Part shown: positions 1-64,000 of the stretch, in pieces | Numbering within the stretch: position 1 is the stretch's first letter | Layout of the letters: every line of letters starts with the position of its first letter | Source of the DNA: an uncultured Clostridium sp. | GTDB lineage: Bacteria; Bacillota; Clostridia; Lachnospirales; Lachnospiraceae | Assembly (NCBI GenBank): GCA_945915475.1 | Contig: CAMEFI010000014.1 | Coordinates: forward strand, 1 to 64,000 | DNA: 64,000 nt | Direction of reading: 5' to 3' | Translations under genes and position numbers: made by a program | Notes under the pieces: generated by a model | Told to the model about the DNA's origin: nothing | The model's database searches: none | What the model saw: the letters and a program-made list of their open reading frames with translations, nothing else

Positions 1-619
1 TTCTTAAATCACCTTTTCTGTGTGGTCCATCAAGAATCATCTGATCACCTGTGTATGCATGAATGGTTGACATGATACCTGACTGAATTGGAGCATAGTC
101 ATTCAAAGCCTTAGCCATTGGTGCAAGACAGTTTGTTGTACATGAAGCTGCTGAAATAATCTGATCATCAGCTGTTAATGTATCCTGGTTAACTGAGAAT
201 ACAATAGTCTTTAAATCATTACCTGCTGGAGCTGAAATAACAACTTTCTTAGCACCTGCATTGATATGAGCCATTGACTTATCCTTTGAGCAATAGAAAC
301 CTGTACACTCAAGAACTACGTCAACACCAATCTTACCCCAAGGAAGATTGTTTGCATCAGCCTCTTTGTAGATTGTAAGAGTCTTACCATCAACTGTAAT
401 AGTGTTAGCCTCATCATCAGCCTCAACTGTATGAAGATTCTCACCGATCTTGCCACAGTATCCACCCTGTGCTGTATCATACTTGAGAAGATCTGCAAGC
501 ATAGAAGGCTTTGTTAAATCATTGATAGCAACTACTTCATACCCTTCTGCTCCGAACATCTGTCTGAATGCAAGACGTCCAATACGTCCAAATCCATTGA
601 TTGCAACTTTTACTGCCAT
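1..619 (-). CDS. gap: Glyceraldehyde-3-phosphate dehydrogenase, N-terminal part (runs off left edge)
   Basis: Glycolytic NAD-dependent oxidative phosphorylation of glyceraldehyde 3-phosphate in the cytosol. The visible 206 codons begin [18 protein letters not shown], the Rossmann NAD-binding start of the family, and include the catalytic cysteine motif [15 protein letters not shown] near residue 150. About 130 C-terminal residues lie outside the window. The start at 619 is preceded by AGGAGG at about 627-632. A consensus-like promoter lies upstream on the same strand, so the gene is probably transcribed from its own strong promoter. Identification is secure. Confidence 0.97.
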
Positions 620-689
620 GAATAAATTCCTCCTAAAGTTTTGAATTATTAATTGTGGTCGCCTGTTTGTCCAGTTGACCCATGCACTT

Positions 690-718
690 ATAATACCTTT
701 TTTATAATAAAATTTCAA
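690..718 (-). promoter_or_regulatory. Sigma-A type promoter of gap
   Basis: On the minus strand TTGAAA (713-718) and TATTAT (690-695) are separated by exactly 17 bases, about 70 bases upstream of the gap start. Position and spacing fit a vegetative promoter. Read from sequence only. Confidence 0.65.
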
Positions 719-876
719 GTAGTAAATACTTTTTTATTACGAAATTTACCAAATCTGTTCATTATGTCAACAATCTCACCTGCTTCTCTTTTCGGATTCC
801 CTTATAGACGTGTCCATAATCCTATGATATGATAGCCTTATTAAATGAACAATTGATAGAAAGAAGGTACTTCATT

Positions 877-1695
877 ATGATAACCACAGATATGCATGTT
901 CATTCGCATTTTTCTTCTGATTCATCAGAATCCCCGGAAGCTATTATCAACACAGCAATTAATAAAGGGTTTTCTTATGTATATTTTACAGACCACCATG
1001 ATGAAGATTTTCCTGTTCATTCATCTGCCCCGGAGATGACTTTCCAACTGGATTTTGAAAATTATATCAAAGAATTACAGTATCTGAGAGAAAAATACAG
1101 AGGAACCATTGAAATCCGCTATGGCGTAGAACAGGGAATCTGCCCGGAAGTTGCTCCGAAGATCCAAGATCTGTCTAACCGTTATCCATTTGATTTTGTT
1201 ATTGGTTCCTCTCATTTAACCGGACTGCAAAATGGCGATCCATATTATCCGGATTATTATGCAGGCAAGACGAACATCGAGGCTTATCGGGAATATTTTA
1301 TGTCTGAAGTAGAAAATGTCCGATTGACGGACGGTTTTGATGTGTATGGTCATTTAGACTATGCGGTCCGCTACTGTCCGGATCCTTCTTTTGTTTATCA
1401 TTTTGATGATTATCGTGATATTTTCGAAGTTCTTCTAAAAGAACTGATAAAACGTGGCAAAGGAATTGAAATCAATACCGCAGGCATTACGAAAATCGGC
1501 TATCCACATCCCCACAAGGAAGCTCTTAAGCTATACAAAGAATTAGGTGGTGAGATTATTACAGTGGGAAGTGATGCACATATGAAAGAAAATATCGGAT
1601 ATGGTTTTGATGTTGCAGAAGATTTATTAAAGCAGACCGGATTCCGCTATTACACCGTATTTAAGAATCGCAAGCCGGAATTCATCCCCTTATAA
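877..1695 (+). CDS. PHP-domain phosphoesterase, HisJ (histidinol-phosphatase) family
   Basis: 272-residue PHP-superfamily protein. Metal-binding motifs are visible in order: DMHVHSHFSSDS at the N-terminus, TDHHDED, a GVEQGI segment with the conserved Glu, GSSHLT, DVYGHLDY, and GSDAHMKE near the C-terminus. The arrangement matches HisJ-type histidinol-phosphate phosphatases, which complete histidine biosynthesis, but many gut Firmicutes carry PHP paralogues of unknown substrate and no his genes are adjacent. The start at 877 is chosen because AGAAGG lies just upstream; an in-frame ATG at 829 has no ribosome site. It is followed after 33 bases by a same-strand gene. Confidence 0.85.
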   Translation: MITTDMHVHSHFSSDSSESPEAIINTAINKGFSYVYFTDHHDEDFPVHSSAPEMTFQLDFENYIKELQYLREKYRGTIEIRYGVEQGICPEVAPKIQDLSNRYPFDFVIGSSHLTGLQNGDPYYPDYYAGKTNIEAYREYFMSEVENVRLTDGFDVYGHLDYAVRYCPDPSFVYHFDDYRDIFEVLLKELIKRGKGIEINTAGITKIGYPHPHKEALKLYKELGGEIITVGSDAHMKENIGYGFDVAEDLLKQTGFRYYTVFKNRKPEFIPL

Positions 1696-1728
1696 TTACA
1701 GACTATTTATATATAAAGGAGACAATCT

Positions 1729-2457
1729 ATGAAGGAACAATTATACACCATTCCTGTTACCGATGCATTTGAGAGCAACTGTGAATGTCCTCTTTGCAAA
1801 ATGAAACAGGAATTAGAGAAAAATGCAATTGAATATACCCTTGGTCCAAGTTATATGGAAGATGACAACCGTGCCATGACAGACGAACAAGGATTTTGTG
1901 AGCAGCATATCCAGAAACTCTATTCTGAAAAGAATCGCTTAGGTCTTGCTCTTATCTTAAGCACACATATGGCAAAGGTGACAAAGGATTTGAAAAAGCA
2001 AACAGACTCCGGCTCTACCGGTAGTTCTTTCCTTAAGCGAAAAAATGATACTTCCGGCATCGGAACCTATGTTGCATCCCTACAGCGGAACTGCTTTATC
2101 TGCAACCGCATTAACAAAACATTTGACCGATATATAGATACTATTTTCCACCTTTATAAAAAGGATAGCACCTTTCCTGAAAAAATAATTACATCAAAAG
2201 GATTTTGTACATATCATTTTGCATTATTATATGATCGTGCACCAGAATTTCTATCCAAAGATACATTGTTGAAATTCCGCTCAGACCTGCAAACTGTATA
2301 TTTCACAAATATGGAACGCATGCAGGAAGATATTGAATGGTTTATCAACAAATTTGATTATCGCTATCAAAACGAGCCCTGGAAAAATGCAAAAGATGCT
2401 CTTCCGAGAAGCATCTTAAAATCGCACAGTACCATTACCCCTGACATCCAATTATAG
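1729..2457 (+). CDS. DUF6062 family protein with cysteine-pair motifs
   Basis: 242 residues, cytosolic, no signal or membrane segment. It has paired cysteine motifs: CECPLCKMK at residues 18-26, CEQH at about 62, a CFICNRI in the middle, and CTYHF later. The repeated CxxC plus CxxH layout suggests two metal (probably zinc) sites in two related halves. The protein resembles the DUF6062 family of Clostridia, whose function is unknown. It begins 33 bases after the PHP gene with an AAGGAG site, so the two are probably cotranscribed. Confidence 0.75.
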   Translation: MKEQLYTIPVTDAFESNCECPLCKMKQELEKNAIEYTLGPSYMEDDNRAMTDEQGFCEQHIQKLYSEKNRLGLALILSTHMAKVTKDLKKQTDSGSTGSSFLKRKNDTSGIGTYVASLQRNCFICNRINKTFDRYIDTIFHLYKKDSTFPEKIITSKGFCTYHFALLYDRAPEFLSKDTLLKFRSDLQTVYFTNMERMQEDIEWFINKFDYRYQNEPWKNAKDALPRSILKSHSTITPDIQL

Positions 2458-2529
2458 AAACAGAACTTTTCCCTAAAAATCAACGAAATACTAATGTGTG
2501 TAAAAACAAAAATCTTTCTTTCACGTAAA

Positions 2530-2583
2530 AAGCTGTCTCATTCAGAAAACAGATTCCCCTATTATCTGATAATGTGACAGCTT
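2530..2583. terminator. Bidirectional terminator between convergent genes
   Basis: AAGCTGTC (2530-2537) pairs with GACAGCTT (2576-2583); the loop contains a smaller TCAGA/TCTGA stem. T-rich flanks are present on both sides, and the hairpin lies between a plus-strand gene ending at 2457 and a minus-strand gene ending at 2586. Confidence 0.6.
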
Positions 2584-2585
2584 CT

Positions 2586-3209
2586 TTAAATTACATTTGC
2601 ATATTCTTCCTGTTTCGCAAACAAATTCTCTTCAAATTGTTTCGTTTCCCCTTGCAGAAAACTCCTGTATTCCGATAATCTGCCGCTATATATCATGTGA
2701 CGTTTCAACCGAATATGAAAGTCATATGGACGAATCAATCCATCTGACTTAGAAAATAAACGAACCCCACTTTTATAAAAAATATGAGAGACAAATTGCG
2801 AACAGAAAAAATGTTTGCCATCCGCCACACTTTTTCCAAACATCAGGCTTATGATTCCAGTATAGTTATATTGGTAGATATCCCTGTTCTTCTTAAAAAT
2901 TTCTATTTCATTTCTGACAATCTCATATTGTTCCTCCGTCACCGGCACCTCATACACACTGCAATACACATTTTTATCCATACCAAAAATACCAGTCTCG
3001 ATATTCTCCTCAATAAAACCACAATCAAAAGGATTATGTATATGCTTTCTTGCAAAACTATACAATTGATTCAATTCAATATCCAGCGCAATAGACGCAT
3101 GGGAATATGGCTCTCTTGTAAAGAATCGAATTAATCTTGCAGGTGTTGTATGTGTTCGGCTCAAAAGGACATAAATATATTTTGTCTGCTTTTTCGTCTT
3201 ATTTCTCAA
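2586..3209 (-). CDS. Permuted NlpC/P60-like (YiiX/C92-type) cysteine hydrolase, putative
   Basis: 207 residues. The motif YSHASIALD near residue 37 carries a histidine, and FFCSQFVSHIF near residue 135 carries a cysteine followed by Ser-Gln. The His-before-Cys order is that of circularly permuted NlpC/P60 hydrolases such as YiiX. No signal peptide is visible, so it probably acts in the cytosol on an amide or peptide substrate; the substrate is unknown. The TTG at 3209 is preferred because GAGG lies 9 bases before it; another TTG at 3215 is too close. It is convergent with the DUF6062 gene and 21 bases downstream of the DUF2225 gene. Confidence 0.6.
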   Translation of the reverse strand: MRNKTKKQTKYIYVLLSRTHTTPARLIRFFTREPYSHASIALDIELNQLYSFARKHIHNPFDCGFIEENIETGIFGMDKNVYCSVYEVPVTEEQYEIVRNEIEIFKKNRDIYQYNYTGIISLMFGKSVADGKHFFCSQFVSHIFYKSGVRLFSKSDGLIRPYDFHIRLKRHMIYSGRLSEYRSFLQGETKQFEENLFAKQEEYANVI

Positions 3210-3230
3210 ATACAATACACCTCATTAACT

Positions 3231-4073
3231 TTACCCGTTTTTCACCTTTTCACGAATCCGTTCTTTCAAATCAATTGCTTTGTTCTTAAGCCTCGGAGAC
3301 ACTGCAGTGTTCCCTATTACATTTGAAAGCATCTGCAAAGATTCTCTATATTTCTCCAGTTCAAATGCAAGCTCTGCAATCAAATAACTGACAGTCATTT
3401 CATCCATACCGCTCATGGGAAAATTCTCTGACGAAAATGCCATCTTATATCCTTCATATGCATTCTCAATACACTCTAATTCTTCAGCCCGAAGTTTCTC
3501 ACACTCTTCCGGTGTCATTTTCGGACCTTCGTTCTCCTCTTTACCACGCAATACCCATCCTAATTTCAGGCAGGTATAGGCCTTACGGCTATTCTTCACA
3601 CCACCAACCACATCACACAGCAAAACCATCTTATAATGCATGATTGCCTCGTCATAGCTATAGCATTTCATGCTTAAGTGCAATCCTTTAAACTGTGATT
3701 GTACTTCTGCCCGCAGCTTTTTCCCCTGCAATGGCATCACGCGATTAAAATAGCGGGAAAGCGCTGCATACCCACAATGTGGACAGACAATTGCGTCATA
3801 CTTAAGCGGATCGATATCTTTGTATAGCGGCCGTAAATCATCATCCTGTCCTATCGTGCGAATCTTCCCTGCGCGCACAGCAAGGCTTTTGAATTCTTTG
3901 TCACATACCGGACACTTATAGGTTTTCGGGAAAAGACAATCCTCTTCCCGAATTTTAGTCTCTTGTTGAGCTGTCTCTTTCTGCTCAAGCTTTTCCTTCT
4001 CTGAATCATCTGAGTATATTTTAAGATCCGAATTCTGAAAGCCAAAAGCCTCCAATCCTGAAAATAATCCCAT
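3231..4073 (-). CDS. DUF2225 family protein
   Basis: 280 residues. Residues 45-110 contain CPVCDKEF and CPHCGYAA, two CxxC knuckles that probably bind one zinc ion, typical of DUF2225. The remaining two thirds are alpha-helical and resemble TPR-type repeats. Function is unknown in this family. The gene starts 11 bases after glnS with AGGAGG, so it is likely in the glnS transcript. Soluble cytosolic protein. Confidence 0.8.
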   Translation of the reverse strand: MGLFSGLEAFGFQNSDLKIYSDDSEKEKLEQKETAQQETKIREEDCLFPKTYKCPVCDKEFKSLAVRAGKIRTIGQDDDLRPLYKDIDPLKYDAIVCPHCGYAALSRYFNRVMPLQGKKLRAEVQSQFKGLHLSMKCYSYDEAIMHYKMVLLCDVVGGVKNSRKAYTCLKLGWVLRGKEENEGPKMTPEECEKLRAEELECIENAYEGYKMAFSSENFPMSGMDEMTVSYLIAELAFELEKYRESLQMLSNVIGNTAVSPRLKNKAIDLKERIREKVKNG

Positions 4074-4083
4074 CTTTCTCCTC

Positions 4084-5742
4084 CTATTTTGGACGATACG
4101 AACTCTTTAATGATACGATACGGTTAAAGACCGGTCTTTCCTCTGTGGAATCCTTGGAATCCGTACAAAAGTATCCATGTCGCAGGAATTGGAAACGCTC
4201 ACCTGGTTTCACACCCTTAAATGCAGCTTCTAGCTTACAATTTGTCAACTCTATTAGGGAATTCGGATTCAAATTCGAATAATCATCCTTTAATACTTCA
4301 TCGCCTTCCTGAATCAAATTCTCATATAACCGAACTGTTGCGTCCACTGCCGTCTTTGCATCTACCCAATGAATCGTACCCTTCACCTTACGTCCGTTAA
4401 ATCCGGAACCGGATCGCGTCTCCGGATCATATGTGCAGTGGACTTCAACCACATTGCCATTCTCATCCTTCACAAAATCCGTACATTTTACAAAATATGC
4501 ATTCTTAAGACGAACTTCATTGCCTGGGAACAAACGGAAATATTTCTTCGGCGGTTCTTCCATGAAATCCTCCCGCTCGATATATAATTCTTTGCTGAAG
4601 GATACCTGACGTACCCCTAGTTCTTCGTTCTCCTGATTATTCTCTACTTCCAACAATTCTGTCTTATCTTCCGGATAATTATCAATCACTAATTTGATTG
4701 GATCAATGACTGCCATCATACGATTCGCTTTCATACGCAAATCTTCCCGGATACAGTACTCTAACATTGCCATATCTGATACAGAATTTGCTTTGGAAAT
4801 ACCGGAAAGTTCAATAAACATACGAATTGCTTCCGGTGTCACACCTTTTCTTCGAAGTGCACTGATGGAAACCAGTCTCGGATCATCCCAACCATCTACA
4901 GCACCATCTTCTACCAATTTCTTAATATAACGCTTACCCGTAATTACGTTCTGCAAATACAACTTCGCAAACTCAATCTGTTTCGGCGGCTCTTCGAATT
5001 CCAACTCTCTTACAACCCAATCATATAATGGCCTATGATCTTCAAACTCCAAGGTACACAGAGAATGTGTTACACCTTCTACTGCATCCTCGATTGGATG
5101 TGCGAAATCATACATCGGATAGATACACCATTTATCCCCTGTGTTATGATGTGTCATTCTTGCAATTCGATAAATAACAGGATCTCTCATGTTAATGTTA
5201 GGAGATGCCATGTCAATCTTTGCACGCAACACCTTTGAACCATCCGGGAATTCCCCATTCTTCATCCGTTCAAACAAATCAAGGTTCTCTTCAACACTAC
5301 GATTGCGGTATGGACTTTCTTTTCCCGGTTCCTTCAAAGTTCCCCGGTATTCCCGAATCTCATCAGCAGAAAGATCACAGACAAATGCCTTTCCTTTTTT
5401 GATCAGCTTTATGGCACCTTCATACATCGCATCAAAATAATCGGATGCATAATATACGCGATCACCGAAATCTGCACCAAGCCATTTCACATCTTCTAAA
5501 ATAGACTCAACAAACTCACTCTTTTCCTTTGTTGGGTTCGTATCATCAAAACGAAGATTAAAAGTTCCGTTATATTTTTTGGCAATCTCTGAATTCAGAA
5601 TGATAGACTTTGCATGTCCAATATGCAAATAGCCATTGGGTTCCGGTGGAAAACGGGTAACAATCTTCTTATAGGTTCCCTCTTCCAAATCCTTATCAAT
5701 AATCTGCTCAATAAAATTCTTAGATACTACTTCGCCTTCCAT
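4084..5742 (-). CDS. glnS: Glutamine--tRNA ligase
   Basis: 552-residue class I aminoacyl-tRNA synthetase charging tRNA-Gln with glutamine. [18 protein letters not shown] near residue 32 holds the HIGH signature and the family's PEPNG motif. The C-terminal half is the two beta-barrel anticodon-binding part of GlnRS. The second signature corresponds to [13 protein letters not shown] instead of the textbook MSKRK form. Length is normal for GlnRS. RBS AAAGGAG precedes the ATG at 5742. Many Firmicutes use GatCAB only, so a dedicated GlnRS is informative but known in Lachnospiraceae. Confidence 0.95.
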
Positions 5743-5850
5743 TCCGCTACTCCTTTTCCGTCAAAATATTCCATAATTGATAATACTTTATCACATTTAA
5801 CATATCTCGTCAACGAAACAAAGTGCGAATACCATGTTACAGTTCATCCA

Positions 5851-6675
5851 TTATTCGGCAATCATTTTGAATGCCAGCGTCTTTTCTAAAATAAAAGGAG
5901 CATCCTGTATGAAAAATACTCTTCCATCCCGGTCAGCGGCAATTGTTTTCACAATTTCCCCCTCATAGGGATCAATGATATTAGCCATCGGCTGTCCTTT
6001 TTTAACCCTTTCACCCACTGTCACCAAGGATTCAAATAATCCTGCCTTTGGTGTCTTGATGTTAAAGATATCGTTTTCCTCAACAATCACCGACTCCTCC
6101 GTTTTTGTAGGGGTATATTCAATTATCCCCTGTCGTCCAAGGAAAGTAAGAACCGATTCAATGGTAGTCTTTGCAGCCTCCATATTTACTTTTTCTGTAT
6201 CTACCGCATATACAGAAAAGGCATTTGTATCCCATATCTGCCAGTTATAATTCAAGGTAGTGGTATCAAATGGTCTCGGATCTCTCACCGCAACATAGGG
6301 AAGAGAAAAATCTTTTGCCATCTCCACATTTTCCAATCCGGTCTTCATCATTCGTACATGGGGAATAAAATCACCGGATATATAAAAACTTGCAAATTGA
6401 ATACCAATACCATAATCTTTTATCTTTTCAAAAGCACCAGCAGCAATCCTCTGTGTTGTTTCTCCCAGATTATACCCCGGAAACATTCTGTTAATATCCG
6501 TATTATCCTGCGTCCAGAAACGTTTTCCAATATTCATGGAAAAGGGATTTAACGATGGCACTACTAATATCTCTTTTCCCTTGACAATTTGATGTTTTTT
6601 TTCAATTTCCTTTAACCGCTTAACAAGCTGACCTGCAATATACACTTCCCTCTTTCGGACTTCCCAGTCCTGCAA
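5851..6675 (-). pseudogene. M14-family succinylglutamate desuccinylase/aspartoacylase-like gene, 5' truncated
   Basis: The readable product aligns in my memory with Lachnospiraceae M14 desuccinylase-like proteins from about residue 35 onward (SMNIGKRFW, DNTDINRMFPG, ASFYISGDFIPHVRMMK, TTTLNYNWQIWDT, and a C-terminal biotinyl/lipoyl-like barrel with GERVKKGQPMANI). The first about 35 residues, where this family has the zinc-binding G-x-(H/R)-G-(N/D)-E segment, are absent. The frame is closed by TAA at 6682-6684, and only a TTG without a ribosome site is available. Upstream sequence instead belongs to the start of an unrelated DNA-binding protein in another frame. I read this as a gene decapitated by a deletion. 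Confidence 0.7.
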
Positions 6676-6712
6676 GCTCTGTTATAGACATCAATTCTTT
6701 TGGATAATTCAT
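6620..6712 (-). pseudogene. Remnant of a phage/ICE-type DNA-binding protein (first about 17 residues)
   Basis: ATG at 6712 follows AGGGAGTGATGAT and encodes MNYPKELMSITELAGLG, the typical opening of small excisionase-like HTH proteins in Lachnospiraceae mobile elements. After residue 17 the frame enters sequence that in another frame codes for the M14-family gene, and it stops at residue 30. The junction of an element gene with a chromosomal gene marks a deletion end point at about 6660. Confidence 0.5.
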
Positions 6713-6716
6713 ATCA

Positions 6717-6935
6717 TCACTCCCTTTGCAATTCTCTTTTCTTATTACATATGTTCACTATGCTAAACACAAAATCTTCCGGTAACGTTGACTCTCTCAC
6801 AATCCTCATCGTTTCCTGGTACTGTTTCTCGTCCAGTCTTGCAATCATACGAACTAGAAAAACGAATAAAATCTTAATCGTCAGTCTCTTCCCTGTATCC
6901 ACACACTCACCCTTCCTATCTTGAAAAAACTCCAT
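6717..6935 (-). CDS. Small phage/ICE-type protein, unknown function
   Basis: 72 residues, basic N-terminus, then LTIKILFVFLVRMIARLDEKQYQ and a polar helix. The spacing to the HTH remnant (4 bases) and coding appearance suggest these two genes were an element operon. Ribosome site before 6935 is weak, so the start may be internal (M30). No domain recognised. Could be a decayed gene. Confidence 0.45.
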   Translation of the reverse strand: MEFFQDRKGECVDTGKRLTIKILFVFLVRMIARLDEKQYQETMRIVRESTLPEDFVFSIVNICNKKRELQRE

Positions 6936-7000
6936 TCCATTTCTATAATTTACTTACAGGCATCTGCCAATGCCGAGGACATATAAAAGGAGAACATGAC

Positions 7001-7186
7001 ATGTATAATGATATTTCTATTGAGCAACGTGCTCATGATTTAGCTGTTCAAGCAGTTATTTTGAATTATCAGCTTAAAGGCAAAACAATTAATTCTAATA
7101 ATGCACTTGATTTTGTGTGCGAATATCGAAGCCTTTTATCTTCCTTCCTTGGACCTGTCAAAGAAGGATTGAGCGATTTAAGATAA
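7001..7186 (+). CDS. Small hypothetical protein
   Basis: 61 residues, MYNDISIEQRAHDLAVQAV at the N-terminus, soluble and helical. A good AAAGGAG site precedes the ATG by 9 bases. Its last bases overlap the convergent gene at 7178. Not recognised; similar tiny genes occur in phage lysogeny regions. Confidence 0.55.
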   Translation: MYNDISIEQRAHDLAVQAVILNYQLKGKTINSNNALDFVCEYRSLLSSFLGPVKEGLSDLR

Positions 7187-7390
7187 TTTTGTTTTCTTTG
7201 ATATTTCCTCAATTTTATTATTTATATAATTTGGAAAAATTTCTTGAATCATCTTAAGCTCAAAAATTGTCAGTCCTTCTTTGATGCACATGTCTAAGAA
7301 GGACTTTGACATTTTTCTCGCTTTTTTTCTTGCTTTTTCATACTCCTCATGATTTATTTTTGCTATTTTTTCAAATTCAGGGTTAACCAT
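7178..7390 (-). CDS. Small charged hypothetical protein
   Basis: 70 residues, Lys/Glu rich, predicted helical (EYEKARKKARKMSKSF then a hydrophobic helix TIFELKMIQEIFPNY). AAAGGAGG lies upstream of the ATG at 7390. It follows the 50-residue gene at 7411 with a 20-base gap, so both are probably read from the promoter controlled by the operators at 7585-7653. No family recognised. Confidence 0.55.
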   Translation of the reverse strand: MVNPEFEKIAKINHEEYEKARKKARKMSKSFLDMCIKEGLTIFELKMIQEIFPNYINNKIEEISKKTKLS

Positions 7391-7410
7391 CCTATCCCGC
7401 TGCCTCCTTT

Positions 7411-7563
7411 CTATCCCGCTGCCTTCTGGCTTTTCAATTCCTGAACGTCCACCAATGCGGAAAGATATCCTTTCGCAACCTTCACTTCATCTTCCTGAAG
7501 CTGTCCGATCAGTTCAATGATCTCGCTTGCCTCTTTCTTATCTGCTTTCTCTTTCGCTTCCAC
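7411..7563 (-). CDS. 50-residue hypothetical protein, first gene of the leftward operon
   Basis: GTG start at 7563 with AAGGAGTGAGACA just before it; product MEAKEKADKKEASEIIELIG... to QELKSQKAAG. It is a short amphipathic helix protein. It sits where a cro-like or anti-repressor gene is normally found, opposite the repressor, but shows no HTH. Same-strand neighbour at 7178-7390. Function unknown. Confidence 0.5.
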   Translation of the reverse strand: MEAKEKADKKEASEIIELIGQLQEDEVKVAKGYLSALVDVQELKSQKAAG

Positions 7564-7584
7564 TGTCTCACTCCTTTCTTAGAA

Positions 7585-7653
7585 TGTCTTTGTATGACAT
7601 ATTACATGTCGTTACAAGACATCTGTCAACCCTTATTTTGTCATTCTATGACA
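7585..7653. promoter_or_regulatory. Three repressor operators (TGTC-N7-GACA dyads)
   Basis: Three 15-bp dyads lie in the divergent intergenic region: TGTCTTTGTATGACA (7585-7599), TGTCGTTACAAGACA (7607-7621) and TGTCATTCTATGACA (7639-7653). Centre-to-centre distances are 22 and 32 bases. The third has a perfect 6-base arm. They resemble the tripartite operator of temperate phages and probably bind the HTH repressor encoded at 7726. Confidence 0.75.
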
Positions 7654-7661
7654 TTTTATTC

Positions 7662-7690
7662 TTGACTAGCATTATTACAGGTGTTATACT
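7662..7690 (+). promoter_or_regulatory. Promoter of the repressor gene
   Basis: TTGACT (7662-7667), 17-base spacer, TATACT (7685-7690). It starts 8 bases after the third operator, so repressor bound there would touch its own promoter. This promoter also argues that the repressor starts at 7726 and not further upstream. Confidence 0.7.
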
Positions 7691-7725
7691 TCGATTACAA
7701 ACATAATAGAGATGGGGTGATTTTT

Positions 7726-8097
7726 ATGAACGAACGTTTAAAAGAATTGCGAAAAGAGCATTTGCATTTAACATTAGAAAAATTTGGAGAACCTCTTGGT
7801 GTTAAGCATAATACACTTAGCCAACTGGAAAATGGAAAAAACAATCTAACCGACCAAATGATTCTTTCTATATGCCGGACCTATAATGTGAACGAAGAAT
7901 GGCTTCGAAATGGTAACGGTCCTATCTTCCAGGAGTTACCTGATGACGACGAATATGGTGCTGCTATTGCAGAGCTGTCGGATGATCCGGTTATTAAATC
8001 AATGATGATTGAGTATTCAAAGCTTGATAAATCCCTTCGCTCAGCATTTCGCGATTTTCTGATACGTTCCGTAGAACGTTCAAAGGAGCAGGAGTGA
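7726..8097 (+). CDS. XRE-family phage-type repressor
   Basis: 123 residues. Residues 1-60 form a Cro/C1-type HTH domain (LKELRKEHLHLTLEKFGEPL, then LSQLENGKNN as recognition region, then NVNEEWLRNGNGP). The C-terminus is short and helical without a visible LexA-type autocleavage Ala-Gly or Ser-Lys dyad, so induction would need another signal. ATG at 7726 follows GATGGGGTGA. The neighbouring TGTC dyads are the presumed targets. It is probably the master switch of the remnant element. Confidence 0.85.
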   Translation: MNERLKELRKEHLHLTLEKFGEPLGVKHNTLSQLENGKNNLTDQMILSICRTYNVNEEWLRNGNGPIFQELPDDDEYGAAIAELSDDPVIKSMMIEYSKLDKSLRSAFRDFLIRSVERSKEQE

Positions 8098-8112
8098 TCT
8101 ATTCCTGCTCCT
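8084..8112 (+). terminator. Terminator of the repressor gene
   Basis: GGAGCAGGA pairs with TCCTGCTCC, followed by TTTTT. The left arm overlaps the stop codon region of the repressor. Because the gene at 8118 ends just beyond it, the hairpin may serve both strands. Confidence 0.8.
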
Positions 8113-8117
8113 TTTTG

Positions 8118-8240
8118 CTATTTCATTACATATTTCCGCACAATTGTCCATATGAAGTGCAACTTCTCATTGTCTTCTAACATTTCAATCATTCTATGTA
8201 ATTGTGCTTTGTACCAGTTATTATCCTTTTGTACCTTCAT
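8118..8240 (-). CDS. 40-residue conserved-looking small protein
   Basis: GGAGGAAATTGC precedes ATG at 8240. Product starts MKVQKDNNWYKAQLHRMIEM and ends IVRKYVMK. The aromatic and basic composition recalls small proteins found next to repressors in Lachnospiraceae prophages, from memory and unverified. It is convergent with the repressor and shares its terminator. Confidence 0.5.
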   Translation of the reverse strand: MKVQKDNNWYKAQLHRMIEMLEDNEKLHFIWTIVRKYVMK

Positions 8241-8525
8241 GCAATTTCCTCCTCCCCTGATGTATTCCAATAGCTTCACTATCGCCGCCCATATTTCATT
8301 ATTCTACCTTTTCTCGGAAATGATTTCCGTTTCATAATAAGTAATAGCTATTGGTGCTTTAAAATGGTATTTTTTCTGTAAATTGTTGTTTTACATACAC
8401 TTACATACATATATGCAAAAATTTTTATAAAAATATATCAATTAATTCATTCCTACTTTTTACATAATATTGATTTTTCTATAATGCTAGTTTATAATCA
8501 GTAAAAAATACATAGGAGGTATGGT

Positions 8526-9578
8526 ATGGGATTTACAGACGATATTAAAAATTTTTCAGAGAGGGTTTCTAATCTTAAAGATAGCATACATACTGAAGAG
8601 GCTACTAAAATGTCCTTAGTAATACCACTGTTTCAGCTTCTTGGTTATGATGTATTTAATCCTAAAGAATTTTGTCCAGAATACACGGCAGACGTTGGCA
8701 TTAAAAAAGGAGAAAAGGTTGATTACGCTATATTATTTGATGATACACCTTCCATTTTAATTGAGTGCAAGTCTTGTTCAGAATCGTTGGATAAACATGG
8801 TTCACAATTGTTCAGATACTTTGGTGCAACACCTGCTAAGTTTGGAATCTTGACGAATGGTATTGTATACAAATTTTATACAGATCTAGAGGAATCTAAT
8901 AAAATGGATTTAATTCCGTTTCTTGAGTTAAACCTCTTAAATCTTCAAAATTCACAAATAGTAGAACTTCAAAAATTCACCAAAGAAAATTTTGACAGTA
9001 CAACTATTTTTAGTACTGCTGAAGAATTGAAATATTCATCTCTAATTAAAGGTGTTATACAAAACGAAATAGAAAACCCATCTCCTGACTTTGTAAAGCT
9101 TCTTGTCTCAAATGTTTATGATGGTAAGAAAAATCAAGCCATTATGGATAAATTTACACCTATTGTAAAAAAAGCTTTTTCAGGATTAATCAATGAAAAA
9201 ATAAACCAAAAACTTTCATCCGCGCTTGATAATAACTTAGAAGATGAGGCAGCAATAACTAATGATGAGCCAGTTATTTCAGAATCTAAAATAGTGACAA
9301 CTGCTGAAGAAATTGAGGCATTTTATATTATTCGTGGAATTTTGGCAGGAACATGTAATATTGAAGATATTGTTTATCGTGATACAGAAAGCTATTTTGG
9401 CATTTTATATAATAACAATAATCGTAAGCCGATATGTCGTCTCAATCTGGATACAAAGGTTAAACAAATTCTTATCCCAGATGAAAACAAAAAATTTGAA
9501 CGCCATTACATTGATTCTTTAAATTCCCTTTATGATTTTAAGGATATTTTAACTGAGGTTGTTAAAAGATATCTATAA
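8526..9578 (+). CDS. Stand-alone HsdR N-terminal-domain (PD-(D/E)XK) protein
   Basis: 350 residues. Residues 20-150 match the type I restriction HsdR_N fold: EEATKMSLVIPLFQLLGYDV, then VDYAILFDD...ILIECKS, giving the D-x(n)-E-x-K nuclease motif, then FRYFGATPAKFGILTNG. There is no helicase region and no hsdM or hsdS nearby. A C-terminal alpha/beta region (residues 260-350) is conserved in similar proteins of prophage lysogeny modules. Likely a nuclease with a defence or superinfection role, but activity is unproven. ATG follows AGGAGGTATGGT. A well-formed terminator follows. Confidence 0.75.
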   Translation: MGFTDDIKNFSERVSNLKDSIHTEEATKMSLVIPLFQLLGYDVFNPKEFCPEYTADVGIKKGEKVDYAILFDDTPSILIECKSCSESLDKHGSQLFRYFGATPAKFGILTNGIVYKFYTDLEESNKMDLIPFLELNLLNLQNSQIVELQKFTKENFDSTTIFSTAEELKYSSLIKGVIQNEIENPSPDFVKLLVSNVYDGKKNQAIMDKFTPIVKKAFSGLINEKINQKLSSALDNNLEDEAAITNDEPVISESKIVTTAEEIEAFYIIRGILAGTCNIEDIVYRDTESYFGILYNNNNRKPICRLNLDTKVKQILIPDENKKFERHYIDSLNSLYDFKDILTEVVKRYL

Positions 9579-9606
9579 AATACCTATTTTAAAAAAATTA
9601 TAATTT

Positions 9607-9636
9607 GAGCTGCATGATCTCATGCAGCTCTTTCAT
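9607..9636 (+). terminator. Terminator after the HsdR_N gene
   Basis: An 11-base perfect stem GAGCTGCATGA / TCATGCAGCTC with a tiny loop, followed by TTTCATTTTA. Confidence 0.8.
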
Positions 9637-9665
9637 TTTATTATTTCAAAATAAAAGCATTTAAT

Positions 9666-9720
9666 TTTATGCGTATTATGTGCATTTCTTCCTTGACTTT
9701 ATGCGTATTGTGTGTATAAT
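9666..9720 (+). promoter_or_regulatory. hicAB promoter with direct-repeat operator
   Basis: TTGACT (9693-9698) and TATAAT (9715-9720), 16-base spacer. Two copies of a 17-base TTATGCGTATT(A/G)TGTG(C/T)A element start near 9667 and 9699; the second fills the spacer and reaches the -10 box. HicB antitoxins autoregulate, so this is the likely HicB site. Confidence 0.65.
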
Positions 9721-9741
9721 ATAATTATAAGGAGGTTGCAC

Positions 9742-9924
9742 ATGAGATTCAGAGAGATTGAGAAACTGATACTTCAAGATGGATGGGTTCACAAATCTCA
9801 AAGAGGTTCCCACCATCAGTACATCCACCCTACCAAACCCGGTAAGGTTACAATCCCGGAACATCCCGGTGACATCAATCCTACAACGATTAAATCAATT
9901 AAGAAACAGGCTGGTATCAAATAG
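9742..9924 (+). CDS. hicA: HicA mRNA-interferase toxin
   Basis: 60 residues with the compact dsRBD-like HicA fold: EIEKLILQDGWV, then RGSHHQYIHP carrying the catalytic His, then KVTIPEHPGDINPTTIKSIK. HicA cleaves mRNA and is neutralised by HicB. Start at 9742 is set by AAGGAGG at 9729-9735. It is followed after 21 bases by hicB in the usual toxin-first order. Full length for the family. Confidence 0.92.
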   Translation: MRFREIEKLILQDGWVHKSQRGSHHQYIHPTKPGKVTIPEHPGDINPTTIKSIKKQAGIK

Positions 9925-9945
9925 CCAGCCTGGAAGGAGGTTTTT

Positions 9946-10344
9946 ATGAAATTATTATATCCGGCAATTTTTACACCATTTGAAGACGGATCCGGAGGAT
10001 ACACTGTTGAATTTCCCGATTTACCAGGTTGTGTCTCTGAAGGTCAAGATTTGATAGATGCTATCGAAATGGGTACTGATGCCGCCTGTGGATGGATTCT
10101 TGATGAACTGGAAGATGGCAAGTCATTTCCAGGTCCATCTTCACAGTCTGACATTTCCACTAATGGCAAAGAGTTTGTTAATATGCTTGTATTGAATATC
10201 GATGCCTATTCAGCAAAATACGGTTCCCAAACCGTCCGTAAAAATATCACTCTTCCTGCATGGCTCAATACCTACGGTGAGAAAAATAATATCAATTTTT
10301 CCAAGGTTCTTACTGATGCATTGATGCAACATGCTTCCCATTAG
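9946..10344 (+). CDS. hicB: HicB antitoxin
   Basis: 132 residues. The N-terminal partial RNase-H-like domain is clear (FTPFEDGSGGYTVEFPDLPG, then SEGQDLIDAIEMGTDAACGW). The C-terminal 50 residues (KNITLPAWLNTYGEKNNINFS) look like a ribbon-helix-helix DNA-binding tail, which would bind the repeats upstream of hicA. GGAAGGAGG precedes the start. Stabilises the module in its host. Confidence 0.92.
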   Translation: MKLLYPAIFTPFEDGSGGYTVEFPDLPGCVSEGQDLIDAIEMGTDAACGWILDELEDGKSFPGPSSQSDISTNGKEFVNMLVLNIDAYSAKYGSQTVRKNITLPAWLNTYGEKNNINFSKVLTDALMQHASH

Positions 10345-10401
10345 TATTATTTCATAATTGTGCGATATCGCACACGTATGACAATGAAAGGATGTGATTC
10401 T

Positions 10402-11532
10402 ATGGCTCAATACAAACGTCGGAAAGACGGACGATACGAAACCAAGGTTGATAACGGTCGTGATGCTGAAACAGGACAACGTATCCGCATACCGGTATAT
10501 GGTTATTCTATCCAGGAACTGGAAGATAATAAAGCTGCTGTGCGTGATGCTCTCAATAAAGGCACCTACGCAAACGACCGTGGCTTTACAGTAGGAAAAT
10601 GGGTGCGTGAGTATGTGGAGGTCTACAAGGTTGGTTGTGCAGATAGTACCATCAATGATTGCAACAATATTATTAAGAATCACCTTGGCTGTATTGAAGA
10701 TATCCGTCTGCAGGACCTGAAAAAATCCGATGTCCAGAGATGCATCAACAACGCATCCCACTATTCTGACATTCCACGCCGAATCCGCTTACTTCTGAAT
10801 GAGTCATTAGAAGCGGCTATTGATGATGGTCTGATCTACAAGAATGTATGCCGTTCCGTAAAAATACCACAATCTCCCGCTGCTGATACCAGAGCTCTTA
10901 CGGATCTGGAACGGAATGCCATTCCAAAGATCGATTTTTCTCCAATGGAGAAAGCCTTTGTCTATCTCTTATGGTACACCGGTATGCGTCCGGAAGAAGC
11001 AAGAGGTCTTATGCTGTCCGATATCGATCTGCGACAGAGTATCATTTCCGTCAATCGAGTAGTTGTATATCCGGATAAGAACCAGCCTCAAATTCTTCCT
11101 CGCACCAAATCAGATGCCGGCATACGCACAATTCCAATCCTAAGCCCTCTCTCGTCCCCATTGAGAGATTTTATGAAAGAAGTTAAGGGTTTATACCTTT
11201 TTTCTAATGATAACGGAAATGTGATGTCATATAGCACGTATCGTAACTTTTGGAAGCGGATATATAACAAGATTAATGTTAAATTAGGTGGAACCAAAGA
11301 CCGAACGGTCAAAGGGCAAAAGATAAAAGGTATCAAAGCCACTGATCTGACACCTTATGTATTCCGGCACGAGTATGCTACCATCCTCTACTATTCCGGA
11401 ATCGATATTAAAGAAGCTGCAAGATTAATGGGCCATGAATCTACTAAACTGATTCTGGAAGTATATGCTGAACTGGATGCAAAGAAATCCAACTCAACAA
11501 GTAAACTGGAATCGTATTTGCAAAGTTATTAA
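10402..11532 (+). CDS. Tyrosine site-specific integrase
   Basis: 376 residues. An N-terminal arm-binding domain is followed by a SAM-like core-binding region (about 60-150) and a catalytic domain. Catalytic residues are visible: Arg in TGMRPEEARG, Lys in TKSDAGIRTIPI, the FRHEYAT motif, LMGH, and the nucleophile Tyr in EVYAELD. ATG at 10402 is preferred, preceded by AAAGGATGTGATTCT. Paired TGACGACCA repeats follow the gene, as expected for arm-type sites next to attP. It would mediate integration and excision of the 6.6-11.7 kb element. Confidence 0.92.
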   Translation: MAQYKRRKDGRYETKVDNGRDAETGQRIRIPVYGYSIQELEDNKAAVRDALNKGTYANDRGFTVGKWVREYVEVYKVGCADSTINDCNNIIKNHLGCIEDIRLQDLKKSDVQRCINNASHYSDIPRRIRLLLNESLEAAIDDGLIYKNVCRSVKIPQSPAADTRALTDLERNAIPKIDFSPMEKAFVYLLWYTGMRPEEARGLMLSDIDLRQSIISVNRVVVYPDKNQPQILPRTKSDAGIRTIPILSPLSSPLRDFMKEVKGLYLFSNDNGNVMSYSTYRNFWKRIYNKINVKLGGTKDRTVKGQKIKGIKATDLTPYVFRHEYATILYYSGIDIKEAARLMGHESTKLILEVYAELDAKKSNSTSKLESYLQSY

Positions 11533-11640
11533 CCATATACACAATCCTATAACGTCAAAGAGGAATACTTCCCACGACATTATTCTTTTGCATATTTTTA
11601 TAATTTTTATTGTATAATATTCAATTTTCTTCTTAAAATT

Positions 11641-11702
11641 TGACGACCATTTTGACGACCACAAGTCAAAAAAAGTGCCTCTGACGACCATTTTGACGAC
11701 CA
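11641..11702 (+). repeat. Paired integrase arm-type repeats (TGACGACCA x4)
   Basis: Copies start at 11641, 11653, 11682 and 11694. They form two pairs, each with 12-base spacing, 109 bases after the integrase stop. Equivalent paired repeats with other sequences follow the two other integrases of this window, supporting a role in integrase binding. Confidence 0.7.
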
Positions 11703-11735
11703 TAATTTGATTATATTTCATATTGTCCCGCAACA

Positions 11736-11780
11736 TAAAAATAAGCGCTAACCCTTATAAATAAAGGGCTAACGCTTATT
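11736..11780 (-). terminator. Terminator of tRNA-Thr
   Basis: On the minus strand AATAAGCGTTAGCCCTT pairs, with two mismatches, with AAGGGTTAGCGCTTATT, followed by TTTTTATG. It lies 9 bases beyond the tRNA 3' end. Confidence 0.8.
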
Positions 11781-11788
11781 CTCTCTAA

Positions 11789-11861
11789 AGCTAGCGACGG
11801 GAATCGAACCCGTGACCTCCTCACTACCAATGAGGTGCGCTACCGACTGTGCCACGCCAGC
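11789..11861 (-). tRNA. tRNA-Thr (anticodon GGT)
   Basis: Acceptor GCTGGCG pairs with CGCTAGC (one G-U pair). The D arm GCACAGTCGGTAGCGC, anticodon arm CCTCA-TTGGTAG-TGAGG with anticodon GGT, and T arm ACGGGTTCGATTCCCGT are all intact. Discriminator is U, and CCA is not encoded. Reads ACC and ACU codons. The terminator lies directly downstream, separating it from the integrase repeats. Confidence 0.95.
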
Positions 11862-11924
11862 TTGTCATGACGACTTATCTATCATAGCAAAATATTATAG
11901 GTTTGTAAAGTACTTTTTTGTATT

Positions 11925-12539
11925 TTATTTTCCAGGTTTCAGATAAAGTTTCTTGACTTTATCCCGAATTCTCTGAACGGCATTATCAATGGATTTGGTT
12001 GTCTTCCCAAGACGGTTTGCAATCTCCGTATACGACATGCCATCTAAATAAAGCGGCAGTATTTCTTTTTCCATTTTACTTAAGTGCGATTCTAAAAGCA
12101 TTTCTATCTGGGAAGCATTTTCCTGATCCAGAACAACATGTTCCGGATTGGAATTTCTGCCTGCTTCCAGATTATCGATCAATTCTTCCTCTTCTTCATT
12201 ATTTCTACTATAAAATGAAATATACGAATTCAGTGGGGAATGTTTCTTACGGTTTGATGCTTTGATTGCACTATATATCTGTCTGTCTACACAGATCTTG
12301 GCGAATGTATAAAAAGACGCATTACTCCCACTTTCATAATTCTGAATCGCTTTAAACAAGCCAATCATTCCCTCCTGGGATAAATCCTCTGTATCTGCTC
12401 CAATCAAATACAGGGTACGGATGGATTTCTTGACAAGAGGTGAATATTTTTTCAGCATATATTCAGTTGCATCCTGATTGCCATTTTGGGCAAGTCCGAC
12501 CACATTTTCATCGGTCATCATCTGGAATTGTGTATCCAT
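11925..12539 (-). CDS. sigH: RNA polymerase sigma factor, SigH (Spo0H) type
   Basis: 204 residues. Region 2 is clear (EYMLKKYSPLVKKSIRTLYL, then EDLSQEGMIGLFKAIQNYE and FYTFAKICVDRQIYSAIKAS) and region 4 is the HTH MSYTEIANRLGKTTKSIDNA. A position downstream of cysS-mrnC-rlmB is the classic context of Firmicute sigH, which directs stationary-phase and early sporulation transcription. The start at 12539 (MDTQFQMM) is favoured by GAGGATTGAG; a start at 12551 adds four residues and overlaps that site. Confidence 0.9.
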   Translation of the reverse strand: MDTQFQMMTDENVVGLAQNGNQDATEYMLKKYSPLVKKSIRTLYLIGADTEDLSQEGMIGLFKAIQNYESGSNASFYTFAKICVDRQIYSAIKASNRKKHSPLNSYISFYSRNNEEEEELIDNLEAGRNSNPEHVVLDQENASQIEMLLESHLSKMEKEILPLYLDGMSYTEIANRLGKTTKSIDNAVQRIRDKVKKLYLKPGK

Positions 12540-12551
12540 CTCAATCCTCAT

Positions 12552-13259
12552 TTATTCTACTGGTATATTATTGGCTTCCGGCTGGGCTATCACTTCCGTG
12601 GTTGCCTGCGTCGTTGCTTCTGTTGCGGCCGCTGTTGTTGCCTGGGTTGTTGCCGCTGTTGTCACCTGCGTTGTCAATTCTGTAGTTGCCTGCGTTGTTG
12701 CCGCCGTCGACTGGGTTGTTGCTTCCGTCGTCTTATTAGAATCAGAATCTGTCTGGGTTGTTTTCTTATCACTATTCACCTTGTTCGTAATCTCTTCAAT
12801 ACTCTCTTCTAAATTCTTTTTATCATCTTTGTTATCCGAAGTAGCCTGTGTCGTTGCCTCTGTTTCCTCTGTCCGGAACCATTTACTCTTCTCTGTTGTA
12901 TCTTCCTCAGTAATCTTTGCGTCATTCTTATTGGATCGGCTACCTCCCCCAACACTATTTACAATGAGTGTTATGAATCCCAAAAACAAACATGCAATTA
13001 CAATCACAAAAAGAATCATGAGAATTGTCTTTAACATATCCCGATTAGGCATAATCCCCTCATTATCCTTTTTTTTCCGTTGCTTGCCTTGTTGTTCTTG
13101 TGCCCGCTGTGTTCTTGATTTAGCAGCAGCAATCCTTTTTTCTTCTTTCAGCTGTAACCGTTGTTCTTCTTTTTCAAACTCTTCATCATACTCGTTCAAA
13201 TCAAAATCAACGATATCAAATTCCTCTGACTGACCAGACCCTTTTTTTCCATTATCCAT
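12552..13259 (-). CDS. Single-pass membrane protein with Thr/Ala-rich repeat tail
   Basis: 235 residues. An acidic and Lys/Arg-rich cytosolic N-terminus (1-75) is followed by one membrane segment (about 76-104, LKTILMILFVIVIACLFLGF). The rest is predicted outside, with a low-complexity Thr tail made of ATTQATT-like units (about 170-225). It occupies the place of the NYN-domain gene (yacP) in other Firmicutes. Function unknown; the Thr-rich stretch may be a cell-wall-spanning stalk. RBS is weak. The 13-base gap to sigH suggests cotranscription. Confidence 0.7.
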   Translation of the reverse strand: MDNGKKGSGQSEEFDIVDFDLNEYDEEFEKEEQRLQLKEEKRIAAAKSRTQRAQEQQGKQRKKKDNEGIMPNRDMLKTILMILFVIVIACLFLGFITLIVNSVGGGSRSNKNDAKITEEDTTEKSKWFRTEETEATTQATSDNKDDKKNLEESIEEITNKVNSDKKTTQTDSDSNKTTEATTQSTAATTQATTELTTQVTTAATTQATTAAATEATTQATTEVIAQPEANNIPVE

Positions 13260-13307
13260 AAAACAAGTTCCCTGCTTTCTAAATATTGTCTATTATTCCT
13301 TACCCAA

Positions 13308-14054
13308 TCATTTTTTCATATAACGCTGTCTTACAATCTCATATGCAAGTACACCTGCTGCCACCGATGCGTTCAGAGAATCAATATCTCCCTTCATTGG
13401 AATGGATGCAATGTAATCACACTTTTCTTTTACAAGACGGCTTACGCCATTACCTTCATTCCCTATCACCAGGCCAATCGGTCCAGTGAGATTATGACGA
13501 TACATAACCTCACCATCCATATCCGCACAAGCAAACCATATTCCTTTTTCTTTTAATTCATCTATAGTCTTTGCAATATTGGTCACTTTCGCAACTGGTG
13601 TATAATTGATTGCTCCTGCCGATGCTTTTACCACTGTTGCCGTAAGTCCCACCGCTCTTCTCTTTGGAATGATCACTCCATGGGCTCCACATAGATTAGC
13701 GGTACGAATGATTGCTCCTAAATTATGAGGATCTTCAATCTCGTCTAACACAAAAATAAACGGTTCTTCTCCCTTTTGCTTTGCAGCATCTAAAATATCT
13801 TCTACCGTTGCATAATCATAAGCTGCCGCCTGAGCGATGACTCCCTGATGTTTGCCGGTTTCTGACATCTGATCCAGTCGTTCTTTTGTTACATAATTGA
13901 CAATAGTATCCTGCTTTCTTGCAAGCGTTTTAATTGTATTTACGGCGCCATCATGACAACCGTCTAATACATATAATTTATCAATTGTCTTACCGGAACG
14001 AAATGCCTCTGTTACTGCATTTCTTCCTTCAATTGTATATTCCTCATATCTCAT
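13308..14054 (-). CDS. rlmB: 23S rRNA (guanosine-2251-2'-O)-methyltransferase
   Basis: 248-residue SPOUT (TrmH) methyltransferase. The N-terminal L30e-like substrate domain (1-75) starts EEYTIEGRNAVTEAF. SPOUT motifs follow: LDEIEDPHNLGAIIRTANLCG, then GLVIGNEGNGVSRLVKEKCD, then IPMKGDIDSLNASVAAGVLAYE. It methylates Gm2251 of 23S rRNA in the peptidyl-transferase region. In the usual cysS-mrnC-rlmB order, with GGGAGATAAC before the ATG. Confidence 0.92.
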   Translation of the reverse strand: MRYEEYTIEGRNAVTEAFRSGKTIDKLYVLDGCHDGAVNTIKTLARKQDTIVNYVTKERLDQMSETGKHQGVIAQAAAYDYATVEDILDAAKQKGEEPFIFVLDEIEDPHNLGAIIRTANLCGAHGVIIPKRRAVGLTATVVKASAGAINYTPVAKVTNIAKTIDELKEKGIWFACADMDGEVMYRHNLTGPIGLVIGNEGNGVSRLVKEKCDYIASIPMKGDIDSLNASVAAGVLAYEIVRQRYMKK

Positions 14055-14081
14055 GTTATCTCCCTTTCCAGCAGAAATCGC

Positions 14082-14540
14082 TTATCGGCAGTTCTCATCC
14101 ATATCCTTATGTCCGTCCAGACATGCAAGACTCATCTTCACCACATCTGTCAGTCGCTCAAAATCTTCTTTCAAATACAGATACCCAAGTAACGCCTCAA
14201 ATCCAGTGGCATTCCGATATTCCGACCGGGTTGCATTCTTTGCCTTTGTATAAGAATTGGCATTGCGTCCCCGTTTGAACACCTCGTATTCTTCCGGTGT
14301 CAACTGATCTTTAATGCCCTTAATCATCCTGGCCTGTGCCGGGGCACACACAATTCTGCTGACATCCTTATGGTACTTATTCACCTGCATATTCACCCGA
14401 CTTACTTCCATTGTCCGTATCATAATATCAAATACGCTATCCCCAATATATGCAAGTGCCAATGGAGAATATGTCTCTGGATTTGCATGTTCAATTTGAA
14501 AAACATCCTTAAAATACCGGAAATTATCTGTTTCACTCAT
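14082..14540 (-). CDS. mrnC: Mini-ribonuclease III
   Basis: 152 residues, only the RNase III catalytic domain and no dsRNA-binding domain. SPLALAYIGDSVFDIMIRT contains the signature with the catalytic Asp, and a second acidic cluster is in ATGFEALLGYLYL (conserved Glu). It matures 23S rRNA in Firmicutes. Located between cysS and rlmB with gaps of 23 and 27 bases, so the three are one transcript. Confidence 0.92.
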   Translation of the reverse strand: MSETDNFRYFKDVFQIEHANPETYSPLALAYIGDSVFDIMIRTMEVSRVNMQVNKYHKDVSRIVCAPAQARMIKGIKDQLTPEEYEVFKRGRNANSYTKAKNATRSEYRNATGFEALLGYLYLKEDFERLTDVVKMSLACLDGHKDMDENCR

Positions 14541-14563
14541 TCCTCTATATCCTTATCCGTTGT

Positions 14564-15982
14564 CTATGCTCGTTTCCATTTTACACCTTCTCTGGTATCC
14601 TCTAAAATGATTCCCTGTGCCGCTAACATATCCCGAATCTCATCTGCTCTGGCAAAGTTCTTAGCCTTTCTTGCCATCTGGCGCTCTTCGATCAAAGCCT
14701 CAATATCGCTGTCTAATATCTCTTTCTCCACCTTCGCTATGATTCCTAATACATCACAAAGTTTGCAGATGGTATCACATGCCTTGACCACTAATTCTTT
14801 GGCATTGTCCGCTGAAATATTGGAGTTGGTAAACTTCACAAGTTCAAAAATGGACGAAATGGCATCCGCCGTATTCAGATCATCTTCCATTGCCTGTTCA
14901 AACTTTGTCACATACTCCTGTAATCTGGCTGCCAATGTATTCTCTTCCTCTGTCAAATCGCGATCTACAGCAGCTTCTTTCATATCCTCTAAACGGGATA
15001 CCGCATTTAAAATACGCTCTAAAGATGCTTTTGCAGATTCCACTAACGTATCTGAAAAATTCAAAGGACTTCTGTAATGGGCACTCAGAATAAAGAATCG
15101 AATCACCTGTAATGGATACTTCTTACCAATGTCCCGAATTGTAAAGAAATTACCAAGAGATTTTGACATTTTCTCACCATCAATCTTCAAGAATCCATTA
15201 TGCATCCAGTATCTCGCAAACTCTACGTCATTAGCCGCTTCACTCTGTGCAATCTCATTCTCATGATGAGGAAAAATCAGATCCTCTCCACCAGCATGGA
15301 TATCAATGATATCTCCAATATATTTTTTGGACATCACAGAACATTCCAGATGCCAGCCCGGTCTTCCTTCTCCCCATGGAGACGGCCAGGATGGTTCCCC
15401 TTCCTTCTTTGGTTTCCAGAGTACAAAATCTAAGAAATCCTCTTTTTCATCCTCACCGGAAACCTTAAGCTGATGCTTTTCATCTCTGTGCCCTGCCTCT
15501 AAATCATCAATATTTTTCTTAGAGAGTTTGCCATATCCCGGAAAACTTCTGGTGCGGAAATATACCGTTCCATTCACCTCATAGGCATGCCCTTTTTCAA
15601 TCAGGACCTTAATCATATCGATCATATCCGGAATCTCTTCCGTTGCTTTCGGATGGGTTGTTGCTTCCATCACATTCAGATCATGCATATCTTTTTTCAC
15701 TTCTTCAATATATCGTTCTGAAATCTCAGAAGATGTAACTCCCTCTTCGATTGCACGTTTAATAATCTTATCATCCACATCCGTAAAATTTGATACATAG
15801 TTCACATCATATCCCTTATATAACAGATATCTTCGAAGCGTATCAAATACGATCATAGGGCGCGCATTGCCGATATGAATATAATCATATACCGTGGGAC
15901 CACACACATAGATTCCCACCTTATTCTCATGAATTGGAACAAATTCTTCTTTTCTTCTTGTCATTGTATTGTAAATCTTCAT
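14564..15982 (-). CDS. cysS: Cysteine--tRNA ligase
   Basis: 472-residue class I synthetase charging tRNA-Cys. CGPTVYDYIHIGNARP has the zinc-ligand Cys and HIGH motif; ECSVMSKKY and HAGGEDLIFPHHENEIAQS are typical; EKMSKSLGNFF is the KMSKS loop. The C-terminal DALR-type helical domain is complete. Normal length. No T-box leader is visible in the 100 bases upstream, only AAGGAATTGAG at the ribosome site. Confidence 0.96.
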   Translation of the reverse strand: MKIYNTMTRRKEEFVPIHENKVGIYVCGPTVYDYIHIGNARPMIVFDTLRRYLLYKGYDVNYVSNFTDVDDKIIKRAIEEGVTSSEISERYIEEVKKDMHDLNVMEATTHPKATEEIPDMIDMIKVLIEKGHAYEVNGTVYFRTRSFPGYGKLSKKNIDDLEAGHRDEKHQLKVSGEDEKEDFLDFVLWKPKKEGEPSWPSPWGEGRPGWHLECSVMSKKYIGDIIDIHAGGEDLIFPHHENEIAQSEAANDVEFARYWMHNGFLKIDGEKMSKSLGNFFTIRDIGKKYPLQVIRFFILSAHYRSPLNFSDTLVESAKASLERILNAVSRLEDMKEAAVDRDLTEEENTLAARLQEYVTKFEQAMEDDLNTADAISSIFELVKFTNSNISADNAKELVVKACDTICKLCDVLGIIAKVEKEILDSDIEALIEERQMARKAKNFARADEIRDMLAAQGIILEDTREGVKWKRA

Positions 15983-16082
15983 ATTCTCAATTCCTTCCCC
16001 GGGAGTTCTCCCGATGTAATATATTAAGACATCACATCTTTCAATAGTATATTTTTAACCGTTTCATTTGTCAACAAACTTC

Positions 16083-17192
16083 CTATACAACTTCTGCCCA
16101 AAATGTTGAATAATTAAATATATTCTCTGTCCCTAACACTTTATCCGTCAGTTCCTCTATGGTTAATTCACAATATTCCTCTTTCGTGCAACCTGTACCT
16201 GTTTCAATCCTTTTCCATCCGTCCCTTTCAGAATAATACCCTGTATTGCCGGGGAGAATATCATCCTGAATATACAAACCTGCTTTATCCCCTGCCAGAC
16301 GTTTACACGCATCTTCAAACAACTGCATAAACGCCGACACATTCGTAATACGGATCATATATGGAAATGTCTGCATCCACCGGATGGGACCGGAATAAAA
16401 TCCAGAAACCGCTTTCATAAATGCATCCGGTATTGTCCAAACTGTCTGCTCCACACAAAGGGTATTTTCATCCATCGCATAAGCAAAATAACCAATCACG
16501 TTGTGCATCTCATCAAAACAGAACACCACATTTCCACCCTGACACGCTTTTTCTTTATATAACAGGTTAAAATACTCTTCATCCCGTACCGCTGAAATTG
16601 TGTGTTCTTTTGCTGCCTGCACATCCATCTTCTCAAAAATCTGCAATACTATGTCCTTAGGAAAATCCCGAAACAACATCTCATAGGTATAGTAAGACAT
16701 CGTTTTGTCATTCCATCCTTTCGCAATATTGCCGGTTAACAGGCATTCCTGTTCCTTAGATACACTCACGAAATCAAAGGGTTCATAATACCGAACATCT
16801 GCCGGCATCAGATATGTGAAGGGTTCTTTTGCTTTCCACATATCCTGCAGCGCCTGCTTCATAAGTCCTGCCATCACTCCCTGCCTTCTGTAGCTGCTCC
16901 TCGTTCCCACTCCCACAATATAATGTAATAAAATCCTGGAACCATTTACATGACACAGATAGGGATTTACATGCAACATCCCTTTCTCTCCATTGAAATA
17001 CACCCGATTTTTTGGATAAATCGTTTTAAAATAAAAATCTTCATAAACATCCGGATCCTGAAAACAATGTTTCCAAAGAGATCGTGCCACACGCTGCTCA
17101 TCCATATCACACCTGACTCCCGGAACATCCACTACAGCCATTGCATTTACGATCTGTTTCTCCCACCATTTTGTCATATTCATAATTTGCAA
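16083..17192 (-). CDS. GNAT N-acetyltransferase, Eis-like
   Basis: 369 residues. The N-terminal half contains the GNAT acetyl-CoA loop [23 protein letters not shown] with R-R-x-G, and [17 protein letters not shown] is typical of Eis-type enzymes. A second GNAT-like half and an SCP2-like C-terminal region follow. Substrate unknown. The 5' part overlaps the ispF reading frame by 86 bases; the real start could be the ATG giving [10 protein letters not shown], which reduces the overlap. Family assignment is good; start is uncertain. Confidence 0.8.
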
Positions 17193-17661
17193 CTGTTTCC
17201 AACAGACAGATTGCCTGGGAACTGATTCCTTCTCCGCTTCCGGTAAATCCCAATCCCTCTTCCGTTGTTGCCTTGATATTCACCTGATTTTCAGATAATC
17301 CAAGTGCTTCCGCAATGGTTGTTACCATATCCGGAATAAATGCTGCCATTTTCGGACGTTGTGCAATGATCGTTGCATCAATATTGCTAATCAGATATTG
17401 TCTCTCATCCAGCAGCTTTTTCACATGTCGCAGTAATTCAATACTGTCAGCACCTTTATATTGTTCATCCGTATCCGGAAAATGCTTTCCAATATCTCCA
17501 AGGGCTGCCGCACCCAACAGCGCATCCATGACTGCATGTGTTAATACATCTGCATCAGAATGTCCCAACAATCCCTTTTCATATGGAATGTTCACCCCAC
17601 CAATAATCAACTTTCTTCCTTCCACTAGTTTGTGGACATCATATCCCATTCCTACCCGCAT
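17107..17661 (-). CDS. ispF: 2-C-methyl-D-erythritol 2,4-cyclodiphosphate synthase
   Basis: MEP isoprenoid pathway enzyme. GYDVHKL supplies two zinc ligands (Asp, His), [19 protein letters not shown] the third and the family signature, and [17 protein letters not shown] the C-terminal signature. The usual protein ends near residue 158. Here 26 extra residues follow (ANYEYDK... to [12 protein letters not shown]), Cys-rich and overlapping the next gene; the stop may have been lost by a frameshift. Homotrimeric and cytosolic. Confidence 0.93.
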
Positions 17662-17671
17662 CTTTAATCTC

Positions 17672-19123
17672 CTATTTCTGTTTCAAATACTCCAGCAAAA
17701 ACTCATACACTCTCTTTGTAGAAGAAATGGACAATCTCTCTGCTGTTGTGTGAATGTCCAATATATTCGGTCCCATGGAGACACAGTCGAGATCCGGAAT
17801 CTTTGCTGCCAGCAATCCGCACTCAAGCCCTGCATGGATTCCTTCCACAACCGGCGTTTTTCCATACATCTTCTCATACAATTCCATCACCTTTGGTCGA
17901 ACAACGGATTTCTCCTGATACTCCCATGCCGGATATTCACCCCTAATCTCTATCTTACCGCTAAGTGCGGTTGTCAGACATTCTAATTGTCTTGCCACAT
18001 ACTGTTTCTTTGTTGTTACACTGCTTCTCACTGCATGTTGCGTGAATAAATATTCATGGTGCAATTCCATAATACCGAGATTCAGGGACGTCTCCACTAA
18101 CCCCGGAACTGACATACTCATTCCCTGAACACCATCTGGTACAGTCATCAAAAATGCAAGAATCCGAAACAAACTGACGGAATCTAAGACCAGCCTCTTT
18201 TCCTCTTCTCCTTCTGGTTCTAACTCTACCCGGATTCCCGCATCCGACTTTGCATATTCCTTCTGTAAAATAGTATTATATTCTTTCAAAAAATGTTCCG
18301 CTCCTGCAACATCCCCTTTTGAAAGACCAATAACAGCCTTCGACCGAAGCGGAATGGCATTGTCCTTCTTTCCGCCCTCCATAGACTGTAACGTGAAAGA
18401 TACCTCTTTATTCAATTGGTATAATACTCTTCCTAAAATCTTGTTAGCATTGGCTCTTCCCTTATCAATCTCACAACCGGAATGTCCGCCAAGGAGACCT
18501 GAAACTTTAAGCGTATACCAGTGTTGCTTGGCAGATTCCTTCCATACCACAGGCAACGTTACCATTGCAGACATACCTCCGGCACAGCTGCTTAAGAAAA
18601 TCCCTTCTTCTTCCGAATCTAAATTCAACATACAATGCCCTTTTAACATCGAAAGATCAATATGTCTTGCTCCTTCCATACCCACTTCTTCCGATACCGT
18701 AATAATATACTCAAGAGGCGGATGCACAACTGACTGGTCATCTGCAATGGCCAGCATATAGGCAATCGCAATGCCATCATCTCCACCAAGTGTCGTATTC
18801 CTGGCAAAGACATAATCACCATCCACTGCAAGTTGTAGTCCCTCCTGTTCCATATCAATGACACAATCTGCAGTCTTTTCACAAACCATATCCATATGTC
18901 CCTGTAAAATAACCGGCTCCTGATCCTCATATCCTGCACTTGCCGGTATCAACATTACAACATTATATAAATCATCCTGAAATACCTGGAATGCATGCTC
19001 TGTTGCAAATGCCACCAGATAATCACTAATCTGTTTCTCATGATAGGAACCTCTTGGAATTCTACTGATCTCTTCAAAATAATGAAACACTCTCCCAGGT
19101 TCTAAATCTGATAATACCTCCAT
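17672..19123 (-). CDS. pepD: Aminoacyl-histidine dipeptidase (M20 family)
   Basis: 483 residues. Motifs of the PepD/carnosinase-like M20C family: [12 protein letters not shown] (metal His and Asp), [18 protein letters not shown] (bridging Asp), [13 protein letters not shown] (catalytic Glu-Glu), LNLDSEEEG, and [17 protein letters not shown] in the dimerisation domain. It hydrolyses Xaa-His dipeptides. The start at 19123 is set by AGGAGGCAATAAG; longer in-frame starts lack a ribosome site. Eleven bases separate it from ispF. Confidence 0.92.
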
Positions 19124-19194
19124 CTTATTGCCTCCTATGACTTTATTAAACATAGCGTATCCCATTTTGCCGTAAAGTATAGCACAATCCACAC

Positions 19195-19246
19195 AAAAAA
19201 GAAAGCCGGAGAATAAATCGCATACGCTTTCCTCTCAGGCTTTCCT
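19195..19246 (-). terminator. Terminator after the fabF remnant
   Basis: On the minus strand GAAAGCCTGAG pairs with CTCCGGCTTTC, followed by TTTTTT. The loop contains a second hairpin-prone stretch. It separates the fabF/S41/ABC side from pepD. Confidence 0.7.
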
Positions 19247-19259
19247 ATTGTAATCTATA

Positions 19260-19870
19260 TTAATCCATATATTTCTTTACAAGCACTGTTGCATTATGCC
19301 CGCCAAATCCCAATGAATTGCTCATCGCAATATTAACCGACATCTGAATTCCCGCTCTCTTTGTATAATCCAGATCACATTCCGGATCGTCTTCGCTTAA
19401 CCCTACCGTCGGATGAATATAATTTTCATTGATGGACTGAATACACGTGATCAACTCTACAGCTCCACCTCCGGCAAACATATGTCCCACCATGGATTTA
19501 GTGGAATTGATGTGAACGTCGTAGGCAGCCTTACCAAATGCACGTTTAATCGCTCTTGCTTTCGCATGTTCCAACTCTTCTAACACCAGCACTCCTGCAC
19601 CTTCCCCGGTAACAAAGCCATTGCCTCCTTTGCAGCTACAGCAGCAAACTGGCTGAATCTGTCCATTCTTTTTGCAGTCTTTGGCTCAAGATAATCCTTA
19701 ACATTAAAATCTTTTACCTCAGCCGATAGTTTCACCTTATAATCGGTTGTATCAAAATTCTGTATCACATCAATTCCAACCCGGTTGTGTAAAATGCTAT
19801 CCCAAAATGCAGAAACACCTATACCTATTGGTGTTACAACCCCCATTCCTGTCGCCACTACTCCTTTCAT
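19260..19870 (-). pseudogene. fabF: fabF (3-oxoacyl-ACP synthase II) with two internal deletions
   Basis: About 610 bases remain of a gene normally about 1240. The N-terminus (MKGVVATGMGVVTPIGIGVS to FAAVAAKEA) is intact to about residue 88. It then joins, in another frame, to the segment GFVTGEGAGVLVLEELEHAKAR, and a second junction leads from HAKAR to AIKRAFGKAAYD...STKSMVGHMFAGGGAVELI and NSLGFGGHNATVLVKKY. The active-site Cys and the first catalytic His region are missing; only the last His (STKSMVGH) remains. No other fab genes are nearby. Not functional. Confidence 0.85.
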
Positions 19871-19900
19871 CTAACTGGAAAGCTTTACAATACTTCTACT

Positions 19901-21547
19901 TTATTTATCCCTCTTCAAATACGCCTTTGCAAACTCCAATACATAATCCTCATTTCGATCAAACAGTGCTGCCACAGCCTCCTCATCAAAAGGAATCTGT
20001 ACATCCAACGGAACCGTTGCTGCTCTACTGCTGTCGGTATCAATAAATACCGTTCCGTCCTCCTGCAAAAGCAGAACTGCAGAATAAGATAAATATCCAT
20101 AATCAAACTGCACCACATGCATTCCCTGTGCCGCACAGCTTGAATGGGTAAATCCCATCACTGTCACATTCGGATAAGCGCTTGCAAGCTGTGCAAAATG
20201 ATCACCGGCACTACCTGTTGCCGCATTTACCAAAATAACAATATTTCCATTCCCCCACAGATTCTCTCCCTGATAAGATTCGCACTCTCCCACCTCGTAG
20301 GTTCCTGTCTTCACATCCCTTTTGTAGGTAAGTGTGTCCATATCGAGAACCCCGTCATACGCATAAACATGTTCGCCTTCCGGTGCAATCAGTTTCAGAA
20401 TATGTTCCACATAAGTACCGGAACCACCACCATTATCCCTCAGATCGAAAATCAGATTCTGTACTCCGGCCTCCTTCAATTCCAGAAGTTTTGTGCGTAC
20501 TTCCTGCTCCATCTCGTCAAAATTTTCCTGTGCATCATACTGCATCATCCGCATACGCATAAGTGCTGTATCGGAATCTACTTCTTCCCATTGGAGATTC
20601 GAAATTTTCCTTCCCTGATTGAGAATCCGAACGCTGTTCTCCCAACGGTCTTTATACGAACCAATCTTATCTGCCTTCACACTCTGTTCCTTACCATTGT
20701 CATCCAGGAAAGAAAGCGTAATGCTGTCCTCTCCCATTCCGGCAACCGACAGAGTCTGGTAAAAAGCTTCATTTTCCATACAGGCATATCCACATAGTTT
20801 CACAGCATATTTCTCTGCATCCGCCACTGCCTCTTTGATGTCCTTGCCATCCCATGACATAATAACGGTGCCATTATGAATCCCGGCCTTTGCTACTGCA
20901 CTTCCTGTTTCCACATTTACAGCCACCGTCTGTCCATTACTGAGTGTCATAAGAGATAATCCATAATCATTGCCACAGGCCTGTTCTAACGCAAGGTTTC
21001 GAACCTCATCATCCTTCACATTGTATGCAACATGCCCATCATGAAACTCTGAAGTAAATGTCATCCACGCCAGATAATTCACAATCTCATCATGCTTCCT
21101 GTCCGCCTCTTCAAACTGTGGCAGATATTTTTCATAAAGCTTCTCCCAGTCTATCTCTTTGTGATCTGTCAACACATAATGTGCTCTTAACTCTTCAAAT
21201 GCCCTGTTAAAGTCTTCAACATAGTCCGGTGCCCGGTACCCCGGATTCAGATAACAGACTATTCCAGAAAGGACAATCGCCACTCCTGCCACAACACTGG
21301 CATATTTTCTTACTCTGACTTTTTCCCATACAAAACCTGCCAACAACAAAACGGCACCAAGATAACATCCAAGCATGGATACCTCAAAGCCAAAGGTTGC
21401 AATAGCAAACAGGCAGACACACATAGGCACAACATAAAAAATCTTCCATTTCGTACTGATCACCTTCGCTGCATAACCGGCTAGCAAATACAAACCGATT
21501 GCAAAGATACCTTCCAGTATGACCAATACCCAATCACCATAACACAT
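19901..21547 (-). CDS. S41-family (tail-specific protease-like) membrane peptidase
   Basis: 548 residues. Three or four membrane segments occupy residues 1-115. An exported part carries a PDZ-like region (about 215-245, AKAGIHNGTVIMSWDGKDI) and the S41 core: LIFDLRDNGGGSGTYVEHIL and ILVNAATGSAGDHFAQLAS, where the Ser of GSAGD is the expected nucleophile. Ten bases separate it from the ABC permease gene, so it probably belongs to the same operon and may process or degrade peptides at the membrane. ATG follows AGGAGGTGTAGT. Confidence 0.8.
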   Translation of the reverse strand: MCYGDWVLVILEGIFAIGLYLLAGYAAKVISTKWKIFYVVPMCVCLFAIATFGFEVSMLGCYLGAVLLLAGFVWEKVRVRKYASVVAGVAIVLSGIVCYLNPGYRAPDYVEDFNRAFEELRAHYVLTDHKEIDWEKLYEKYLPQFEEADRKHDEIVNYLAWMTFTSEFHDGHVAYNVKDDEVRNLALEQACGNDYGLSLMTLSNGQTVAVNVETGSAVAKAGIHNGTVIMSWDGKDIKEAVADAEKYAVKLCGYACMENEAFYQTLSVAGMGEDSITLSFLDDNGKEQSVKADKIGSYKDRWENSVRILNQGRKISNLQWEEVDSDTALMRMRMMQYDAQENFDEMEQEVRTKLLELKEAGVQNLIFDLRDNGGGSGTYVEHILKLIAPEGEHVYAYDGVLDMDTLTYKRDVKTGTYEVGECESYQGENLWGNGNIVILVNAATGSAGDHFAQLASAYPNVTVMGFTHSSCAAQGMHVVQFDYGYLSYSAVLLLQEDGTVFIDTDSSRAATVPLDVQIPFDEEAVAALFDRNEDYVLEFAKAYLKRDK

Positions 21548-21557
21548 ACTACACCTC

Positions 21558-22337
21558 CTAATTCATGTCATCCCTGTTAAAAAACAAATATCCAAGCAGC
21601 AGGAACAAGCCGCCAATCACAACAGATGAAACAATCGTCCCAAGGATGTCTCCTGCACCAAGCACTCCATCATATACCACAATACTTTTCTCCCCTACCA
21701 GAGTATAAGTTTCCCAGGCTGGAAACCGCAACAGCTCCGCTAAGTTGCTGATTGCCATATATTTCGCAGTCCCATTTGGAAACATATCAACCCAGGCCTG
21801 TCCTGCCATGGCCAGCACAACCCCCAATGCCATAACCACATATCCATTTTTTACAATATAGCTCAAAAAAACAAATTCACAAATAAGCCGTAACACAGGA
21901 AGGACTGACAGGATATATCGTACAAATACATCACCAACGCTTAATGTATCTCCAAATTCTCCCATAACACATGCCACCACAACCGGAAGGGCATTCAGAA
22001 CCAGTGTGCCCAGCGCACCCAGAAAGAGACTGATAACTGCTCTCCCAAAATAAATTTCTTTTCTCAAGTGTCCGCTCATCAGTTCATAATTTGCTGTCTT
22101 ATCATTGAAATCCGCTCCACAGACATATCCGGTAAGAACCAATGCAAAAATCAATGAAATAAATGCAATGGATTCTCCATCCTCTGCCACATATTTTCCC
22201 GCCGAGCAAAGGGAAAAATCAAAACCTATTTCCCCCATCATGACTGTAATCTGCATTATCCCCACACAGACAAACACAACATATAGCAAACTGCTTTTCT
22301 TAAGCTGATAAAGCTGTGCCTTTATTACATTTCCCAT
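21558..22337 (-). CDS. ABC-2 type permease (paralogue 1)
   Basis: 259 residues with six predicted membrane segments. GYVCGADFNDKTANYELMSGHLRKEIYFGRA marks the LanE/LanG-like ABC-2 permeases, in which D-x-T-x-x-Y-E is conserved. Closely resembles the next gene in layout and in this motif, so the two arose by duplication and probably form a heterodimer with the ATPase at 23086. Likely exports or expels a peptide or lipid II-binding agent. Confidence 0.8.
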   Translation of the reverse strand: MGNVIKAQLYQLKKSSLLYVVFVCVGIMQITVMMGEIGFDFSLCSAGKYVAEDGESIAFISLIFALVLTGYVCGADFNDKTANYELMSGHLRKEIYFGRAVISLFLGALGTLVLNALPVVVACVMGEFGDTLSVGDVFVRYILSVLPVLRLICEFVFLSYIVKNGYVVMALGVVLAMAGQAWVDMFPNGTAKYMAISNLAELLRFPAWETYTLVGEKSIVVYDGVLGAGDILGTIVSSVVIGGLFLLLGYLFFNRDDMN

Positions 22338-22349
22338 CGCATCTCCCTC

Positions 22350-23132
22350 CTAGTTCATATCCCGTTTCCTGAAAATCACATAACCAGCGATAAGGCAGGT
22401 TGCACCTACAAGTAAAGATACCAGTATTGTACTGCATACAACAGAAGAACGAATTCCTGCACTGTACACCAAAATATCTTCGCCACCTATATATTCCAGC
22501 TTATAATTATCGACTGTAAATAATGTTGTAAGATTCGAAACTGCCAGTTGTGCCGTAAGCGCGTTCTCTGTCAATTCCGTATATACCATACTTGCGATTA
22601 TTGCTGCATCTGTAAAAACCCATCCCAATAACATTGCCACATAACAATTCTTCATTAAAACTGTCAACAGAATCAGCTCGCAAAGAAACCGAAATAAAGG
22701 AAACAATACTAACAGGCATCGAAGCATAACAGCCCCCAAATTTATATTTTCGCCCCATCCATTCATTACAGTTACCACCAGCAACGGAAGTATCATCATC
22801 ACAATTCCGATGAGCATTGTCCACAAAAGACCTACAATAACCCGTCCGAAATAAACCGCTTTTCTGGAATGTCCTGCCATAATCTCATAATTTATCGTTT
22901 TGTCTGTGGCATCCCATCCACAAATTCTCGGAATCAGAATAACAAAAATCATAGCAAACAGCATCGGATACATCGAACCGTATTTAACAAAAAATGTTCC
23001 ACCATTTAATGCAGTCCAATCCCCCTCTACCAATATACTGCTACACAATAACACTAGTCCGATCAATATCGCATATATAACTACATTATCTCTTTTTGTC
23101 TGAAAATGCAGCGCTTTCATGATATTCCACAT
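22350..23132 (-). CDS. ABC-2 type permease (paralogue 2)
   Basis: 260 residues, six membrane segments. RICGWDATDKTINYEIMAGHSRKAVYFGRV aligns with the corresponding stretch of paralogue 1. The ATG at 23132 has AGGTGAT upstream; GTG at 23141 and ATG at 23120 are alternatives. It overlaps the 3' end of the ATPase gene by about 47 bases, showing translational coupling. Twelve bases separate it from paralogue 1. Confidence 0.8.
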   Translation of the reverse strand: MWNIMKALHFQTKRDNVVIYAILIGLVLLCSSILVEGDWTALNGGTFFVKYGSMYPMLFAMIFVILIPRICGWDATDKTINYEIMAGHSRKAVYFGRVIVGLLWTMLIGIVMMILPLLVVTVMNGWGENINLGAVMLRCLLVLFPLFRFLCELILLTVLMKNCYVAMLLGWVFTDAAIIASMVYTELTENALTAQLAVSNLTTLFTVDNYKLEYIGGEDILVYSAGIRSSVVCSTILVSLLVGATCLIAGYVIFRKRDMN

Positions 23133-24045
23133 TCTTATCACCTACCATATCCATATAATACTGTTCGAGGTTTGCTTCCCGTACACCAAGGGATAGCGGT
23201 ATGACACCGCCCTCATACAAGGTCTTTGATACCTCTTTAATCTCATCGATCCTCTCATATAAGCGAATACTGCCATCCTCTTCTACATCATAATCCTTCA
23301 CCTGAAGCTGCTCCTGCAGGATTGCCAGTGCCATGGCATCATTATCCGTATGAATATGATAATATTCTTTACACATCCTTTTCAATTCCTGAGAGGATAC
23401 TGCCTCGAGAAGCTGACCGTGATGAATAAAAAGATAATCTGTACAAAGCAAAGACAATTCGCTTAAAATATGGGAAGAAATGATAATGGTAATATGCTCT
23501 TCTCTGTTTAATTTCAAAAGCAACTCCCGAATTTCTACAATTCCCTCCGGGTCTAACCCATTGATTGGCTCATCTAACACCATAATTTCCGGTTTGGTAA
23601 GCAACGCATTGGCAATTCCTAAACGCTGCCGCATACCAAGGGAGAAATTCTTCGCATGCTTCTTGCCTGTATCTGTAAGTCCCACCATCTCTAACACTTC
23701 ATCCACACGCTTCCTGTCGGGAATACCCTTTTGCAATCTCTGTTTTTCAAGATTCTCTCTTGCTGACATCTTTTCCTTCACATAAGGAGTCTCAATCATA
23801 AAACTCATACGGCTTCTAGCCTTCGCCAATCCTTTTTCCGTATGTTCTCCATAAATGGAAATACTGCCTCCTGTAGGAAGTACCAGACCGCCTAACATTT
23901 TCATAATAGTTGTCTTTCCTGCTCCATTCGGACCAATGAGTCCACAGATCATTCCCTGCCGAATTTGAAAGGAAACATCCTGCACCGCTTTTTGCTTCAT
24001 ATACTGTTTTTCCAACTGTTTGACATCAATCACAATTTCCGACAT
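23086..24045 (-). CDS. ABC transporter ATP-binding protein
   Basis: 319 residues. Walker A GLIGPNGAGKTTIMKM near residue 35, signature NFSLGMRQRLGIANAL near 140, Walker B IMVLDEPINGLDPEG, then the H-loop ISSHILSELS. The last 100 residues form the extra domain common in BcrA/LanF-type ATPases. It pairs with the two permeases as a LanFEG or BcrAB-like exporter. ATG is preceded by GGAGGAAGAT. Confidence 0.9.
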   Translation of the reverse strand: MSEIVIDVKQLEKQYMKQKAVQDVSFQIRQGMICGLIGPNGAGKTTIMKMLGGLVLPTGGSISIYGEHTEKGLAKARSRMSFMIETPYVKEKMSARENLEKQRLQKGIPDRKRVDEVLEMVGLTDTGKKHAKNFSLGMRQRLGIANALLTKPEIMVLDEPINGLDPEGIVEIRELLLKLNREEHITIIISSHILSELSLLCTDYLFIHHGQLLEAVSSQELKRMCKEYYHIHTDNDAMALAILQEQLQVKDYDVEEDGSIRLYERIDEIKEVSKTLYEGGVIPLSLGVREANLEQYYMDMVGDKNVEYHESAAFSDKKR

Positions 24046-24122
24046 ATCTTCCTCCTTCTATCATTCCGATTTCACTTTAATTGCATTATAAAAAGGAAAC
24101 TTAAAGAATTTCTTAAATATCT

Positions 24123-25058
24123 TTAAATTTCCTTTTTATTATCTATAATAGGAAACCGCATTCCAATAATGAGGTCTTCGTCCTTCTGCACAGCAAAAAC
24201 CTCAGCATTCTGCTTTTGAGCCAATAACTTAACGATATAAAGACCAAGTCCTGCCCCTGAACCTTCTCTTGCTCTATTCCCTCGGTAAGTACGATCAAAT
24301 AAATGTATGACATCTAAATGCACTTCCGGACAAAGTGCATTGCCAAATGTAATCTGACACACATTCTTTCCCTTCCATTCCATCTGCTGCATTCTAATCC
24401 CAAAAGAATTCTTTGCATATTTCATTACATTATTCAACAGATTGCTAAGCATCCGAAGCAGCATTTGTTCATCCGCAAGCACATAAATACTCTTTTCCGA
24501 CAGACGGATATCCGGTACAAAATGATTCTGTCGGATTAATGTCTCATGATCCACAATAAACTGCGCTAACAGATTGGTCACATCCAATTTTTCTAATTCT
24601 ACCTGTCTACTATCACTTTCTAAAACAGACATTTCAAAAAAATCATCCACCATATTCTTTAACACATTCGCCTTATCTAAACAAATAGCAAGATGTTTTC
24701 TATCCTGTTCTGACAGCCTGTCATTTTGCTCTATCATTTGCAGATTCCCTTTTATGACCGTAAGCGGCGTTCTCAGATCATGGGCAATATCAGAAACCGA
24801 CTGCCGTAGAAGTAGCTCTTTTTGCTCGCCCGCCAGCTTTAAATGTTTTTGATAATCCAGATTTCCATTTAACTCTACTGCAAGATGTTCCAAATCTTTA
24901 TCCATCAGAGAAATCTGGAGCTGCCTGTTATAAGATGTATCTCTTGTCTGCTTAATTTCATTAGCCATATTTTTCATCTGCCGTTTCAAAAGGACAATAT
25001 AGACAACCAATATGCAGATCATAAACAGAAGTATACTACTGCTAATTATCAGAACCAT
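24123..25058 (-). CDS. Sensor histidine kinase
   Basis: 311 residues. One N-terminal membrane segment (2-26) and no sizeable extracellular sensor. The H-box VSDIAHDLRTPLTVIKGN near residue 95, N-box LLRMLSNLLNNVMKYAKN, and G-box EGSGAGLGLYIVKLL are intact. The lack of an input domain is typical of kinases that sense through a partner ABC transporter. It overlaps the response-regulator gene by 17 bases. Confidence 0.9.
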   Translation of the reverse strand: MVLIISSSILLFMICILVVYIVLLKRQMKNMANEIKQTRDTSYNRQLQISLMDKDLEHLAVELNGNLDYQKHLKLAGEQKELLLRQSVSDIAHDLRTPLTVIKGNLQMIEQNDRLSEQDRKHLAICLDKANVLKNMVDDFFEMSVLESDSRQVELEKLDVTNLLAQFIVDHETLIRQNHFVPDIRLSEKSIYVLADEQMLLRMLSNLLNNVMKYAKNSFGIRMQQMEWKGKNVCQITFGNALCPEVHLDVIHLFDRTYRGNRAREGSGAGLGLYIVKLLAQKQNAEVFAVQKDEDLIIGMRFPIIDNKKEI

Positions 25059-25770
25059 TTCCCTTTTCCTCCTTCAACCGGTATCCCACACCCCAGACCG
25101 TATCAATATAATCCTGTCCGGTTGCTTTTTTTAGCTTATTCCGCAGATTACTTAAATGTACATTAATGGTATTGTCCTCACAATAATAGGTGTCTTTCCA
25201 CACGGATTCATATAAATTTGCCTTTGTGAATGTCTTCATCGGTTGCTTAAGAAAAAGCTGCAAAAGCTCGTATTCTTTCCATGTCAGAGAAATGTTACTA
25301 CCCTGGTACTCTACCCGGTTTTCCTCCAAATACATCTTCAAATCACCAGCACATAAAATAGCTTCTGTTCTACTCTTATGTCTCATATCCTGTTTTCCGG
25401 CAACTCTGCTTCTTCGTAATACAACTTCCATTCGCACCAACACTTCATCCAGATCAAAAGGCTTAAGAATATAATCATCAGCCCCCATTCGAAGCACTTC
25501 TAATCTTGTTTCCATTCCGGACTTTGCAGACAAACAGATCACTGGTGTATCAGAGTGTGTTCTTAACTCCCCAATCAGGGTATCCCCACTTTTGTATGGC
25601 AGCATTAAATCCATCAAAACTAAAGTATATTCTTTTTCTTTTAAAAGACCGGATGCCTCCCTCCCGTTATAGGCACATTCCACATCATATCCATGTTCTG
25701 TCAGAAAGTCTTTCAGTAAATCACTAATATCTCTATGATCCTCCACAATTAAGATGTTCTTTTTGTCCAT
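25042..25770 (-). CDS. OmpR-type response regulator
   Basis: 242 residues. Receiver domain with phospho-acceptor Asp in LVLMDLMLPYKSG and Lys in ILKPFDLDE; C-terminal winged helix ending IDTVWGVGYRL. It is the first gene of the leftward unit RR-HK-ATPase-permease-permease-S41 and probably activates it. A start from ATG 25770 follows AAGGAG at 11 bases. Confidence 0.92.
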   Translation of the reverse strand: MDKKNILIVEDHRDISDLLKDFLTEHGYDVECAYNGREASGLLKEKEYTLVLMDLMLPYKSGDTLIGELRTHSDTPVICLSAKSGMETRLEVLRMGADDYILKPFDLDEVLVRMEVVLRRSRVAGKQDMRHKSRTEAILCAGDLKMYLEENRVEYQGSNISLTWKEYELLQLFLKQPMKTFTKANLYESVWKDTYYCEDNTINVHLSNLRNKLKKATGQDYIDTVWGVGYRLKEEKGNGSDN

Positions 25771-25789
25771 ACCGGTGTTTACTCCTTCT

Positions 25790-25925
25790 CCTTAATTTGC
25801 ATGTTCAAATCGAGTAGGCTGACTCCTACTCGATGTGCAAGCAATGACATCTCGCCTAACGGCTCGATGAACATTGGCCGTCATATAGAAATTTGTGTAA
25901 GCACAATTTCTGCATGACGGCTTAT
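25790..25925. repeat. Multi-hairpin intergenic element, possible dispersed repeat
   Basis: Three nested dyads: ATGTTCA...CGAG (about 25801) with CTCG...TGAACAT (about 25863), enclosing CGAGTAGG/CCTACTCG; then GCCGTCAT...AGAAATT with AATTTCT...ATGACGGC (about 25880-25921). The dense structure without coding content looks like a miniature repeat or structured RNA. I recall similar motifs in other Lachnospiraceae, but this is unverified. Confidence 0.5.
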
Positions 25926-25929
25926 TGCA

Positions 25930-25958
25930 CAAAAAATCCGGCTGCCGAAACAGCCGGA
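25930..25958 (-). terminator. Terminator of the YbjQ-like gene
   Basis: TCCGGCTG-TTTCGG-CAGCCGGA on the minus strand followed by TTTTTT, 16 bases after the stop at 25975. Confidence 0.9.
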
Positions 25959-25974
25959 CCAACGACCCTGTCAA

Positions 25975-26292
25975 CTAATTATTCACAAACTTTACAGCCG
26001 TTCCATATGCCATAACCTCTGCTGCTCCCGCCATAATTGCAGAAGTTGCATAACGAACATTCACAACGGCATCTGCCCCAAGTGCTTCCGCCTGCTGAAT
26101 CATACGCTTATTAGCCAACGCCCTGGCTGAATCCATCATCTCATTATATGCCTTCAATTCTCCACCCACCAATGTCTTGAAACTTTGGGTAATATCATGT
26201 CCAACATTTTTTGTCTGAATAGTACTTCCCCGCACCAATCCCAACATTTCAAGTTCTTTTCCTGAAATATAATCAGTATTCACTAAGATCAT
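25975..26292 (-). CDS. YbjQ family (UPF0145) heavy-metal-binding-domain protein
   Basis: 105 residues. LGLVRGSTIQTKNVGHDITQ and ARALANKRMIQQAEALGADAVVNVRY are the signature stretches of the small pentameric YbjQ family, whose function is not settled. Full length. The start at 26292 is preferred because of GAGGAAG and because it overlaps the upstream membrane gene by 20 bases, suggesting coupling. Followed by a strong terminator. Confidence 0.85.
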   Translation of the reverse strand: MILVNTDYISGKELEMLGLVRGSTIQTKNVGHDITQSFKTLVGGELKAYNEMMDSARALANKRMIQQAEALGADAVVNVRYATSAIMAGAAEVMAYGTAVKFVNN

Positions 26293-26500
26293 CTTCCTCA
26301 CCACTCCTTATTTCATTAATCCGCTGTATACATACGAAAATCATCACGCCCATCAAAAATACCGGAATCAATCCGAATAACAGCTTGCTTACTGTACCAG
26401 GCAACTCGGCAAGTAAAACCATGAAATACAGAATGTAATATAGGACAAAAATAATGGTGATTATAATCGTTGTAACAATCTTTCTCTCATGCTCCTTCAT
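26273..26500 (-). CDS. Small two-TM membrane protein
   Basis: 75 residues. Two membrane helices (about 9-30 and 40-62) and an acidic C-terminal tail (EIRSGEEDDLSEY). The start at 26500 is fixed by AAGGAGG 9 bases upstream; longer in-frame ATGs have no ribosome site. It is translationally coupled to the YbjQ gene and may anchor or partner it. No family recognised. Confidence 0.6.
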   Translation of the reverse strand: MKEHERKIVTTIIITIIFVLYYILYFMVLLAELPGTVSKLLFGLIPVFLMGVMIFVCIQRINEIRSGEEDDLSEY

Positions 26501-26590
26501 CCCCTCTGCCTCCTTCAGTACACTATGCATTTTCATTATAACCGCTTCTCTATGAATTGTCATTCATTTTCTACAAATCTACTATGACCT

Positions 26591-27829
26591 TTATGAACGA
26601 TAATCCCCATTAATCTTTACATAATCATAAGTCAAATCACATCCCCATGCCTTGGCAGTGCTTTCCCCTGCATTTAAAGAAATGTTTACAAAAATCTCTT
26701 TTTCAGAAAGAATCTCCTTTGCAAGTTCTTCCGAAAATTCCACACCTGCACCATTACGGCATACCGGAAGAACTCCTTTTGCAGATGCTAAATCCACATC
26801 TACTTTGTTAATATCAAAATCTGCCTCTGCATAACCCACTGCACAAAGGATACGTCCCCAGTTTGCATCCTCTCCAAACATTGCACATTTAAACAGAGGA
26901 GAACGAATCACACTCTTTGCCACAATAATTGCAGTGTCCAAATCCTTTGCTTTTGATACGGTACACTCAATCATCTTGCTGGCACCTTCTCCATCCGCAG
27001 CTAGCATTTTCGTCATATTCATCATGACAATATAAAGTGCCTGTTTAAACACTTCATAAGCTGCATCTTCCTTATCAATCTCCTGATTACCAGCCATGCC
27101 ATTTGCCATAACTAAAACCATATCATTTGTAGAAGTATCTCCATCAATACTCAAACAGTTATATGTAATCTTCGTAATTTCTGAAAGTGCTTTCTGAATC
27201 AACTCTTTGGAAATAGCAGCATCTGTTGTCACAAAATTAAGTGTAGTTGCCATATTCGGATGAATCATGCCGCTTCCTTTTGCCATCCCGCCAAGTGTAC
27301 ATTTGACGCCGTTCACATCAAAGGATACTGCAACCTCCTTCGGAACAGTATCCGTTGTCATAATGGCATTCACTGCTTTGGAATTGCCATCATAAGATAG
27401 TCCCTCAACCAGTTCTCCAATATGATTTTCAACCGGTTCAATAGGCAAAGTCTGTCCAATCACACCAGTGGAAGCAACCATGACTTCATCTACCGAAATT
27501 CCCAATTCTTCTGCAGCTAACTCTGTCATCTTCTGGGCCTTTTCTTCTCCATCTGCATTACAAGTATTTGCATTCTTAGAATTTGCGATCACTGCCTTCG
27601 CCTTTCCGCCTGTTGCCGCCAGATGCTTCTTCGTCACCAGAATCGGTGCTCCTTTTACTTTATTGGTTGTATATACAGCTGCCGCATTACATAAAGCATC
27701 ACTTACCACCAACGCTAAGTCGTTCTTATTCTTGTCTTTATTGAGACCACAATTCAAACCATTTGCGCGAAATCCTTTTGCTGCACAAACACCCCCATCT
27801 ACATATGTATATCCTTCAAATTGTTCCAT
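26591..27829 (-). CDS. argJ: Bifunctional ornithine acetyltransferase / N-acetylglutamate synthase
   Basis: 412 residues. Arginine biosynthesis: transfers acetyl from N-acetylornithine to glutamate. GGMAKGSGMIHPNMATTLNF contains the self-cleavage site before Thr that creates the active N-terminal nucleophile; TTDTVPKEVAV and NSKNANTCNADGEEKA are also characteristic. ATG at 27829 is favoured by AAGAAGG at the right distance; an ATG at 27838 is too close to it. No other arg genes are adjacent. Full length. Confidence 0.94.
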   Translation of the reverse strand: MEQFEGYTYVDGGVCAAKGFRANGLNCGLNKDKNKNDLALVVSDALCNAAAVYTTNKVKGAPILVTKKHLAATGGKAKAVIANSKNANTCNADGEEKAQKMTELAAEELGISVDEVMVASTGVIGQTLPIEPVENHIGELVEGLSYDGNSKAVNAIMTTDTVPKEVAVSFDVNGVKCTLGGMAKGSGMIHPNMATTLNFVTTDAAISKELIQKALSEITKITYNCLSIDGDTSTNDMVLVMANGMAGNQEIDKEDAAYEVFKQALYIVMMNMTKMLAADGEGASKMIECTVSKAKDLDTAIIVAKSVIRSPLFKCAMFGEDANWGRILCAVGYAEADFDINKVDVDLASAKGVLPVCRNGAGVEFSEELAKEILSEKEIFVNISLNAGESTAKAWGCDLTYDYVKINGDYRS

Positions 27830-27972
27830 TGTACTCATTCCTTCTTTCTATTGATAATCTTATGCGTTATTTTACTACATTCAAATAATACGTCAAGGTA
27901 TTTGACACAATTCTCCATCTCAATTATAGTAATAGAATGGGCGTTTGCGAAACGCCTGTTTCTTCTATAAAC

Positions 27973-28111
27973 GTTGTGCAATTTGACAATATCCTCACAG
28001 GCACGCTTGCGCTGCTCTCGTCTCGCAGCGGTACTAAACTCGTGTTTCACACTCGTTAAGTACCGGCGGTCTCAAAGCACCTGCTTAGGATACTTGTCAA
28101 ATCTGCACAAC
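27973..28111. repeat. 139-bp imperfect palindrome, MITE-like or structured element
   Basis: Left arm GTTGTGCAATTTGACAATAT (27973 onward) pairs with the reverse complement of the right arm ending CAAATCTGCACAAC (28111), about 23 bases per arm with three differences. Inside are further dyads, including GGTACTAAACTCGTG with CACTCGTTAAGTACC. The stretch 27830-28177 holds no convincing gene. A GCGTTTGCGAAACGC hairpin lies just left at about 27940. Confidence 0.55.
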
Positions 28112-28177
28112 TCAATATGCATTTTCAAGAGTTTCGCAATTGCCTAATAGTAACAGAAAAAGGAAAGGAGCACTCAT

Positions 28178-28357
28178 ATGACAAAAATTCCGAATGACCC
28201 CATGATGCTATTAAGCTTCATCAATACCAAACTCCGGGACTTCTATCCTGACTTCAATACTCTATGCGATGATTTGGAACTTAACAAAGATGAGATTACC
28301 TCTAAATTGTCCGGCATAGATTATACTTATGACAAGAATTTAAATCGCTTTGTGTAA
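28178..28357 (+). CDS. DUF4250 domain-containing protein
   Basis: 59 residues: MTKIPNDPMMLLSFINTKLR, then DFYPDFNTLCDDLELNK, ending in SGIDYTYDKNLNRFV. This matches the DUF4250 family, short Clostridia proteins of unknown function with a probable HTH-like fold. ATG follows AAAGGAG by 8 bases. It is a lone plus-strand gene, convergent with the AI-2E transporter gene, and ends in a shared terminator. Confidence 0.85.
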   Translation: MTKIPNDPMMLLSFINTKLRDFYPDFNTLCDDLELNKDEITSKLSGIDYTYDKNLNRFV

Positions 28358-28363
28358 AGAAAG

Positions 28364-28394
28364 ACAGGACAACTTTCTAAATTGTCCTGTTTTC
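28364..28394. terminator. Terminator between DUF4250 and AI-2E genes
   Basis: ACAGGACAA (28364-28372) pairs with TTGTCCTGT (28382-28390), followed by TTTC; A-rich on the left, so it may act on both strands. Confidence 0.75.
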
Positions 28395-28400
28395 TTTCTC

Positions 28401-29711
28401 TTATTCGTTGTCCATTTCTTTCGCAGGTGTTTCCCCTTTCTCTTTCTCCCCTGCCTTCTGTTCTTCTTTCTTATGAACCACGCCGTTGCTTCCTGCAACA
28501 GCCACCTGATCAATACCATAATATTCAGAGGTCTGTGTCGGTAAGCCCTTATCACGTAGAAATTTCTTACAAATCGTTCCCACTAACGCATACAGACATG
28601 CAAAGCAAGGTGCTCCAAGAATCATTCCGGGAACTCCAAAAAATCCACCACCAATGAGAATTGCAAACAATATCCACATACTACTGATCTTAAGACGATC
28701 GCCTAAAATAATCGGTCCAATCACATTACCATCAATCTGTTGTAAAATGATGATGAAGATAATAAAAATAATACCCTGTTTCACATTCATCATGAGCAAA
28801 ATCAGTGCACTTGGAATTGCACCGATAAATGGTCCAAAATACGGTATAATATTAGTTACACCAATAATCATACTGATCAAAACCGCATAATCATACTGCA
28901 CCACCGTCATAAAAAGATAACATAATGCCCCGATAATAAAAGAATCAATAATTTTACCATTGATAAATCCACCAAATACCTGATTGGCATACCTCACACC
29001 TCTCATAACCGCATTTGCATGTTTCCTGCTGAAAAAACTATATGTGAGTTTCTTTCCAACGGCTATCAGTATTTCCTTCTCCATCATTACGTAAATGGAA
29101 ATGATCAAAGCAAGCACCATGTTCAATATCACTTTCAAACCGCCCACAATACCGGAAGTAATACCTACCACAATCTTGTCCATATTGGGCAAAATATCCT
29201 GATTCAGGTAAGCGATTGCCTGAGAATACACTCGATCTAATCCTAACAATAGATAATGACTCAATTCAGACTGTTTCGGATCCAGAGAATCAATCCATGT
29301 CACCACAGTATTATAATAATTCGGTGCTTCTGTTACAATTTTACTTAAAGACAGATATACCTGTGGAATCACAAGATACAATCCCCCTACCACGAGAACA
29401 AGGAACAACACAATCGTACAAAGTGTTCCTAATATTCTGGAAAACTTTTTCCAAGCTGATTCCTTTTTCTGAAATAGAAGCTTACCAAGAGGCGTAAAAC
29501 AGTAATGTTCAAAAAAATTCAAAATAGGGTTCAATAAATAAGCAAGAACACCTCCCGTAATAATCGGTGCCAGCGTTCCCCACACCGTATTCTTTAATTC
29601 CGATATCTTTCCTTCATGCTCTAACATGTATTTAAATAAAATAGAAAGAATAATAACCCCTAATGTAACCGCCGCAATTTTCAAATATTTCTTTTCAATC
29701 TTCCACTTCAA
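28401..29711 (-). CDS. AI-2E family transporter (YtvI/PerM-like)
   Basis: 436 residues with about eight membrane segments and the characteristic long loop between TM3 and TM4 (about residues 120-200). Conserved PerM/AI-2E features are visible: a GGVLAYLLNPI start, FGGFINGKIIDSFIIGALC, and TNIIPYFGPFIGAIPS. TTG at 29711 follows AGGAGG by 9 bases. The C-terminal 35 residues are Lys/Glu rich and probably cytosolic. Substrate unknown; the family name does not prove AI-2 export. Confidence 0.85.
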   Translation of the reverse strand: MKWKIEKKYLKIAAVTLGVIILSILFKYMLEHEGKISELKNTVWGTLAPIITGGVLAYLLNPILNFFEHYCFTPLGKLLFQKKESAWKKFSRILGTLCTIVLFLVLVVGGLYLVIPQVYLSLSKIVTEAPNYYNTVVTWIDSLDPKQSELSHYLLLGLDRVYSQAIAYLNQDILPNMDKIVVGITSGIVGGLKVILNMVLALIISIYVMMEKEILIAVGKKLTYSFFSRKHANAVMRGVRYANQVFGGFINGKIIDSFIIGALCYLFMTVVQYDYAVLISMIIGVTNIIPYFGPFIGAIPSALILLMMNVKQGIIFIIFIIILQQIDGNVIGPIILGDRLKISSMWILFAILIGGGFFGVPGMILGAPCFACLYALVGTICKKFLRDKGLPTQTSEYYGIDQVAVAGSNGVVHKKEEQKAGEKEKGETPAKEMDNE

Positions 29712-29794
29712 TCCTGTAATCCTCCTATTTCTGCCTTTGTGTTTTATTATATGTATTATTCTATAAAAAAACAAGATTCAAAGACACAAAAAAA

Positions 29795-29818
29795 GAGATT
29801 GCCATCTCTGACAATCTC
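29795..29818 (-). terminator. Terminator of the NfeD-SPFH operon
   Basis: Minus strand GAGATTG-TCAGAGATGG-CAATCTC followed by TTTTTTT, 50 bases after the SPFH gene stop. Confidence 0.9.
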
Positions 29819-29868
29819 CTCTAATATCCTATATTACATAGATCTCAATCCATGAAGTATCATTTTCT

Positions 29869-30786
29869 CTACTGTTCCTTTGCAACTTCCACAACAGACT
29901 TTGCAAGTCCAGCTAATCCCTGAATCTCAGACGGAATAATAATCTTGGTTGCCTGACCGTCTGCCGCCTTAGAAAATGCTTCTAAGCTCTTCAACTGAAT
30001 AACCGCACCGGATGGGGCTGATTCATTCAATAATGTAATACCATCTGCATTCGCCTTCTGGATGGCAATAATTGCCTCTGCCTGACCTTCTGCCTCACGA
30101 ATCGTAGCCTCTTTCTTTGCTTCTGCACGAAGGATGGCTGACTGTTTCTCTGCTTCTGCTTCCAAAATAACCGATTCCTTATGACCTTCTGCACGAAGAA
30201 TTGCTGACTTCTTCTCTCCTTCTGCAATCAGGATCTGCTCACGGCGTTCCCGCTCTGCCTTCATCTGCTTCTCCATGGCATCCTGAATAGCTGCCGGAGG
30301 AATAATATTCTTAAGCTCCACACGATTCACCTTGATTCCCCAAGGATCTGTTGCCTCATCCAATGTAGCACGCATTTTCGTGTTGATTGTCTCTCTTGAT
30401 GTTAATGTCTGGTCTAACTCCAGATCACCAATGATGTTACGAAGAGTTGTGGCAGTAAGATTCTCAATTGCCATAATAGGATTCTCAACACCATAACAGA
30501 ACAATTTCGGATCTGTAATCTGGAAAAATACTACCGTGTCAATTCTCATGGTTACATTATCCTTCGTAATAACCGGCTGAGGTGCAAAATCAACAACCTG
30601 CTCTTTCAATGTAACTTTCTTTGCAACCTTATCAATAACCGGCATCTTAAAATGCATACCAACAGACCATGTCCCGGTATAAGTTCCAAGACGTTCAATA
30701 ACAAATGCATATGCCTGTGGAACAATCCGGATACTACTCATTACAACAACAATAATAATAATCAATAAAATAATTAAAAATGGCAT
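29869..30786 (-). CDS. SPFH/Band-7 (stomatin-like) membrane protein
   Basis: 305 residues. N-terminal membrane anchor (2-22, very hydrophobic), then the SPFH domain (VPQAYAFVIERLGTYTGTW, FFQITDPKLFCYGVENP) and a long coiled coil rich in AEGEKKSAILRAEG-type repeats (190-260). Full-length QmcA/paraslipin type. It scaffolds membrane microdomains and usually pairs with NfeD, which is the gene 22 bases upstream here. Confidence 0.9.
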   Translation of the reverse strand: MPFLIILLIIIIVVVMSSIRIVPQAYAFVIERLGTYTGTWSVGMHFKMPVIDKVAKKVTLKEQVVDFAPQPVITKDNVTMRIDTVVFFQITDPKLFCYGVENPIMAIENLTATTLRNIIGDLELDQTLTSRETINTKMRATLDEATDPWGIKVNRVELKNIIPPAAIQDAMEKQMKAERERREQILIAEGEKKSAILRAEGHKESVILEAEAEKQSAILRAEAKKEATIREAEGQAEAIIAIQKANADGITLLNESAPSGAVIQLKSLEAFSKAADGQATKIIIPSEIQGLAGLAKSVVEVAKEQ

Positions 30787-30808
30787 AACCTCTCTCCTTT
30801 TCTAACCC

Positions 30809-31270
30809 TTACTTTTCCTGATCTTCTTCACTCTGAACAGATTCCGCAGGTTCGACAATCAGTTTTACTCCCTGAATCTCCAAGATCTTAACAACTTCAC
30901 TTTCGGAAATAATCATTCCGTCTTCTTTGGCTCTGGCTGTCCACTCCATTCCATTTACCTTCACCTGTCCACTGCCTTTCAGATTATCAATCTGTTGCAG
31001 CACTACAGCCTGCTTTCCAACCAATGCTTCCGCATTTGTCTTTTCTGTCTTGGAGTCTAAATATTTGACTGCAATTGGTCTGGTCAGTACAAGTAATACA
31101 ATGGATATCACTAAAAACAATGCAATCTGAATCATAAGATTCGCTCCTGCCAGGCCAGCCAATGCTGCAATAAATGCTCCACCTGCAAACCATATCGTGG
31201 TCAGACCTAATGTGATAATCTCAATCACAATAAAAACGGCAGCGAGCAAAAGCCAGCATAAAGCTTCCAT
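30809..31270 (-). CDS. NfeD-type membrane protein
   Basis: 153 residues. Two or three membrane segments (5-75), then a soluble OB-fold (about 85-140) with VGKQAVVLQQIDNLKGSGQVKVNGMEWTA. This is the short NfeD1b form without the serine-protease domain. It precedes the SPFH gene in the same transcript, the conserved partner arrangement in bacteria. RBS GGGAGGTATATGT. Confidence 0.88.
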   Translation of the reverse strand: MEALCWLLLAAVFIVIEIITLGLTTIWFAGGAFIAALAGLAGANLMIQIALFLVISIVLLVLTRPIAVKYLDSKTEKTNAEALVGKQAVVLQQIDNLKGSGQVKVNGMEWTARAKEDGMIISESEVVKILEIQGVKLIVEPAESVQSEEDQEK

Positions 31271-31407
31271 ACATATACCTCCCTTTTCGTCTTAACATAG
31301 ATATCTATGCATATACATTGTATCATATTTCAACATAATTCACAATGAATCTTATTGCTACAATTATATTTTCATGTGACACGATTCATATATTGGAAAA
31401 TGAAATA

Positions 31408-31941
31408 TTATTTTCCATCATAAATTAGTAAAGAATCAACACTATATCTACCCAGACGTTCTCTGCCTTTCAGTCCAGCCAGCTCCATTACAAATTCAAT
31501 CTTAACAATTTCACCGCCTAAGCTTTCCACCATCTCCGTAATCGCCTCAATTGTTCCTCCTGTGGCAACCAGATCATCAACGATAACCACTTTGTCTCCC
31601 GGCTGAATAGCATCCTTATGCATTTCAATAACAGCTGTACCATATTCCAATGAATACTCTTTCTCTATGGTTTCACAAGGAAGTTTCCCCTTCTTACGAA
31701 CCGGAACAAATCCTTTTCCCAATGCATATGCAACGGGCATGCCAAAAATGAATCCACGAGATTCGGGACCAATTACGACATCAAAATCCACATTTCTCAG
31801 ATTCTCTATAATTCCATCAATTGACTTCTTAAGTCCTTCCGGATTCTGAATAATAGAAGTAATATCTCGGAAGATAATCCCCGGTTCCGGAAAATCCGGT
31901 ATACTTCTTACATATTGGTCAATCTCATACTTATCCTGCAT
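31408..31941 (-). CDS. apt: Adenine phosphoribosyltransferase
   Basis: 177 residues. Salvages adenine to AMP with PRPP. IPDFPEPGIIFRDITSI is the family's N-terminal signature, GPESRGFIFG follows, and VVIVDDLVATGGT is the PRPP-binding loop. Normal length. AGGAGG precedes the ATG at 31941. Solitary gene between NfeD and a YwaF-like gene; no purine regulatory element seen. Confidence 0.95.
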   Translation of the reverse strand: MQDKYEIDQYVRSIPDFPEPGIIFRDITSIIQNPEGLKKSIDGIIENLRNVDFDVVIGPESRGFIFGMPVAYALGKGFVPVRKKGKLPCETIEKEYSLEYGTAVIEMHKDAIQPGDKVVIVDDLVATGGTIEAITEMVESLGGEIVKIEFVMELAGLKGRERLGRYSVDSLLIYDGK

Positions 31942-32034
31942 CTGTACATCCTCCTGTTTTCTCCTATAACGTTATCATTTCATATCAATACTGAAATCTT
32001 GACATCATTCATTCTAATTTTTAGAATAGCACAC

Positions 32035-32784
32035 CTATGTCTGCCTTGCAAGAAATTTAAAAAATCTATTCATAAAACGAATTAAGAATTGCCATAGAAC
32101 AACTATTCCCATGCAGAAAACGAAATAGCCTGCCCGATACCATTTATCTCCTGTCAGATATAATATCCATGTAAGCGGAGACCCTGCAGATGGTACATTC
32201 AAAAACCAGTAATTGGTACCAAGCCTCACATTTATCCAATGTATTATAACAAAGCCAATACACCCAAATACAACAGGCATCCAGAATTCTCTCCATTCCG
32301 GTATCAGCTCTTCAGCCCATATCAAGCAGAAGCCAAAAGCCACTATAAAGCCATGGGATAAAAAGGCATGAATATGCATATAATTCAAAAACGGATACGC
32401 TGTCCAATCCGGAAAAAGAAGTGCACCTAATGCCCCCGGAACACAGAGAAGTACATAAATCACTCCTAAAAACCGATTTTCAGTCCAACAGTATAATGCA
32501 GCTATCCACAATGCCATTCCGCAAAGATGAAGTGGCAGAAACCCTTTTCCAAAATGTCCGGTCAGACCTAATACCATATCCCGGTAAAGTGCAATCACTG
32601 GAAACAATACACCTGTCACATGCCGGATTTTTCTCCTTGCCGGTTCCTTTTTTTCAGAATACCATTTTGCCATGATTCCTGTAAAAACAGCAATACATAT
32701 AAGCCATATCAAATGACACGGGCCAAACAGATCAAACCCGCTGTCAGCAGTTATTTCTGTTTCAAACAAAAAGAAATCTTTCAT
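32035..32784 (-). CDS. YwaF-like (TIGR02206 / TMEM164) integral membrane protein
   Basis: About 249 residues, seven membrane segments. FGPCHLIWLICI at the start, LPLHLCGMALWIAALY, and SHGFIVAFGFCLIWAEELI are typical of the YwaF family. Function in bacteria is unknown; the eukaryotic relative TMEM164 is a lipid acyltransferase, so an enzymatic lipid role is possible. The start is uncertain: several in-frame ATGs lie between 32784 and 32832; 32784 has AAAAAGGGT just before it. Confidence 0.75.
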   Translation of the reverse strand: MKDFFLFETEITADSGFDLFGPCHLIWLICIAVFTGIMAKWYSEKKEPARRKIRHVTGVLFPVIALYRDMVLGLTGHFGKGFLPLHLCGMALWIAALYCWTENRFLGVIYVLLCVPGALGALLFPDWTAYPFLNYMHIHAFLSHGFIVAFGFCLIWAEELIPEWREFWMPVVFGCIGFVIIHWINVRLGTNYWFLNVPSAGSPLTWILYLTGDKWYRAGYFVFCMGIVVLWQFLIRFMNRFFKFLARQT

Positions 32785-32860
32785 ACCCTTTTTACCCATT
32801 TCCATTATCGTGTATAATGCCTTATCATACACATTTTTTATCCTTACTATCCATCATTTC

Positions 32861-33862
32861 CTATATCTGAAACCGTAATCCCTTTTTACATTTTAACAAA
32901 GCCTCTGTTATTGTGCATGGTGTTTCACCATCCATATGAACCCATTGTGGACTTTCTGTTTTCACACAGATACTTTCACATGTATATTCCGTAATCTCCT
33001 GAAACAAAAGATGTTTCCTTATGTAAACCAACATGACTGCAAGTAAAAGCTTCCATTTAGGCATTCCCCGAACCAGACAAACCGAAAGTTTACCATCTGT
33101 TGCATCTGCATGGGGACAAAAAGGCACACCGCCTCCTTCTTTTTCATGTATCATCCCCACAACAAAGAACATATTGGTTACATTTTCCGGATTGCCATCA
33201 TCAAATATAATGGTTGCATCTGATGCTTTTTTTGTAAAAATCTGTTTGACACCAATCGCAACATATACCAGTTTTCCAAGATGGATCTTATTCAATGCTT
33301 TTTTCAGACGACTTCTGCTTACCTCTTCACATATATCTGCATCATACCCCACACCACTGCTGATAATAAACTTTTTTGATTGCCTTTTCCTTTCCCCAAT
33401 ATTATCTGTTGTATAATAAGCTATTTCGCCATAATCCAGAACAATTTCCTTTGGATGATGTAATATCCCCGATAAGGCTTTTTCCACATTTTTATTGATA
33501 TGCATATTTCTTGCAAAATCATTACCGGAGCCTGTGCGGATGCAGGACAAAACCGTATGCTCAAAATCCTCTATTCCATTTAATACCGCATTAAGTGTAC
33601 CATCTCCACCTAGAACAACCAGATGGCACTCCTGTTCTTCCTCCGTAACTGCGACCTCTTCACTATTATGTAAATCACCTGGCTTTTGTATCCTCTTCCT
33701 GTCAGCTGTTAGTCTTCTAACCAATTCTGTTGTATCTGTTTCATTTTGTAAAATATGGCACTGGTGCAAGATACCTTCTTTTTTTAAAATCCGCTCTACT
33801 TTCTCCCAGACATGCATTCCTTTGCCGGAAGAAGCATTGGGATTAACGATAAAATGATACAT
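32861..33862 (-). CDS. Diacylglycerol kinase-family lipid kinase
   Basis: 333 residues. FIVNPNASSGKG at the N-terminus, VVLGGDGTLNAVLNG (GGDGT nucleotide-binding loop), RTGSGNDFARNM and SSGVGYDADICEEVS are hallmark motifs. Probably a membrane-peripheral DgkB-like enzyme in phospholipid turnover. The start overlaps the phosphatase stop by 20 bases, so the two genes are coupled. AGGAGAGAAAAG precedes the ATG. Confidence 0.9.
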   Translation of the reverse strand: MYHFIVNPNASSGKGMHVWEKVERILKKEGILHQCHILQNETDTTELVRRLTADRKRIQKPGDLHNSEEVAVTEEEQECHLVVLGGDGTLNAVLNGIEDFEHTVLSCIRTGSGNDFARNMHINKNVEKALSGILHHPKEIVLDYGEIAYYTTDNIGERKRQSKKFIISSGVGYDADICEEVSRSRLKKALNKIHLGKLVYVAIGVKQIFTKKASDATIIFDDGNPENVTNMFFVVGMIHEKEGGGVPFCPHADATDGKLSVCLVRGMPKWKLLLAVMLVYIRKHLLFQEITEYTCESICVKTESPQWVHMDGETPCTITEALLKCKKGLRFQI

Positions 33863-34331
33863 CTTTTCTCTCCTGTAAATAATCTAGAAAACCTCTTAAT
33901 CCACGCTCAATGTCCTCATACGTCCTGTCAAAATCCCCGGTATACCATGGATCCGCAACATCTCTTTTCTCATCTGTAAAATCCAACAACCGATATACCT
34001 TACCATCCTTATCCCTGCCACAGATTCTTGCCACATTTCTCAAATTCATAGAATCCATACAGATCAAATAATCATATTCCTTATAATCATTCTTTGTAAT
34101 CTGCACTGCTCGTTTTCCCTCACAGGAAATACCAAATTCTTTCAGTTTCTTTTTTGTCCCCGGGTGTACCGGATTACCAACGTTACCCCAGATTTCTTCC
34201 GAACTGGTAGCTGCTGAAGCAATTTCAAATTGGTCTGCAATGCCAAGTTTTTTTACCATGTCCCTTAATAAAAATTCCGCCATTGGAGAACGACAGATGT
34301 TGCCGTGGCATATAAATAGTATTTTTATCAT
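33843..34331 (-). CDS. Low-molecular-weight protein-tyrosine phosphatase (5' end supplied by the integrated element)
   Basis: 162 residues. The P-loop CHGNICRSPMAEF near residue 8 and the general-acid Asp in ADPWYTGDFDRTYEDIE near residue 125 are intact. It dephosphorylates protein tyrosine in the cytosol. The first about 11 codons, start and ribosome site (AGAGG) lie on the element side of the attachment core at 34294-34310; a second start peptide MIRVLFVCHGNI is found at 59220. The gene is therefore complete but hybrid, and its expression now depends on element-borne upstream sequence. Confidence 0.92.
   Translation of the reverse strand: MIKILFICHGNICRSPMAEFLLRDMVKKLGIADQFEIASAATSSEEIWGNVGNPVHPGTKKKLKEFGISCEGKRAVQITKNDYKEYDYLICMDSMNLRNVARICGRDKDGKVYRLLDFTDEKRDVADPWYTGDFDRTYEDIERGLRGFLDYLQERKDVSFYR
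34294..34310 (-). repeat. Attachment site attL of element 1
   Basis: CAGATGTTGCCGTGGCA matches CAGATATTGCCGTGGCA at 59183-59199 with one difference; the last 11 bases are identical. Both copies are in the same orientation and both encode the CHGNI residues of the phosphatase P-loop. Confidence 0.85.
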
Positions 34332-34449
34332 ATTTCTTATATCCTCTTATATCTTGTTATATCCTTATATTTCAACGGTTTTAAGACTTTTTTCAATTTT
34401 CTGTTTTTCTCATAACTCTTTATAAATTCTTATAGTTTCTCCGACAATT

Positions 34450-34486
34450 GGTGAAAACTATGGTGAAAACCCAAGAATATTTCACC
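34450..34486. repeat. Left-end arm repeats of element 1 (GGTGAAAAC)
   Basis: GGTGAAAAC at 34450-34458 and 34462-34470, and inverted TTTCACC at 34480-34486, between attL and the integrase stop. The same word recurs at the other end (59108, 59119). Confidence 0.65.
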
Positions 34487-34543
34487 ACTGAAACATCTGC
34501 CGTTTTTCCATAGCAAAATATCTTAAACAATCCTTTGTTCACC

Positions 34544-35791
34544 TCAAAAATTCACAACTTTACTGCCACTTTTTGAAGCTCTTGTTTTGCCCTTGGTTTC
34601 TTTCTTTTTGTTCTTCTTAATATCTTCTTTCACATCCTCAATATCAATGTGAGTATATACATTTAAAGTCACGTTAATATCTGAATGACCCATAAGATAT
34701 TGCAAAGTCTTAGGACTAATACCCGATTTTGCCATATTGGAACAATATGTATGTCTGCATACATGAGGTGTTACTAATGGCATCTGAACTCTGTATATCT
34801 TATTATATTTATCTCTGATATGTTGAAAATACTTTTCCCAATGCATAGCGACCATCGGATTATTGTTTTTATCAAAGAAAAGAAAACCAATCTTACCATC
34901 AATCATAGGCTCCGGTTTCAGTTTAGGACGTTTTTCAATAATTTTACGAAAGCACTCTTCTACTTCTTTGCTCATCGGAAGCTCTCTCACACCAGCATCA
35001 GTCTTAGTATCTACAATGGTATATCTTCCGTTACGTTCTCTTTGTAACTGGTGGTCAACCATAAAAGTATGATTTTGAAAATCAATATCTGAGATTGTCA
35101 ATCCACAAAACTCTGATATTCTGATACCAGTATTGAAAAGAATATAAATACCTTCATAATATCTTGAAAAATGTGCATCTTCTTTAACAAATTTCAAGAA
35201 TTTGCGCTCATTTTCCTTAGACAATGATTCTCTTTTAACCGAATCATTTATGAGGGCATCTGCCAATTCAAATTGAAATGGGTTAGAAACAATCATTTCA
35301 TCTCTGAATGCCATTTCAAATGCTGGACGCAAAACTCCACGCACACTCTGAACTGAACTATATCTATATCCGTCACTCTGCAATTTTATAAGAAATAGTC
35401 TTGCATCCGAATATTTAACATGGTCAATGCGCTTAGCTCCAAATTCTTCTTTGCTTAAAATATTTCTTACTGTCTTATAACCAGCTTTTGTATTGTGGGT
35501 TACATTTACTTTGGTAGCAACATATCTATCTACCAGTTCAAGTACAGTAATCCCATTACTACAAATCCCCTTATCAAGCAATCTCTGAACTTCTTTTTCT
35601 TGTTCCCTTAAAGATGCCTTGTGCTTCTTATTGGGTGGTGTTACATCTGCATTAGTCAAACGCCAACTAGTCAACTCTTTTCTATTCCCTAATGCATCTG
35701 TATATTTAAAAGAATAACTACCATCTTTCTTCTGAATCTCACCTGTTTGCAGTATTCTTCCTTTGTTGTCACGCCTTTTTATATCTCTCAT
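34544..35791 (-). CDS. int: Tn916-like tyrosine integrase of element 1
   Basis: 415 residues. AP2-like N-terminal DNA-binding region (1-70, RRDNKGRILQTGEIQKKDGS), SAM-like core-binding domain, catalytic domain with Arg in FNTGIRISEFCGL, Lys in DTKTDAGVREL, HVCRHTYCSNMAKSG, LMGHSDINVT and nucleophile Tyr in NVYTHID. Homologous along its length to the integrase at 59572. Lysine-rich C-terminal tail. Its 3' end faces attL. RBS AAAGGAG. Confidence 0.95.
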   Translation of the reverse strand: MRDIKRRDNKGRILQTGEIQKKDGSYSFKYTDALGNRKELTSWRLTNADVTPPNKKHKASLREQEKEVQRLLDKGICSNGITVLELVDRYVATKVNVTHNTKAGYKTVRNILSKEEFGAKRIDHVKYSDARLFLIKLQSDGYRYSSVQSVRGVLRPAFEMAFRDEMIVSNPFQFELADALINDSVKRESLSKENERKFLKFVKEDAHFSRYYEGIYILFNTGIRISEFCGLTISDIDFQNHTFMVDHQLQRERNGRYTIVDTKTDAGVRELPMSKEVEECFRKIIEKRPKLKPEPMIDGKIGFLFFDKNNNPMVAMHWEKYFQHIRDKYNKIYRVQMPLVTPHVCRHTYCSNMAKSGISPKTLQYLMGHSDINVTLNVYTHIDIEDVKEDIKKNKKKETKGKTRASKSGSKVVNF

Positions 35792-35899
35792 CTTTATTCT
35801 CCTTTCACGATAAAAAAGAGCCGCGACACAACATATAATGTTAGTATGCCACGACCAAAAAACTCTGTCAATGTACTTTTCCCAACGCTTGCAGCTTTT

Positions 35900-36103
35900 C
35901 TAAATTGCTTCCAAACTATCAATGTATTTCTCAAACAAAGCTCTTTTTATCTGTGCTTTTCTTCCATTCCATAAAATAAACGATGCATTTTTATTTGAAT
36001 TAACCAAATTTCTCAATTTATTCTCCCCAATTCCAAAATATGCAACCGCTTCTTCAATAGATAAGGTGTACTTTTCCCATATAGGAATTGATAAATTAGC
36101 CAT
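35900..36103 (-). CDS. xis: Excisionase (Tn916 Xis-like)
   Basis: 67 residues, MerR/excisionase-type winged [23 protein letters not shown], then [20 protein letters not shown], ending [11 protein letters not shown]. The same pattern is found in the gene at 60978 of element 2. ATG at 36103 is 9 bases after AGGAG. It lies about 100 bases upstream of int in the same direction, as in Tn916. It would direct Int to excision. Confidence 0.92.
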
Positions 36104-36122
36104 TTTTCTCATCTCCTATCGT

Positions 36123-36148
36123 AAAAAGGGCAGCGGGAGCCGCCCTTT
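36123..36148 (-). terminator. Terminator upstream of xis (shared sequence with 57581)
   Basis: AAAGGGCAGCGGGAGCCGCC forms a GGGCGGC/GCTGCCC stem with a T-run on the minus strand. The identical core occurs at 57581 after the serine recombinase gene. Confidence 0.75.
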
Positions 36149-36419
36149 ACTCTTTTCCTACTTGTTTCAACTCATGCGCAAGCAATAATTCCTTGCGTAG
36201 TTCTTCATAGCCTTCTTTTGCTTCTTGTGCTTCTTTTATGCTCTCTCTCCACATTGCTTCTAGCATCTTAAAATTGGCTACTGATAATTGCATTCGTTTA
36301 AGTCCTTTATCATCTGTTTGCTCAACATATCCTACAATTTCTTCAAGTTCTTTAATCCTTTTCTTCAAATTTTCGTTCTCATCACGCAGCATCTCTACTA
36401 TCGCATTCACATTTCCCAT
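36147..36419 (-). CDS. Short coiled-coil protein
   Basis: 90 residues, heptad-rich: NAIVEMLRDENENLKKRIKE then a central VGYVEQTDDKG linker and a second Glu/Lys helix. AGAAAGGA precedes the ATG at 36419. It sits between the tape-measure terminator and the xis terminator, so it forms its own short transcript or read-through. Function unknown. Confidence 0.6.
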   Translation of the reverse strand: MGNVNAIVEMLRDENENLKKRIKELEEIVGYVEQTDDKGLKRMQLSVANFKMLEAMWRESIKEAQEAKEGYEELRKELLLAHELKQVGKE

Positions 36420-36445
36420 AATAAAAATCCTTTCTATATGTAAAA

Positions 36446-36468
36446 GGGCAATGCTCAATGCATCGCCC
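36446..36468 (-). terminator. Terminator after the tape-measure gene
   Basis: GGGCGATGC-ATTGA-GCATTGCCC on the minus strand followed by TTTTA, 10 bases after the stop at 36478. Confidence 0.75.
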
Positions 36469-36477
36469 TAAATATAT

Positions 36478-39400
36478 TTAAAAATTGAATCTATTCTTTT
36501 TATTTACGCTTGTACCTGTAAGTGGCGCTACGGCTATAGCTTGAATAAGTTTCTCAAAATCCTTACTTTTCTTCATTTGATTGAGTAAATCGTCCAAATC
36601 TTCTACATTATCAATATTGATATCAAGGTCAATATTTTGCTCAATATCATTATTGCCACCACTAGAAATAGAAGAGGTGTCAATAGAACCATTACCAAGA
36701 AGATTGTCCATAATAAATGAACCAGGATTGTTAGCCATCTTCCAAATGTTATCAGAAGCTAGTGCATTGTATACACGACTTCCCTTGGAAAGTGTACTTA
36801 ATACAGCATGGTCAGATTTTCTTATAATGGTTTCGCCACCAATCTTATCATAATTTTCATTAGTCCAAGCTAACTCATCACGATTGATTTCTTTAGCACC
36901 ACTCATGTATCCAGAAATCTGGCTCTTTGTAAGCCATCCTAAGTCACCGCTTCCAAGTTTACTTCCGGTACTTATATGGTATGGTTTAGAACCCTTTTTA
37001 TTTATTTTAGTAACATATACAGTCTTTCCTACATTTTTACTTCCTGTAGGTTTACCACCATAAGAATCGCAATAATATTTACCACTCTTAAATGTTACTT
37101 TATCACCAACTTGTATCTTTCCATCGCCTTGGGTTGTAGTTTTCTTAGTAGTAGTTGTTGTGTTTTTCTTTTGTGTGCTTGTACTACTTGTCTTTTTCTC
37201 TTGTCCAGTATTCGATGAAGTAGTTGTTGGCGTTGAACTCGTTGCAGCGGCAGCGGCAGCAGTCTTTGTACTATTTGCAGCGGCTTGAGCAGCAGATTGA
37301 GCAGCGGCAGCAGCACTAGCGGCAGCAGCTTTTTCAGCGTCTACTTGTTGTTTGACAAGTTCAGCCTGGGTATTTGCAGCAGTCAATATAGAGTTGACTG
37401 TATTCTTAATACCATCAAGTGTATTATTTGTAACTGTCTGTTTATTTGAAAAATCTGTACCATACGTTGTTATTACACCAGTGTAATTTGTACCCTGTGT
37501 ATTAAGTGCAGAAATCAAACTATTTGCATTTGTTGTATCTAACTCACCATTTTCTTGCAGTTTACTAATAATATTCAAAGCATTTTGAATTTCTTGTGCG
37601 CTACCAGAACCAAGTGCAGCTAAAATACTATTTGCATTCTCTTGTGAGATAGCTCCATTTGCAACCATTTGATTTATCAGAGCAGTTACATTTGCTAATT
37701 GTTCAGCTCTGCTTTGAGCTAATTCATTAGCAGCATTCGACCAAAGATTTGACATTTCTGTTGTCATTGTATAACCAACAGATGATGCAGCTGCATTTAA
37801 TGTGTCGTTGATAGTAATAGCGCTACCATTGACCATAGCAATCATATCTTCTATAAGTGCATCAATGTTATCAAGTCTTTCATTTAAAATACGCTCATAT
37901 TCAACATACAACTCGTCCAAAAGTTTCTTCTGGTCTGAGATGTACTGTTCATACTGAGTTTCTTCCAAATCGTCTTTTGCTTCTTCAAGGTCTACCTTGA
38001 TTTTTTGGATTTTTGCCTTAGTTTCCTCTGTTACATCATTCTGGTAGGCAGACAATTGTTTTTGCAATGTAGCAATGTTCTTTGTCTGTTTTTCTACCTT
38101 TTTCTGGAAACTGTATAAATCCTTTTGACTATCAAGAGCATCAGTATATTTACCTATAAGCTCTTTTAAGCTACTTAATTCTTTACTAATACCATCACTT
38201 ACAAGGTCTTTGATTGCAGCTTTTTCATCTTCGGCAGCCTGGATACACTGTCTTTGAATAGACAGTAATTCATTTCTCCGGTCAATGAGGGTAGTATTAG
38301 CTGGGTCACTTGCAATTTGTTTATTCAGTGATAGAATTTCGGCAGCATAATCATCAGCTTGTGACATAAGGACATTGTAATTAACTCCATGAAGTCCCAT
38401 TGTTGAAACTCCGGCATCAGTCAATTGTCCATTATCTTCATATAAATTTGAAGAGCTGAGTAAGTCAATTAAGAAATCGCTTTCATCTTTTAACTTAGAA
38501 ATCGTATCTTCTAAGTAATCAAAGTTATCCCACTGGATTTGACGTATTGAATTATCAAGCTCAATCACAGCAAGTTCGGCTTCGTGAATCTGATTTGTAA
38601 CATTGCAAATTTCTTGAGACATTTCATACCAGGCATTTGAGCCATATTCAATCTCTCCACTTGCAACAGCAGAATAAAGGGCATCTGATAATGCCTTTTG
38701 CTCACTCTTCAATGAATCCAAAGTGCTTTCTTGCTGTTCTTTCAGCATTTCATAATACTTACCACTTGCAGCATATCCCATGGCTTCCGCTTTATTAAGC
38801 ATCGTTTGATACTCACTATACAAGGATTCAGCCAAAGACATTTTATTTTCATACTGTTGTGATATGCCATTGAAAATGTTCATGTATTCCTCAGATATTG
38901 CATTTGAATAGCTTATAATATCGCTATTCAAGGAATCAACCTCATTTTCTACAGCTTGTATTGAACCAAGCATTTCATAATATGCTTCTGACCTGTATTC
39001 AATACTACCATTACTAACCGCAGTATCAAGCTCACTTTTTAAGGCTGCCAACTCAGCTGTTTTGATTCCAATTTGTTCTTGAGCATTTTTCACCAATCCT
39101 TGATAATCAGCTATATTAGCGTTGGATGCAGCAGTTGATTTATCCGGTGTCACATAATCACTTGCGTAATCTGAGCGCCTTGAAATCAAACTACTTGTTC
39201 TTTCTGCAATATGTTCTAAATCCTGGACTTTATTTGTCCATTCAGTAACAATATTATCAAATTTTTCCTTGTATAATTCTGATATGGATTCCTGTAAATC
39301 ATCAATCGCATCTTTGCAGTCAAGCGCTGCTTCATACCACTTTTGATACTCTTCTATCTTTTCAGCTGTATCAGAATCATATTCCTTAATATCAATTGTA

Positions 39401-42400
39401 CCATTTTTGACTTTTTTCTTTAAATCCTTAGACAAACCAACAGAATTTGCTTCTTTCATATATCTGTCATATGCTTTTTTCTGTAAAGATATCTCACTGG
39501 TAATTTTTGATATTTCTTTTGTAATCGCACTGTTACGCTTAGCAAAAGTTTTGTAAACATTCTTTACAGTCTTGTCAAGATTGTTGATAGCTCTTTCTGC
39601 ACGACTTATAGCAACTTCAATCCAGTTTTTGGTTTGCTTATCATCCTTTTTATCGGATGAATTGCTATTTTTCCCAGACTTATCTCCACCACCAGATACT
39701 CCACCAACATTAACTTTACCACCTTTGTAAAAAGTGCCGGAACCACTACTAAAGGCTGTTCCTTCTGCTAATGCTTTTCCTCTGCCATTTATTTTGCCCT
39801 TGGATAGTATTTCTTGGGTCTGTCTTGCATTAAAGATAATGTCATTCTTTTTATATTTGAAAAACTCAGCGCCACTATCGCCTATTGTAAAATAACGACC
39901 ATCTCTTACAACTAGCTCTTGACCAAGTTCACCGCCTAAAGCAGTACCATTATCTTTTGTTCCCCAAGTTCCTCTTGAAAATGCTGTACCTTTTGCATGG
40001 GCTGTACCTGTCGCATTGGAATTACCTGTTACCTTTTTGGTGTAAACAATTGTTCCATATAGCGTAGGGACTGTCCAATTGTTCAATTTGGGCTGATATT
40101 TAACCACACCTTCTTTAACTGGAACATCGTAGTCCTTTACCGCTTTATCATCTACAATATAGGTAACTGTACTTTCCTTGTCTTGTGGTTCATATCCTTC
40201 AATAAGCGATGCATCAACTCCCGCCTTAACCATAATATCAGCGTCAATACCAGCAATGGTTGACTGTATTGTATTAAGGGCAGTCGTATCAAGGTTTACA
40301 CCTGCCTTAACATCAATATTGGTTGACGTTAATGTTTCAAGCGCTGACTGAAATTCACTATCATCTAAACCTAGTGACGTTTTTACCGAATCCGGCATAT
40401 CATTGATGCTCTGTAATACTGTTTGAATATTAGTTTGGGCTTCTGTGGTATCAGCTCCAACAGCAGTTTCTATTTCAATGTCGTTGTAATTGGTCTGGAA
40501 GTCTTGTAATAATCCAATTACAGAACCAATATCACTTGCTGCCTGTGTGGTATCTACATTCATGACAGCTGGCGCATTTAATGATTGCTTCTGTGCAATC
40601 AATGCTACTAATACGGTTTGTGCTTCCTCTGCGCCCTCGATAGTGAGGTCTACTGACCCATCACTATTCCTAAATTGATTTAATATCTCTTGAGCTTGTC
40701 CTATCTGCTCAGTAATTGTATTGATATTGGTTGAATCAAAATAAAACTGTATATCTGTTTTTCCTAGCTCTTTGAGCTTTTCATTTGCTGATTCCGCATC
40801 CGTTTCCAGAAGCCCAAGCGAAGTATACATTGAATCCAGGTTAATATCATATCCATACGCTGACATTGCCCTTAAAAGAATCTGCACTTCCTCGGTTGAC
40901 ATCTGCAAATCAGTCATTTCATTTATGGCTTTTGCAAGTGCTTCATCACCACCAACGCCAAAATCAAAAGTATAATTTCCGTTTTCGTCTAGCTGTACCC
41001 ATGTTTGACCAAGTTCGTCACTCACAGATTTTGCAGTATTCAAAAATTCTATCAAACCATCTTGATTTCCGGTGAAGAATTTTTGCATTGTGGCGTAACC
41101 TTTATCATAAACACCCATCAATTCTTCAACGGATGCAGTCGATAAATCGGTATCTGACATAAGTTGTACTGCTTCTCGGAAGTCATCAACTCCAATTCTT
41201 CCAGATTCATATAATTCCTTGATATCTTCCAACCCTTTTGATAATGTTGTAAACATATCATCTTCGTCTGGTGTAGACTGAGCTTCTTCCCACTTATGAA
41301 ATGCGGAGGTTAATCCTTCGTATTGAGCAGCCAAAGTAGAAACATCTTCTATCTGGTCTGCTATATCATCACGTTGCTTATATAAATCAGCCAACTCAGC
41401 AGCATCACTACAAGTATTGATTTTTTCAGTCACATCATTGTATTGGTCTGCTAACTTCTGCAACTCATTTTTGAAGTCTTGATTCTTGGCGTTTTCATAT
41501 TCTTTTTCAAGCTCACGTAACGCTTGTACATTCAAATGAATTCCGTTGGTTGTTTTCTCAAATAATTTGCTTGCATCATATCCTTCCAAATCAGAATACA
41601 TTGCTTTAATGGCATTTATGCCTTGTGTACTTAATCCGGTTGATGATACAGATTCCTCAATAGCTGAATACAGATTATCCATATGTGATACTTCTGCATC
41701 AATGCTAAAAGTAAAACCATCACTGGCAGTATCATATAGTTTAAGCATTTCATCACGCAAAGTTCGTAATGCATCTGCTCCGGCGCTATCTTCTCCAAGT
41801 GCTTGAATTTGTGCATCAAATACACCCAACATGCTTGCTGCATCATCAGAACTTCCAATAATGGATTTCATTGTAGATTCAATTCCGTTGCCTAAATCAT
41901 CAGCATAATTTGTCAGTTCCGGGAATTGTTTCATTAGCTCTACAATTTGCGAATCAGTCAGCGAACCATTGTTGAAGTCATCCAACGCATCCTTCAATGT
42001 ATCAAGGGTATCTGTGTAATTAGATATGGTATCAGAAAAATTATTTTCGCTATCGTCAAGTAATAAATCATAAAATGATTGTAAAGAATCCTCAGCTTCC
42101 TTTAATCCCGAAGAGTAATATTCAAGTTGCTCTTGCCAGTCCGTAATATTCCAACCAGTAGTATCATTCTCTACACTAATCTTATATATGATTTCTTTTT
42201 CGCTGTCATCTAGTCCATTTAACCAGGTAACAAGATTTGTATACTCAATATCAGCTAATGTAAATGATTGTGCATCGTCATATACCTTTGCAAAAGCATC
42301 CTTTATTTTGGTTACTTTATCCTCAAGTGTATCTACTGAATCCTCGGAAAATTTCTTTGACCAAGCATTATAATAAGCCGAGAAAGAATCCAATGATGCC

Positions 42401-44994
42401 ATGTAATTATTCACATACTCTTCTATATCTGAATTATCAATATCACCATTTTCCATAGCGTATTTTATTCTATCGCTTTCTGAAATGGTATCAATCAAAG
42501 TCTGTCTGTACTGTTCGTAAGAATCAGCAGAATCAACAACCAATCCATTAAGTTTATCGTTGTATTTCTCTTCTGACGCAACTGTACTAAGTAATGTTTC
42601 AGCAGCTTCTTTTTGCTTTTGTGTGATTTCATCATAAGCTGATATTTGGCTACTAATTGCCGAATACATCTTGCTTGAAGAATAATCCTCATAGTTCTTC
42701 TCTATGTACTCCAACATACCACGCAAATATTCCGCTTTTTCTTCGGCATTCTCTAGCTTCTTCATATCATTGTCGTACTCGTCCATTACAAACAATGTAT
42801 TACCAAAGAAACCTCCAGACTGCACATTATTACCATATCCACCATCTTTTAATATTTTTTCAAGCTCTTTTTCCCTTTTTCCGGTATATACGTAATCATT
42901 TACAAATAAAAATGAATCACTGGCAATAGCTGTGTCTGATTCTTCGACTGCTGCCTTATAATTTCCTACAGCTTTTTCAGCTGCTTTCTGAGCTTCTTTC
43001 TTTTCTATCTCATTAAGTTTTGCAAGCTCTTCATCCAGCTTACCATTTACAAGGTCAAGATTATCCGCTTGTGAACCTACCAAGTCTGTGATTTGACTTT
43101 GTATATCTCTTATTTCTGCACGCGTTCCAGAATCTTGATTATCACTTTTTGCTAATTCCTTATATTTGTCAATCAGCTCATCAAGTGTTTTCACTTCCTC
43201 AGCTGCTTCTTGAGCTTCTTCCCTCATCGAATCTGCCATTTCCTTGGCTGATTCAGCAGCTTCTTTCTGCATATCTGCAAGTTTACCAATAGCAACAACC
43301 GCCGCTGCAACACCTGTTGCAATCAATACAAGCGGATTAGCCATCAAGGTAGCCCACAATCCTTTAAAGGCACCAGACAAAGTAACTGTAGTTGTTGTTG
43401 CTGCGCCTTCTGCTGTCGCAAGTCCCATGGATGCAAGTGTGGCTTCTGCTTGTGCTGTTGTCATTCCCTGGGTTGTCAATATTGCAATTCTCTGTTCTGT
43501 GGATAATGCTTCACTGGAAAGAACCGCTTTTAGCTGACTTTGTGATAAATTAGCTGTCATAGCTGCTAACTGCTCAATCTCTTGTGTTCCAAGATTACCC
43601 ATGCTAATCAAACTGAGCGCATTGTTAAACTCAGTTAATTTTGTAGCGGCATCCATAACACCTGTTGTTATTGCAGAAAACGCTTTTACAACTCCAACAG
43701 TTGCTAATCCAGCAAGCGCACCTTGTAACAAATTGGTATCATCCACAAATTCCAATACCGCTGTACCAGCATCAATGATATCTCCAACCATTTCAGTAGA
43801 AATTGTGTTGGTTGCTAATGATTCAAAAGCAGCTTGTAAACTCTTTGTCTTTGCTTCGATAGAATCAAGGTATGCACTAAACTTCTGTTCAGCTGTTCCA
43901 GCCGAATTTGCTGCAACTTCCATGTATGAGCTTGCCTGCTCATAATTTGCCATTAAAACTCTGAAATTCTCTTGCTGTCTTGTTCCGGCAAAAGCCTTTG
44001 ATATTGCTGCCTGTTGAACACTTGAATAGTTATTCCAATTGGCTGCAACTTCATCAAGTACATCTCCAAAATTCCTAAATTCATTATCCGAAGAACGTAA
44101 TGCAATACCAAGATTATTCAATACAGTTTCAACATCTGACAAAGTTTCGGTTGTTCCATCTTCGTCTATATACTCAAGCGCACCAGCTTTAATATTTGAC
44201 ATTCTTGTAAAAATAGTTTTGTAACTCTCACCAATAGAGGACATTGATTTTTGAGTAACCTCACCTGTTACCGCCAAATATCCAAGCAGTTTATCCATGC
44301 TAACACCTGCATCATTGGCTGTATTAGCAACTCTGGACATAGCTTCTGCAAGTCCTCCGGCATCTGTAGCTGATACTAAGTCAACAGCTGTCAATTTATC
44401 TACAATCTTTGACACATCCTCAGCAGCTACCTTATATCCCTTCATGGCACTTGTAAGATATTTAGTAGAATCCGCGCTATCAAGCTGTGCAACCTTACTT
44501 AATACCATTGAATCCCGGATTAAAATGTTGGTATCCTTTATCGAATTACCTTGACGCAACCACGCATTAGCACTGTTTGAAACCTCTGTTGTCGTTGCTC
44601 CAATATTCTTTCCCAATGCGTTATATCCACGAACCAAAGCGGCTGTATCTTCATAACTGCCATTTGTTGCCATTCGTAGATTTTTAATCGCAGTATCGAA
44701 TCCCCCAACCGCTTCAACAGCGTCTTTCGCAGCATTCTCTATCAGTTGGAAACCTTTAGCGGTGACAGTTGCAGCAGCACCAATTCTAAGCGATTTTTTC
44801 ATTGTGTCGCCCAAAGTATTTGCTTGCTTAGCAGTATTCCGCATAGAGTTATTGATTTGGTTCAATCCTTGCTGCGTACCACTTGTTTCCAGGTCAATCT
44901 TCATCCTATGTTGATTGCCTGTCACTTGTCTCATTTGTTGCTCGAATTTGGAAGTGTCTAATTCTGCTCGTATTTTCGCTGTAAACTCACTCAT
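36478..44994 (-). CDS. Giant phage-type tail tape-measure protein
   Basis: 2838 residues. Residues about 75-400 match the phage tail tape-measure core: a TAKGFQLIENAAKDAVEAV start, MATNGSYEDTAALVRGYNAL, VAQLDSADSTKYLTSAMKGY and GESYKTIFTRMSNI. A hydrophobic stretch lies at about 545-575 (ANPLVLIATGVAAAVVAIG). Long alpha-helical and coiled-coil regions follow. GGELGQELVVRDGRYFTIG near 1695 is common in tape measures. An Ala/Thr/Lys low-complexity stretch (about 2555-2620) precedes an SH3-like domain (about 2625-2690). In siphophages such proteins set tail length. No frameshift is seen. ATG follows GGAGGTAGTTT. No other confident tail gene is present. Confidence 0.9.
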   Translation of the reverse strand: MSEFTAKIRAELDTSKFEQQMRQVTGNQHRMKIDLETSGTQQGLNQINNSMRNTAKQANTLGDTMKKSLRIGAAATVTAKGFQLIENAAKDAVEAVGGFDTAIKNLRMATNGSYEDTAALVRGYNALGKNIGATTTEVSNSANAWLRQGNSIKDTNILIRDSMVLSKVAQLDSADSTKYLTSAMKGYKVAAEDVSKIVDKLTAVDLVSATDAGGLAEAMSRVANTANDAGVSMDKLLGYLAVTGEVTQKSMSSIGESYKTIFTRMSNIKAGALEYIDEDGTTETLSDVETVLNNLGIALRSSDNEFRNFGDVLDEVAANWNNYSSVQQAAISKAFAGTRQQENFRVLMANYEQASSYMEVAANSAGTAEQKFSAYLDSIEAKTKSLQAAFESLATNTISTEMVGDIIDAGTAVLEFVDDTNLLQGALAGLATVGVVKAFSAITTGVMDAATKLTEFNNALSLISMGNLGTQEIEQLAAMTANLSQSQLKAVLSSEALSTEQRIAILTTQGMTTAQAEATLASMGLATAEGAATTTTVTLSGAFKGLWATLMANPLVLIATGVAAAVVAIGKLADMQKEAAESAKEMADSMREEAQEAAEEVKTLDELIDKYKELAKSDNQDSGTRAEIRDIQSQITDLVGSQADNLDLVNGKLDEELAKLNEIEKKEAQKAAEKAVGNYKAAVEESDTAIASDSFLFVNDYVYTGKREKELEKILKDGGYGNNVQSGGFFGNTLFVMDEYDNDMKKLENAEEKAEYLRGMLEYIEKNYEDYSSSKMYSAISSQISAYDEITQKQKEAAETLLSTVASEEKYNDKLNGLVVDSADSYEQYRQTLIDTISESDRIKYAMENGDIDNSDIEEYVNNYMASLDSFSAYYNAWSKKFSEDSVDTLEDKVTKIKDAFAKVYDDAQSFTLADIEYTNLVTWLNGLDDSEKEIIYKISVENDTTGWNITDWQEQLEYYSSGLKEAEDSLQSFYDLLLDDSENNFSDTISNYTDTLDTLKDALDDFNNGSLTDSQIVELMKQFPELTNYADDLGNGIESTMKSIIGSSDDAASMLGVFDAQIQALGEDSAGADALRTLRDEMLKLYDTASDGFTFSIDAEVSHMDNLYSAIEESVSSTGLSTQGINAIKAMYSDLEGYDASKLFEKTTNGIHLNVQALRELEKEYENAKNQDFKNELQKLADQYNDVTEKINTCSDAAELADLYKQRDDIADQIEDVSTLAAQYEGLTSAFHKWEEAQSTPDEDDMFTTLSKGLEDIKELYESGRIGVDDFREAVQLMSDTDLSTASVEELMGVYDKGYATMQKFFTGNQDGLIEFLNTAKSVSDELGQTWVQLDENGNYTFDFGVGGDEALAKAINEMTDLQMSTEEVQILLRAMSAYGYDINLDSMYTSLGLLETDAESANEKLKELGKTDIQFYFDSTNINTITEQIGQAQEILNQFRNSDGSVDLTIEGAEEAQTVLVALIAQKQSLNAPAVMNVDTTQAASDIGSVIGLLQDFQTNYNDIEIETAVGADTTEAQTNIQTVLQSINDMPDSVKTSLGLDDSEFQSALETLTSTNIDVKAGVNLDTTALNTIQSTIAGIDADIMVKAGVDASLIEGYEPQDKESTVTYIVDDKAVKDYDVPVKEGVVKYQPKLNNWTVPTLYGTIVYTKKVTGNSNATGTAHAKGTAFSRGTWGTKDNGTALGGELGQELVVRDGRYFTIGDSGAEFFKYKKNDIIFNARQTQEILSKGKINGRGKALAEGTAFSSGSGTFYKGGKVNVGGVSGGGDKSGKNSNSSDKKDDKQTKNWIEVAISRAERAINNLDKTVKNVYKTFAKRNSAITKEISKITSEISLQKKAYDRYMKEANSVGLSKDLKKKVKNGTIDIKEYDSDTAEKIEEYQKWYEAALDCKDAIDDLQESISELYKEKFDNIVTEWTNKVQDLEHIAERTSSLISRRSDYASDYVTPDKSTAASNANIADYQGLVKNAQEQIGIKTAELAALKSELDTAVSNGSIEYRSEAYYEMLGSIQAVENEVDSLNSDIISYSNAISEEYMNIFNGISQQYENKMSLAESLYSEYQTMLNKAEAMGYAASGKYYEMLKEQQESTLDSLKSEQKALSDALYSAVASGEIEYGSNAWYEMSQEICNVTNQIHEAELAVIELDNSIRQIQWDNFDYLEDTISKLKDESDFLIDLLSSSNLYEDNGQLTDAGVSTMGLHGVNYNVLMSQADDYAAEILSLNKQIASDPANTTLIDRRNELLSIQRQCIQAAEDEKAAIKDLVSDGISKELSSLKELIGKYTDALDSQKDLYSFQKKVEKQTKNIATLQKQLSAYQNDVTEETKAKIQKIKVDLEEAKDDLEETQYEQYISDQKKLLDELYVEYERILNERLDNIDALIEDMIAMVNGSAITINDTLNAAASSVGYTMTTEMSNLWSNAANELAQSRAEQLANVTALINQMVANGAISQENANSILAALGSGSAQEIQNALNIISKLQENGELDTTNANSLISALNTQGTNYTGVITTYGTDFSNKQTVTNNTLDGIKNTVNSILTAANTQAELVKQQVDAEKAAAASAAAAAQSAAQAAANSTKTAAAAAATSSTPTTTSSNTGQEKKTSSTSTQKKNTTTTTKKTTTQGDGKIQVGDKVTFKSGKYYCDSYGGKPTGSKNVGKTVYVTKINKKGSKPYHISTGSKLGSGDLGWLTKSQISGYMSGAKEINRDELAWTNENYDKIGGETIIRKSDHAVLSTLSKGSRVYNALASDNIWKMANNPGSFIMDNLLGNGSIDTSSISSGGNNDIEQNIDLDINIDNVEDLDDLLNQMKKSKDFEKLIQAIAVAPLTGTSVNKKNRFNF

Positions 44995-45006
44995 AAACTA
45001 CCTCCA

Positions 45007-45225
45007 TTATCTTTCAACAACATAGTCACTTTGCCCTTGCAAACGCTTTATATAGGCAATATCTTTTCCCATTATTCTTATATTTGTACCACATGTATAT
45101 ATTTCAAGGGCATCACCATAGACACTATCAATTGTGGCTACAATCGTACCTCCAACAATTCCCTTTGTAGTACCAATCAGATAGTGACCACCCTTGACAA
45201 TTTGAACATTTTGTATTTCTATCAT
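45007..45225 (-). CDS. Small beta-rich protein upstream of the tape measure
   Basis: 72 residues: MIEIQNVQIVKGGHYLIGTT, Gly/Ile/Val rich, probably a small barrel. ATG at 45225 follows GGAGGAAATC. Twelve bases separate it from the tape-measure gene, so they are translated from one transcript. Could be a head-tail or tail accessory protein; not recognised. Confidence 0.55.
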   Translation of the reverse strand: MIEIQNVQIVKGGHYLIGTTKGIVGGTIVATIDSVYGDALEIYTCGTNIRIMGKDIAYIKRLQGQSDYVVER

Positions 45226-45235
45226 GATTTCCTCC

Positions 45236-45272
45236 AAACAAAAAAAGGACTGCTCCAAAACGGAACAATCCC
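45236..45272 (-). terminator. Terminator/attenuator before the tape-measure operon
   Basis: Minus strand GGGATTGTTCC-GTTTT-GGAGCAGTCC followed by TTTTTTTG. It ends only about 10 bases before the 45225 start, so it could act as an attenuator of the tape-measure transcript rather than a simple end of the previous unit. Confidence 0.6.
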
Positions 45273-45307
45273 TTAAATAAAAAAGTTATTTTATCAATTG
45301 ATTCTCT

Positions 45308-45610
45308 TTATTTTCCTAAGATTTTCAGCATAAAACTTAAATTATTTAAGTCATTTGCTGAAATTGTTGTACTTTCACCAGTCACGCCATCAGAAATTAT
45401 ATATTTCTCAAATGTAATACCAGGAATATTGTCTACATTTGGGAAATTGCTTCTATAATCTCTCTGAATTATAGTATAAACTTCTTTTATGGTATCTGCT
45501 TCACCGATGGTCATTAGATTACTTGTGCTTACATCATAGCGCTTGTGACCAGCTGCATGTAGTTTATCAAGTATGCTGGATTCAGCCGAAAAGATATCAC
45601 TGTTTTCCAT
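45308..45610 (-). CDS. Hypothetical element protein (100 aa)
   Basis: 100 residues, MENSDIFSAESSILDKLHAA, soluble. It overlaps the 3' end of the upstream 142-residue gene by 14 bases, showing translational coupling. Two overlapping short genes before a tape measure recall the position of tail assembly chaperones, but no sequence support is visible and no slippery heptamer was found. Function unknown. Confidence 0.55.
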   Translation of the reverse strand: MENSDIFSAESSILDKLHAAGHKRYDVSTSNLMTIGEADTIKEVYTIIQRDYRSNFPNVDNIPGITFEKYIISDGVTGESTTISANDLNNLSFMLKILGK

Positions 45611-46025
45611 CGACTTCTACCCCCAGCGCAAATCCCTTAACATTCGGCATCTGTTTTACAACTTTACTGATTACATATGCATCAATCAATGTACCAAGAT
45701 TATAATTTGCATAACCACCTGTTGCAGCATCGCTAATACCAATATTATATTTTCTTACTGTTTCTGCATTTGTACCTTCGTTGTGAAACATCAATTCTGG
45801 GCGGTCTGCCAGAAGTTCTCCAACCAAATCTGACATTTTACTAATTGCTTCTTCGATTGTGTCACATGAGAATTTTGAGTATTTATCAATCCATTCCTTT
45901 GATACATTACGGAGAAGGTCATATACTTTTAATGTATAGCGCCTTTTACCTGCTAAGTAGTTGTTTCCTAATCTCGTTTTACAAGTTTCTTCGTCTAAAT
46001 AAATTGGATTTCCAAAATTATACAT
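45597..46025 (-). CDS. Hypothetical element protein (142 aa)
   Basis: 142 residues, MYNFGNPIYLDEETCKTRLG at the start and LGTLIDAYVISKVVKQMP near the end; soluble, mixed alpha/beta. AGGAGGAAACGAAG precedes the ATG. It lies 12 bases after the HTH gene at 46038-46217 and overlaps the 100-residue gene downstream. Not recognised. Confidence 0.55.
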   Translation of the reverse strand: MYNFGNPIYLDEETCKTRLGNNYLAGKRRYTLKVYDLLRNVSKEWIDKYSKFSCDTIEEAISKMSDLVGELLADRPELMFHNEGTNAETVRKYNIGISDAATGGYANYNLGTLIDAYVISKVVKQMPNVKGFALGVEVDGKQ

Positions 46026-46037
46026 CTTCGTTTCCTC

Positions 46038-46217
46038 CTAAAAATTATACTTTGTGAGATAAGCGTCAATCGCTTTCATGCGCTCATCTGATAACTTCAT
46101 GTTTCCTTTTTTCCATTCGTAGAATGCAAATGTTGACAAGTTAATATTGCGGCAAAACTTTGTTACCGGAATACCAAGTTCATCTAGCATCCTTTGACAT
46201 CTTTCCATTACTGACAT
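46038..46217 (-). CDS. Mini HTH regulator (paralogue A)
   Basis: 59 residues: MERCQRMLDELGIPVTKFCR then INLSTFAFYEWKKGNMKLSD and a final helix. A compact Cro-like HTH. Clearly related to the 61-residue protein at 50071 (both have VxKFCR, then a Y-x-W-x-KG motif). It heads the module leading to the tape-measure genes. GGAGGAATAAAACG precedes the start. Two TTGATAAA boxes lie 37-57 bases upstream. Confidence 0.7.
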   Translation of the reverse strand: MSVMERCQRMLDELGIPVTKFCRNINLSTFAFYEWKKGNMKLSDERMKAIDAYLTKYNF

Positions 46218-46285
46218 CGTTTTATTCCTCCGTTTTCTTGTTTGTGATATTTGTTGATAAAATTGATTGATAAAGTTGTTGTTTT

Positions 46286-46315
46286 TAAAAAGCGCCCGCA
46301 ATGGATACAGGCGCT
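46286..46315 (-). terminator. Terminator after the zinc-ribbon gene
   Basis: AGCGCC (minus strand 46315-46310) pairs with GGCGCT (46296-46291) across a 13-base loop, followed by TTTTTAAAA. The 170 bases between it and the stop at 46488 contain no gene. Confidence 0.75.
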
Positions 46316-46487
46316 CTCCTAAAAAATGTAGGCTACAAATATAAAGTTAGTATATGGGAAGAGGAAAGGAAGTTTAAGAAGCGACATGTCTGAAATTGGA
46401 GAGCTTCTCATTACTCCCTACCCCTCTTTAGCATTTTGCAAATTATAGAAGTCCCCATTTTTCGGGCTTTAACGGACATTTATTTTT

Positions 46488-47096
46488 TCATTCTTTGCGT
46501 TCCAAATCGTGACACCTTATTTTTGCACGTTGTTTTTGCTTTCTGATTTTAGCTTTTTCCCTTGTTGCTTTCTCTTGGCACTCTTCGCAACGTACACTTC
46601 TATTGCTAAATTCTGCTTCAAATTGGCAGCCACAATCAATGCAAAATTTATCTCGATTATCCTTTTGGTGATATCCTTTACACCTATCACAATACTGGCG
46701 ATTATGGCGGCTATTATTTTCGATTTGCCTTCCACATTGTTTACACCTAATAACTTTCCCTGTATGCCATGTATCCAAGTATGAATTTACTGTTGCAACC
46801 AGCAGAAGAATTTGTGCTTGATTAAACATAGGATATGTACATGCTACAATTTTTCTTTTTTCTGTCTCTGTTGCAACTGTCCATTCTTCTATTTTGGCTC
46901 TATTGATATATTCAGCGTAACTTTGAATTTCCATACCAACTAGCTTTGTAAATTCCATGTGAAAATCAAGTATCGTTTTACCTTTTCTTTTGGTTTTTTC
47001 TATAATTTCATCAATGTAGCATTTTCCACGAAACATTTTATATTTTGGAGAATAGCAGCATTTCCCTCCAAACTCGCATTCTTTACACGTTCTCAT
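46488..47096 (-). CDS. Zinc-ribbon protein with basic C-terminus
   Basis: 202 residues. CKECEFGGKCC and nearby cysteines at the N-terminus, a helical middle, then two zinc knuckles: IRCKQCGRQI...YCDRCKGY and FCIDCGCQFEAEF...RCEECQEKA. A Lys/Arg-rich tail (ATREKAKIRKQKQRAKIR) suggests nucleic-acid binding. Similar C-terminal ribbons occur in phage and integrative-element proteins. It overlaps the upstream gene by 4 bases. Function unproven. Confidence 0.6.
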   Translation of the reverse strand: MRTCKECEFGGKCCYSPKYKMFRGKCYIDEIIEKTKRKGKTILDFHMEFTKLVGMEIQSYAEYINRAKIEEWTVATETEKRKIVACTYPMFNQAQILLLVATVNSYLDTWHTGKVIRCKQCGRQIENNSRHNRQYCDRCKGYHQKDNRDKFCIDCGCQFEAEFSNRSVRCEECQEKATREKAKIRKQKQRAKIRCHDLERKE

Positions 47097-47470
47097 GTCA
47101 ATTCAATTACTCCTTTTGGCGTTCTTACTCGTTCTGTATATGGAAATTCAACACTTTTATTGTTCCAGGTATATTGAAGCCCACAAGCCACTTTACAAGG
47201 TATATTATGGCGCATACATTCTTTATAAAGTACAATCTCCTGGAGTTCAGCATCATTGATATAAACCAGCTCAAAAGAATCTTTTATCTCTGATTCCTCA
47301 TAAACATTTGCATTTTGGGGTGTACCTCTGTAGGTCATTAGCTCCAGTTTATTTCCATCCACAGCTAAAATTTTATAGTTATGTACTCTTTGCTTTACAA
47401 CACTATTTCCTTCAATGTCAAAAACGCTATATTCCTCAATTCTTCGTATAAATTCACCTATCTTTATCAT
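47093..47470 (-). CDS. Hypothetical element protein (125 aa)
   Basis: 125 residues. The N-terminal half looks like a small beta-barrel (KIGEFIRRIEEYSVFDIEGN), the C-terminal half has CMRHNIPC with two cysteines. AAGGAGCGATAGA fixes the start at 47470. Coupled to the zinc-ribbon gene by ATGA overlap. No family recognised. Confidence 0.55.
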   Translation of the reverse strand: MIKIGEFIRRIEEYSVFDIEGNSVVKQRVHNYKILAVDGNKLELMTYRGTPQNANVYEESEIKDSFELVYINDAELQEIVLYKECMRHNIPCKVACGLQYTWNNKSVEFPYTERVRTPKGVIELT

Positions 47471-47819
47471 TCTATCGCTCCTTTTTGCCAAAAACTGCAT
47501 CTCATATATATAATAGTGATAATATTATTTATATAGACTTCTTAAATATAAGACTAATATATAATAATATTACACTTCTGATTCTTCTTGTTGGTTTATA
47601 ACCAAAGAGAAAAATATGTTTGAGATTGATTTATCAATCGAAAACTTCAATACTGTTCTGTCTTATTATGCTCGCATTACTTTGTAATGCTCTTAAATCC
47701 ATTGCTTATGCAATGAATTTATATATAAATGTTTTTTCTTTCTTTTAACGATTTGCATTTTAAATGCCCCTAAATTGGGAGAAATTTGAAAAAGTTAGGA
47801 AGGGTAACTTCCTAAAATT
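47471..47819. other. Intergenic region with TTGATAAA-type dyad and small hairpins
   Basis: 349 bases without a gene. From right to left: the helicase terminator, hairpins CATTGC-TTAT-GCAATG (about 47690) and GCATTAC-TTT-GTAATGC (about 47667), a 16-bp dyad GATTGATTTATCAATC (47624-47639), and a very AT-rich stretch (47505-47570) that probably holds the promoter of the 47470 gene. The dyad is a candidate regulator site shared with other element modules. Confidence 0.5.
47788..47815 (-). terminator. Terminator after the helicase-like gene
   Basis: Minus strand TTAGGAAG-TTACC-CTTCCTAA followed by CTTTTTC. Confidence 0.8.
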
Positions 47820-49013
47820 TTATTGATACTTTTCATCAAGCCATTCAAGCAATAATCTTCTCATTCTTTTGGATGGAATATAAATATAAATATCCTCATC
47901 ATTCCGGATTGCGCTTCTCCATATCCATTGCAGCATTTCAGATAATGCAAATAAATCTTGGTCAATCTGAATTTCATTATAAGAAAAGAACTTCACAACG
48001 CCTGGGTCAAGGTATTTGTTCATTGCATAGCATAAATGTGTTGCTTCTGAATAATCATTTGTCGCCCTGCAATTATGAGAAACGAACCTAGAAGAATATC
48101 CTTTTCCTTTTAGCTTGTTTTTGCTGTCTTTTAATGTAGTCCAAATAATTTGTTTTCCCTTTGCTGGTTCCTTGTTCGTGAAATAGTTGTAAATGTTGCG
48201 CCGGATTATATCAATTTCCTTTTCATGTCTGCCACTTCTCAACCATGTAGCCGATAATGAGCTTTCTTTCTGAGTAAAATTTTCTGTCAAATCACGCTCT
48301 ATATACACATGGATTTTTGCACGATATAGGCTTAAATCGGGTTTAAAATAATCACAGACATAGAATTGACCCTCTGATTTTTCAAGGCTCTTAATTTCGT
48401 ATTCTGCGTTAATTAAGTCTAGGTAATATCGCAATATTGACGCTTTAAACATATATGTCATGATAAAAACTTTCGGAAACAATTTGAATATTTCCGGAGG
48501 GTAACGCCACATCAAAAGCGTTTTATCCACAAAAAACAAGCTGTGATTCTGTGCAAGAATTTTTATTTCGTTGTACCTTGTGTCAATATCCTCATCTAGC
48601 CACTCGATATATCCGGAATCGTCAATTTTTATGCTGCCCTTTTGAAGCAAATACTTGATATCATCCTTGTGTTTCAAATTATATGGTTCAACCACATTCA
48701 CAGTTTCGTCCAGAATCAAGGTATATTGCCCTTGCTCAAGGATATCTTTACAGTCATGGTCTAATTTCATAAACAGCGCATGAGTGCTTGCGATATCCTC
48801 TTGACATTGCAACAGATTCAGTAAATCGTCAAACTTGCGCCCATCCTTAAATGTCGGGTATCTCATTACACGTTCCACATTATCCCCTATGCGCTTATCC
48901 TCTTCCAAATATGGGGCTATATAGAGGATATTTTCATCTGGATGCTGATTTATATACTGAATCGCAAAACTTGTCTTTCCTGCCCCCATAAGGGCGTCTA
49001 TAACCGTAATCAT
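47820..49013 (-). CDS. P-loop ATPase, phage helicase-like
   Basis: 397 residues. Walker A DALMGAGKTSFAIQYIN near residue 6 and a Walker B-like YTLILDETVNVVEP near 100 show a P-loop ATPase. Middle and C-terminal segments (NHSLFFVDKTLLMWRYPPEIF, ATHLCYAMNKYLDPGV, SEMLQWIWRSAIRNDEDI with an arginine-finger-like WRSAIR) resemble SF1/SF2 phage helicases where motif VI is Q-x-x-x-R-x-x-R. ATG at 49013 overlaps the upstream stop (ATGA). Likely the element's replication or DNA-processing motor. Specific role not proven. Confidence 0.65.
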   Translation of the reverse strand: MITVIDALMGAGKTSFAIQYINQHPDENILYIAPYLEEDKRIGDNVERVMRYPTFKDGRKFDDLLNLLQCQEDIASTHALFMKLDHDCKDILEQGQYTLILDETVNVVEPYNLKHKDDIKYLLQKGSIKIDDSGYIEWLDEDIDTRYNEIKILAQNHSLFFVDKTLLMWRYPPEIFKLFPKVFIMTYMFKASILRYYLDLINAEYEIKSLEKSEGQFYVCDYFKPDLSLYRAKIHVYIERDLTENFTQKESSLSATWLRSGRHEKEIDIIRRNIYNYFTNKEPAKGKQIIWTTLKDSKNKLKGKGYSSRFVSHNCRATNDYSEATHLCYAMNKYLDPGVVKFFSYNEIQIDQDLFALSEMLQWIWRSAIRNDEDIYIYIPSKRMRRLLLEWLDEKYQ

Positions 49014-50050
49014 GCTATCACTCCCATTTTTTCTAACACATTTATACGTGGTTCCCATGCTAACAATTCCCCAGCTTCACACTTTGCAGCCCATACTTCC
49101 ATTTTTTCTAAAATATAAAGCGGCATATATCCTAAATGTTTTTCTTCTTCTATGATACTTCTGATATATGTTGCTTTTCTCTGCCTTGCTGCTTTAAGTG
49201 CATCCTCGTATGTATCACATATAATACTTTTCGTATCTTTGAACATAGAACCAGGCACAATATAATACACATTACCATTGATTCTTGTTTTTTGTTGTAT
49301 GCCATATCCAAGCTCTGAATTACTTTCACAAAAAATATTATTGTATTTGTACGGAAGCGGGACAGTAAAATCCGGTGCATAGCAATTTCCCATTCCTAAA
49401 GTCATGAGGTCTTTATCCATAACCAATTGTTCCGGATAATAATACCACCTTGAAAGTATATACTCTTTAGCATGTGTTGGATTTTTCTTCCAGTCATCAC
49501 ACATAATCACATTCTGATACCGTGGGAATCTCTTTTTATATTTCTCATTACAAGCTCTTGTTTTCATTCCGCTGTACAATGACTGTAGTTTAGAACGAAT
49601 CGGCAAAGTGTAAAGATATGTTATAATCGGTTTTTCCTCCAATTCTGGCTTTTTGTGCTTCATTTTGCACTGTAGGACATACATATATTCTTGTCTTGAC
49701 AAAGCATACAATTTTTTTATATCCCATCGCTTTTCATCCTCCGGGTTATAATCCGGATTATATATCTTGAATATTTCCTTACCTGTGAAAAACACTTGCT
49801 TTACAAGTGATTCAATAGTTTCTGTCTTTTCCTCAGTTGCAAAATCATAAAGAATTTTATAACTGTCTGCATTGGAATAAAATATCTTTTGTCGCTCCCA
49901 CTTGCCATCAGATACTTTCTTGTATAATCTGCCGTAGGTACTCAATGCGTAATCGGATGCACCAGGCACAAAGAAGAAACGCTCATCCTCCGCAATCAAT
50001 GGAACTTTATACACGTATGCTTCTTTTTGGTTTTTTACTTCGATTTTCAT
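49010..50050 (-). CDS. NUMOD4/HNH-associated-like phage protein
   Basis: 346 residues. The N-terminus has FFFVPGASDYALSTYGRLYKK, like a NUMOD4 motif. The middle has SLYSGMKTRACNEKYKKRFP then VIMCDDWKKN and VMDKDLMTLGMGNCYAPDF, which follow the layout of phage homing-type proteins (R-x-N...Y...C-x-x-W...DKD...Y-S-P-x-T). The canonical HNH His residues are not evident, so nuclease activity is doubtful. It may bind DNA near the origin or be a domesticated homing endonuclease. GGAGGAAGAAGTAA precedes the ATG. Confidence 0.6.
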   Translation of the reverse strand: MKIEVKNQKEAYVYKVPLIAEDERFFFVPGASDYALSTYGRLYKKVSDGKWERQKIFYSNADSYKILYDFATEEKTETIESLVKQVFFTGKEIFKIYNPDYNPEDEKRWDIKKLYALSRQEYMYVLQCKMKHKKPELEEKPIITYLYTLPIRSKLQSLYSGMKTRACNEKYKKRFPRYQNVIMCDDWKKNPTHAKEYILSRWYYYPEQLVMDKDLMTLGMGNCYAPDFTVPLPYKYNNIFCESNSELGYGIQQKTRINGNVYYIVPGSMFKDTKSIICDTYEDALKAARQRKATYIRSIIEEEKHLGYMPLYILEKMEVWAAKCEAGELLAWEPRINVLEKMGVIA

Positions 50051-50070
50051 TTACTTCTTCCTCCAAAATG

Positions 50071-50256
50071 TTAATATCTAAGGCGTTCAAGGTCTGCTTG
50101 AATTGCCTGTAATGTCTTTTCTCCAAGGTTCAAATCGCCTTTTTGCCATCTATAATATGCTGTTGGACTAATACCAATACGGCGGCAAAACTTGGACACC
50201 GGAACTTCTGTTGTTTCAATCATTGTCCTGCATCGTTTCTTTAAATCATCGCTCAT
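50071..50256 (-). CDS. Mini HTH regulator (paralogue B)
   Basis: 61 residues: LKKRCRTMIETTEVPVSKFC then IGISPTAYYRWQKGDLNLGE and a terminal helix. Related to the 59-residue protein at 46038. First gene of the HTH, HNH-like and helicase-like unit, 20 bases before it. AAAGGAAGAATGTA precedes the ATG. Probably a regulator or replication initiator accessory. Confidence 0.7.
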   Translation of the reverse strand: MSDDLKKRCRTMIETTEVPVSKFCRRIGISPTAYYRWQKGDLNLGEKTLQAIQADLERLRY

Positions 50257-50664
50257 TACATTCTTCCTTTCTATGTGTTGGTTAATAACGTGACAACCTT
50301 TTAGGCAATAAAAAAGGCTATGCCTAAAAGCAACGCTGATTAGTAATTTACTTACAAATCTAACGTTTTTTTTAAACATAGCCTTAACCCCAAAGGGGAA
50401 GGAAATTGTTTTCATATTGAATGAAGCTAGAAAACATGGATTTAAAAATCAAGTTCACATATACCTGTATTTCAGCACAGTCTTATTATAGCACACTTAT
50501 AATTTCCTGTCAATAGCTTTTTGTATATTTTTCACAATAAACTATTTACTAATCATGCTATTTTTGTGAATAGTAACCATTTTACTAAACATAATGGAAA
50601 TCTGTTGATAAAATTGCAGTTTTATCAATAAATCAATCCTCAATTATGCCCCTACTAGGGGGCT
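50257..50664. promoter_or_regulatory. Leader region with competing hairpins and a TTGATAAAA dyad
   Basis: 408 bases without a gene. On the minus strand: a GCCCC(C)TA/TAGGGGC stem at 50648-50664; a dyad TTGATAAAA (50605-50613) / TTTTATCAA (50620-50628); an AT-rich promoter-like stretch; then GGCTATG (50378-50384) able to pair with CATAGCC (50316-50322), which is followed by TTTTTT. The same CATAGCC is also in a second possible stem CTTTTAGGC/GCCTAAAAG (50299-50331). Two alternative pairings before the operon suggest attenuation. Confidence 0.45.
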
Positions 50665-51453
50665 TTAGTTTTTTGCATAATCTATTTTTGCCCTTTTTGC
50701 GACCTTTTTCATTGGTACAACCTCACATCTGACAAAACTTTCTGATTCTGCACCATATAATTGATACAAACTCAATTGTATTTTCCCATCCAGGAAAACA
50801 AGTTTCTCTTCATCCGTTGTAAAATCCTCTTCATCTGCACTTGAAATATCACAAATATATTTATAATCACGATAATACGCAGTTGATGATACTGCTGCAC
50901 CATAACTATTATTTCCGCTTGCTGTGAAATAGCAATATGTATGGTATTCATCGTCTGAATCATAAGCATGAATAACAATAACATCACCTGCTAATTTCAT
51001 AGAATCCGGGTCTTTTAGCATATCTCTATAATCTTCTACTGCATCAATCGCTATTTTTTCTTCTATAGATAGGTCTGTAGCCATATAATAGCCATATATT
51101 CCAAGCGCTACAGCCACAACAACCACAGTTCCAATCAGTATTTTCTTATTCAGACTGGCAACAAAACCAGCAAATGCAACCAATAAACCAAATGCAAAAC
51201 TATATATTAGCAATTCATTTACCGGATAATCAATAGCAAATATTCCTATGATGAGCCAAAACACAAAACCGATAACTCCGGCAATTGCAGCAATTTTATA
51301 ATTTCTCCTATAGTCTGTTCTCTTATTCTCTGTATCGGGTAAATCCGATAATTCCACTTGTTTAGAACTCTCTGCTTGTATCTGCTCAACACCGCAATAA
51401 TTACAAAACAAACTACCTTCCGGCAATTCCTTATTACATTTTTGACAAATCAT
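50665..51453 (-). CDS. Zinc-ribbon membrane protein
   Basis: 262 residues. ICQKCNKELPEGSLFCNYCG at the N-terminus is a double CxxC zinc ribbon. Four membrane segments follow (about 48-135), then an exported domain of about 125 residues rich in Tyr and Asp with paired cysteines. The start at 51453 is set by GAGGTGAGG. Nine or so residues of slack remain. Its place next to the repressor suggests a lysogenic conversion or superinfection-exclusion role, by position only. Confidence 0.6.
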   Translation of the reverse strand: MICQKCNKELPEGSLFCNYCGVEQIQAESSKQVELSDLPDTENKRTDYRRNYKIAAIAGVIGFVFWLIIGIFAIDYPVNELLIYSFAFGLLVAFAGFVASLNKKILIGTVVVVAVALGIYGYYMATDLSIEEKIAIDAVEDYRDMLKDPDSMKLAGDVIVIHAYDSDDEYHTYCYFTASGNNSYGAAVSSTAYYRDYKYICDISSADEEDFTTDEEKLVFLDGKIQLSLYQLYGAESESFVRCEVVPMKKVAKRAKIDYAKN

Positions 51454-51471
51454 TTTCCTCACCTCTAATCG

Positions 51472-51828
51472 CTATAACAACGATACAATATCGCTTATTT
51501 TCATTCCAATAAAGATTCCAGCGATTGCCGCAATAACCAATGATACAATTATTAGATTCTTTATGAAATGTATATCCGTTGCCATCTGGTGTATATCCTC
51601 ATATAGCGGATTATTTACCCTATCTTGTAACATTTTTTCCTCAAAGCGTTCTCTTTCCTCTGCCTGGCGTTGTCTTTCCTTGTATTCTTTCCTATCACTT
51701 GATAATACATCTTTTGCCACCTGTTCAGCTTCCTCTGTATAACCATTATCAACAGTTATGCTTTTCAAAAATTCCTCATCCTTCATTTTGTACTGGTCAT
51801 ATAAAGAATCATAGTTTGATTTTCCCAT
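51472..51828 (-). CDS. Coiled-coil protein with C-terminal membrane anchor
   Basis: 118 residues. Charged helical body (RKEYKERQRQAEERERFEEK) and one C-terminal membrane segment (about 92-113, LIIVSLVIAAIAGIFIGMKI). It precedes the zinc-ribbon membrane gene by 18 bases and is divergent from the repressor at 51992. AGAGGATGCTATT precedes the ATG. Function unknown. Confidence 0.6.
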   Translation of the reverse strand: MGKSNYDSLYDQYKMKDEEFLKSITVDNGYTEEAEQVAKDVLSSDRKEYKERQRQAEERERFEEKMLQDRVNNPLYEDIHQMATDIHFIKNLIIVSLVIAAIAGIFIGMKISDIVSLL

Positions 51829-51991
51829 AATAGCATCCTCTCTTTCGATATATTTTTAAGAAAATTCTATCATAAAGCTCCTTGAAAATCTACTCATTTG
51901 ATACTTTAGTACACCTATTTAAGTTTTTATTTTAGTATTCTTTACATAGAAAAGTCCACTCTTTTAGGACAAAAGAAAGAAGGTATGATAC

Positions 51992-52297
51992 TTGTCTGAA
52001 AAAGCATTCGGGGAAAAGCTGCGTGAACTACGCAAGAGAAATAAATTGACGCAAAAAGAGCTTGCATCCATGATAGGTATAACAAAATCCGTTGTCTCAT
52101 TTTATGAGCTGGGCGACAGAACACCTTCGCCGGATATCCTTAGAAAACTAGCTCAAATTTTCCATGTCAGCGCTGATTATCTGCTTGGAATTGAAAAAGC
52201 TGATACTATAGATGTATCTGGGCTTGATACTGAGGATATAACCGCCATAAATACAATGGTCAAGATTCTCCGTGAAAAGAATCAAAAAATCAGATAG
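51992..52297 (+). CDS. XRE-family repressor of element 1
   Basis: 101 residues. HTH domain at 5-65 (FGEKLRELRKRNKLTQKELA, VVSFYELGDRTPSPDILRKL, VSADYLLGIEK), then a short helical tail. TTG start at 51992 is used because AAGAAGG lies upstream and no ATG is in frame. It is divergent from the two membrane-protein genes, and the 160-base gap between them has repeated TTTAGTA words (51905, 51932) as possible operators. Likely maintains the integrated state. Confidence 0.85.
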   Translation: MSEKAFGEKLRELRKRNKLTQKELASMIGITKSVVSFYELGDRTPSPDILRKLAQIFHVSADYLLGIEKADTIDVSGLDTEDITAINTMVKILREKNQKIR

Positions 52298-52313
52298 AAT
52301 TTTCCTATAACAT

Positions 52314-52349
52314 GAAAATACCCACATCAATAACGACATGGGTATTTTC
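52314..52349. terminator. Bidirectional terminator between repressor and yoeB
   Basis: GAAAATACCCA pairs with TGGGTATTTTC around a short loop; T-run on the right and A-run on the left, between convergent genes. Confidence 0.8.
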
Positions 52350-52352
52350 CTT

Positions 52353-52640
52353 TTATTCGTAATGTGTCCACATTCTGATAATTTTAACATATCCTTGATA
52401 CTCTGTATCATCATGAACATGTTTTTCCTCTATAACTTGATATACGATTCTATGTTGTATGTTAATCCGGCGTGAACAAAACCCTTGCAAATTTCCTACC
52501 AGCTTTTCATATGCCGGCGGATTCTGAAAAGGATTTTCCTTCATCACTTCTATTAGTTCCTTTGCCTTTTTATCAAGTCCACATGATTTCAAATTCTTTG
52601 CATCCTTGGCGGCTTGCTTTGTAAAAATAATTCTATACAC
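52353..52640 (-). CDS. yoeB: YoeB/Txe-family toxin
   Basis: 95 residues. RelE-fold ribosome-dependent mRNA interferase: YRIIFTKQAAKDAKNL at the N-terminus, NPPAYEKLVGNLQGFCSRRI with the catalytic region, and HRIVYQV...IIRMWTHYE at the end, typical of YoeB. GTG at 52640 is likely, preceded by GAGG; a TTG at 52646 is possible. It overlaps or abuts the antitoxin stop, the usual order antitoxin then toxin. Confidence 0.93.
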   Translation of the reverse strand: MYRIIFTKQAAKDAKNLKSCGLDKKAKELIEVMKENPFQNPPAYEKLVGNLQGFCSRRINIQHRIVYQVIEEKHVHDDTEYQGYVKIIRMWTHYE

Positions 52641-52891
52641 TACCAATCCACCTCATTTTCCTCTAAGCAATCCTCTATTGCAGTTTTTCCACCCTCAATA
52701 ATGGATTCTGCCATGCCTGGGATTGCCATTAAATGCAAAGTTTCCTCTATTGCTTGCCAATCTTCCTCACCGATAAGCACCGCATTTTTTCCTTTTTGGT
52801 TCGTTATGGTGACTGGTGCGCAATTTGTATTAACATCCTGTATCAGCTGATAAATATTTTCTCTTGCTTTTGTCGCTGTTATTGCAGTCAT
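52640..52891 (-). CDS. yefM: YefM/Phd-family antitoxin
   Basis: 83 residues. ITATKARENIYQLIQDVN is the Phd/YefM DNA-binding start, NQKGKNAVLIGEEDWQAIEE continues it, and the C-terminal acidic tail neutralises YoeB. AAGGGGTGATATA precedes the ATG. Autoregulation is likely through the GTACG repeats in its promoter. Confidence 0.93.
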   Translation of the reverse strand: MTAITATKARENIYQLIQDVNTNCAPVTITNQKGKNAVLIGEEDWQAIEETLHLMAIPGMAESIIEGGKTAIEDCLEENEVDW

Positions 52892-52912
52892 TATATCACC
52901 CCTTTTTATTTT

Positions 52913-52941
52913 ATTATAGCGTACGGATTAGCGTACGTCAA
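52913..52941 (-). promoter_or_regulatory. yefM-yoeB promoter with palindromic operator
   Basis: Minus strand TTGACG (52941-52936), 17-base spacer, TATAAT (52918-52913). The spacer holds two copies of CGTACGC separated by TAATC-type bases, so bound antitoxin would occlude the promoter. Confidence 0.8.
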
Positions 52942-53247
52942 CTTTTCCATTTTGTAATATTGCACAAAGATTATAGTGTATTATGCAGTAAAATTGTGCA
53001 TCTTTTCACTCTGAACAATATATTTTTCCACCGATAACCGAAGTTTTAAGCCATTTTTTCCTTTAAATGCCCCTATTTTGGGCGTTTATAGCCTTTTTCC
53101 GATAACTTTACCGATGCTCTTTTTTTCCTCTAAATCCTCAATTTAGGGCGTTTTTCATTTTCTCCGAAGCGCCGCCGATGTTCTATTTTTCCCCTTGATT
53201 TATTATAATATGCGTGATATTCTCCTATTGATTGGAGGTATAGCATC
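52942..53247. other. Intergenic region with hairpins and promoter of the 53248 gene
   Basis: No gene seen. Contains GCCCCTATTTTGGGC (about 53065) and CTAAATCCTCAATTTAG (53131-53147), each followed by a T-rich tail on the plus strand, three CCGATAAC/ACCGATG words, and TATAAT at 53204-53209, which probably serves the plus-strand gene at 53248. A weak minus-strand frame here has no ribosome site. Confidence 0.4.
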
Positions 53248-53493
53248 ATGGAATATACAATACATCGCGAAAAAAAGTTCGATAAAATCAAAAAATCCTG
53301 TGCTAACAAGTTTGAAGAAATTTTCCTTTCAATAGTTTTATTTCTTGTCAAAGTAACCAAATCAAAAACCCTTGCAAATTTCCTGGAATCCTTTACAAAA
53401 AAGAAAATCCAGCGGATGCAGCAAGAAATCACTCGTGCAAAATGGGACATGGTTACACTTGAAAAAGCACAGAACGCCATAAACAGCAAGTAA
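53248..53493 (+). CDS. Basic helical protein (81 aa)
   Basis: 81 residues, MEYTIHREKKFDKIKKSCAN, then a hydrophobic stretch (FLSIVLFLVKVTKS) and a Lys-rich coiled end. TTGGAGG precedes the ATG by 9 bases. Convergent with the HTH gene at 53500. Possibly DNA-binding or membrane-associated; not recognised. Confidence 0.5.
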   Translation: MEYTIHREKKFDKIKKSCANKFEEIFLSIVLFLVKVTKSKTLANFLESFTKKKIQRMQQEITRAKWDMVTLEKAQNAINSK

Positions 53494-53499
53494 ATTTTC

Positions 53500-53802
53500 C
53501 TATTCAGCTTTATATGCAAGCTCCGGGTTCAAATCCACATGCCAATCAATAATTTCCTGTGGTTGGCATTGTAAAAGCTGGCAAATATCCTCTATTGTCT
53601 TTGTTGACACATCCGTTTTAAACTCTGCGCCATCATGCTCATTCTTGTATTTTTCCAATTTTTCCTTTATCTCTGCATCCGTACCGCTGCACATAGTAAA
53701 CTTTGTTAATGTGCTTTGTGGTATCAACCCTTTTTTCCTTATAACATAGGTTGTAATGCCCGCTTCCTTTAATTTTTCCAGTAATTTTGTATAATTAACC
53801 AT
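53500..53802 (-). CDS. Cro/C1-type HTH regulator (HTH_26-like)
   Basis: 100 residues. VNYTKLLEKLKEAGITTYVI then a 35-residue insertion, and TIEDICQLLQCQPQEIIDWH, which is the second half of a Cro/C1-type domain as in YozG-like proteins. An 18-bp site TACATTTATTTTCGTGTA lies 17 bases upstream and recurs before ardC and the leftward 55525 operon, so this protein is the best candidate regulator of all three. AGGTAGGTAAGAAT precedes the ATG. Confidence 0.75.
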   Translation of the reverse strand: MVNYTKLLEKLKEAGITTYVIRKKGLIPQSTLTKFTMCSGTDAEIKEKLEKYKNEHDGAEFKTDVSTKTIEDICQLLQCQPQEIIDWHVDLNPELAYKAE

Positions 53803-53819
53803 ATTCTTACCTACCTTTA

Positions 53820-53837
53820 TACATTTATTTTCGTGTA
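53820..53837. promoter_or_regulatory. Operator, copy 1 (TACATTTATTTTCGTGTA)
   Basis: 18-bp imperfect dyad, right half TTCGTGTA identical to the copies at 55720 and 55821. Lies immediately upstream of the HTH gene start at 53802, consistent with autoregulation. Confidence 0.65.
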
Positions 53838-53941
53838 TATTTTAACACTTGCCTAATTGATAATCAATAGTTAATCTGCCTTGGTTATGAGTGCCAGAAA
53901 AGAGATGTCTTTCAACATCCCTTCCCTTTTCTGCCTGGTAA

Positions 53942-54349
53942 CTATGCAAGTGCATATTCTGTAAACTCTTCCATCAATCCGGCGCTTTCTATCTTCTTTA
54001 ACAAATAATTCATATTGAATTCAAGCCCTTCAATATAGCTTTCTGGGAATTCCATACCGATAGCTTTATTGTATCTGTCCATTGCTGCGACTGCTGCCGG
54101 ATATACTTCATCTTCTACAATCAACCTTGCAAAACAGGCTTTTAATAACTCAGTAACCACATCTAAAGCAGCAGAATTGATATTGTACCATTCATGAATG
54201 ATTAAATTATCTTTCTTGCAGTCGTATGTTACATTGATGGGCTTCTGTCCGTTGATTCTGATTTTTGCTGTGTATATTTCAAATACTGTTCCTGTGTGCT
54301 TCTCTACATTATCCAAAATCAAAGTGTTATTTACGATTATTCTTTTCAT
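53942..54349 (-). CDS. Hypothetical element protein, paralogue of the 54366 product
   Basis: 135 residues. The segment INGQKPINVTYDCKKDNLII then HEWYNI matches GKPLNITFDYFGNTLLI then HEWWMI in the next gene, so both share a domain. Helical C-terminus. GAAGGGAG lies upstream of the ATG at 54349. Sixteen bases after the 54366 gene, in the same leftward operon. Function unknown. Confidence 0.6.
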   Translation of the reverse strand: MKRIIVNNTLILDNVEKHTGTVFEIYTAKIRINGQKPINVTYDCKKDNLIIHEWYNINSAALDVVTELLKACFARLIVEDEVYPAAVAAMDRYNKAIGMEFPESYIEGLEFNMNYLLKKIESAGLMEEFTEYALA

Positions 54350-54365
54350 GGTCTTTTTCTCCCTT

Positions 54366-54779
54366 CTATGCTGTGATACTCTCAAAATACTTTGTTACAA
54401 TGTCTGTTACTGTTTCTCTTGTTTCCGGTTCTATCATCCACCATTCATGAATCAAAAGAGTGTTGCCGAAATAATCAAAAGTAATATTCAATGGTTTACC
54501 ACAACCAATCATCAATTTACCTGTGCAGATATGGCTTGATTGGCTCATGTATTCTTTTACTTTTCCAACTGCTACGCCATCAGCAACTTTGACCAGCTTA
54601 CCAGCTCTTTTTCTTTCTGTTGCTTTTATTGGTGTAATCATAAAACCATCTTCACTATAAATAACATAATCTGCATTGCATCCGCTTTTCTCTTCTCTGT
54701 CAATATAGCTTCTTGCTGTCAATGCGCTTTCACATGCTACAAGCTGGTTAGCACCATCACAAACTATAAATGTACTCAT
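54366..54779 (-). CDS. Hypothetical element protein, paralogue of the 53942 product
   Basis: 137 residues. N-terminal half (STFIVCDGANQLVACESALT) is unique; the C-terminal half carries the shared LNITFDYFGNTLLIHEWW domain. GGAGAAGAAAGAA precedes the ATG at 54779. Belongs to the leftward operon starting at 55525. No known family. Confidence 0.6.
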   Translation of the reverse strand: MSTFIVCDGANQLVACESALTARSYIDREEKSGCNADYVIYSEDGFMITPIKATERKRAGKLVKVADGVAVGKVKEYMSQSSHICTGKLMIGCGKPLNITFDYFGNTLLIHEWWMIEPETRETVTDIVTKYFESITA

Positions 54780-54828
54780 TTCTTTCTTCTCCAATCTCCC
54801 CGATATGCCAGATAGGACAGCAAAATAA

Positions 54829-55173
54829 TTATAAAAGGTTCTTAATACTGTTTCTTAAGTCATCAAGCTGCATCCTGGTTTGCTCTCGTTCTCTTCTCGC
54901 CTTGTTAAGTGCATCGTATAACTCAGCTTCCCTTTGCTCGCTCTGCTTCTGTGCTGTTGCTAGCTGGGTTTCAAGTTCTTCAATTCTTCTAACACGCATC
55001 CTTGAAAGTCTTTGAATACCGCCGTTGCGCTTCCAGTCTTTACAGAACTTTACTTTGTCGATATCACAACCCATATACTCAGCTTCTATATCTTGATATT
55101 CTGCTTGTGTAGGTTCAAAGCCTGTCAACTCTATAAATTCACTTATCATCATATCAATACACCATCCTTTCAT
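54829..55173 (-). CDS. Coiled-coil element protein (114 aa)
   Basis: 114 residues. Residues 1-50 form a small domain (ISEFIELTGFEPTQAEYQDI, then YMGCDIDKVKFCKDW), the rest a long coiled coil (RIEELETQLATAQKQSEQRE). GGAGGTAGTCAACAA fixes the start at 55173. Part of the leftward operon. Function unknown. Confidence 0.6.
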   Translation of the reverse strand: MKGWCIDMMISEFIELTGFEPTQAEYQDIEAEYMGCDIDKVKFCKDWKRNGGIQRLSRMRVRRIEELETQLATAQKQSEQREAELYDALNKARREREQTRMQLDDLRNSIKNLL

Positions 55174-55246
55174 TTGTTGACTACCTCCCACCCTTCCGGA
55201 TGGGAACGCTTGCAGCCTAAAGCCCTGTTTTAAGTCGCTGCAACGA

Positions 55247-55525
55247 CTACTTGACATATAACCTTCTGTATTGGCTGATTCTCTGGTATTCTGCCAGGCT
55301 TCCGAGGTCTGCTTCAAGTCGCTTACTGTCTAATGTTCTACGCTCGCAAGTGCTAACTTTTACGGTGAAGTCTGCGCCTGTCTCGCTCTGCTTTTCGTTG
55401 TTATCCAAATAGGAAAGAATTTCTCTTTCTGCATCCTTGAGCTGTTCTTCAAGCTCTTCTTTCATTGCCTTTAAACTTCTGTAATCTGCTACTACCTTTT
55501 CTAATTCATTCATTGTCATACACAT
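55247..55525 (-). CDS. Gp5.5/Hpr-like coiled-coil element protein, putative
   Basis: 92 residues. VVADYRSLKAMKEELEEQLK is a coiled coil, followed by a beta-rich end (TVKVSTCERRTLDSKRLEAD) that resembles small phage nuclease-inhibitor or recombination accessory proteins, only by layout. GGAGG precedes ATG at 55525. First gene of the leftward operon, with its promoter carrying the operator at 55720. Confidence 0.5.
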   Translation of the reverse strand: MCMTMNELEKVVADYRSLKAMKEELEEQLKDAEREILSYLDNNEKQSETGADFTVKVSTCERRTLDSKRLEADLGSLAEYQRISQYRRLYVK

Positions 55526-55715
55526 AACTTTGTACCTCCATTTTTTATTTTCTCTTATATTGGAGCTTTAGCGACAGCAGGCTTTAAACATCTAGTCACT
55601 TTCCTGGACTTCTCAATCTCTCTTATCCTGTTTCCTGTTCTTACCTTGCGTTCTTGGTTTCAACTTGCGTTTACTTTCGTCCGCCTTGGCTTTGCTCTTG
55701 TTTGATTGTGATTTC

Positions 55716-55842
55716 ATTATACACGATATTTCGTGTACTGTCTATTGACAGATTGCACAAATATACACCTTTATTCGTGATTATTTTTATGCACTTTTTT
55801 TCGTGTATATCTATTGATTATACACCTTTATTCGTGTATAAT
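55716..55842. promoter_or_regulatory. Divergent promoters, each with an 18-bp operator in the spacer
   Basis: Leftward: TAGACA (minus, 55744-55739), 17-base spacer, TATAAT (55721-55716), with TACACGATATTTCGTGTA (55720-55737) in the spacer. Rightward (ardC): TTGATT (55814-55819), 17-base spacer, TATAAT (55837-55842), with TACACCTTTATTCGTGTA (55821-55838) in the spacer. A third copy, TACACCTTTATTCGTGA, lies at 55764-55780, and a half-site TCGTGTA at 55801-55807. Region 55526-55880 contains no gene. Confidence 0.8.
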
Positions 55843-55880
55843 CATATTAGAAACAAACAAAGAAAGAGAGGTAAACGCTT

Positions 55881-56720
55881 ATGAGTACAAATGTATATCA
55901 ATTAGTAACAGACAGAATAATTGAAGAATTACAAAAGGGTAATATCCCATGGGAAAAACCATGGACAGGCGTTAGAAGCGGCGCATTTAATAGAATAAGT
56001 AAAAAGCCTTATTCCTTATTAAATCAAATGCTTTTAAAGCATGAAGGCGAATATGCAACATTTAAACAGTGGTCGGAGCTGGGCGGGAAAATCCGCAAGG
56101 GCGAAAAGTGTGAAATCGTTGTTTTCTGGAAGATATTCGAAAAGGAAGAAATCAACGACAAAGGCGAAAAAGAAAAGGTTACTATCCCATTATTAAAATA
56201 TATCAATGTGTTTCATATTTCCCAGGTTGAAGGCGTTGAACCTCTGAAACAACCATTTAACGAGGTTACACCGATAGAAGAAGCCGACAAAATAATAATT
56301 GACTATGTAACACGCGAACATATCACTTTTGAAGAAAAAGCAAGCGACAAAGCATTTTACAGCCCTTCAAGGGATTGTGTGGTTGTACCAATGAAAGAAC
56401 AGTATAAACACATTAACGAATACTATTCAACAACATTTCACGAGCTGACCCACTCAACCGGACACCCTTCAAGGCTTGACAGATTAAAAACCGGAGCTGT
56501 TGCAGCTTTTGGAAGTGAAACATATAGCAAGGAAGAACTTGTTGCAGAAATCGGAAGCGCTACTATTTTAAATACTTTAGGGATTGAGACAGCGAAAACC
56601 TTTAGAAACAGCGCCGCATATATTCAAAACTGGTTACATGTTTTACAGAATGACAACAAGTTTATTGTTTCGGCTGCATCCAAAGCAGAAAAGGCGGTTG
56701 CTTATATCTTAGGTGAATAA
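55881..56720 (+). CDS. ardC: ArdC-like antirestriction protein (ssDNA-binding plus zincin)
   Basis: 279 residues. N-terminal ArdC ssDNA-binding domain (VYQLVTDRIIEELQKGNIPWEKPW, KPYSLLNQMLL, KGEKCEIVVFW), C-terminal metallopeptidase-like domain with HELTHSTGH near residue 192 and a following Glu in KEELVAEIG. Typical of conjugative plasmids and mobile elements, where it protects incoming DNA. AGAGAGGTAAACGCTT precedes the ATG, and the promoter is under the recurring operator. Confidence 0.92.
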   Translation: MSTNVYQLVTDRIIEELQKGNIPWEKPWTGVRSGAFNRISKKPYSLLNQMLLKHEGEYATFKQWSELGGKIRKGEKCEIVVFWKIFEKEEINDKGEKEKVTIPLLKYINVFHISQVEGVEPLKQPFNEVTPIEEADKIIIDYVTREHITFEEKASDKAFYSPSRDCVVVPMKEQYKHINEYYSTTFHELTHSTGHPSRLDRLKTGAVAAFGSETYSKEELVAEIGSATILNTLGIETAKTFRNSAAYIQNWLHVLQNDNKFIVSAASKAEKAVAYILGE

Positions 56721-56724
56721 TTAC

Positions 56725-56748
56725 AAGGGCGGTAAAAAATCCGCCCTT
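56725..56748 (+). terminator. Terminator of ardC
   Basis: AAGGGCGG-TAAAAAAT-CCGCCCTT stem followed by AAAAC; the T-run is weak on the plus strand. Confidence 0.6.
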
Positions 56749-56868
56749 AAAACTGTATTAAAACAAAGGTTATTAAAAATGTACCAAAAGTAAAAGCATA
56801 TTCCACAAAGAACACTGTACAAAAATTAAGGGTCGTTTGATGTGGTACTATTTAGGGAGGTTGAAAGC

Positions 56869-57561
56869 ATGAGTATATACGGATATGCAAGAATCAGTAC
56901 AAACAGGCAAAGCATAGAAAGACAGATACGCAATATAAGAAGCGTATACCCAAAAGCAATTATATATCAAGAAGTTTTCACAGGTACAAAAACAACAGGT
57001 CGTAAAAAGTGGATGCAATTATTAAAGGTTGTAAAACCCGGCGATACTATTGTTTTCGACTCAGTATCACGAATGAGCAGAAACGCCGAGGAAGGCATAC
57101 AAACATATTTTGAACTATACGAAAAGGGCGTAAACCTTGTATTTTTGAAAGAAGGATATATTAACACCGATGTATATAATACAGCCATACAGCAAAGCAT
57201 CTCGGAAACCGGAAACGAAATAGCAGATATTTACATTGAAGCTACAAACAAGGTTATTAAATTACTTGCTATACAACAGATAAAAAAGGCATTTGAACAG
57301 GCACAAAAGGAAGTTGATGACCTACACCAGCGAACAAAGGAAGGAATGGAAACAGCACGCCTACAGGGTAAACAGATAGGACAGACACCAGGCGCAAAAC
57401 TCACGACAAAGAAAAGCATCCGGGCAAAGGAAGAAATCCAGAAATTTTCTAAAGACTTTCAAGGCACATTAAAAGACGTTGACGTTATCCGGATGATAGG
57501 AATATCAAGGAATTCCTACTATAAATACAAGCGGGAACTCCTGGAAGAATCCGAACTGTAA
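56869..57561 (+). CDS. Serine recombinase (resolvase/invertase family)
   Basis: 230 residues. Catalytic Ser in YGYARISTNRQSIERQI (residue 9 or so), Arg pair in FDSVSRMSRNAEEG, long E helix, and a C-terminal HTH (FQGTLKDVDVIRMIGISRNSYYKY). Full-length resolvase/invertase type, not a large serine integrase. Could resolve dimers or invert DNA in the element; no inverted target pair was found nearby. AGGGAGGTTGAAAGC precedes the ATG. Confidence 0.92.
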   Translation: MSIYGYARISTNRQSIERQIRNIRSVYPKAIIYQEVFTGTKTTGRKKWMQLLKVVKPGDTIVFDSVSRMSRNAEEGIQTYFELYEKGVNLVFLKEGYINTDVYNTAIQQSISETGNEIADIYIEATNKVIKLLAIQQIKKAFEQAQKEVDDLHQRTKEGMETARLQGKQIGQTPGAKLTTKKSIRAKEEIQKFSKDFQGTLKDVDVIRMIGISRNSYYKYKRELLEESEL

Positions 57562-57824
57562 AACATTATAAGAGTATCGCAAAGGGCAGCGGGAGCCGCC
57601 CTTTTTCTTTTGTCCTTGGCTGCTATAGTGGGGCGTGGTTTACATTTCAAATTATCGTTGATTTTCTCCAACACCCCCTATGTGATGTTTTTCACTCTGA
57701 CCCCTCTTCAATTCCACCCATGCAATACTTTATAATCAAATCTGTTTACTTTTAAATCTATGCAAATTTTCTATGATATAATTAAGAATACGCATAAAAT
57801 TGAATACGAAAGAAGGTATGTCAT
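57562..57824 (+). other. Terminator and leader before the exported-protein genes
   Basis: 57581-57606 is a terminator with the same core as 36125 (AAAGGGCAGCGGGAGCCGCC then CTTTTTC). The rest is a C-rich then AT-rich leader; TATAAT at 57730 or TATAATTA at 57777 may be the -10 of the downstream pair. AGAAGG at 57811-57816 is the ribosome site. Confidence 0.5.
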
Positions 57825-58331
57825 ATTAACGATAAAGAAGAAAAGAATAAGCGCAAAAATTCTCTTGTGGTTATTCTGCTATGTCTGATTATGGTTATTG
57901 CTGGCACAATTGCCGGAATCTTTCTTGCACCACTATTACATAAAGATAAAGGCGACAACTATGATAAAAACGCCGTTGATATCGTGCAGCAGTCAGATGA
58001 TAGCCAATCTCAAGAATTTGCTGATAATATTGCTATTCCTTGTTGGGATTCCTTAACTATGAAAGCAAATGAGCTTGAGCAAACTGTCAATTTCTATAAT
58101 CCGGCAGCCAATAAGGGAATCAATTTCAAACTGACATTATCCTTAGATGATGGTACAAAGTTATATCAATCTGACCTCATACCGTGTGGAAAAGCCATTT
58201 ATAATATCACTTTGGATTCAGCCTTGGAACCTGGTACATATAACGCTATCTTGGATTATGAATGTACTACAACGGATGGTGGACAGCTCAACGGCTCATC
58301 TATGAGCTTCACAATAGAAATGGAGGAATAA
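57825..58331 (+). CDS. Membrane-anchored exported protein (Ig-like), start altered
   Basis: About 168 residues if read from AUU at 57825: a Lys/Glu-rich cytosolic start, one membrane segment (VVILLCLIMVIAGTIAGIFLA), then an exported beta-rich domain (IAIPCWDSLTMKANELEQTV, VNFYNPAANKGINFKL) ending with two further cysteines. An ATG at 57818 with correct ribosome spacing is in another frame and stops after three codons; removing one T would join it in frame. GTG at 57867 would lose the basic start. Similar proteins pair with a secreted partner, as here. Confidence 0.65.
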   Translation: MNDKEEKNKRKNSLVVILLCLIMVIAGTIAGIFLAPLLHKDKGDNYDKNAVDIVQQSDDSQSQEFADNIAIPCWDSLTMKANELEQTVNFYNPAANKGINFKLTLSLDDGTKLYQSDLIPCGKAIYNITLDSALEPGTYNAILDYECTTTDGGQLNGSSMSFTIEMEE

Positions 58332-58336
58332 AACCT

Positions 58337-58912
58337 ATGAAAACACAAAAGCATTTAAAATTGTATATTGCCCTCTTCTGCTTATCAATGCTTATTTCTG
58401 CAAGTGTCGCAGTCGTACACGCTGATTCAACACAAACAACAACTCTTACCTATACAATTCCATCAATATCTTATGAAGTGAATATTCCTGCAACATTATC
58501 ACTCAATGATACATCTACATTAAATTTCAGCTTAACACCAGAAAGCCAACTTAATGACTGTTATGCTGTCCTTGTTCAAGTTGACCAGACAAGTTTTAGT
58601 GTCACTTCATCAGACAAAGAAACCGGAGATAAATACCCATACATTATACTGTACGAAAATGGAGTATCTGGCAGCAGTTACAAACGTGCTTATACCTTAA
58701 CAAATTATGAGGGCAAATCTCTATATACATACGAAACCAAAACAAACGGATATGACATTGCAGCTAGATTATATGACCCAAATAGTCAATCATACTCTTC
58801 TGAGGGTGGTATAACTTTTAACTATGTACCAGGACATTCAAGAATGTCATCTGATACAAGCATTACATACTCTGGAAAAATTAAATTCAAAATTTCTGGA
58901 TATTACTATTAA
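58337..58912 (+). CDS. Secreted beta-rich surface protein
   Basis: 191 residues with a signal peptide (KTQKHLKLYIALFCLSMLIS, cleavage near AVVHA-DS). The mature part is Thr/Ser/Tyr rich and predicted beta (TLTYTIPSISYEVNIPATLS), similar in style to small exported adhesin or pilin-like proteins in Clostridia mobile elements. No sortase motif. AATGGAGGAATAAAACCT precedes the ATG, 5 bases after the previous stop. The pair is probably the element's surface cargo. Confidence 0.7.
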   Translation: MKTQKHLKLYIALFCLSMLISASVAVVHADSTQTTTLTYTIPSISYEVNIPATLSLNDTSTLNFSLTPESQLNDCYAVLVQVDQTSFSVTSSDKETGDKYPYIILYENGVSGSSYKRAYTLTNYEGKSLYTYETKTNGYDIAARLYDPNSQSYSSEGGITFNYVPGHSRMSSDTSITYSGKIKFKISGYYY

Positions 58913-58962
58913 AGTAACCGGGGGCTATGGTTTACATTGAAAATCTCAAAGCGTAAAAAAAT

Positions 58963-58989
58963 GAGGGTAGCTGTCAGTTAGCTGCCCTC
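58963..58989 (+). terminator. Terminator after the exported-protein pair
   Basis: GAGGGTAGCT-GTCAGTT-AGCTGCCCTC followed by TTCT. A second hairpin ACCATCATT/AATGATGGT follows at about 59007-59041. Confidence 0.75.
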
Positions 58990-59107
58990 TTCTATTATGA
59001 GTACATGAATAAAACCATCATTCTTACACTAATAAATGATGGTCTTATGCATATATTCATTTCTTATTTTCATATGTTGTGTCCCTTAGAGATTTTGAAA
59101 ATTGAAT

Positions 59108-59127
59108 GGTGAAAAGTTGGTGAAAAC
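59108..59127. repeat. Right-end arm repeats of element 1 (GGTGAAAA)
   Basis: GGTGAAAA at 59108-59115 and GGTGAAAAC at 59119-59127, matching the words next to attL. About 60 bases inside the right attachment core. Confidence 0.65.
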
Positions 59128-59181
59128 TCTCTTTTAAAAAGTCATTTAAAGCCCGTAATTTGAGGATTTTTAGTCAGACAA

Positions 59182-59220
59182 TCAGATATTGCCGTGGCAA
59201 ACAAAAAGCACTCTAATCAT
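59182..59220 (-). pseudogene. Displaced start of the phosphatase gene (12 codons) at attR
   Basis: ATG at 59220 reads MIRVLFVCHGNI and stops (TGA) as it enters element 1. AAAGGAG lies upstream. It is homologous to residues 1-12 of the phosphatase at 33843 (MIKILFICHGNI). The attachment repeat is 59183-59199. It belonged either to the chromosome or to the left end of element 2. Confidence 0.85.
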
Positions 59221-59360
59221 CTATTTTTAACTCCTTTTTTATCTCGGATTATCTCGGTTTTTCCTTATTTTTCAAGCATTTGCGCACTTTTTCAGTCTAT
59301 CAAGATTTTTTCCATTTCTCGGCTTATTTTGGCTTATCTCGGTATGTTTCTTCCTTCAAA

Positions 59361-59570
59361 TGGTCTAAAATATGGTCTAAAATGGTCTCAGATTTCAAAT
59401 TTAGACCAGCCGACATTTGCCGTTCTCCTATGTCTGAAATCTTTGATTTTCCGAAAAAATTTGGTCTAAAAATTTTACCATTTTTCAATCTGTTTTAGAC
59501 CACGACCATCTTCAAAGCCTTGAATTTACTGACTTTCTAGCAATTTTACGAAATGGTCTAAATTAGACCA
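59361..59570. repeat. Arm-type repeats of element 2 integrase (TGGTCTAAA)
   Basis: Copies start at 59361 and 59373 (12-base spacing), a partial one at 59383, inverted at 59400, direct at 59462, inverted at 59493, and a palindrome TGGTCTAAATTAGACCA at 59554-59570 touching the integrase stop. The short plus-strand frames here are not genes. Confidence 0.75.
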
Positions 59571-59571
59571 T

Positions 59572-60840
59572 TTACCCCATCTTCTTGAATTTGACCTTGT
59601 CCTCCTTCATACCTAACTGCCGAAACTCATTTTCAGCTTCTGCCTGCTTCTTGGCAAGCTTCTCCACTTCTTCTCTCGCGTCATCCAGCTTAAGATGTGT
59701 ATAGGTATTGAGAGTGACACTGATATCCGAATGCCCCATCAGATACTGAAGTACCTTTGGATTCATTCCGGACTTAGCCATATTAGAGCAGTATGTGTGT
59801 CTGCATACATGAGGTGTAATTTTAGGAAGCTGTACACGATAGATGCTGTTGTATTTGTCAACCGCATGCTGGAAATATTTCTCCCAGTGCATTGCCACCA
59901 TAGGTTTACCGTCCTTATCAAAGCAAAGGAAACCGGAATAACCATCAATCATAGGTTCTACCTTCGGTGGTCTGCGATTTTTCAATATACGTTGAAAGCA
60001 TTCATATACATCATCCTGCATCGGAATCACTCTTGTACCGGCGTAGGTCTTGGTTGTATCAATATAGACCAACGTCCCAGTCTTCTGCAGCTGGTGATCA
60101 ATATTGATGGTTCTGTTCTCCATATCCAAATCCTTAACCGTCAGCCCTGTAAATTCCGAAATACGCATCCCTGTCTTAAACAGAATGTACATACCGTCAT
60201 AATACTTGCTATAGTGCGTATCATTTTTGATGAAATCAAGGAAAGTTCTTTCCTGTTTTCTTGTAATGGCCTCACGAGTGACCGCATCATTTACCACCAC
60301 AGTTGCCAGTTGAAATTCAAATGGATTCTTTCTCAATATATCATCATCCACTGCCATCTGAAATGCCGGTCTAACTACCCCTCTGATGGAATGAATCGCC
60401 GAATAGCTTTTCTTATCCACCTGCTGCAATCTGATTAACCACTCCTTTGCATCCGACAATCTGATTTTATCAATTCGTCTTGCGCCAAAGGGATCCTTAT
60501 CCAGCAAATTGATTACAGTACCATAACCAGCTCTGGTTGTATGCTTAACACCTGTCTTGGTTGCAATATATTTCTTTACCAAGTCAAGAACTGTCAAGCC
60601 TGCGCCATCAGGAGTAATCATATCATCCAAATCTCTGTTGATTGCTTTCTCCTGTTCTCGTAAAGGTGCATTATCTCTTTTTCCGGCTGGGATACTATCC
60701 GTAGCTACCAATCTCCAGCTGTAAACCGTCTTACGCTTTCCATTGCCATCTATGTATCGGAACTTGTATCGTCCATCCGCTTCCTGGCTCTCTCCTGTGC
60801 GAAGAATGCGATTTTTACTATCGCGTCTTTTTTCGCTCAT
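59572..60840 (-). CDS. int: Tn916-like tyrosine integrase of element 2
   Basis: 422 residues with the same architecture as the integrase at 34544: AP2-like N-terminus (RRDSKNRILRTGESQEADGR), core-binding domain, and catalytic residues in FKTGMRISEFTGL, TTKTYAGTRVIPM, HVCRHTYCSNMAKSG, LMGHSDISVT and NTYTHLK. C-terminal coiled and Lys-rich tail. AAAGGAG upstream of the ATG. Sequence conservation with the element-1 integrase explains use of the same target gene. Confidence 0.95.
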   Translation of the reverse strand: MSEKRRDSKNRILRTGESQEADGRYKFRYIDGNGKRKTVYSWRLVATDSIPAGKRDNAPLREQEKAINRDLDDMITPDGAGLTVLDLVKKYIATKTGVKHTTRAGYGTVINLLDKDPFGARRIDKIRLSDAKEWLIRLQQVDKKSYSAIHSIRGVVRPAFQMAVDDDILRKNPFEFQLATVVVNDAVTREAITRKQERTFLDFIKNDTHYSKYYDGMYILFKTGMRISEFTGLTVKDLDMENRTINIDHQLQKTGTLVYIDTTKTYAGTRVIPMQDDVYECFQRILKNRRPPKVEPMIDGYSGFLCFDKDGKPMVAMHWEKYFQHAVDKYNSIYRVQLPKITPHVCRHTYCSNMAKSGMNPKVLQYLMGHSDISVTLNTYTHLKLDDAREEVEKLAKKQAEAENEFRQLGMKEDKVKFKKMG

Positions 60841-60977
60841 TGAACATCGTCTCCTTTCAAAATCGGGAGAGCCTTGCTGCTTTATTCATATAGCACATAG
60901 TATGTATCCGACTATGTATTGATAGTGTACCACAGACAAGACTCTTTTTCCACTAGAAAATAAAAAACTTTTTTGAA

Positions 60978-61187
60978 CTAAATCACATTCATCTGGCTGT
61001 CCATATACTTCTCAAACTGCTCACGCTTAATCAGCGCTCTATTGCCGTTCCAAAGAACAAAGTCAGCATCTGAATGTTCCTGAACAAAGAGCTTTAATTT
61101 CTTATATCCGATACCGAAGTACTCCGATGCTTCATTCAGTGTTAATGTGTATTTCTGCCACCAAGGCAGTTCTCTCTTCTCGGTCAT
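60978..61187 (-). CDS. xis: Excisionase of element 2
   Basis: 69 residues: WWQKYTLTLNEASEYFGIGY, then HSDADFVLWNGNRALIKREQ, ending FEKYMDSQMNVI. Related along its length to the excisionase at 35900. GGAGGTGTCGAT precedes the ATG at 61187; a longer in-frame extension upstream has no ribosome site. Located upstream of int in the same direction. Confidence 0.92.
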   Translation of the reverse strand: MTEKRELPWWQKYTLTLNEASEYFGIGYKKLKLFVQEHSDADFVLWNGNRALIKREQFEKYMDSQMNVI

Positions 61188-61332
61188 ATCGACACCTCCA
61201 TAAGATAGTAAGGTTCTACCCTTCTTTCTTCCTAAGCGCCTTTTGCCGAGATAATTCCGGTGAATGACGAAAAAAAAGCAAAAAATAAGACCTGCAGGTA
61301 TATCTTCCCACAGGCCGCCTACCACATATACA

Positions 61333-62031
61333 TTATTCCTTCTTAGGATAAATCGAATTAATTAATTCTCCAAACGCTTCGTTCAATTCATAACGAGCAA
61401 CTTTTATCGGATATATAAAATTATTTTCCTTGTCAATTGTACTATCTATCGCACCCATAATCTCATACATAACATCATCAAGCTTTTCGGCATTAGGATC
61501 ATGAAAATAATCTGTTGTACTATTGTAATAGGAAAATGCCTGCTCTATTAATTCCTTAGAATAAGTTTTTTCAAGCTCATCCCACACTTTTTTTCTTTGT
61601 TCAACCATTCGATCCAAATCGGATAGACATTCATAAAAATAACTAAACGCAGGAGAAGAAAAGAACTGATTTAGTATTCTACGATTTTTCTCAGATTCAT
61701 ATCCAAAATTAACACAAGATTTCTCTTTCCCTGTAATAGTGATTATTGAACTAACCGAGGCTGCATCAAGGCCAAGTTTATCACTTATAGCTGTCATAAG
61801 TTTTGTACCATTAGTATAGCTTTCTTCATTAAGAATATATCCCAATTCACAATCAAATACTTCGCACATTTCTATAAGTATGTCCATAGGAGGCATTAGC
61901 ACTCCAGATTCATAATTAGATATTTGTTTACCTGAAACTCCCAGTTTATCTCCAAGCGTTTTCTGCGACCAACATCTATTATCTCTCTCTTTCTTTATAA
62001 TTTTACCTGTAACTTCTGCTGAATATTTCAT
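61333..62031 (-). CDS. XRE-family transcriptional regulator of element 2
   Basis: 232 residues. HTH at 8-62 (IIKKERDNRCWSQKTLGDKL, KQISNYESGVLMPPMDILIE, CELGYILNE), then a long helical sensing or oligomerisation region. AAGGAGGGCGT precedes the ATG. Divergent from the Smr-like gene, with a 118-base gap holding the presumed operators. Likely the element's repressor. Confidence 0.85.
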   Translation of the reverse strand: MKYSAEVTGKIIKKERDNRCWSQKTLGDKLGVSGKQISNYESGVLMPPMDILIEMCEVFDCELGYILNEESYTNGTKLMTAISDKLGLDAASVSSIITITGKEKSCVNFGYESEKNRRILNQFFSSPAFSYFYECLSDLDRMVEQRKKVWDELEKTYSKELIEQAFSYYNSTTDYFHDPNAEKLDDVMYEIMGAIDSTIDKENNFIYPIKVARYELNEAFGELINSIYPKKE

Positions 62032-62149
62032 ACGCCCTCCTTTTATTACCCAAAAAGTAATTATATTATTTTATATTTACTTTACGTTTCAATCTAATTG
62101 AATTATAATAATACCAACAAGAAAAGTCAACCATGAAAAGGAGAAAAAT

Positions 62150-62473
62150 ATGGAACATAACTACGATTACATTCTAACCAAACTCAGCTTTATTCTTAGT
62201 AAAAATGATATGGACAGAATATCTCTAATTTTTAAAGACGAAATGCGTATAATCGTCGATGTCCATGGTATGAAATGCCTCCAAGCCAAAAAATTTATTA
62301 ACAACATTATTAATGTAGTCAGAATTGTTTTTCGACTAATTATCATTCATGGTTACAACCACGGAACAGCAATCAAAGATATGCTCTCTCAAAATTTCTG
62401 TAATACCCACGTTTCAGAAAAGCACCTGGATCCCTATAACCAAGGTGTAACCCACATGCTAATCGCCGCGTAA
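62150..62473 (+). CDS. Smr-like (MutS2 C-terminal type) small protein
   Basis: 107 residues. IIVDVHGMKCLQAKKFINNI and FRLIIIHGYNHGTAIKDML match the Smr signature (D-x-H-G-x, then hHGxGxG-like). The second motif has HGYNHGT in place of HGKGxGxL, so nuclease activity is uncertain. AAAAGGAG precedes the ATG. First gene of the rightward unit, opposite the XRE regulator. Confidence 0.7.
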   Translation: MEHNYDYILTKLSFILSKNDMDRISLIFKDEMRIIVDVHGMKCLQAKKFINNIINVVRIVFRLIIIHGYNHGTAIKDMLSQNFCNTHVSEKHLDPYNQGVTHMLIAA

Positions 62474-62506
62474 ATTACAAACCTTATTATGAAAGGAGCC
62501 ACAATT

Positions 62507-63001
62507 ATGCCTACCAGTAGAAAAACCACGAACCAGGAGGAAATCAAGATGAGAAAACTTATTGTTGAAGCACCCGAATTAAAAGAAGGTCAATCTGACA
62601 GTTCTGGAGGAATTAGAGAAAACGGAAAGATGTCCGTTCAGTACAAGAATCCTGTTCCATATGTGGAGCCTACGATACCACCAGCAGTTCCACAGAAAAC
62701 ATATACGCAAAAAGACAGACTCAAAGAACAGACAAAAGACTTTGTATTTGATGTAAGCATCGATATCTTATCAATGCTCTGGCATGAATATGGCAGACCT
62801 CTCTTACAGGCCAAATTACATCAATTAGTTCAAAATTCAATTACCTACCTTGAGTCACCCGCAAAAAAACCTCAAACAATTGCCACACACAAAACCAAGA
62901 CATCTCAAATCATTGATGCTGAATATATGGAAATCCGGGAAGCAGATAACTTAGATAATAATGATAATATCATCCGCTTCCCGAAACAACAAGTTAGTTA
63001 A
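62507..63001 (+). CDS. Hypothetical mobile-element protein (164 aa)
   Basis: 164 residues. N-terminal half is unstructured and Pro rich (KNPVPYVEPTIPPAVPQKTY); a helical part follows (FDVSIDILSMLWHEYGRPLL), then a Lys/Thr linker. Related-looking proteins occur on Firmicute integrative elements, from memory. AAAGGAGCCACAATT precedes the ATG; MRKLIVEAPE further on is an alternative start with AGGAGG. It converges with the lysin gene by 8 bases of overlap. Confidence 0.55.
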   Translation: MPTSRKTTNQEEIKMRKLIVEAPELKEGQSDSSGGIRENGKMSVQYKNPVPYVEPTIPPAVPQKTYTQKDRLKEQTKDFVFDVSIDILSMLWHEYGRPLLQAKLHQLVQNSITYLESPAKKPQTIATHKTKTSQIIDAEYMEIREADNLDNNDNIIRFPKQQVS

Positions 63002-64000
63002 TGCGTACACAATAGTCTAAGCTAACCCAACCAGCTCCAGATTTCAATTTACCCCATCCAAGTGTTGAGCCACTACCGCTCTTCACCTGGATGATGGTAA
63101 ATACACCCTTCCCCGTATATCTTCCGGTTTTAGCAGTATTGGTTCCGGCACCTTTTCTGATATTCAGATCATCAATGTCAACCTTTACCAGGAACGGACA
63201 ATCCGCATTTGAATACTCTGCCACAGAATCATTTTCACCATCAACCTCAGCACCATACACAGCCTTCCCATTCCAGTCATAAACTGTATAGCCACTATGC
63301 TTCTCCGCCATCGCCTTAGCATTGTCAAGCACAGTGTAAGCACCAAGCTGAGAAGCAGCATCCTTCCAATTCTTCCTTACCCTGTAGTACTTCACCACAA
63401 CATCATAAGAGCCTGAATCCTGCACATCGTACTTAGTCAGTTTCCATCTCTCTATAATGGAACACAGCTTCTCCACATAGGTTAATGATGTCGCATAGCC
63501 GCCTTCCTTAATAATCTGCACTGCTTTCTTATAATCGATACATCCCTTCAATCCATCATATCTGAGCTTGCTGCCATTCTTAGCGCCAAGCAGATAAGCA
63601 CTATGATCTGCAATAGAATCCTCCACACATCCATATCTTCTGAAATCAGCAGTAATAGTCACATAGCTTCCATCTGCATTCTGCTCCTGAGTTTTCTTGG
63701 TATAAATACTAACACCATCCCAAGTAGAACCACCCCAGGTATTCCCCGAAAGAGATTTCTTCATGCCAAAGCAATTATTGGCACCCTGTGCCAATTCGCT
63801 CTTACCATAGCCACTCTCCAGAATAAACTGAGCCATTGATACAGATGCCAGAATGCCGCTCTTCTTCTGGTCTGCTGTAAATAACGCACCAACCTTATCA
63901 ATCACCTGAGCTTCTGTCATCTTCTGAAACTCCCTTGCCTGCATGCCAGAAGGAATCACTTCATCGGCACCACCAAGCTGAGCAGTAACCTTTTCTGCTA
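62994..64000 (-). CDS. Glucosaminidase-SH3 cell-wall lysin (5' end outside the window)
   Basis: At least 335 residues, open to the right edge (the frame upstream of 63959 reads AEKVTAQLGGADE). A glucosaminidase domain (LASVSMAQFILESGYG with the catalytic Glu, NNCFGMK, GGYATSLTYVEKL) is followed by an SPOR-like stretch (YYRVRKNWKDAASQLGAYTV) and a C-terminal bacterial SH3 domain (DDLNIRKGAGTNTAKTGRYT). Cleaves peptidoglycan glycan strands. It may be a phage endolysin or the wall hydrolase of a conjugative element. Confidence 0.85.
   Translation of the reverse strand, partial: AEKVTAQLGGADEVIPSGMQAREFQKMTEAQVIDKVGALFTADQKKSGILASVSMAQFILESGYGKSELAQGANNCFGMKKSLSGNTWGGSTWDGVSIYTKKTQEQNADGSYVTITADFRRYGCVEDSIADHSAYLLGAKNGSKLRYDGLKGCIDYKKAVQIIKEGGYATSLTYVEKLCSIIERWKLTKYDVQDSGSYDVVVKYYRVRKNWKDAASQLGAYTVLDNAKAMAEKHSGYTVYDWNGKAVYGAEVDGENDSVAEYSNADCPFLVKVDIDDLNIRKGAGTNTAKTGRYTGKGVFTIIQVKSGSGSTLGWGKLKSGAGWVSLDYCVRIN

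Follow-up and report, generated by a model that had tools for sequence, protein, structure and literature searches.

The gene of the low-molecular-weight protein tyrosine phosphatase (PTP) appears to be an integration hotspot, at which mobile elements replace the 5' end of the gene and restore its reading frame; judged from sequence, we give this reading a probability of roughly 0.92. In the proposed mechanism, a clade of Tn916-type tyrosine integrases would recombine at TGCCACGGC(A), which encodes the catalytic P-loop residues Cys-His-Gly(-Asn). Each integrase is accompanied by a decoy gene beginning, consisting of a ribosome site, a start codon and about 10 codons up to the core, and integration would exchange the resident PTP beginning for this decoy, so that the PTP open reading frame would be whole again. 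The displaced beginning would persist on the far side of the element as a stub with an early stop, and later elements would reuse the PTP core, thus generating tandem arrays.

The window, i.e. the whole stretch of 64,000 nucleotides that was analysed (the first part of contig C14), contains exactly two copies of TTGCCGTGGCA, at 34300-34310 and 59189-59199, both on the plus strand, against a chance expectation of 0.02 per window (mean of 100 shuffles). As the first-pass annotation had claimed, both are in frame with PTP starts, the left one in an intact gene and the right one in a stop-terminated stub. The intact gene (33843..34331, minus strand) is an open reading frame of 162 aa that matches Pfam LMWPc at E=1.3e-35, with YfkJ (4etm) as the best solved-structure match (4e-31). 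It is a hybrid, the first ~10 codons being those of element 1 and the remainder chromosomal. The junction of element 1 and the gene is the attachment core TGCCACGGCAA (34300..34310, minus strand), composed of PTP codons 8-11, Cys-His-Gly-Asn (CHGN), so that the insertion falls inside the coding region of a conserved gene, towards its 5' end; the crossover is narrowed to within TGCCACGGC(A). On its 5' side are the element-supplied codons MIKILFI (34311..34331, minus strand), the supply itself being demonstrated on other elements by the swap pairs described below, and the Shine-Dalgarno-like AGAGGATA (34340..34347, minus strand), also from element 1. The genome yielded a single PTP body, which makes the hybrid gene the only copy detected, and this gene is probably translated and active. 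Coupling of the phosphatase to a lipid kinase, which had been noted in the window, does not hold as a general feature: it occurs at 1 of 95 PTP loci with sufficient downstream sequence, namely the window's own.

Element 1 is phage-derived and spans 24.9 kb (34300..59199), as delimited by the cores and by GGTGAAAA repeats near either end. Two arm-type copies of this repeat are located at the left end (34450..34469) and two at the right end (59108..59126), all on the plus strand, and three further copies occur elsewhere in the window; a GGTGAAA copy is also seen on the minus strand at 34480 in the left arm. According to Pfam, a Tn916-type integrase of 415 aa (34544..35791) and a Tn916-Xis-type excisionase (35900..36112) follow on the minus strand. 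The element further encodes a tail tape-measure protein of 2838 aa (36478..44994, minus strand; PHROGs and Pfam PhageMin_Tail) and, on the plus strand and by Pfam, an ArdC-type antirestriction protein (55881..56720) and a serine resolvase domain protein (56842..57561). Of seven element 1 proteins compared with PHROGs, one matched a tape-measure protein, one an HNH and one a RecE-like entry; the others were of unknown function or without match.

Across elements, the supplied codons keep the pattern MI[KR][IV]LF[IV], with 50 synonymous versus 38 nonsynonymous changes and a dN/dS-like ratio of 0.22; nucleotide requirements of the integrase may contribute to this conservation. A Shine-Dalgarno-like tetramer is present in all 26 of 26 nonredundant leaders (shuffles: mean 6.2, maximum 13). 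Sigma-70-like promoters, in contrast, are not in excess in the 31 supplied leaders: at a threshold of at least 9/12 they occur in 4 versus 3.8 expected, and at a threshold of at least 10/12 in 2 versus 0.5 expected, a number equalled in 20 of 300 resamples. The idea that the elements supply a dedicated promoter is therefore not supported. The hybrid gene would be transcribed from the element, possibly by read-through of the integrase operon.

Such read-through is the basis of the alternative that survives best, namely a functional take-over, in which the xis-int transcript would end with the PTP. The PTP level would then follow the induction state of the element, and excision would return the gene to the chromosomal promoter. 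The 44 gaps between integrase and PTP or stub measure 137-529 nt, with the integrase and the gene after it on one strand; a terminator-like site is lacking in 38 of the 44; leaders with a ribosome site and without promoter excess also agree with this idea. However, the six terminator-like sites are more than base shuffles give (mean 0.5, maximum 2; antisense, 8), weak or other types of promoter could exist in the leaders, and gene restoration by itself accounts for the pattern. We regard the take-over as rather unlikely. Its broadest extension seems slightly more doubtful still, i.e. that in a large share of Lachnospiraceae the PTP, a housekeeping phosphatase, would be commanded by the last element to capture its 5' end, with induction raising and excision resetting its level. 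If true, phages and defence islands would have the phosphatase as a signalling output, and the captured gene starts in each array would form an ordered fossil record.

The core between the right end of element 1 and the left end of element 2 (59189..59199, minus strand) belongs to an orphan PTP start, MIRVLFV-CHGNI-stop in translated context (59189..59220, minus strand), which is borne by element 2; on the minus strand the core context reads MIRVLFVCHGNI, then TGA. This start has its own Shine-Dalgarno sequence, AAGGAGT (59230..59236, minus strand), and a promoter-like TTGAAA-16-GATAAT further 5' (59248..59275, minus strand), of a kind that is not enriched across elements. The left end of element 2 carries six arm-type repeats GGTCTAAA (59362..59562). 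Next to it, as the annotation had proposed, are a homologous integrase and excisionase: int2 (59572..60840; 422 aa, Tn916 type) and a Tn916-Xis-type protein (60978..61325), both on the minus strand and assigned by Pfam. Element 2 may, as the annotation also proposed, have used the site earlier than element 1. The two integrases are 56% identical, and PF02920, PF00589 and PF09035 (Integrase_DNA, Phage_integrase and Tn916-Xis) are found in both elements. An endolysin gene (62994..64000, minus strand) runs on past the window and is followed by holin, tail and tape-measure genes to the contig end at C14:74618.

A search for a third core with a PTP start beyond the window had been suggested, and this genome in fact has two more, both on contig C48, at about 7117 and about 10650, the first being flanked by GGTCTAAA, of which two copies adjoin the core. 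Genome-wide there are 10 occurrences of the 11-mer TTGCCGTGGCA, and in translated context a PTP start precedes only the two window copies; a degenerate PTP-start pattern recovers these two and one on C48, whose core has G for A as its last base, and the reversed control gives none. Cores at C14:34300, C14:59189 and the two C48 positions separate successive elements, with C14 and C48 presumably contiguous, and tandem arrays are also present in G031, G149 and G130. The window alone would allow a different interpretation, in which element 1 is the sole insertion, the start at 59220 is native and the DNA of element 2 is either chromosomal or of unrelated origin; this is highly improbable, as element 2 has an integrase and excisionase together with phage lysis and tail genes, and its GGTCTAAA left arms match the right arm beside the C48 core and PTP start.

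The arrangement is widespread: in 35 of a main cohort of 121 PTP-bearing Lachnospiraceae genomes, one per genus, a clade integrase lies within 1 kb 5' of the PTP on the same strand. None of the 78 integrase entries has its nearest PTP in any other arrangement within 4 kb. Adjacency to the PTP decreases with integrase identity to int2, from 29 of 39 entries at 60% or above, through 3 of 7 at 55-60% and 3 of 20 at 45-55%, to 0 of 12 below 45%. In a second cohort, a clade integrase was detected within 700 nt in 17 of the 59 loci with at least 1.5 kb upstream and within 5 kb upstream in 4 more, the other 38 having none upstream within the sequence covered; downstream of the PTP, none was detected in 66 loci (E<=1e-20). 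With a looser threshold, L059 gives a weak integrase match (2.6e-8) 4.2 kb downstream of the PTP on the other strand. No PTP start was found within 3 kb on either side in phages PV036456 and PV036417/PV036440, whose integrases are 54-60% identical.

On a quick integrase tree, the PTP label requires 10 changes versus 22.0 in shuffles, with some labels wrong because loci are short or the pattern is strict; a single origin of PTP targeting is not claimed on this account. L183 is PTP-adjacent and L188 has a PTP 2.0 kb away, despite their tree labels. Like the Tn916 family, the PTP elements combine Integrase_DNA and Phage_integrase domains with Tn916-Xis. Tn916 itself is loose in its choice of target, whereas the PTP integrase clade mostly keeps to a single gene.

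The exchange of gene beginnings is seen in swap pairs. L081 and L114 are 99.5% identical across 5089 nt, ending just past the core, and their PTP bodies 3' of it share 49% amino-acid identity; in the reverse swap, L033 and L034 are 99% identical in the PTP body and 38% identical in the upstream 150 nt. The sister genomes G110 and G175 have nearly the same 5' flank (98.9%) and gene side (97-99%), and the core is abutted by different element ends; the G175 assembly splits flank and gene between two contigs (C12 and C78, respectively), so that the insert is deduced from its two ends. Swap pairs and sister genomes together bear out the proposal that each element brings its own start, ribosome site and first codons. 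The suggested comparison with genomes lacking the elements yielded no matched empty site, G110 and G175 both looking occupied; G011 was rejected as the empty site for G002, as the gene side is common to both and the flank is not. On the flank side of the G110 attR, the terminal ~180 nt look like leaders from another, second subclade of integrases, and the start there may be native or may derive from an older element. The elements are presumably still mobile.

The gene-restoring mechanism itself has precedents in SXT/prfC and dusA islands. The dusA-specific elements (IMEVchUSA3) insert in the 5' part of dusA and provide it with a new 5' coding sequence, which alters the N-terminus; post-integration expression was demonstrated with a lacZ fusion (PMC8409611). 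The PTP elements likewise enter a conserved gene in its 5' part and renew the coding sequence there. The dusA elements change about the first 35 residues and have a demonstrated new promoter, whereas the PTP elements cross over in catalytic codons, show no promoter excess and have different hosts. SXT/R391 ICEs enter prfC at its 5' end and bring a promoter and an N-terminus with them (PMC4344509, PMC8409611); they are one ICE family of Gammaproteobacteria, unlike the PTP site, which is common to Lachnospiraceae prophages, mobilizable islands and defence genes, and is stacked. Reconstitution of protein genes by the islands inserted in them, a trait shared with the PTP elements, is described under TIGER and regulated gene integrity (PMC12884075). 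Searches of an open-licence PMC library turned up neither the PTP target nor its integrase clade, prevalence or stacked arrays; a term search of PMC5704250, from the area of tandem elements and defence hotspots, gave no match, and the passages of a Xylella study that were retrieved do not describe the PTP site.

These data define a docking site for mobile elements that is occupied in 35 of 121 sampled PTP-carrying genera of Lachnospiraceae and deserves attention as a possible location of defence genes. A single open reading frame has to be shared by element and host across the catalytic cysteine, and stubs let past insertions be read from one genome. The short crossover window of the integrase clade may also provide a tool in gut anaerobes.

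The left and right arm repeats of element 1 agree with each other, as do those of the left end of element 2 and of C48. Among 11 presumed element pairs, arm matching succeeded in six (E1, E2/C48, G002, G067, G031 and G172) and gave no match in five (E3, G110, G029, G130 and G043), against a background of 39 of 494 other pairings that score too. Along with integrase adjacency across genera and the C48 cores, the paired arms corroborate the view that related elements stand in tandem in the P-loop codons. That PTP starts entered mobile DNA passively, through chance homology without site-specific recombination, is the least credible alternative: the conserved P-loop codons do offer short homology, but the position and orientation of the integrase are fixed, independent pairs break at one common short core, the arm repeats are paired and the integrase clade is largely tied to the PTP. 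The viral contigs L134 and L136 were considered as attP of free phages and withdrawn, their left and right arms being unlike; they carry stubs and their own two arms differ, so they look like junctions between elements.

Both copies of TTGCCGTGGCA that the first-pass annotation had reported were recovered at the two ends of element 1 (34300-59199), where 0.02 occurrences per window are expected by chance. On the minus strand both copies read TGCCACGGCAA, the P-loop codons Cys-His-Gly-Asn of a low-molecular-weight tyrosine phosphatase (PTP). As described there, the left copy lies inside an intact PTP gene (33843-34331), and the right core is preceded by ATG ATT AGA GTG CTT TTT GTT and followed by an Ile codon and then TGA, leaving an orphan PTP start, or stub. 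The claimed gene pair also holds: a Tn916-type integrase and an excisionase adjoin each core, and the integrases of element 1 and of element 2, to the right of the core at 59189-59199, are 56% identical.

Comparison of related loci indicates that the element is the supplier of the PTP 5' end. Over 5089 nt ending just past the core, L081 (Faecalicatena faecalis) matches L114 (uncultured Lachnospiraceae) at 99.5% identity, and their PTP bodies beyond it share 49% amino-acid identity. The 150-nt leaders of L027/L071 and L053/L060 are 95% and 93% identical, with PTP bodies at 58% and 57%; in the reverse case, L033/L034, the PTP body is 99% identical and the 150 nt upstream 38%. In the sister genomes G110 and G175, the chromosomal 5' flank is 98.9% identical as far as TGCCACGGC and the PTP body and 3' flank are 97-99% identical, with unlike element ends abutting the core (the two sides lie on separate contigs in G175). 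The base following TGCCACGGCA or its variant in 22 listed stubs is G in 16, A in 5, including the right end of element 1, and C in 1, compared with A in intact PTP genes; the G175 stub diverges one base earlier than the others. These departure points place the crossover within TGCCACGGC(A). Neither a matched empty site among the genomes compared nor an attP was found, and the 8.3 kb (G002) and 7.6 kb (G110) examined beyond the far stub contain no integrase of the clade of int2, the element 2 integrase.

The supplied piece is kept as coding sequence, as judged from its codon conservation and Shine-Dalgarno-like tetramers. ATG stands exactly seven codons before the cysteine in 43 of 49 collected element 5' ends, with 40 different 21-mers. 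Across 26 nonredundant 5' ends, the supplied residues are MI[KR][IV]LF[IV] with few exceptions, changes from the consensus are 50 synonymous versus 38 nonsynonymous (dN/dS-like ratio 0.22), and entropy by codon position is 0.66, 0.20 and 1.10 bits, compared with 1.45 in the leader. A Shine-Dalgarno-like tetramer occurs in 26/26 leaders, versus a mean of 6.2 and a maximum of 13 in shuffles.

To estimate prevalence, we used 150 genomes, each from a different genus of what we take to be the Lachnospiraceae, of which 121 carry a PTP gene (E ≤ 1e-20) and 54 an int2 relative (E ≤ 1e-60). When coordinates were combined, 39 of 78 integrase rows had a same-strand PTP no more than 4 kb away on the 3' side, and no other arrangement of the nearest PTP within 4 kb occurred among the 78; in 35 PTP genomes an integrase lies within 1 kb of the gene. 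The proportion with PTP within 1 kb is 29/39 at 60% identity to int2 or more, 3/7 at 55-60%, 3/20 at 45-55% and 0/12 below 45%. Ten rows at least 55% identical lack a PTP within 4 kb. An orphan start is about 210-375 nt off in four of them (element 2, G130, G132, G031) and about 1.7-2.0 kb off in three (G160, contig C48 of the window's genome, G149), and three show none in the stretch examined (G086, G149:113801 and, at a contig end, G167). A quick tree built from 67 integrases puts every row with a PTP start on one 59-row side, composed of 38 near, 6 stubs, 4 far, 8 without a PTP start and 3 cut off.

For a second cohort we took the best 80 of 583 PTP relatives, irrespective of integrases. 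Among the 59 of these loci that extend 1.5 kb or more upstream, a clade integrase is near in 17 and far in 4 (near in 6 of 14 such loci in the window's genus). None lies downstream of PTP at E ≤ 1e-20 in 66 loci; at a threshold of 1e-5, L059 has one weak integrase match 4.2 kb downstream on the other strand. The PTP locus of L041 (JAMPFJ010000013.1), titled Bacteroidales, is identical to that of same-genus G010:C4, both contigs being 72410 bases long, and the title or binning is probably wrong.

The contig of the window (G000:C14:1-64000) stops at 74618 within element 2, whose genes toward that end encode endolysin, holin, tail and tape-measure proteins. A third PTP start, which the first-pass annotation had anticipated further right, was located by a degenerate PTP-start pattern over the whole genome at C48:7117-7148 (minus strand), and C48 proved on inspection to hold a fourth core, near 10650, which also has a start. 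All six window copies of the 8-base repeat GGTCTAAA fall at 59362-59562, in the left arm of element 2, and C48 has two more just inside the core (7036 and 7047), tying this contig to element 2. C48 thus most likely carries, from these shared repeats, the right end of element 2 and, beyond it, two further elements, a third and a fourth, and we infer that C14 and C48 are contiguous. Phage-type exonuclease, single-strand binding, DNA polymerase and ParB-like genes lie left of the C48 core, and integrase remnants occupy C48 9124-10005 and 12509-12798. The two window cores delimit element 1, since GGTGAAAA is paired at both ends (34450/34462 and 59108/59119); three extra copies occur at 3239, 39087 and 63232. 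In a comparison of element arms, repeated 7-mers are common to 6 of 11 presumed element pairs versus 39 of 494 other pairings; E3 (a further presumed element), G110, G029, G130 and G043 did not pass.

An element-internal rearrangement is suggested at L121 9091-10408, where the ORF of the C48 integrase is joined to unrelated sequence; by eye, the opposite strand of that sequence reads like a restriction specificity subunit. In L162 (G026:C29), only 156 nt separate two PTP starts, of which the first reaches a stop codon and the second begins the complete gene; this may be a collapsed array.

Sigma-70-like promoters (at least 9/12) are not enriched in the leaders (4/31 versus 3.8 expected; antisense strand 4); a 10/12 match lies 28 nt ahead of the PTP start of element 2 but does not generalise to other elements. 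Of 44 integrase-PTP regions, 38 are without a terminator-like site and 6 have one, above the shuffle mean of 0.5. The leader family at some far ends (G110, G149, C48) resembles leaders of a second integrase subclade, and by this resemblance many of these genomes may lack the truly native PTP start. Several genomes have, ahead of PTP or its stubs, a conserved leader of about 180 nt that contains inverted repeats TTAGTAGTAAA/TTTACTACTAA (L043, L064, L065, L068 and the attR of G110 and G149); it could represent another subclade's arm sites or else a native control region.

Two reports describe insertion in the 5' part of the gene with a new N-terminus supplied, for SXT at prfC and IMEs at dusA (PMC8409611, PMC4344509), and expression after IME insertion has been demonstrated for dusA (PMC8409611). 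Like these, the PTP elements belong to a known mechanism class. In open-licence papers we found no description of a PTP P-loop target or a largely dedicated Tn916-type clade, nor of the prevalence of PTP targeting or stacked arrays with fossil starts.

Cargo was scanned in 12 core-to-core intervals from 10 elements (73 ORFs listed), covering 57 of these ORFs plus an additional protein of element 1, for a total of 58; the scan did not include the tape-measure protein or most of the integrases and small ORFs. Among the families listed (25 of 209 from PADLOC, 25 of 51 from Pfam) were restriction systems of Type IIG, II and I, together with AbiEi, HEC-05, PDC-S28, GmrSD, a MobA/MobL relaxase, ArdC and VapE, and G003 carries JetA, B, C and D (Wadjet) homologues just before PTP. 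These families imply that prophages, elements carrying a mobilization gene, and defence genes all use the site. In a same-genus genome, JetA-D (Wadjet) homologues lie directly 5' of PTP (L123 38-6526), with no clade integrase within the 6.7 kb upstream stretch examined.

Element 1 encodes a 2838-aa tape-measure protein (36478-44994), with no other structural gene among seven proteins scanned against PHROGs; judging from gene content, element 1 could be either a satellite or a prophage that has undergone deletion. The viral contig L134 (IMGVR_UViG_3300028048_002163) bears a PTP-start stub and an integrase 92% identical to int2, and looks like a junction between two elements since the arm repeats on its two sides are unlike. 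At 10519-11481, close to a tRNA-Thr gene (11788-11862), a tyrosine integrase only distantly related to int2 (25% identity) marks a possible further island. Inside element 1, a Pistol self-cleaving ribozyme (Rfam RF02679) was detected at 55179-55248 on the minus strand, at 61.3 bits against a gathering threshold of 34.5.
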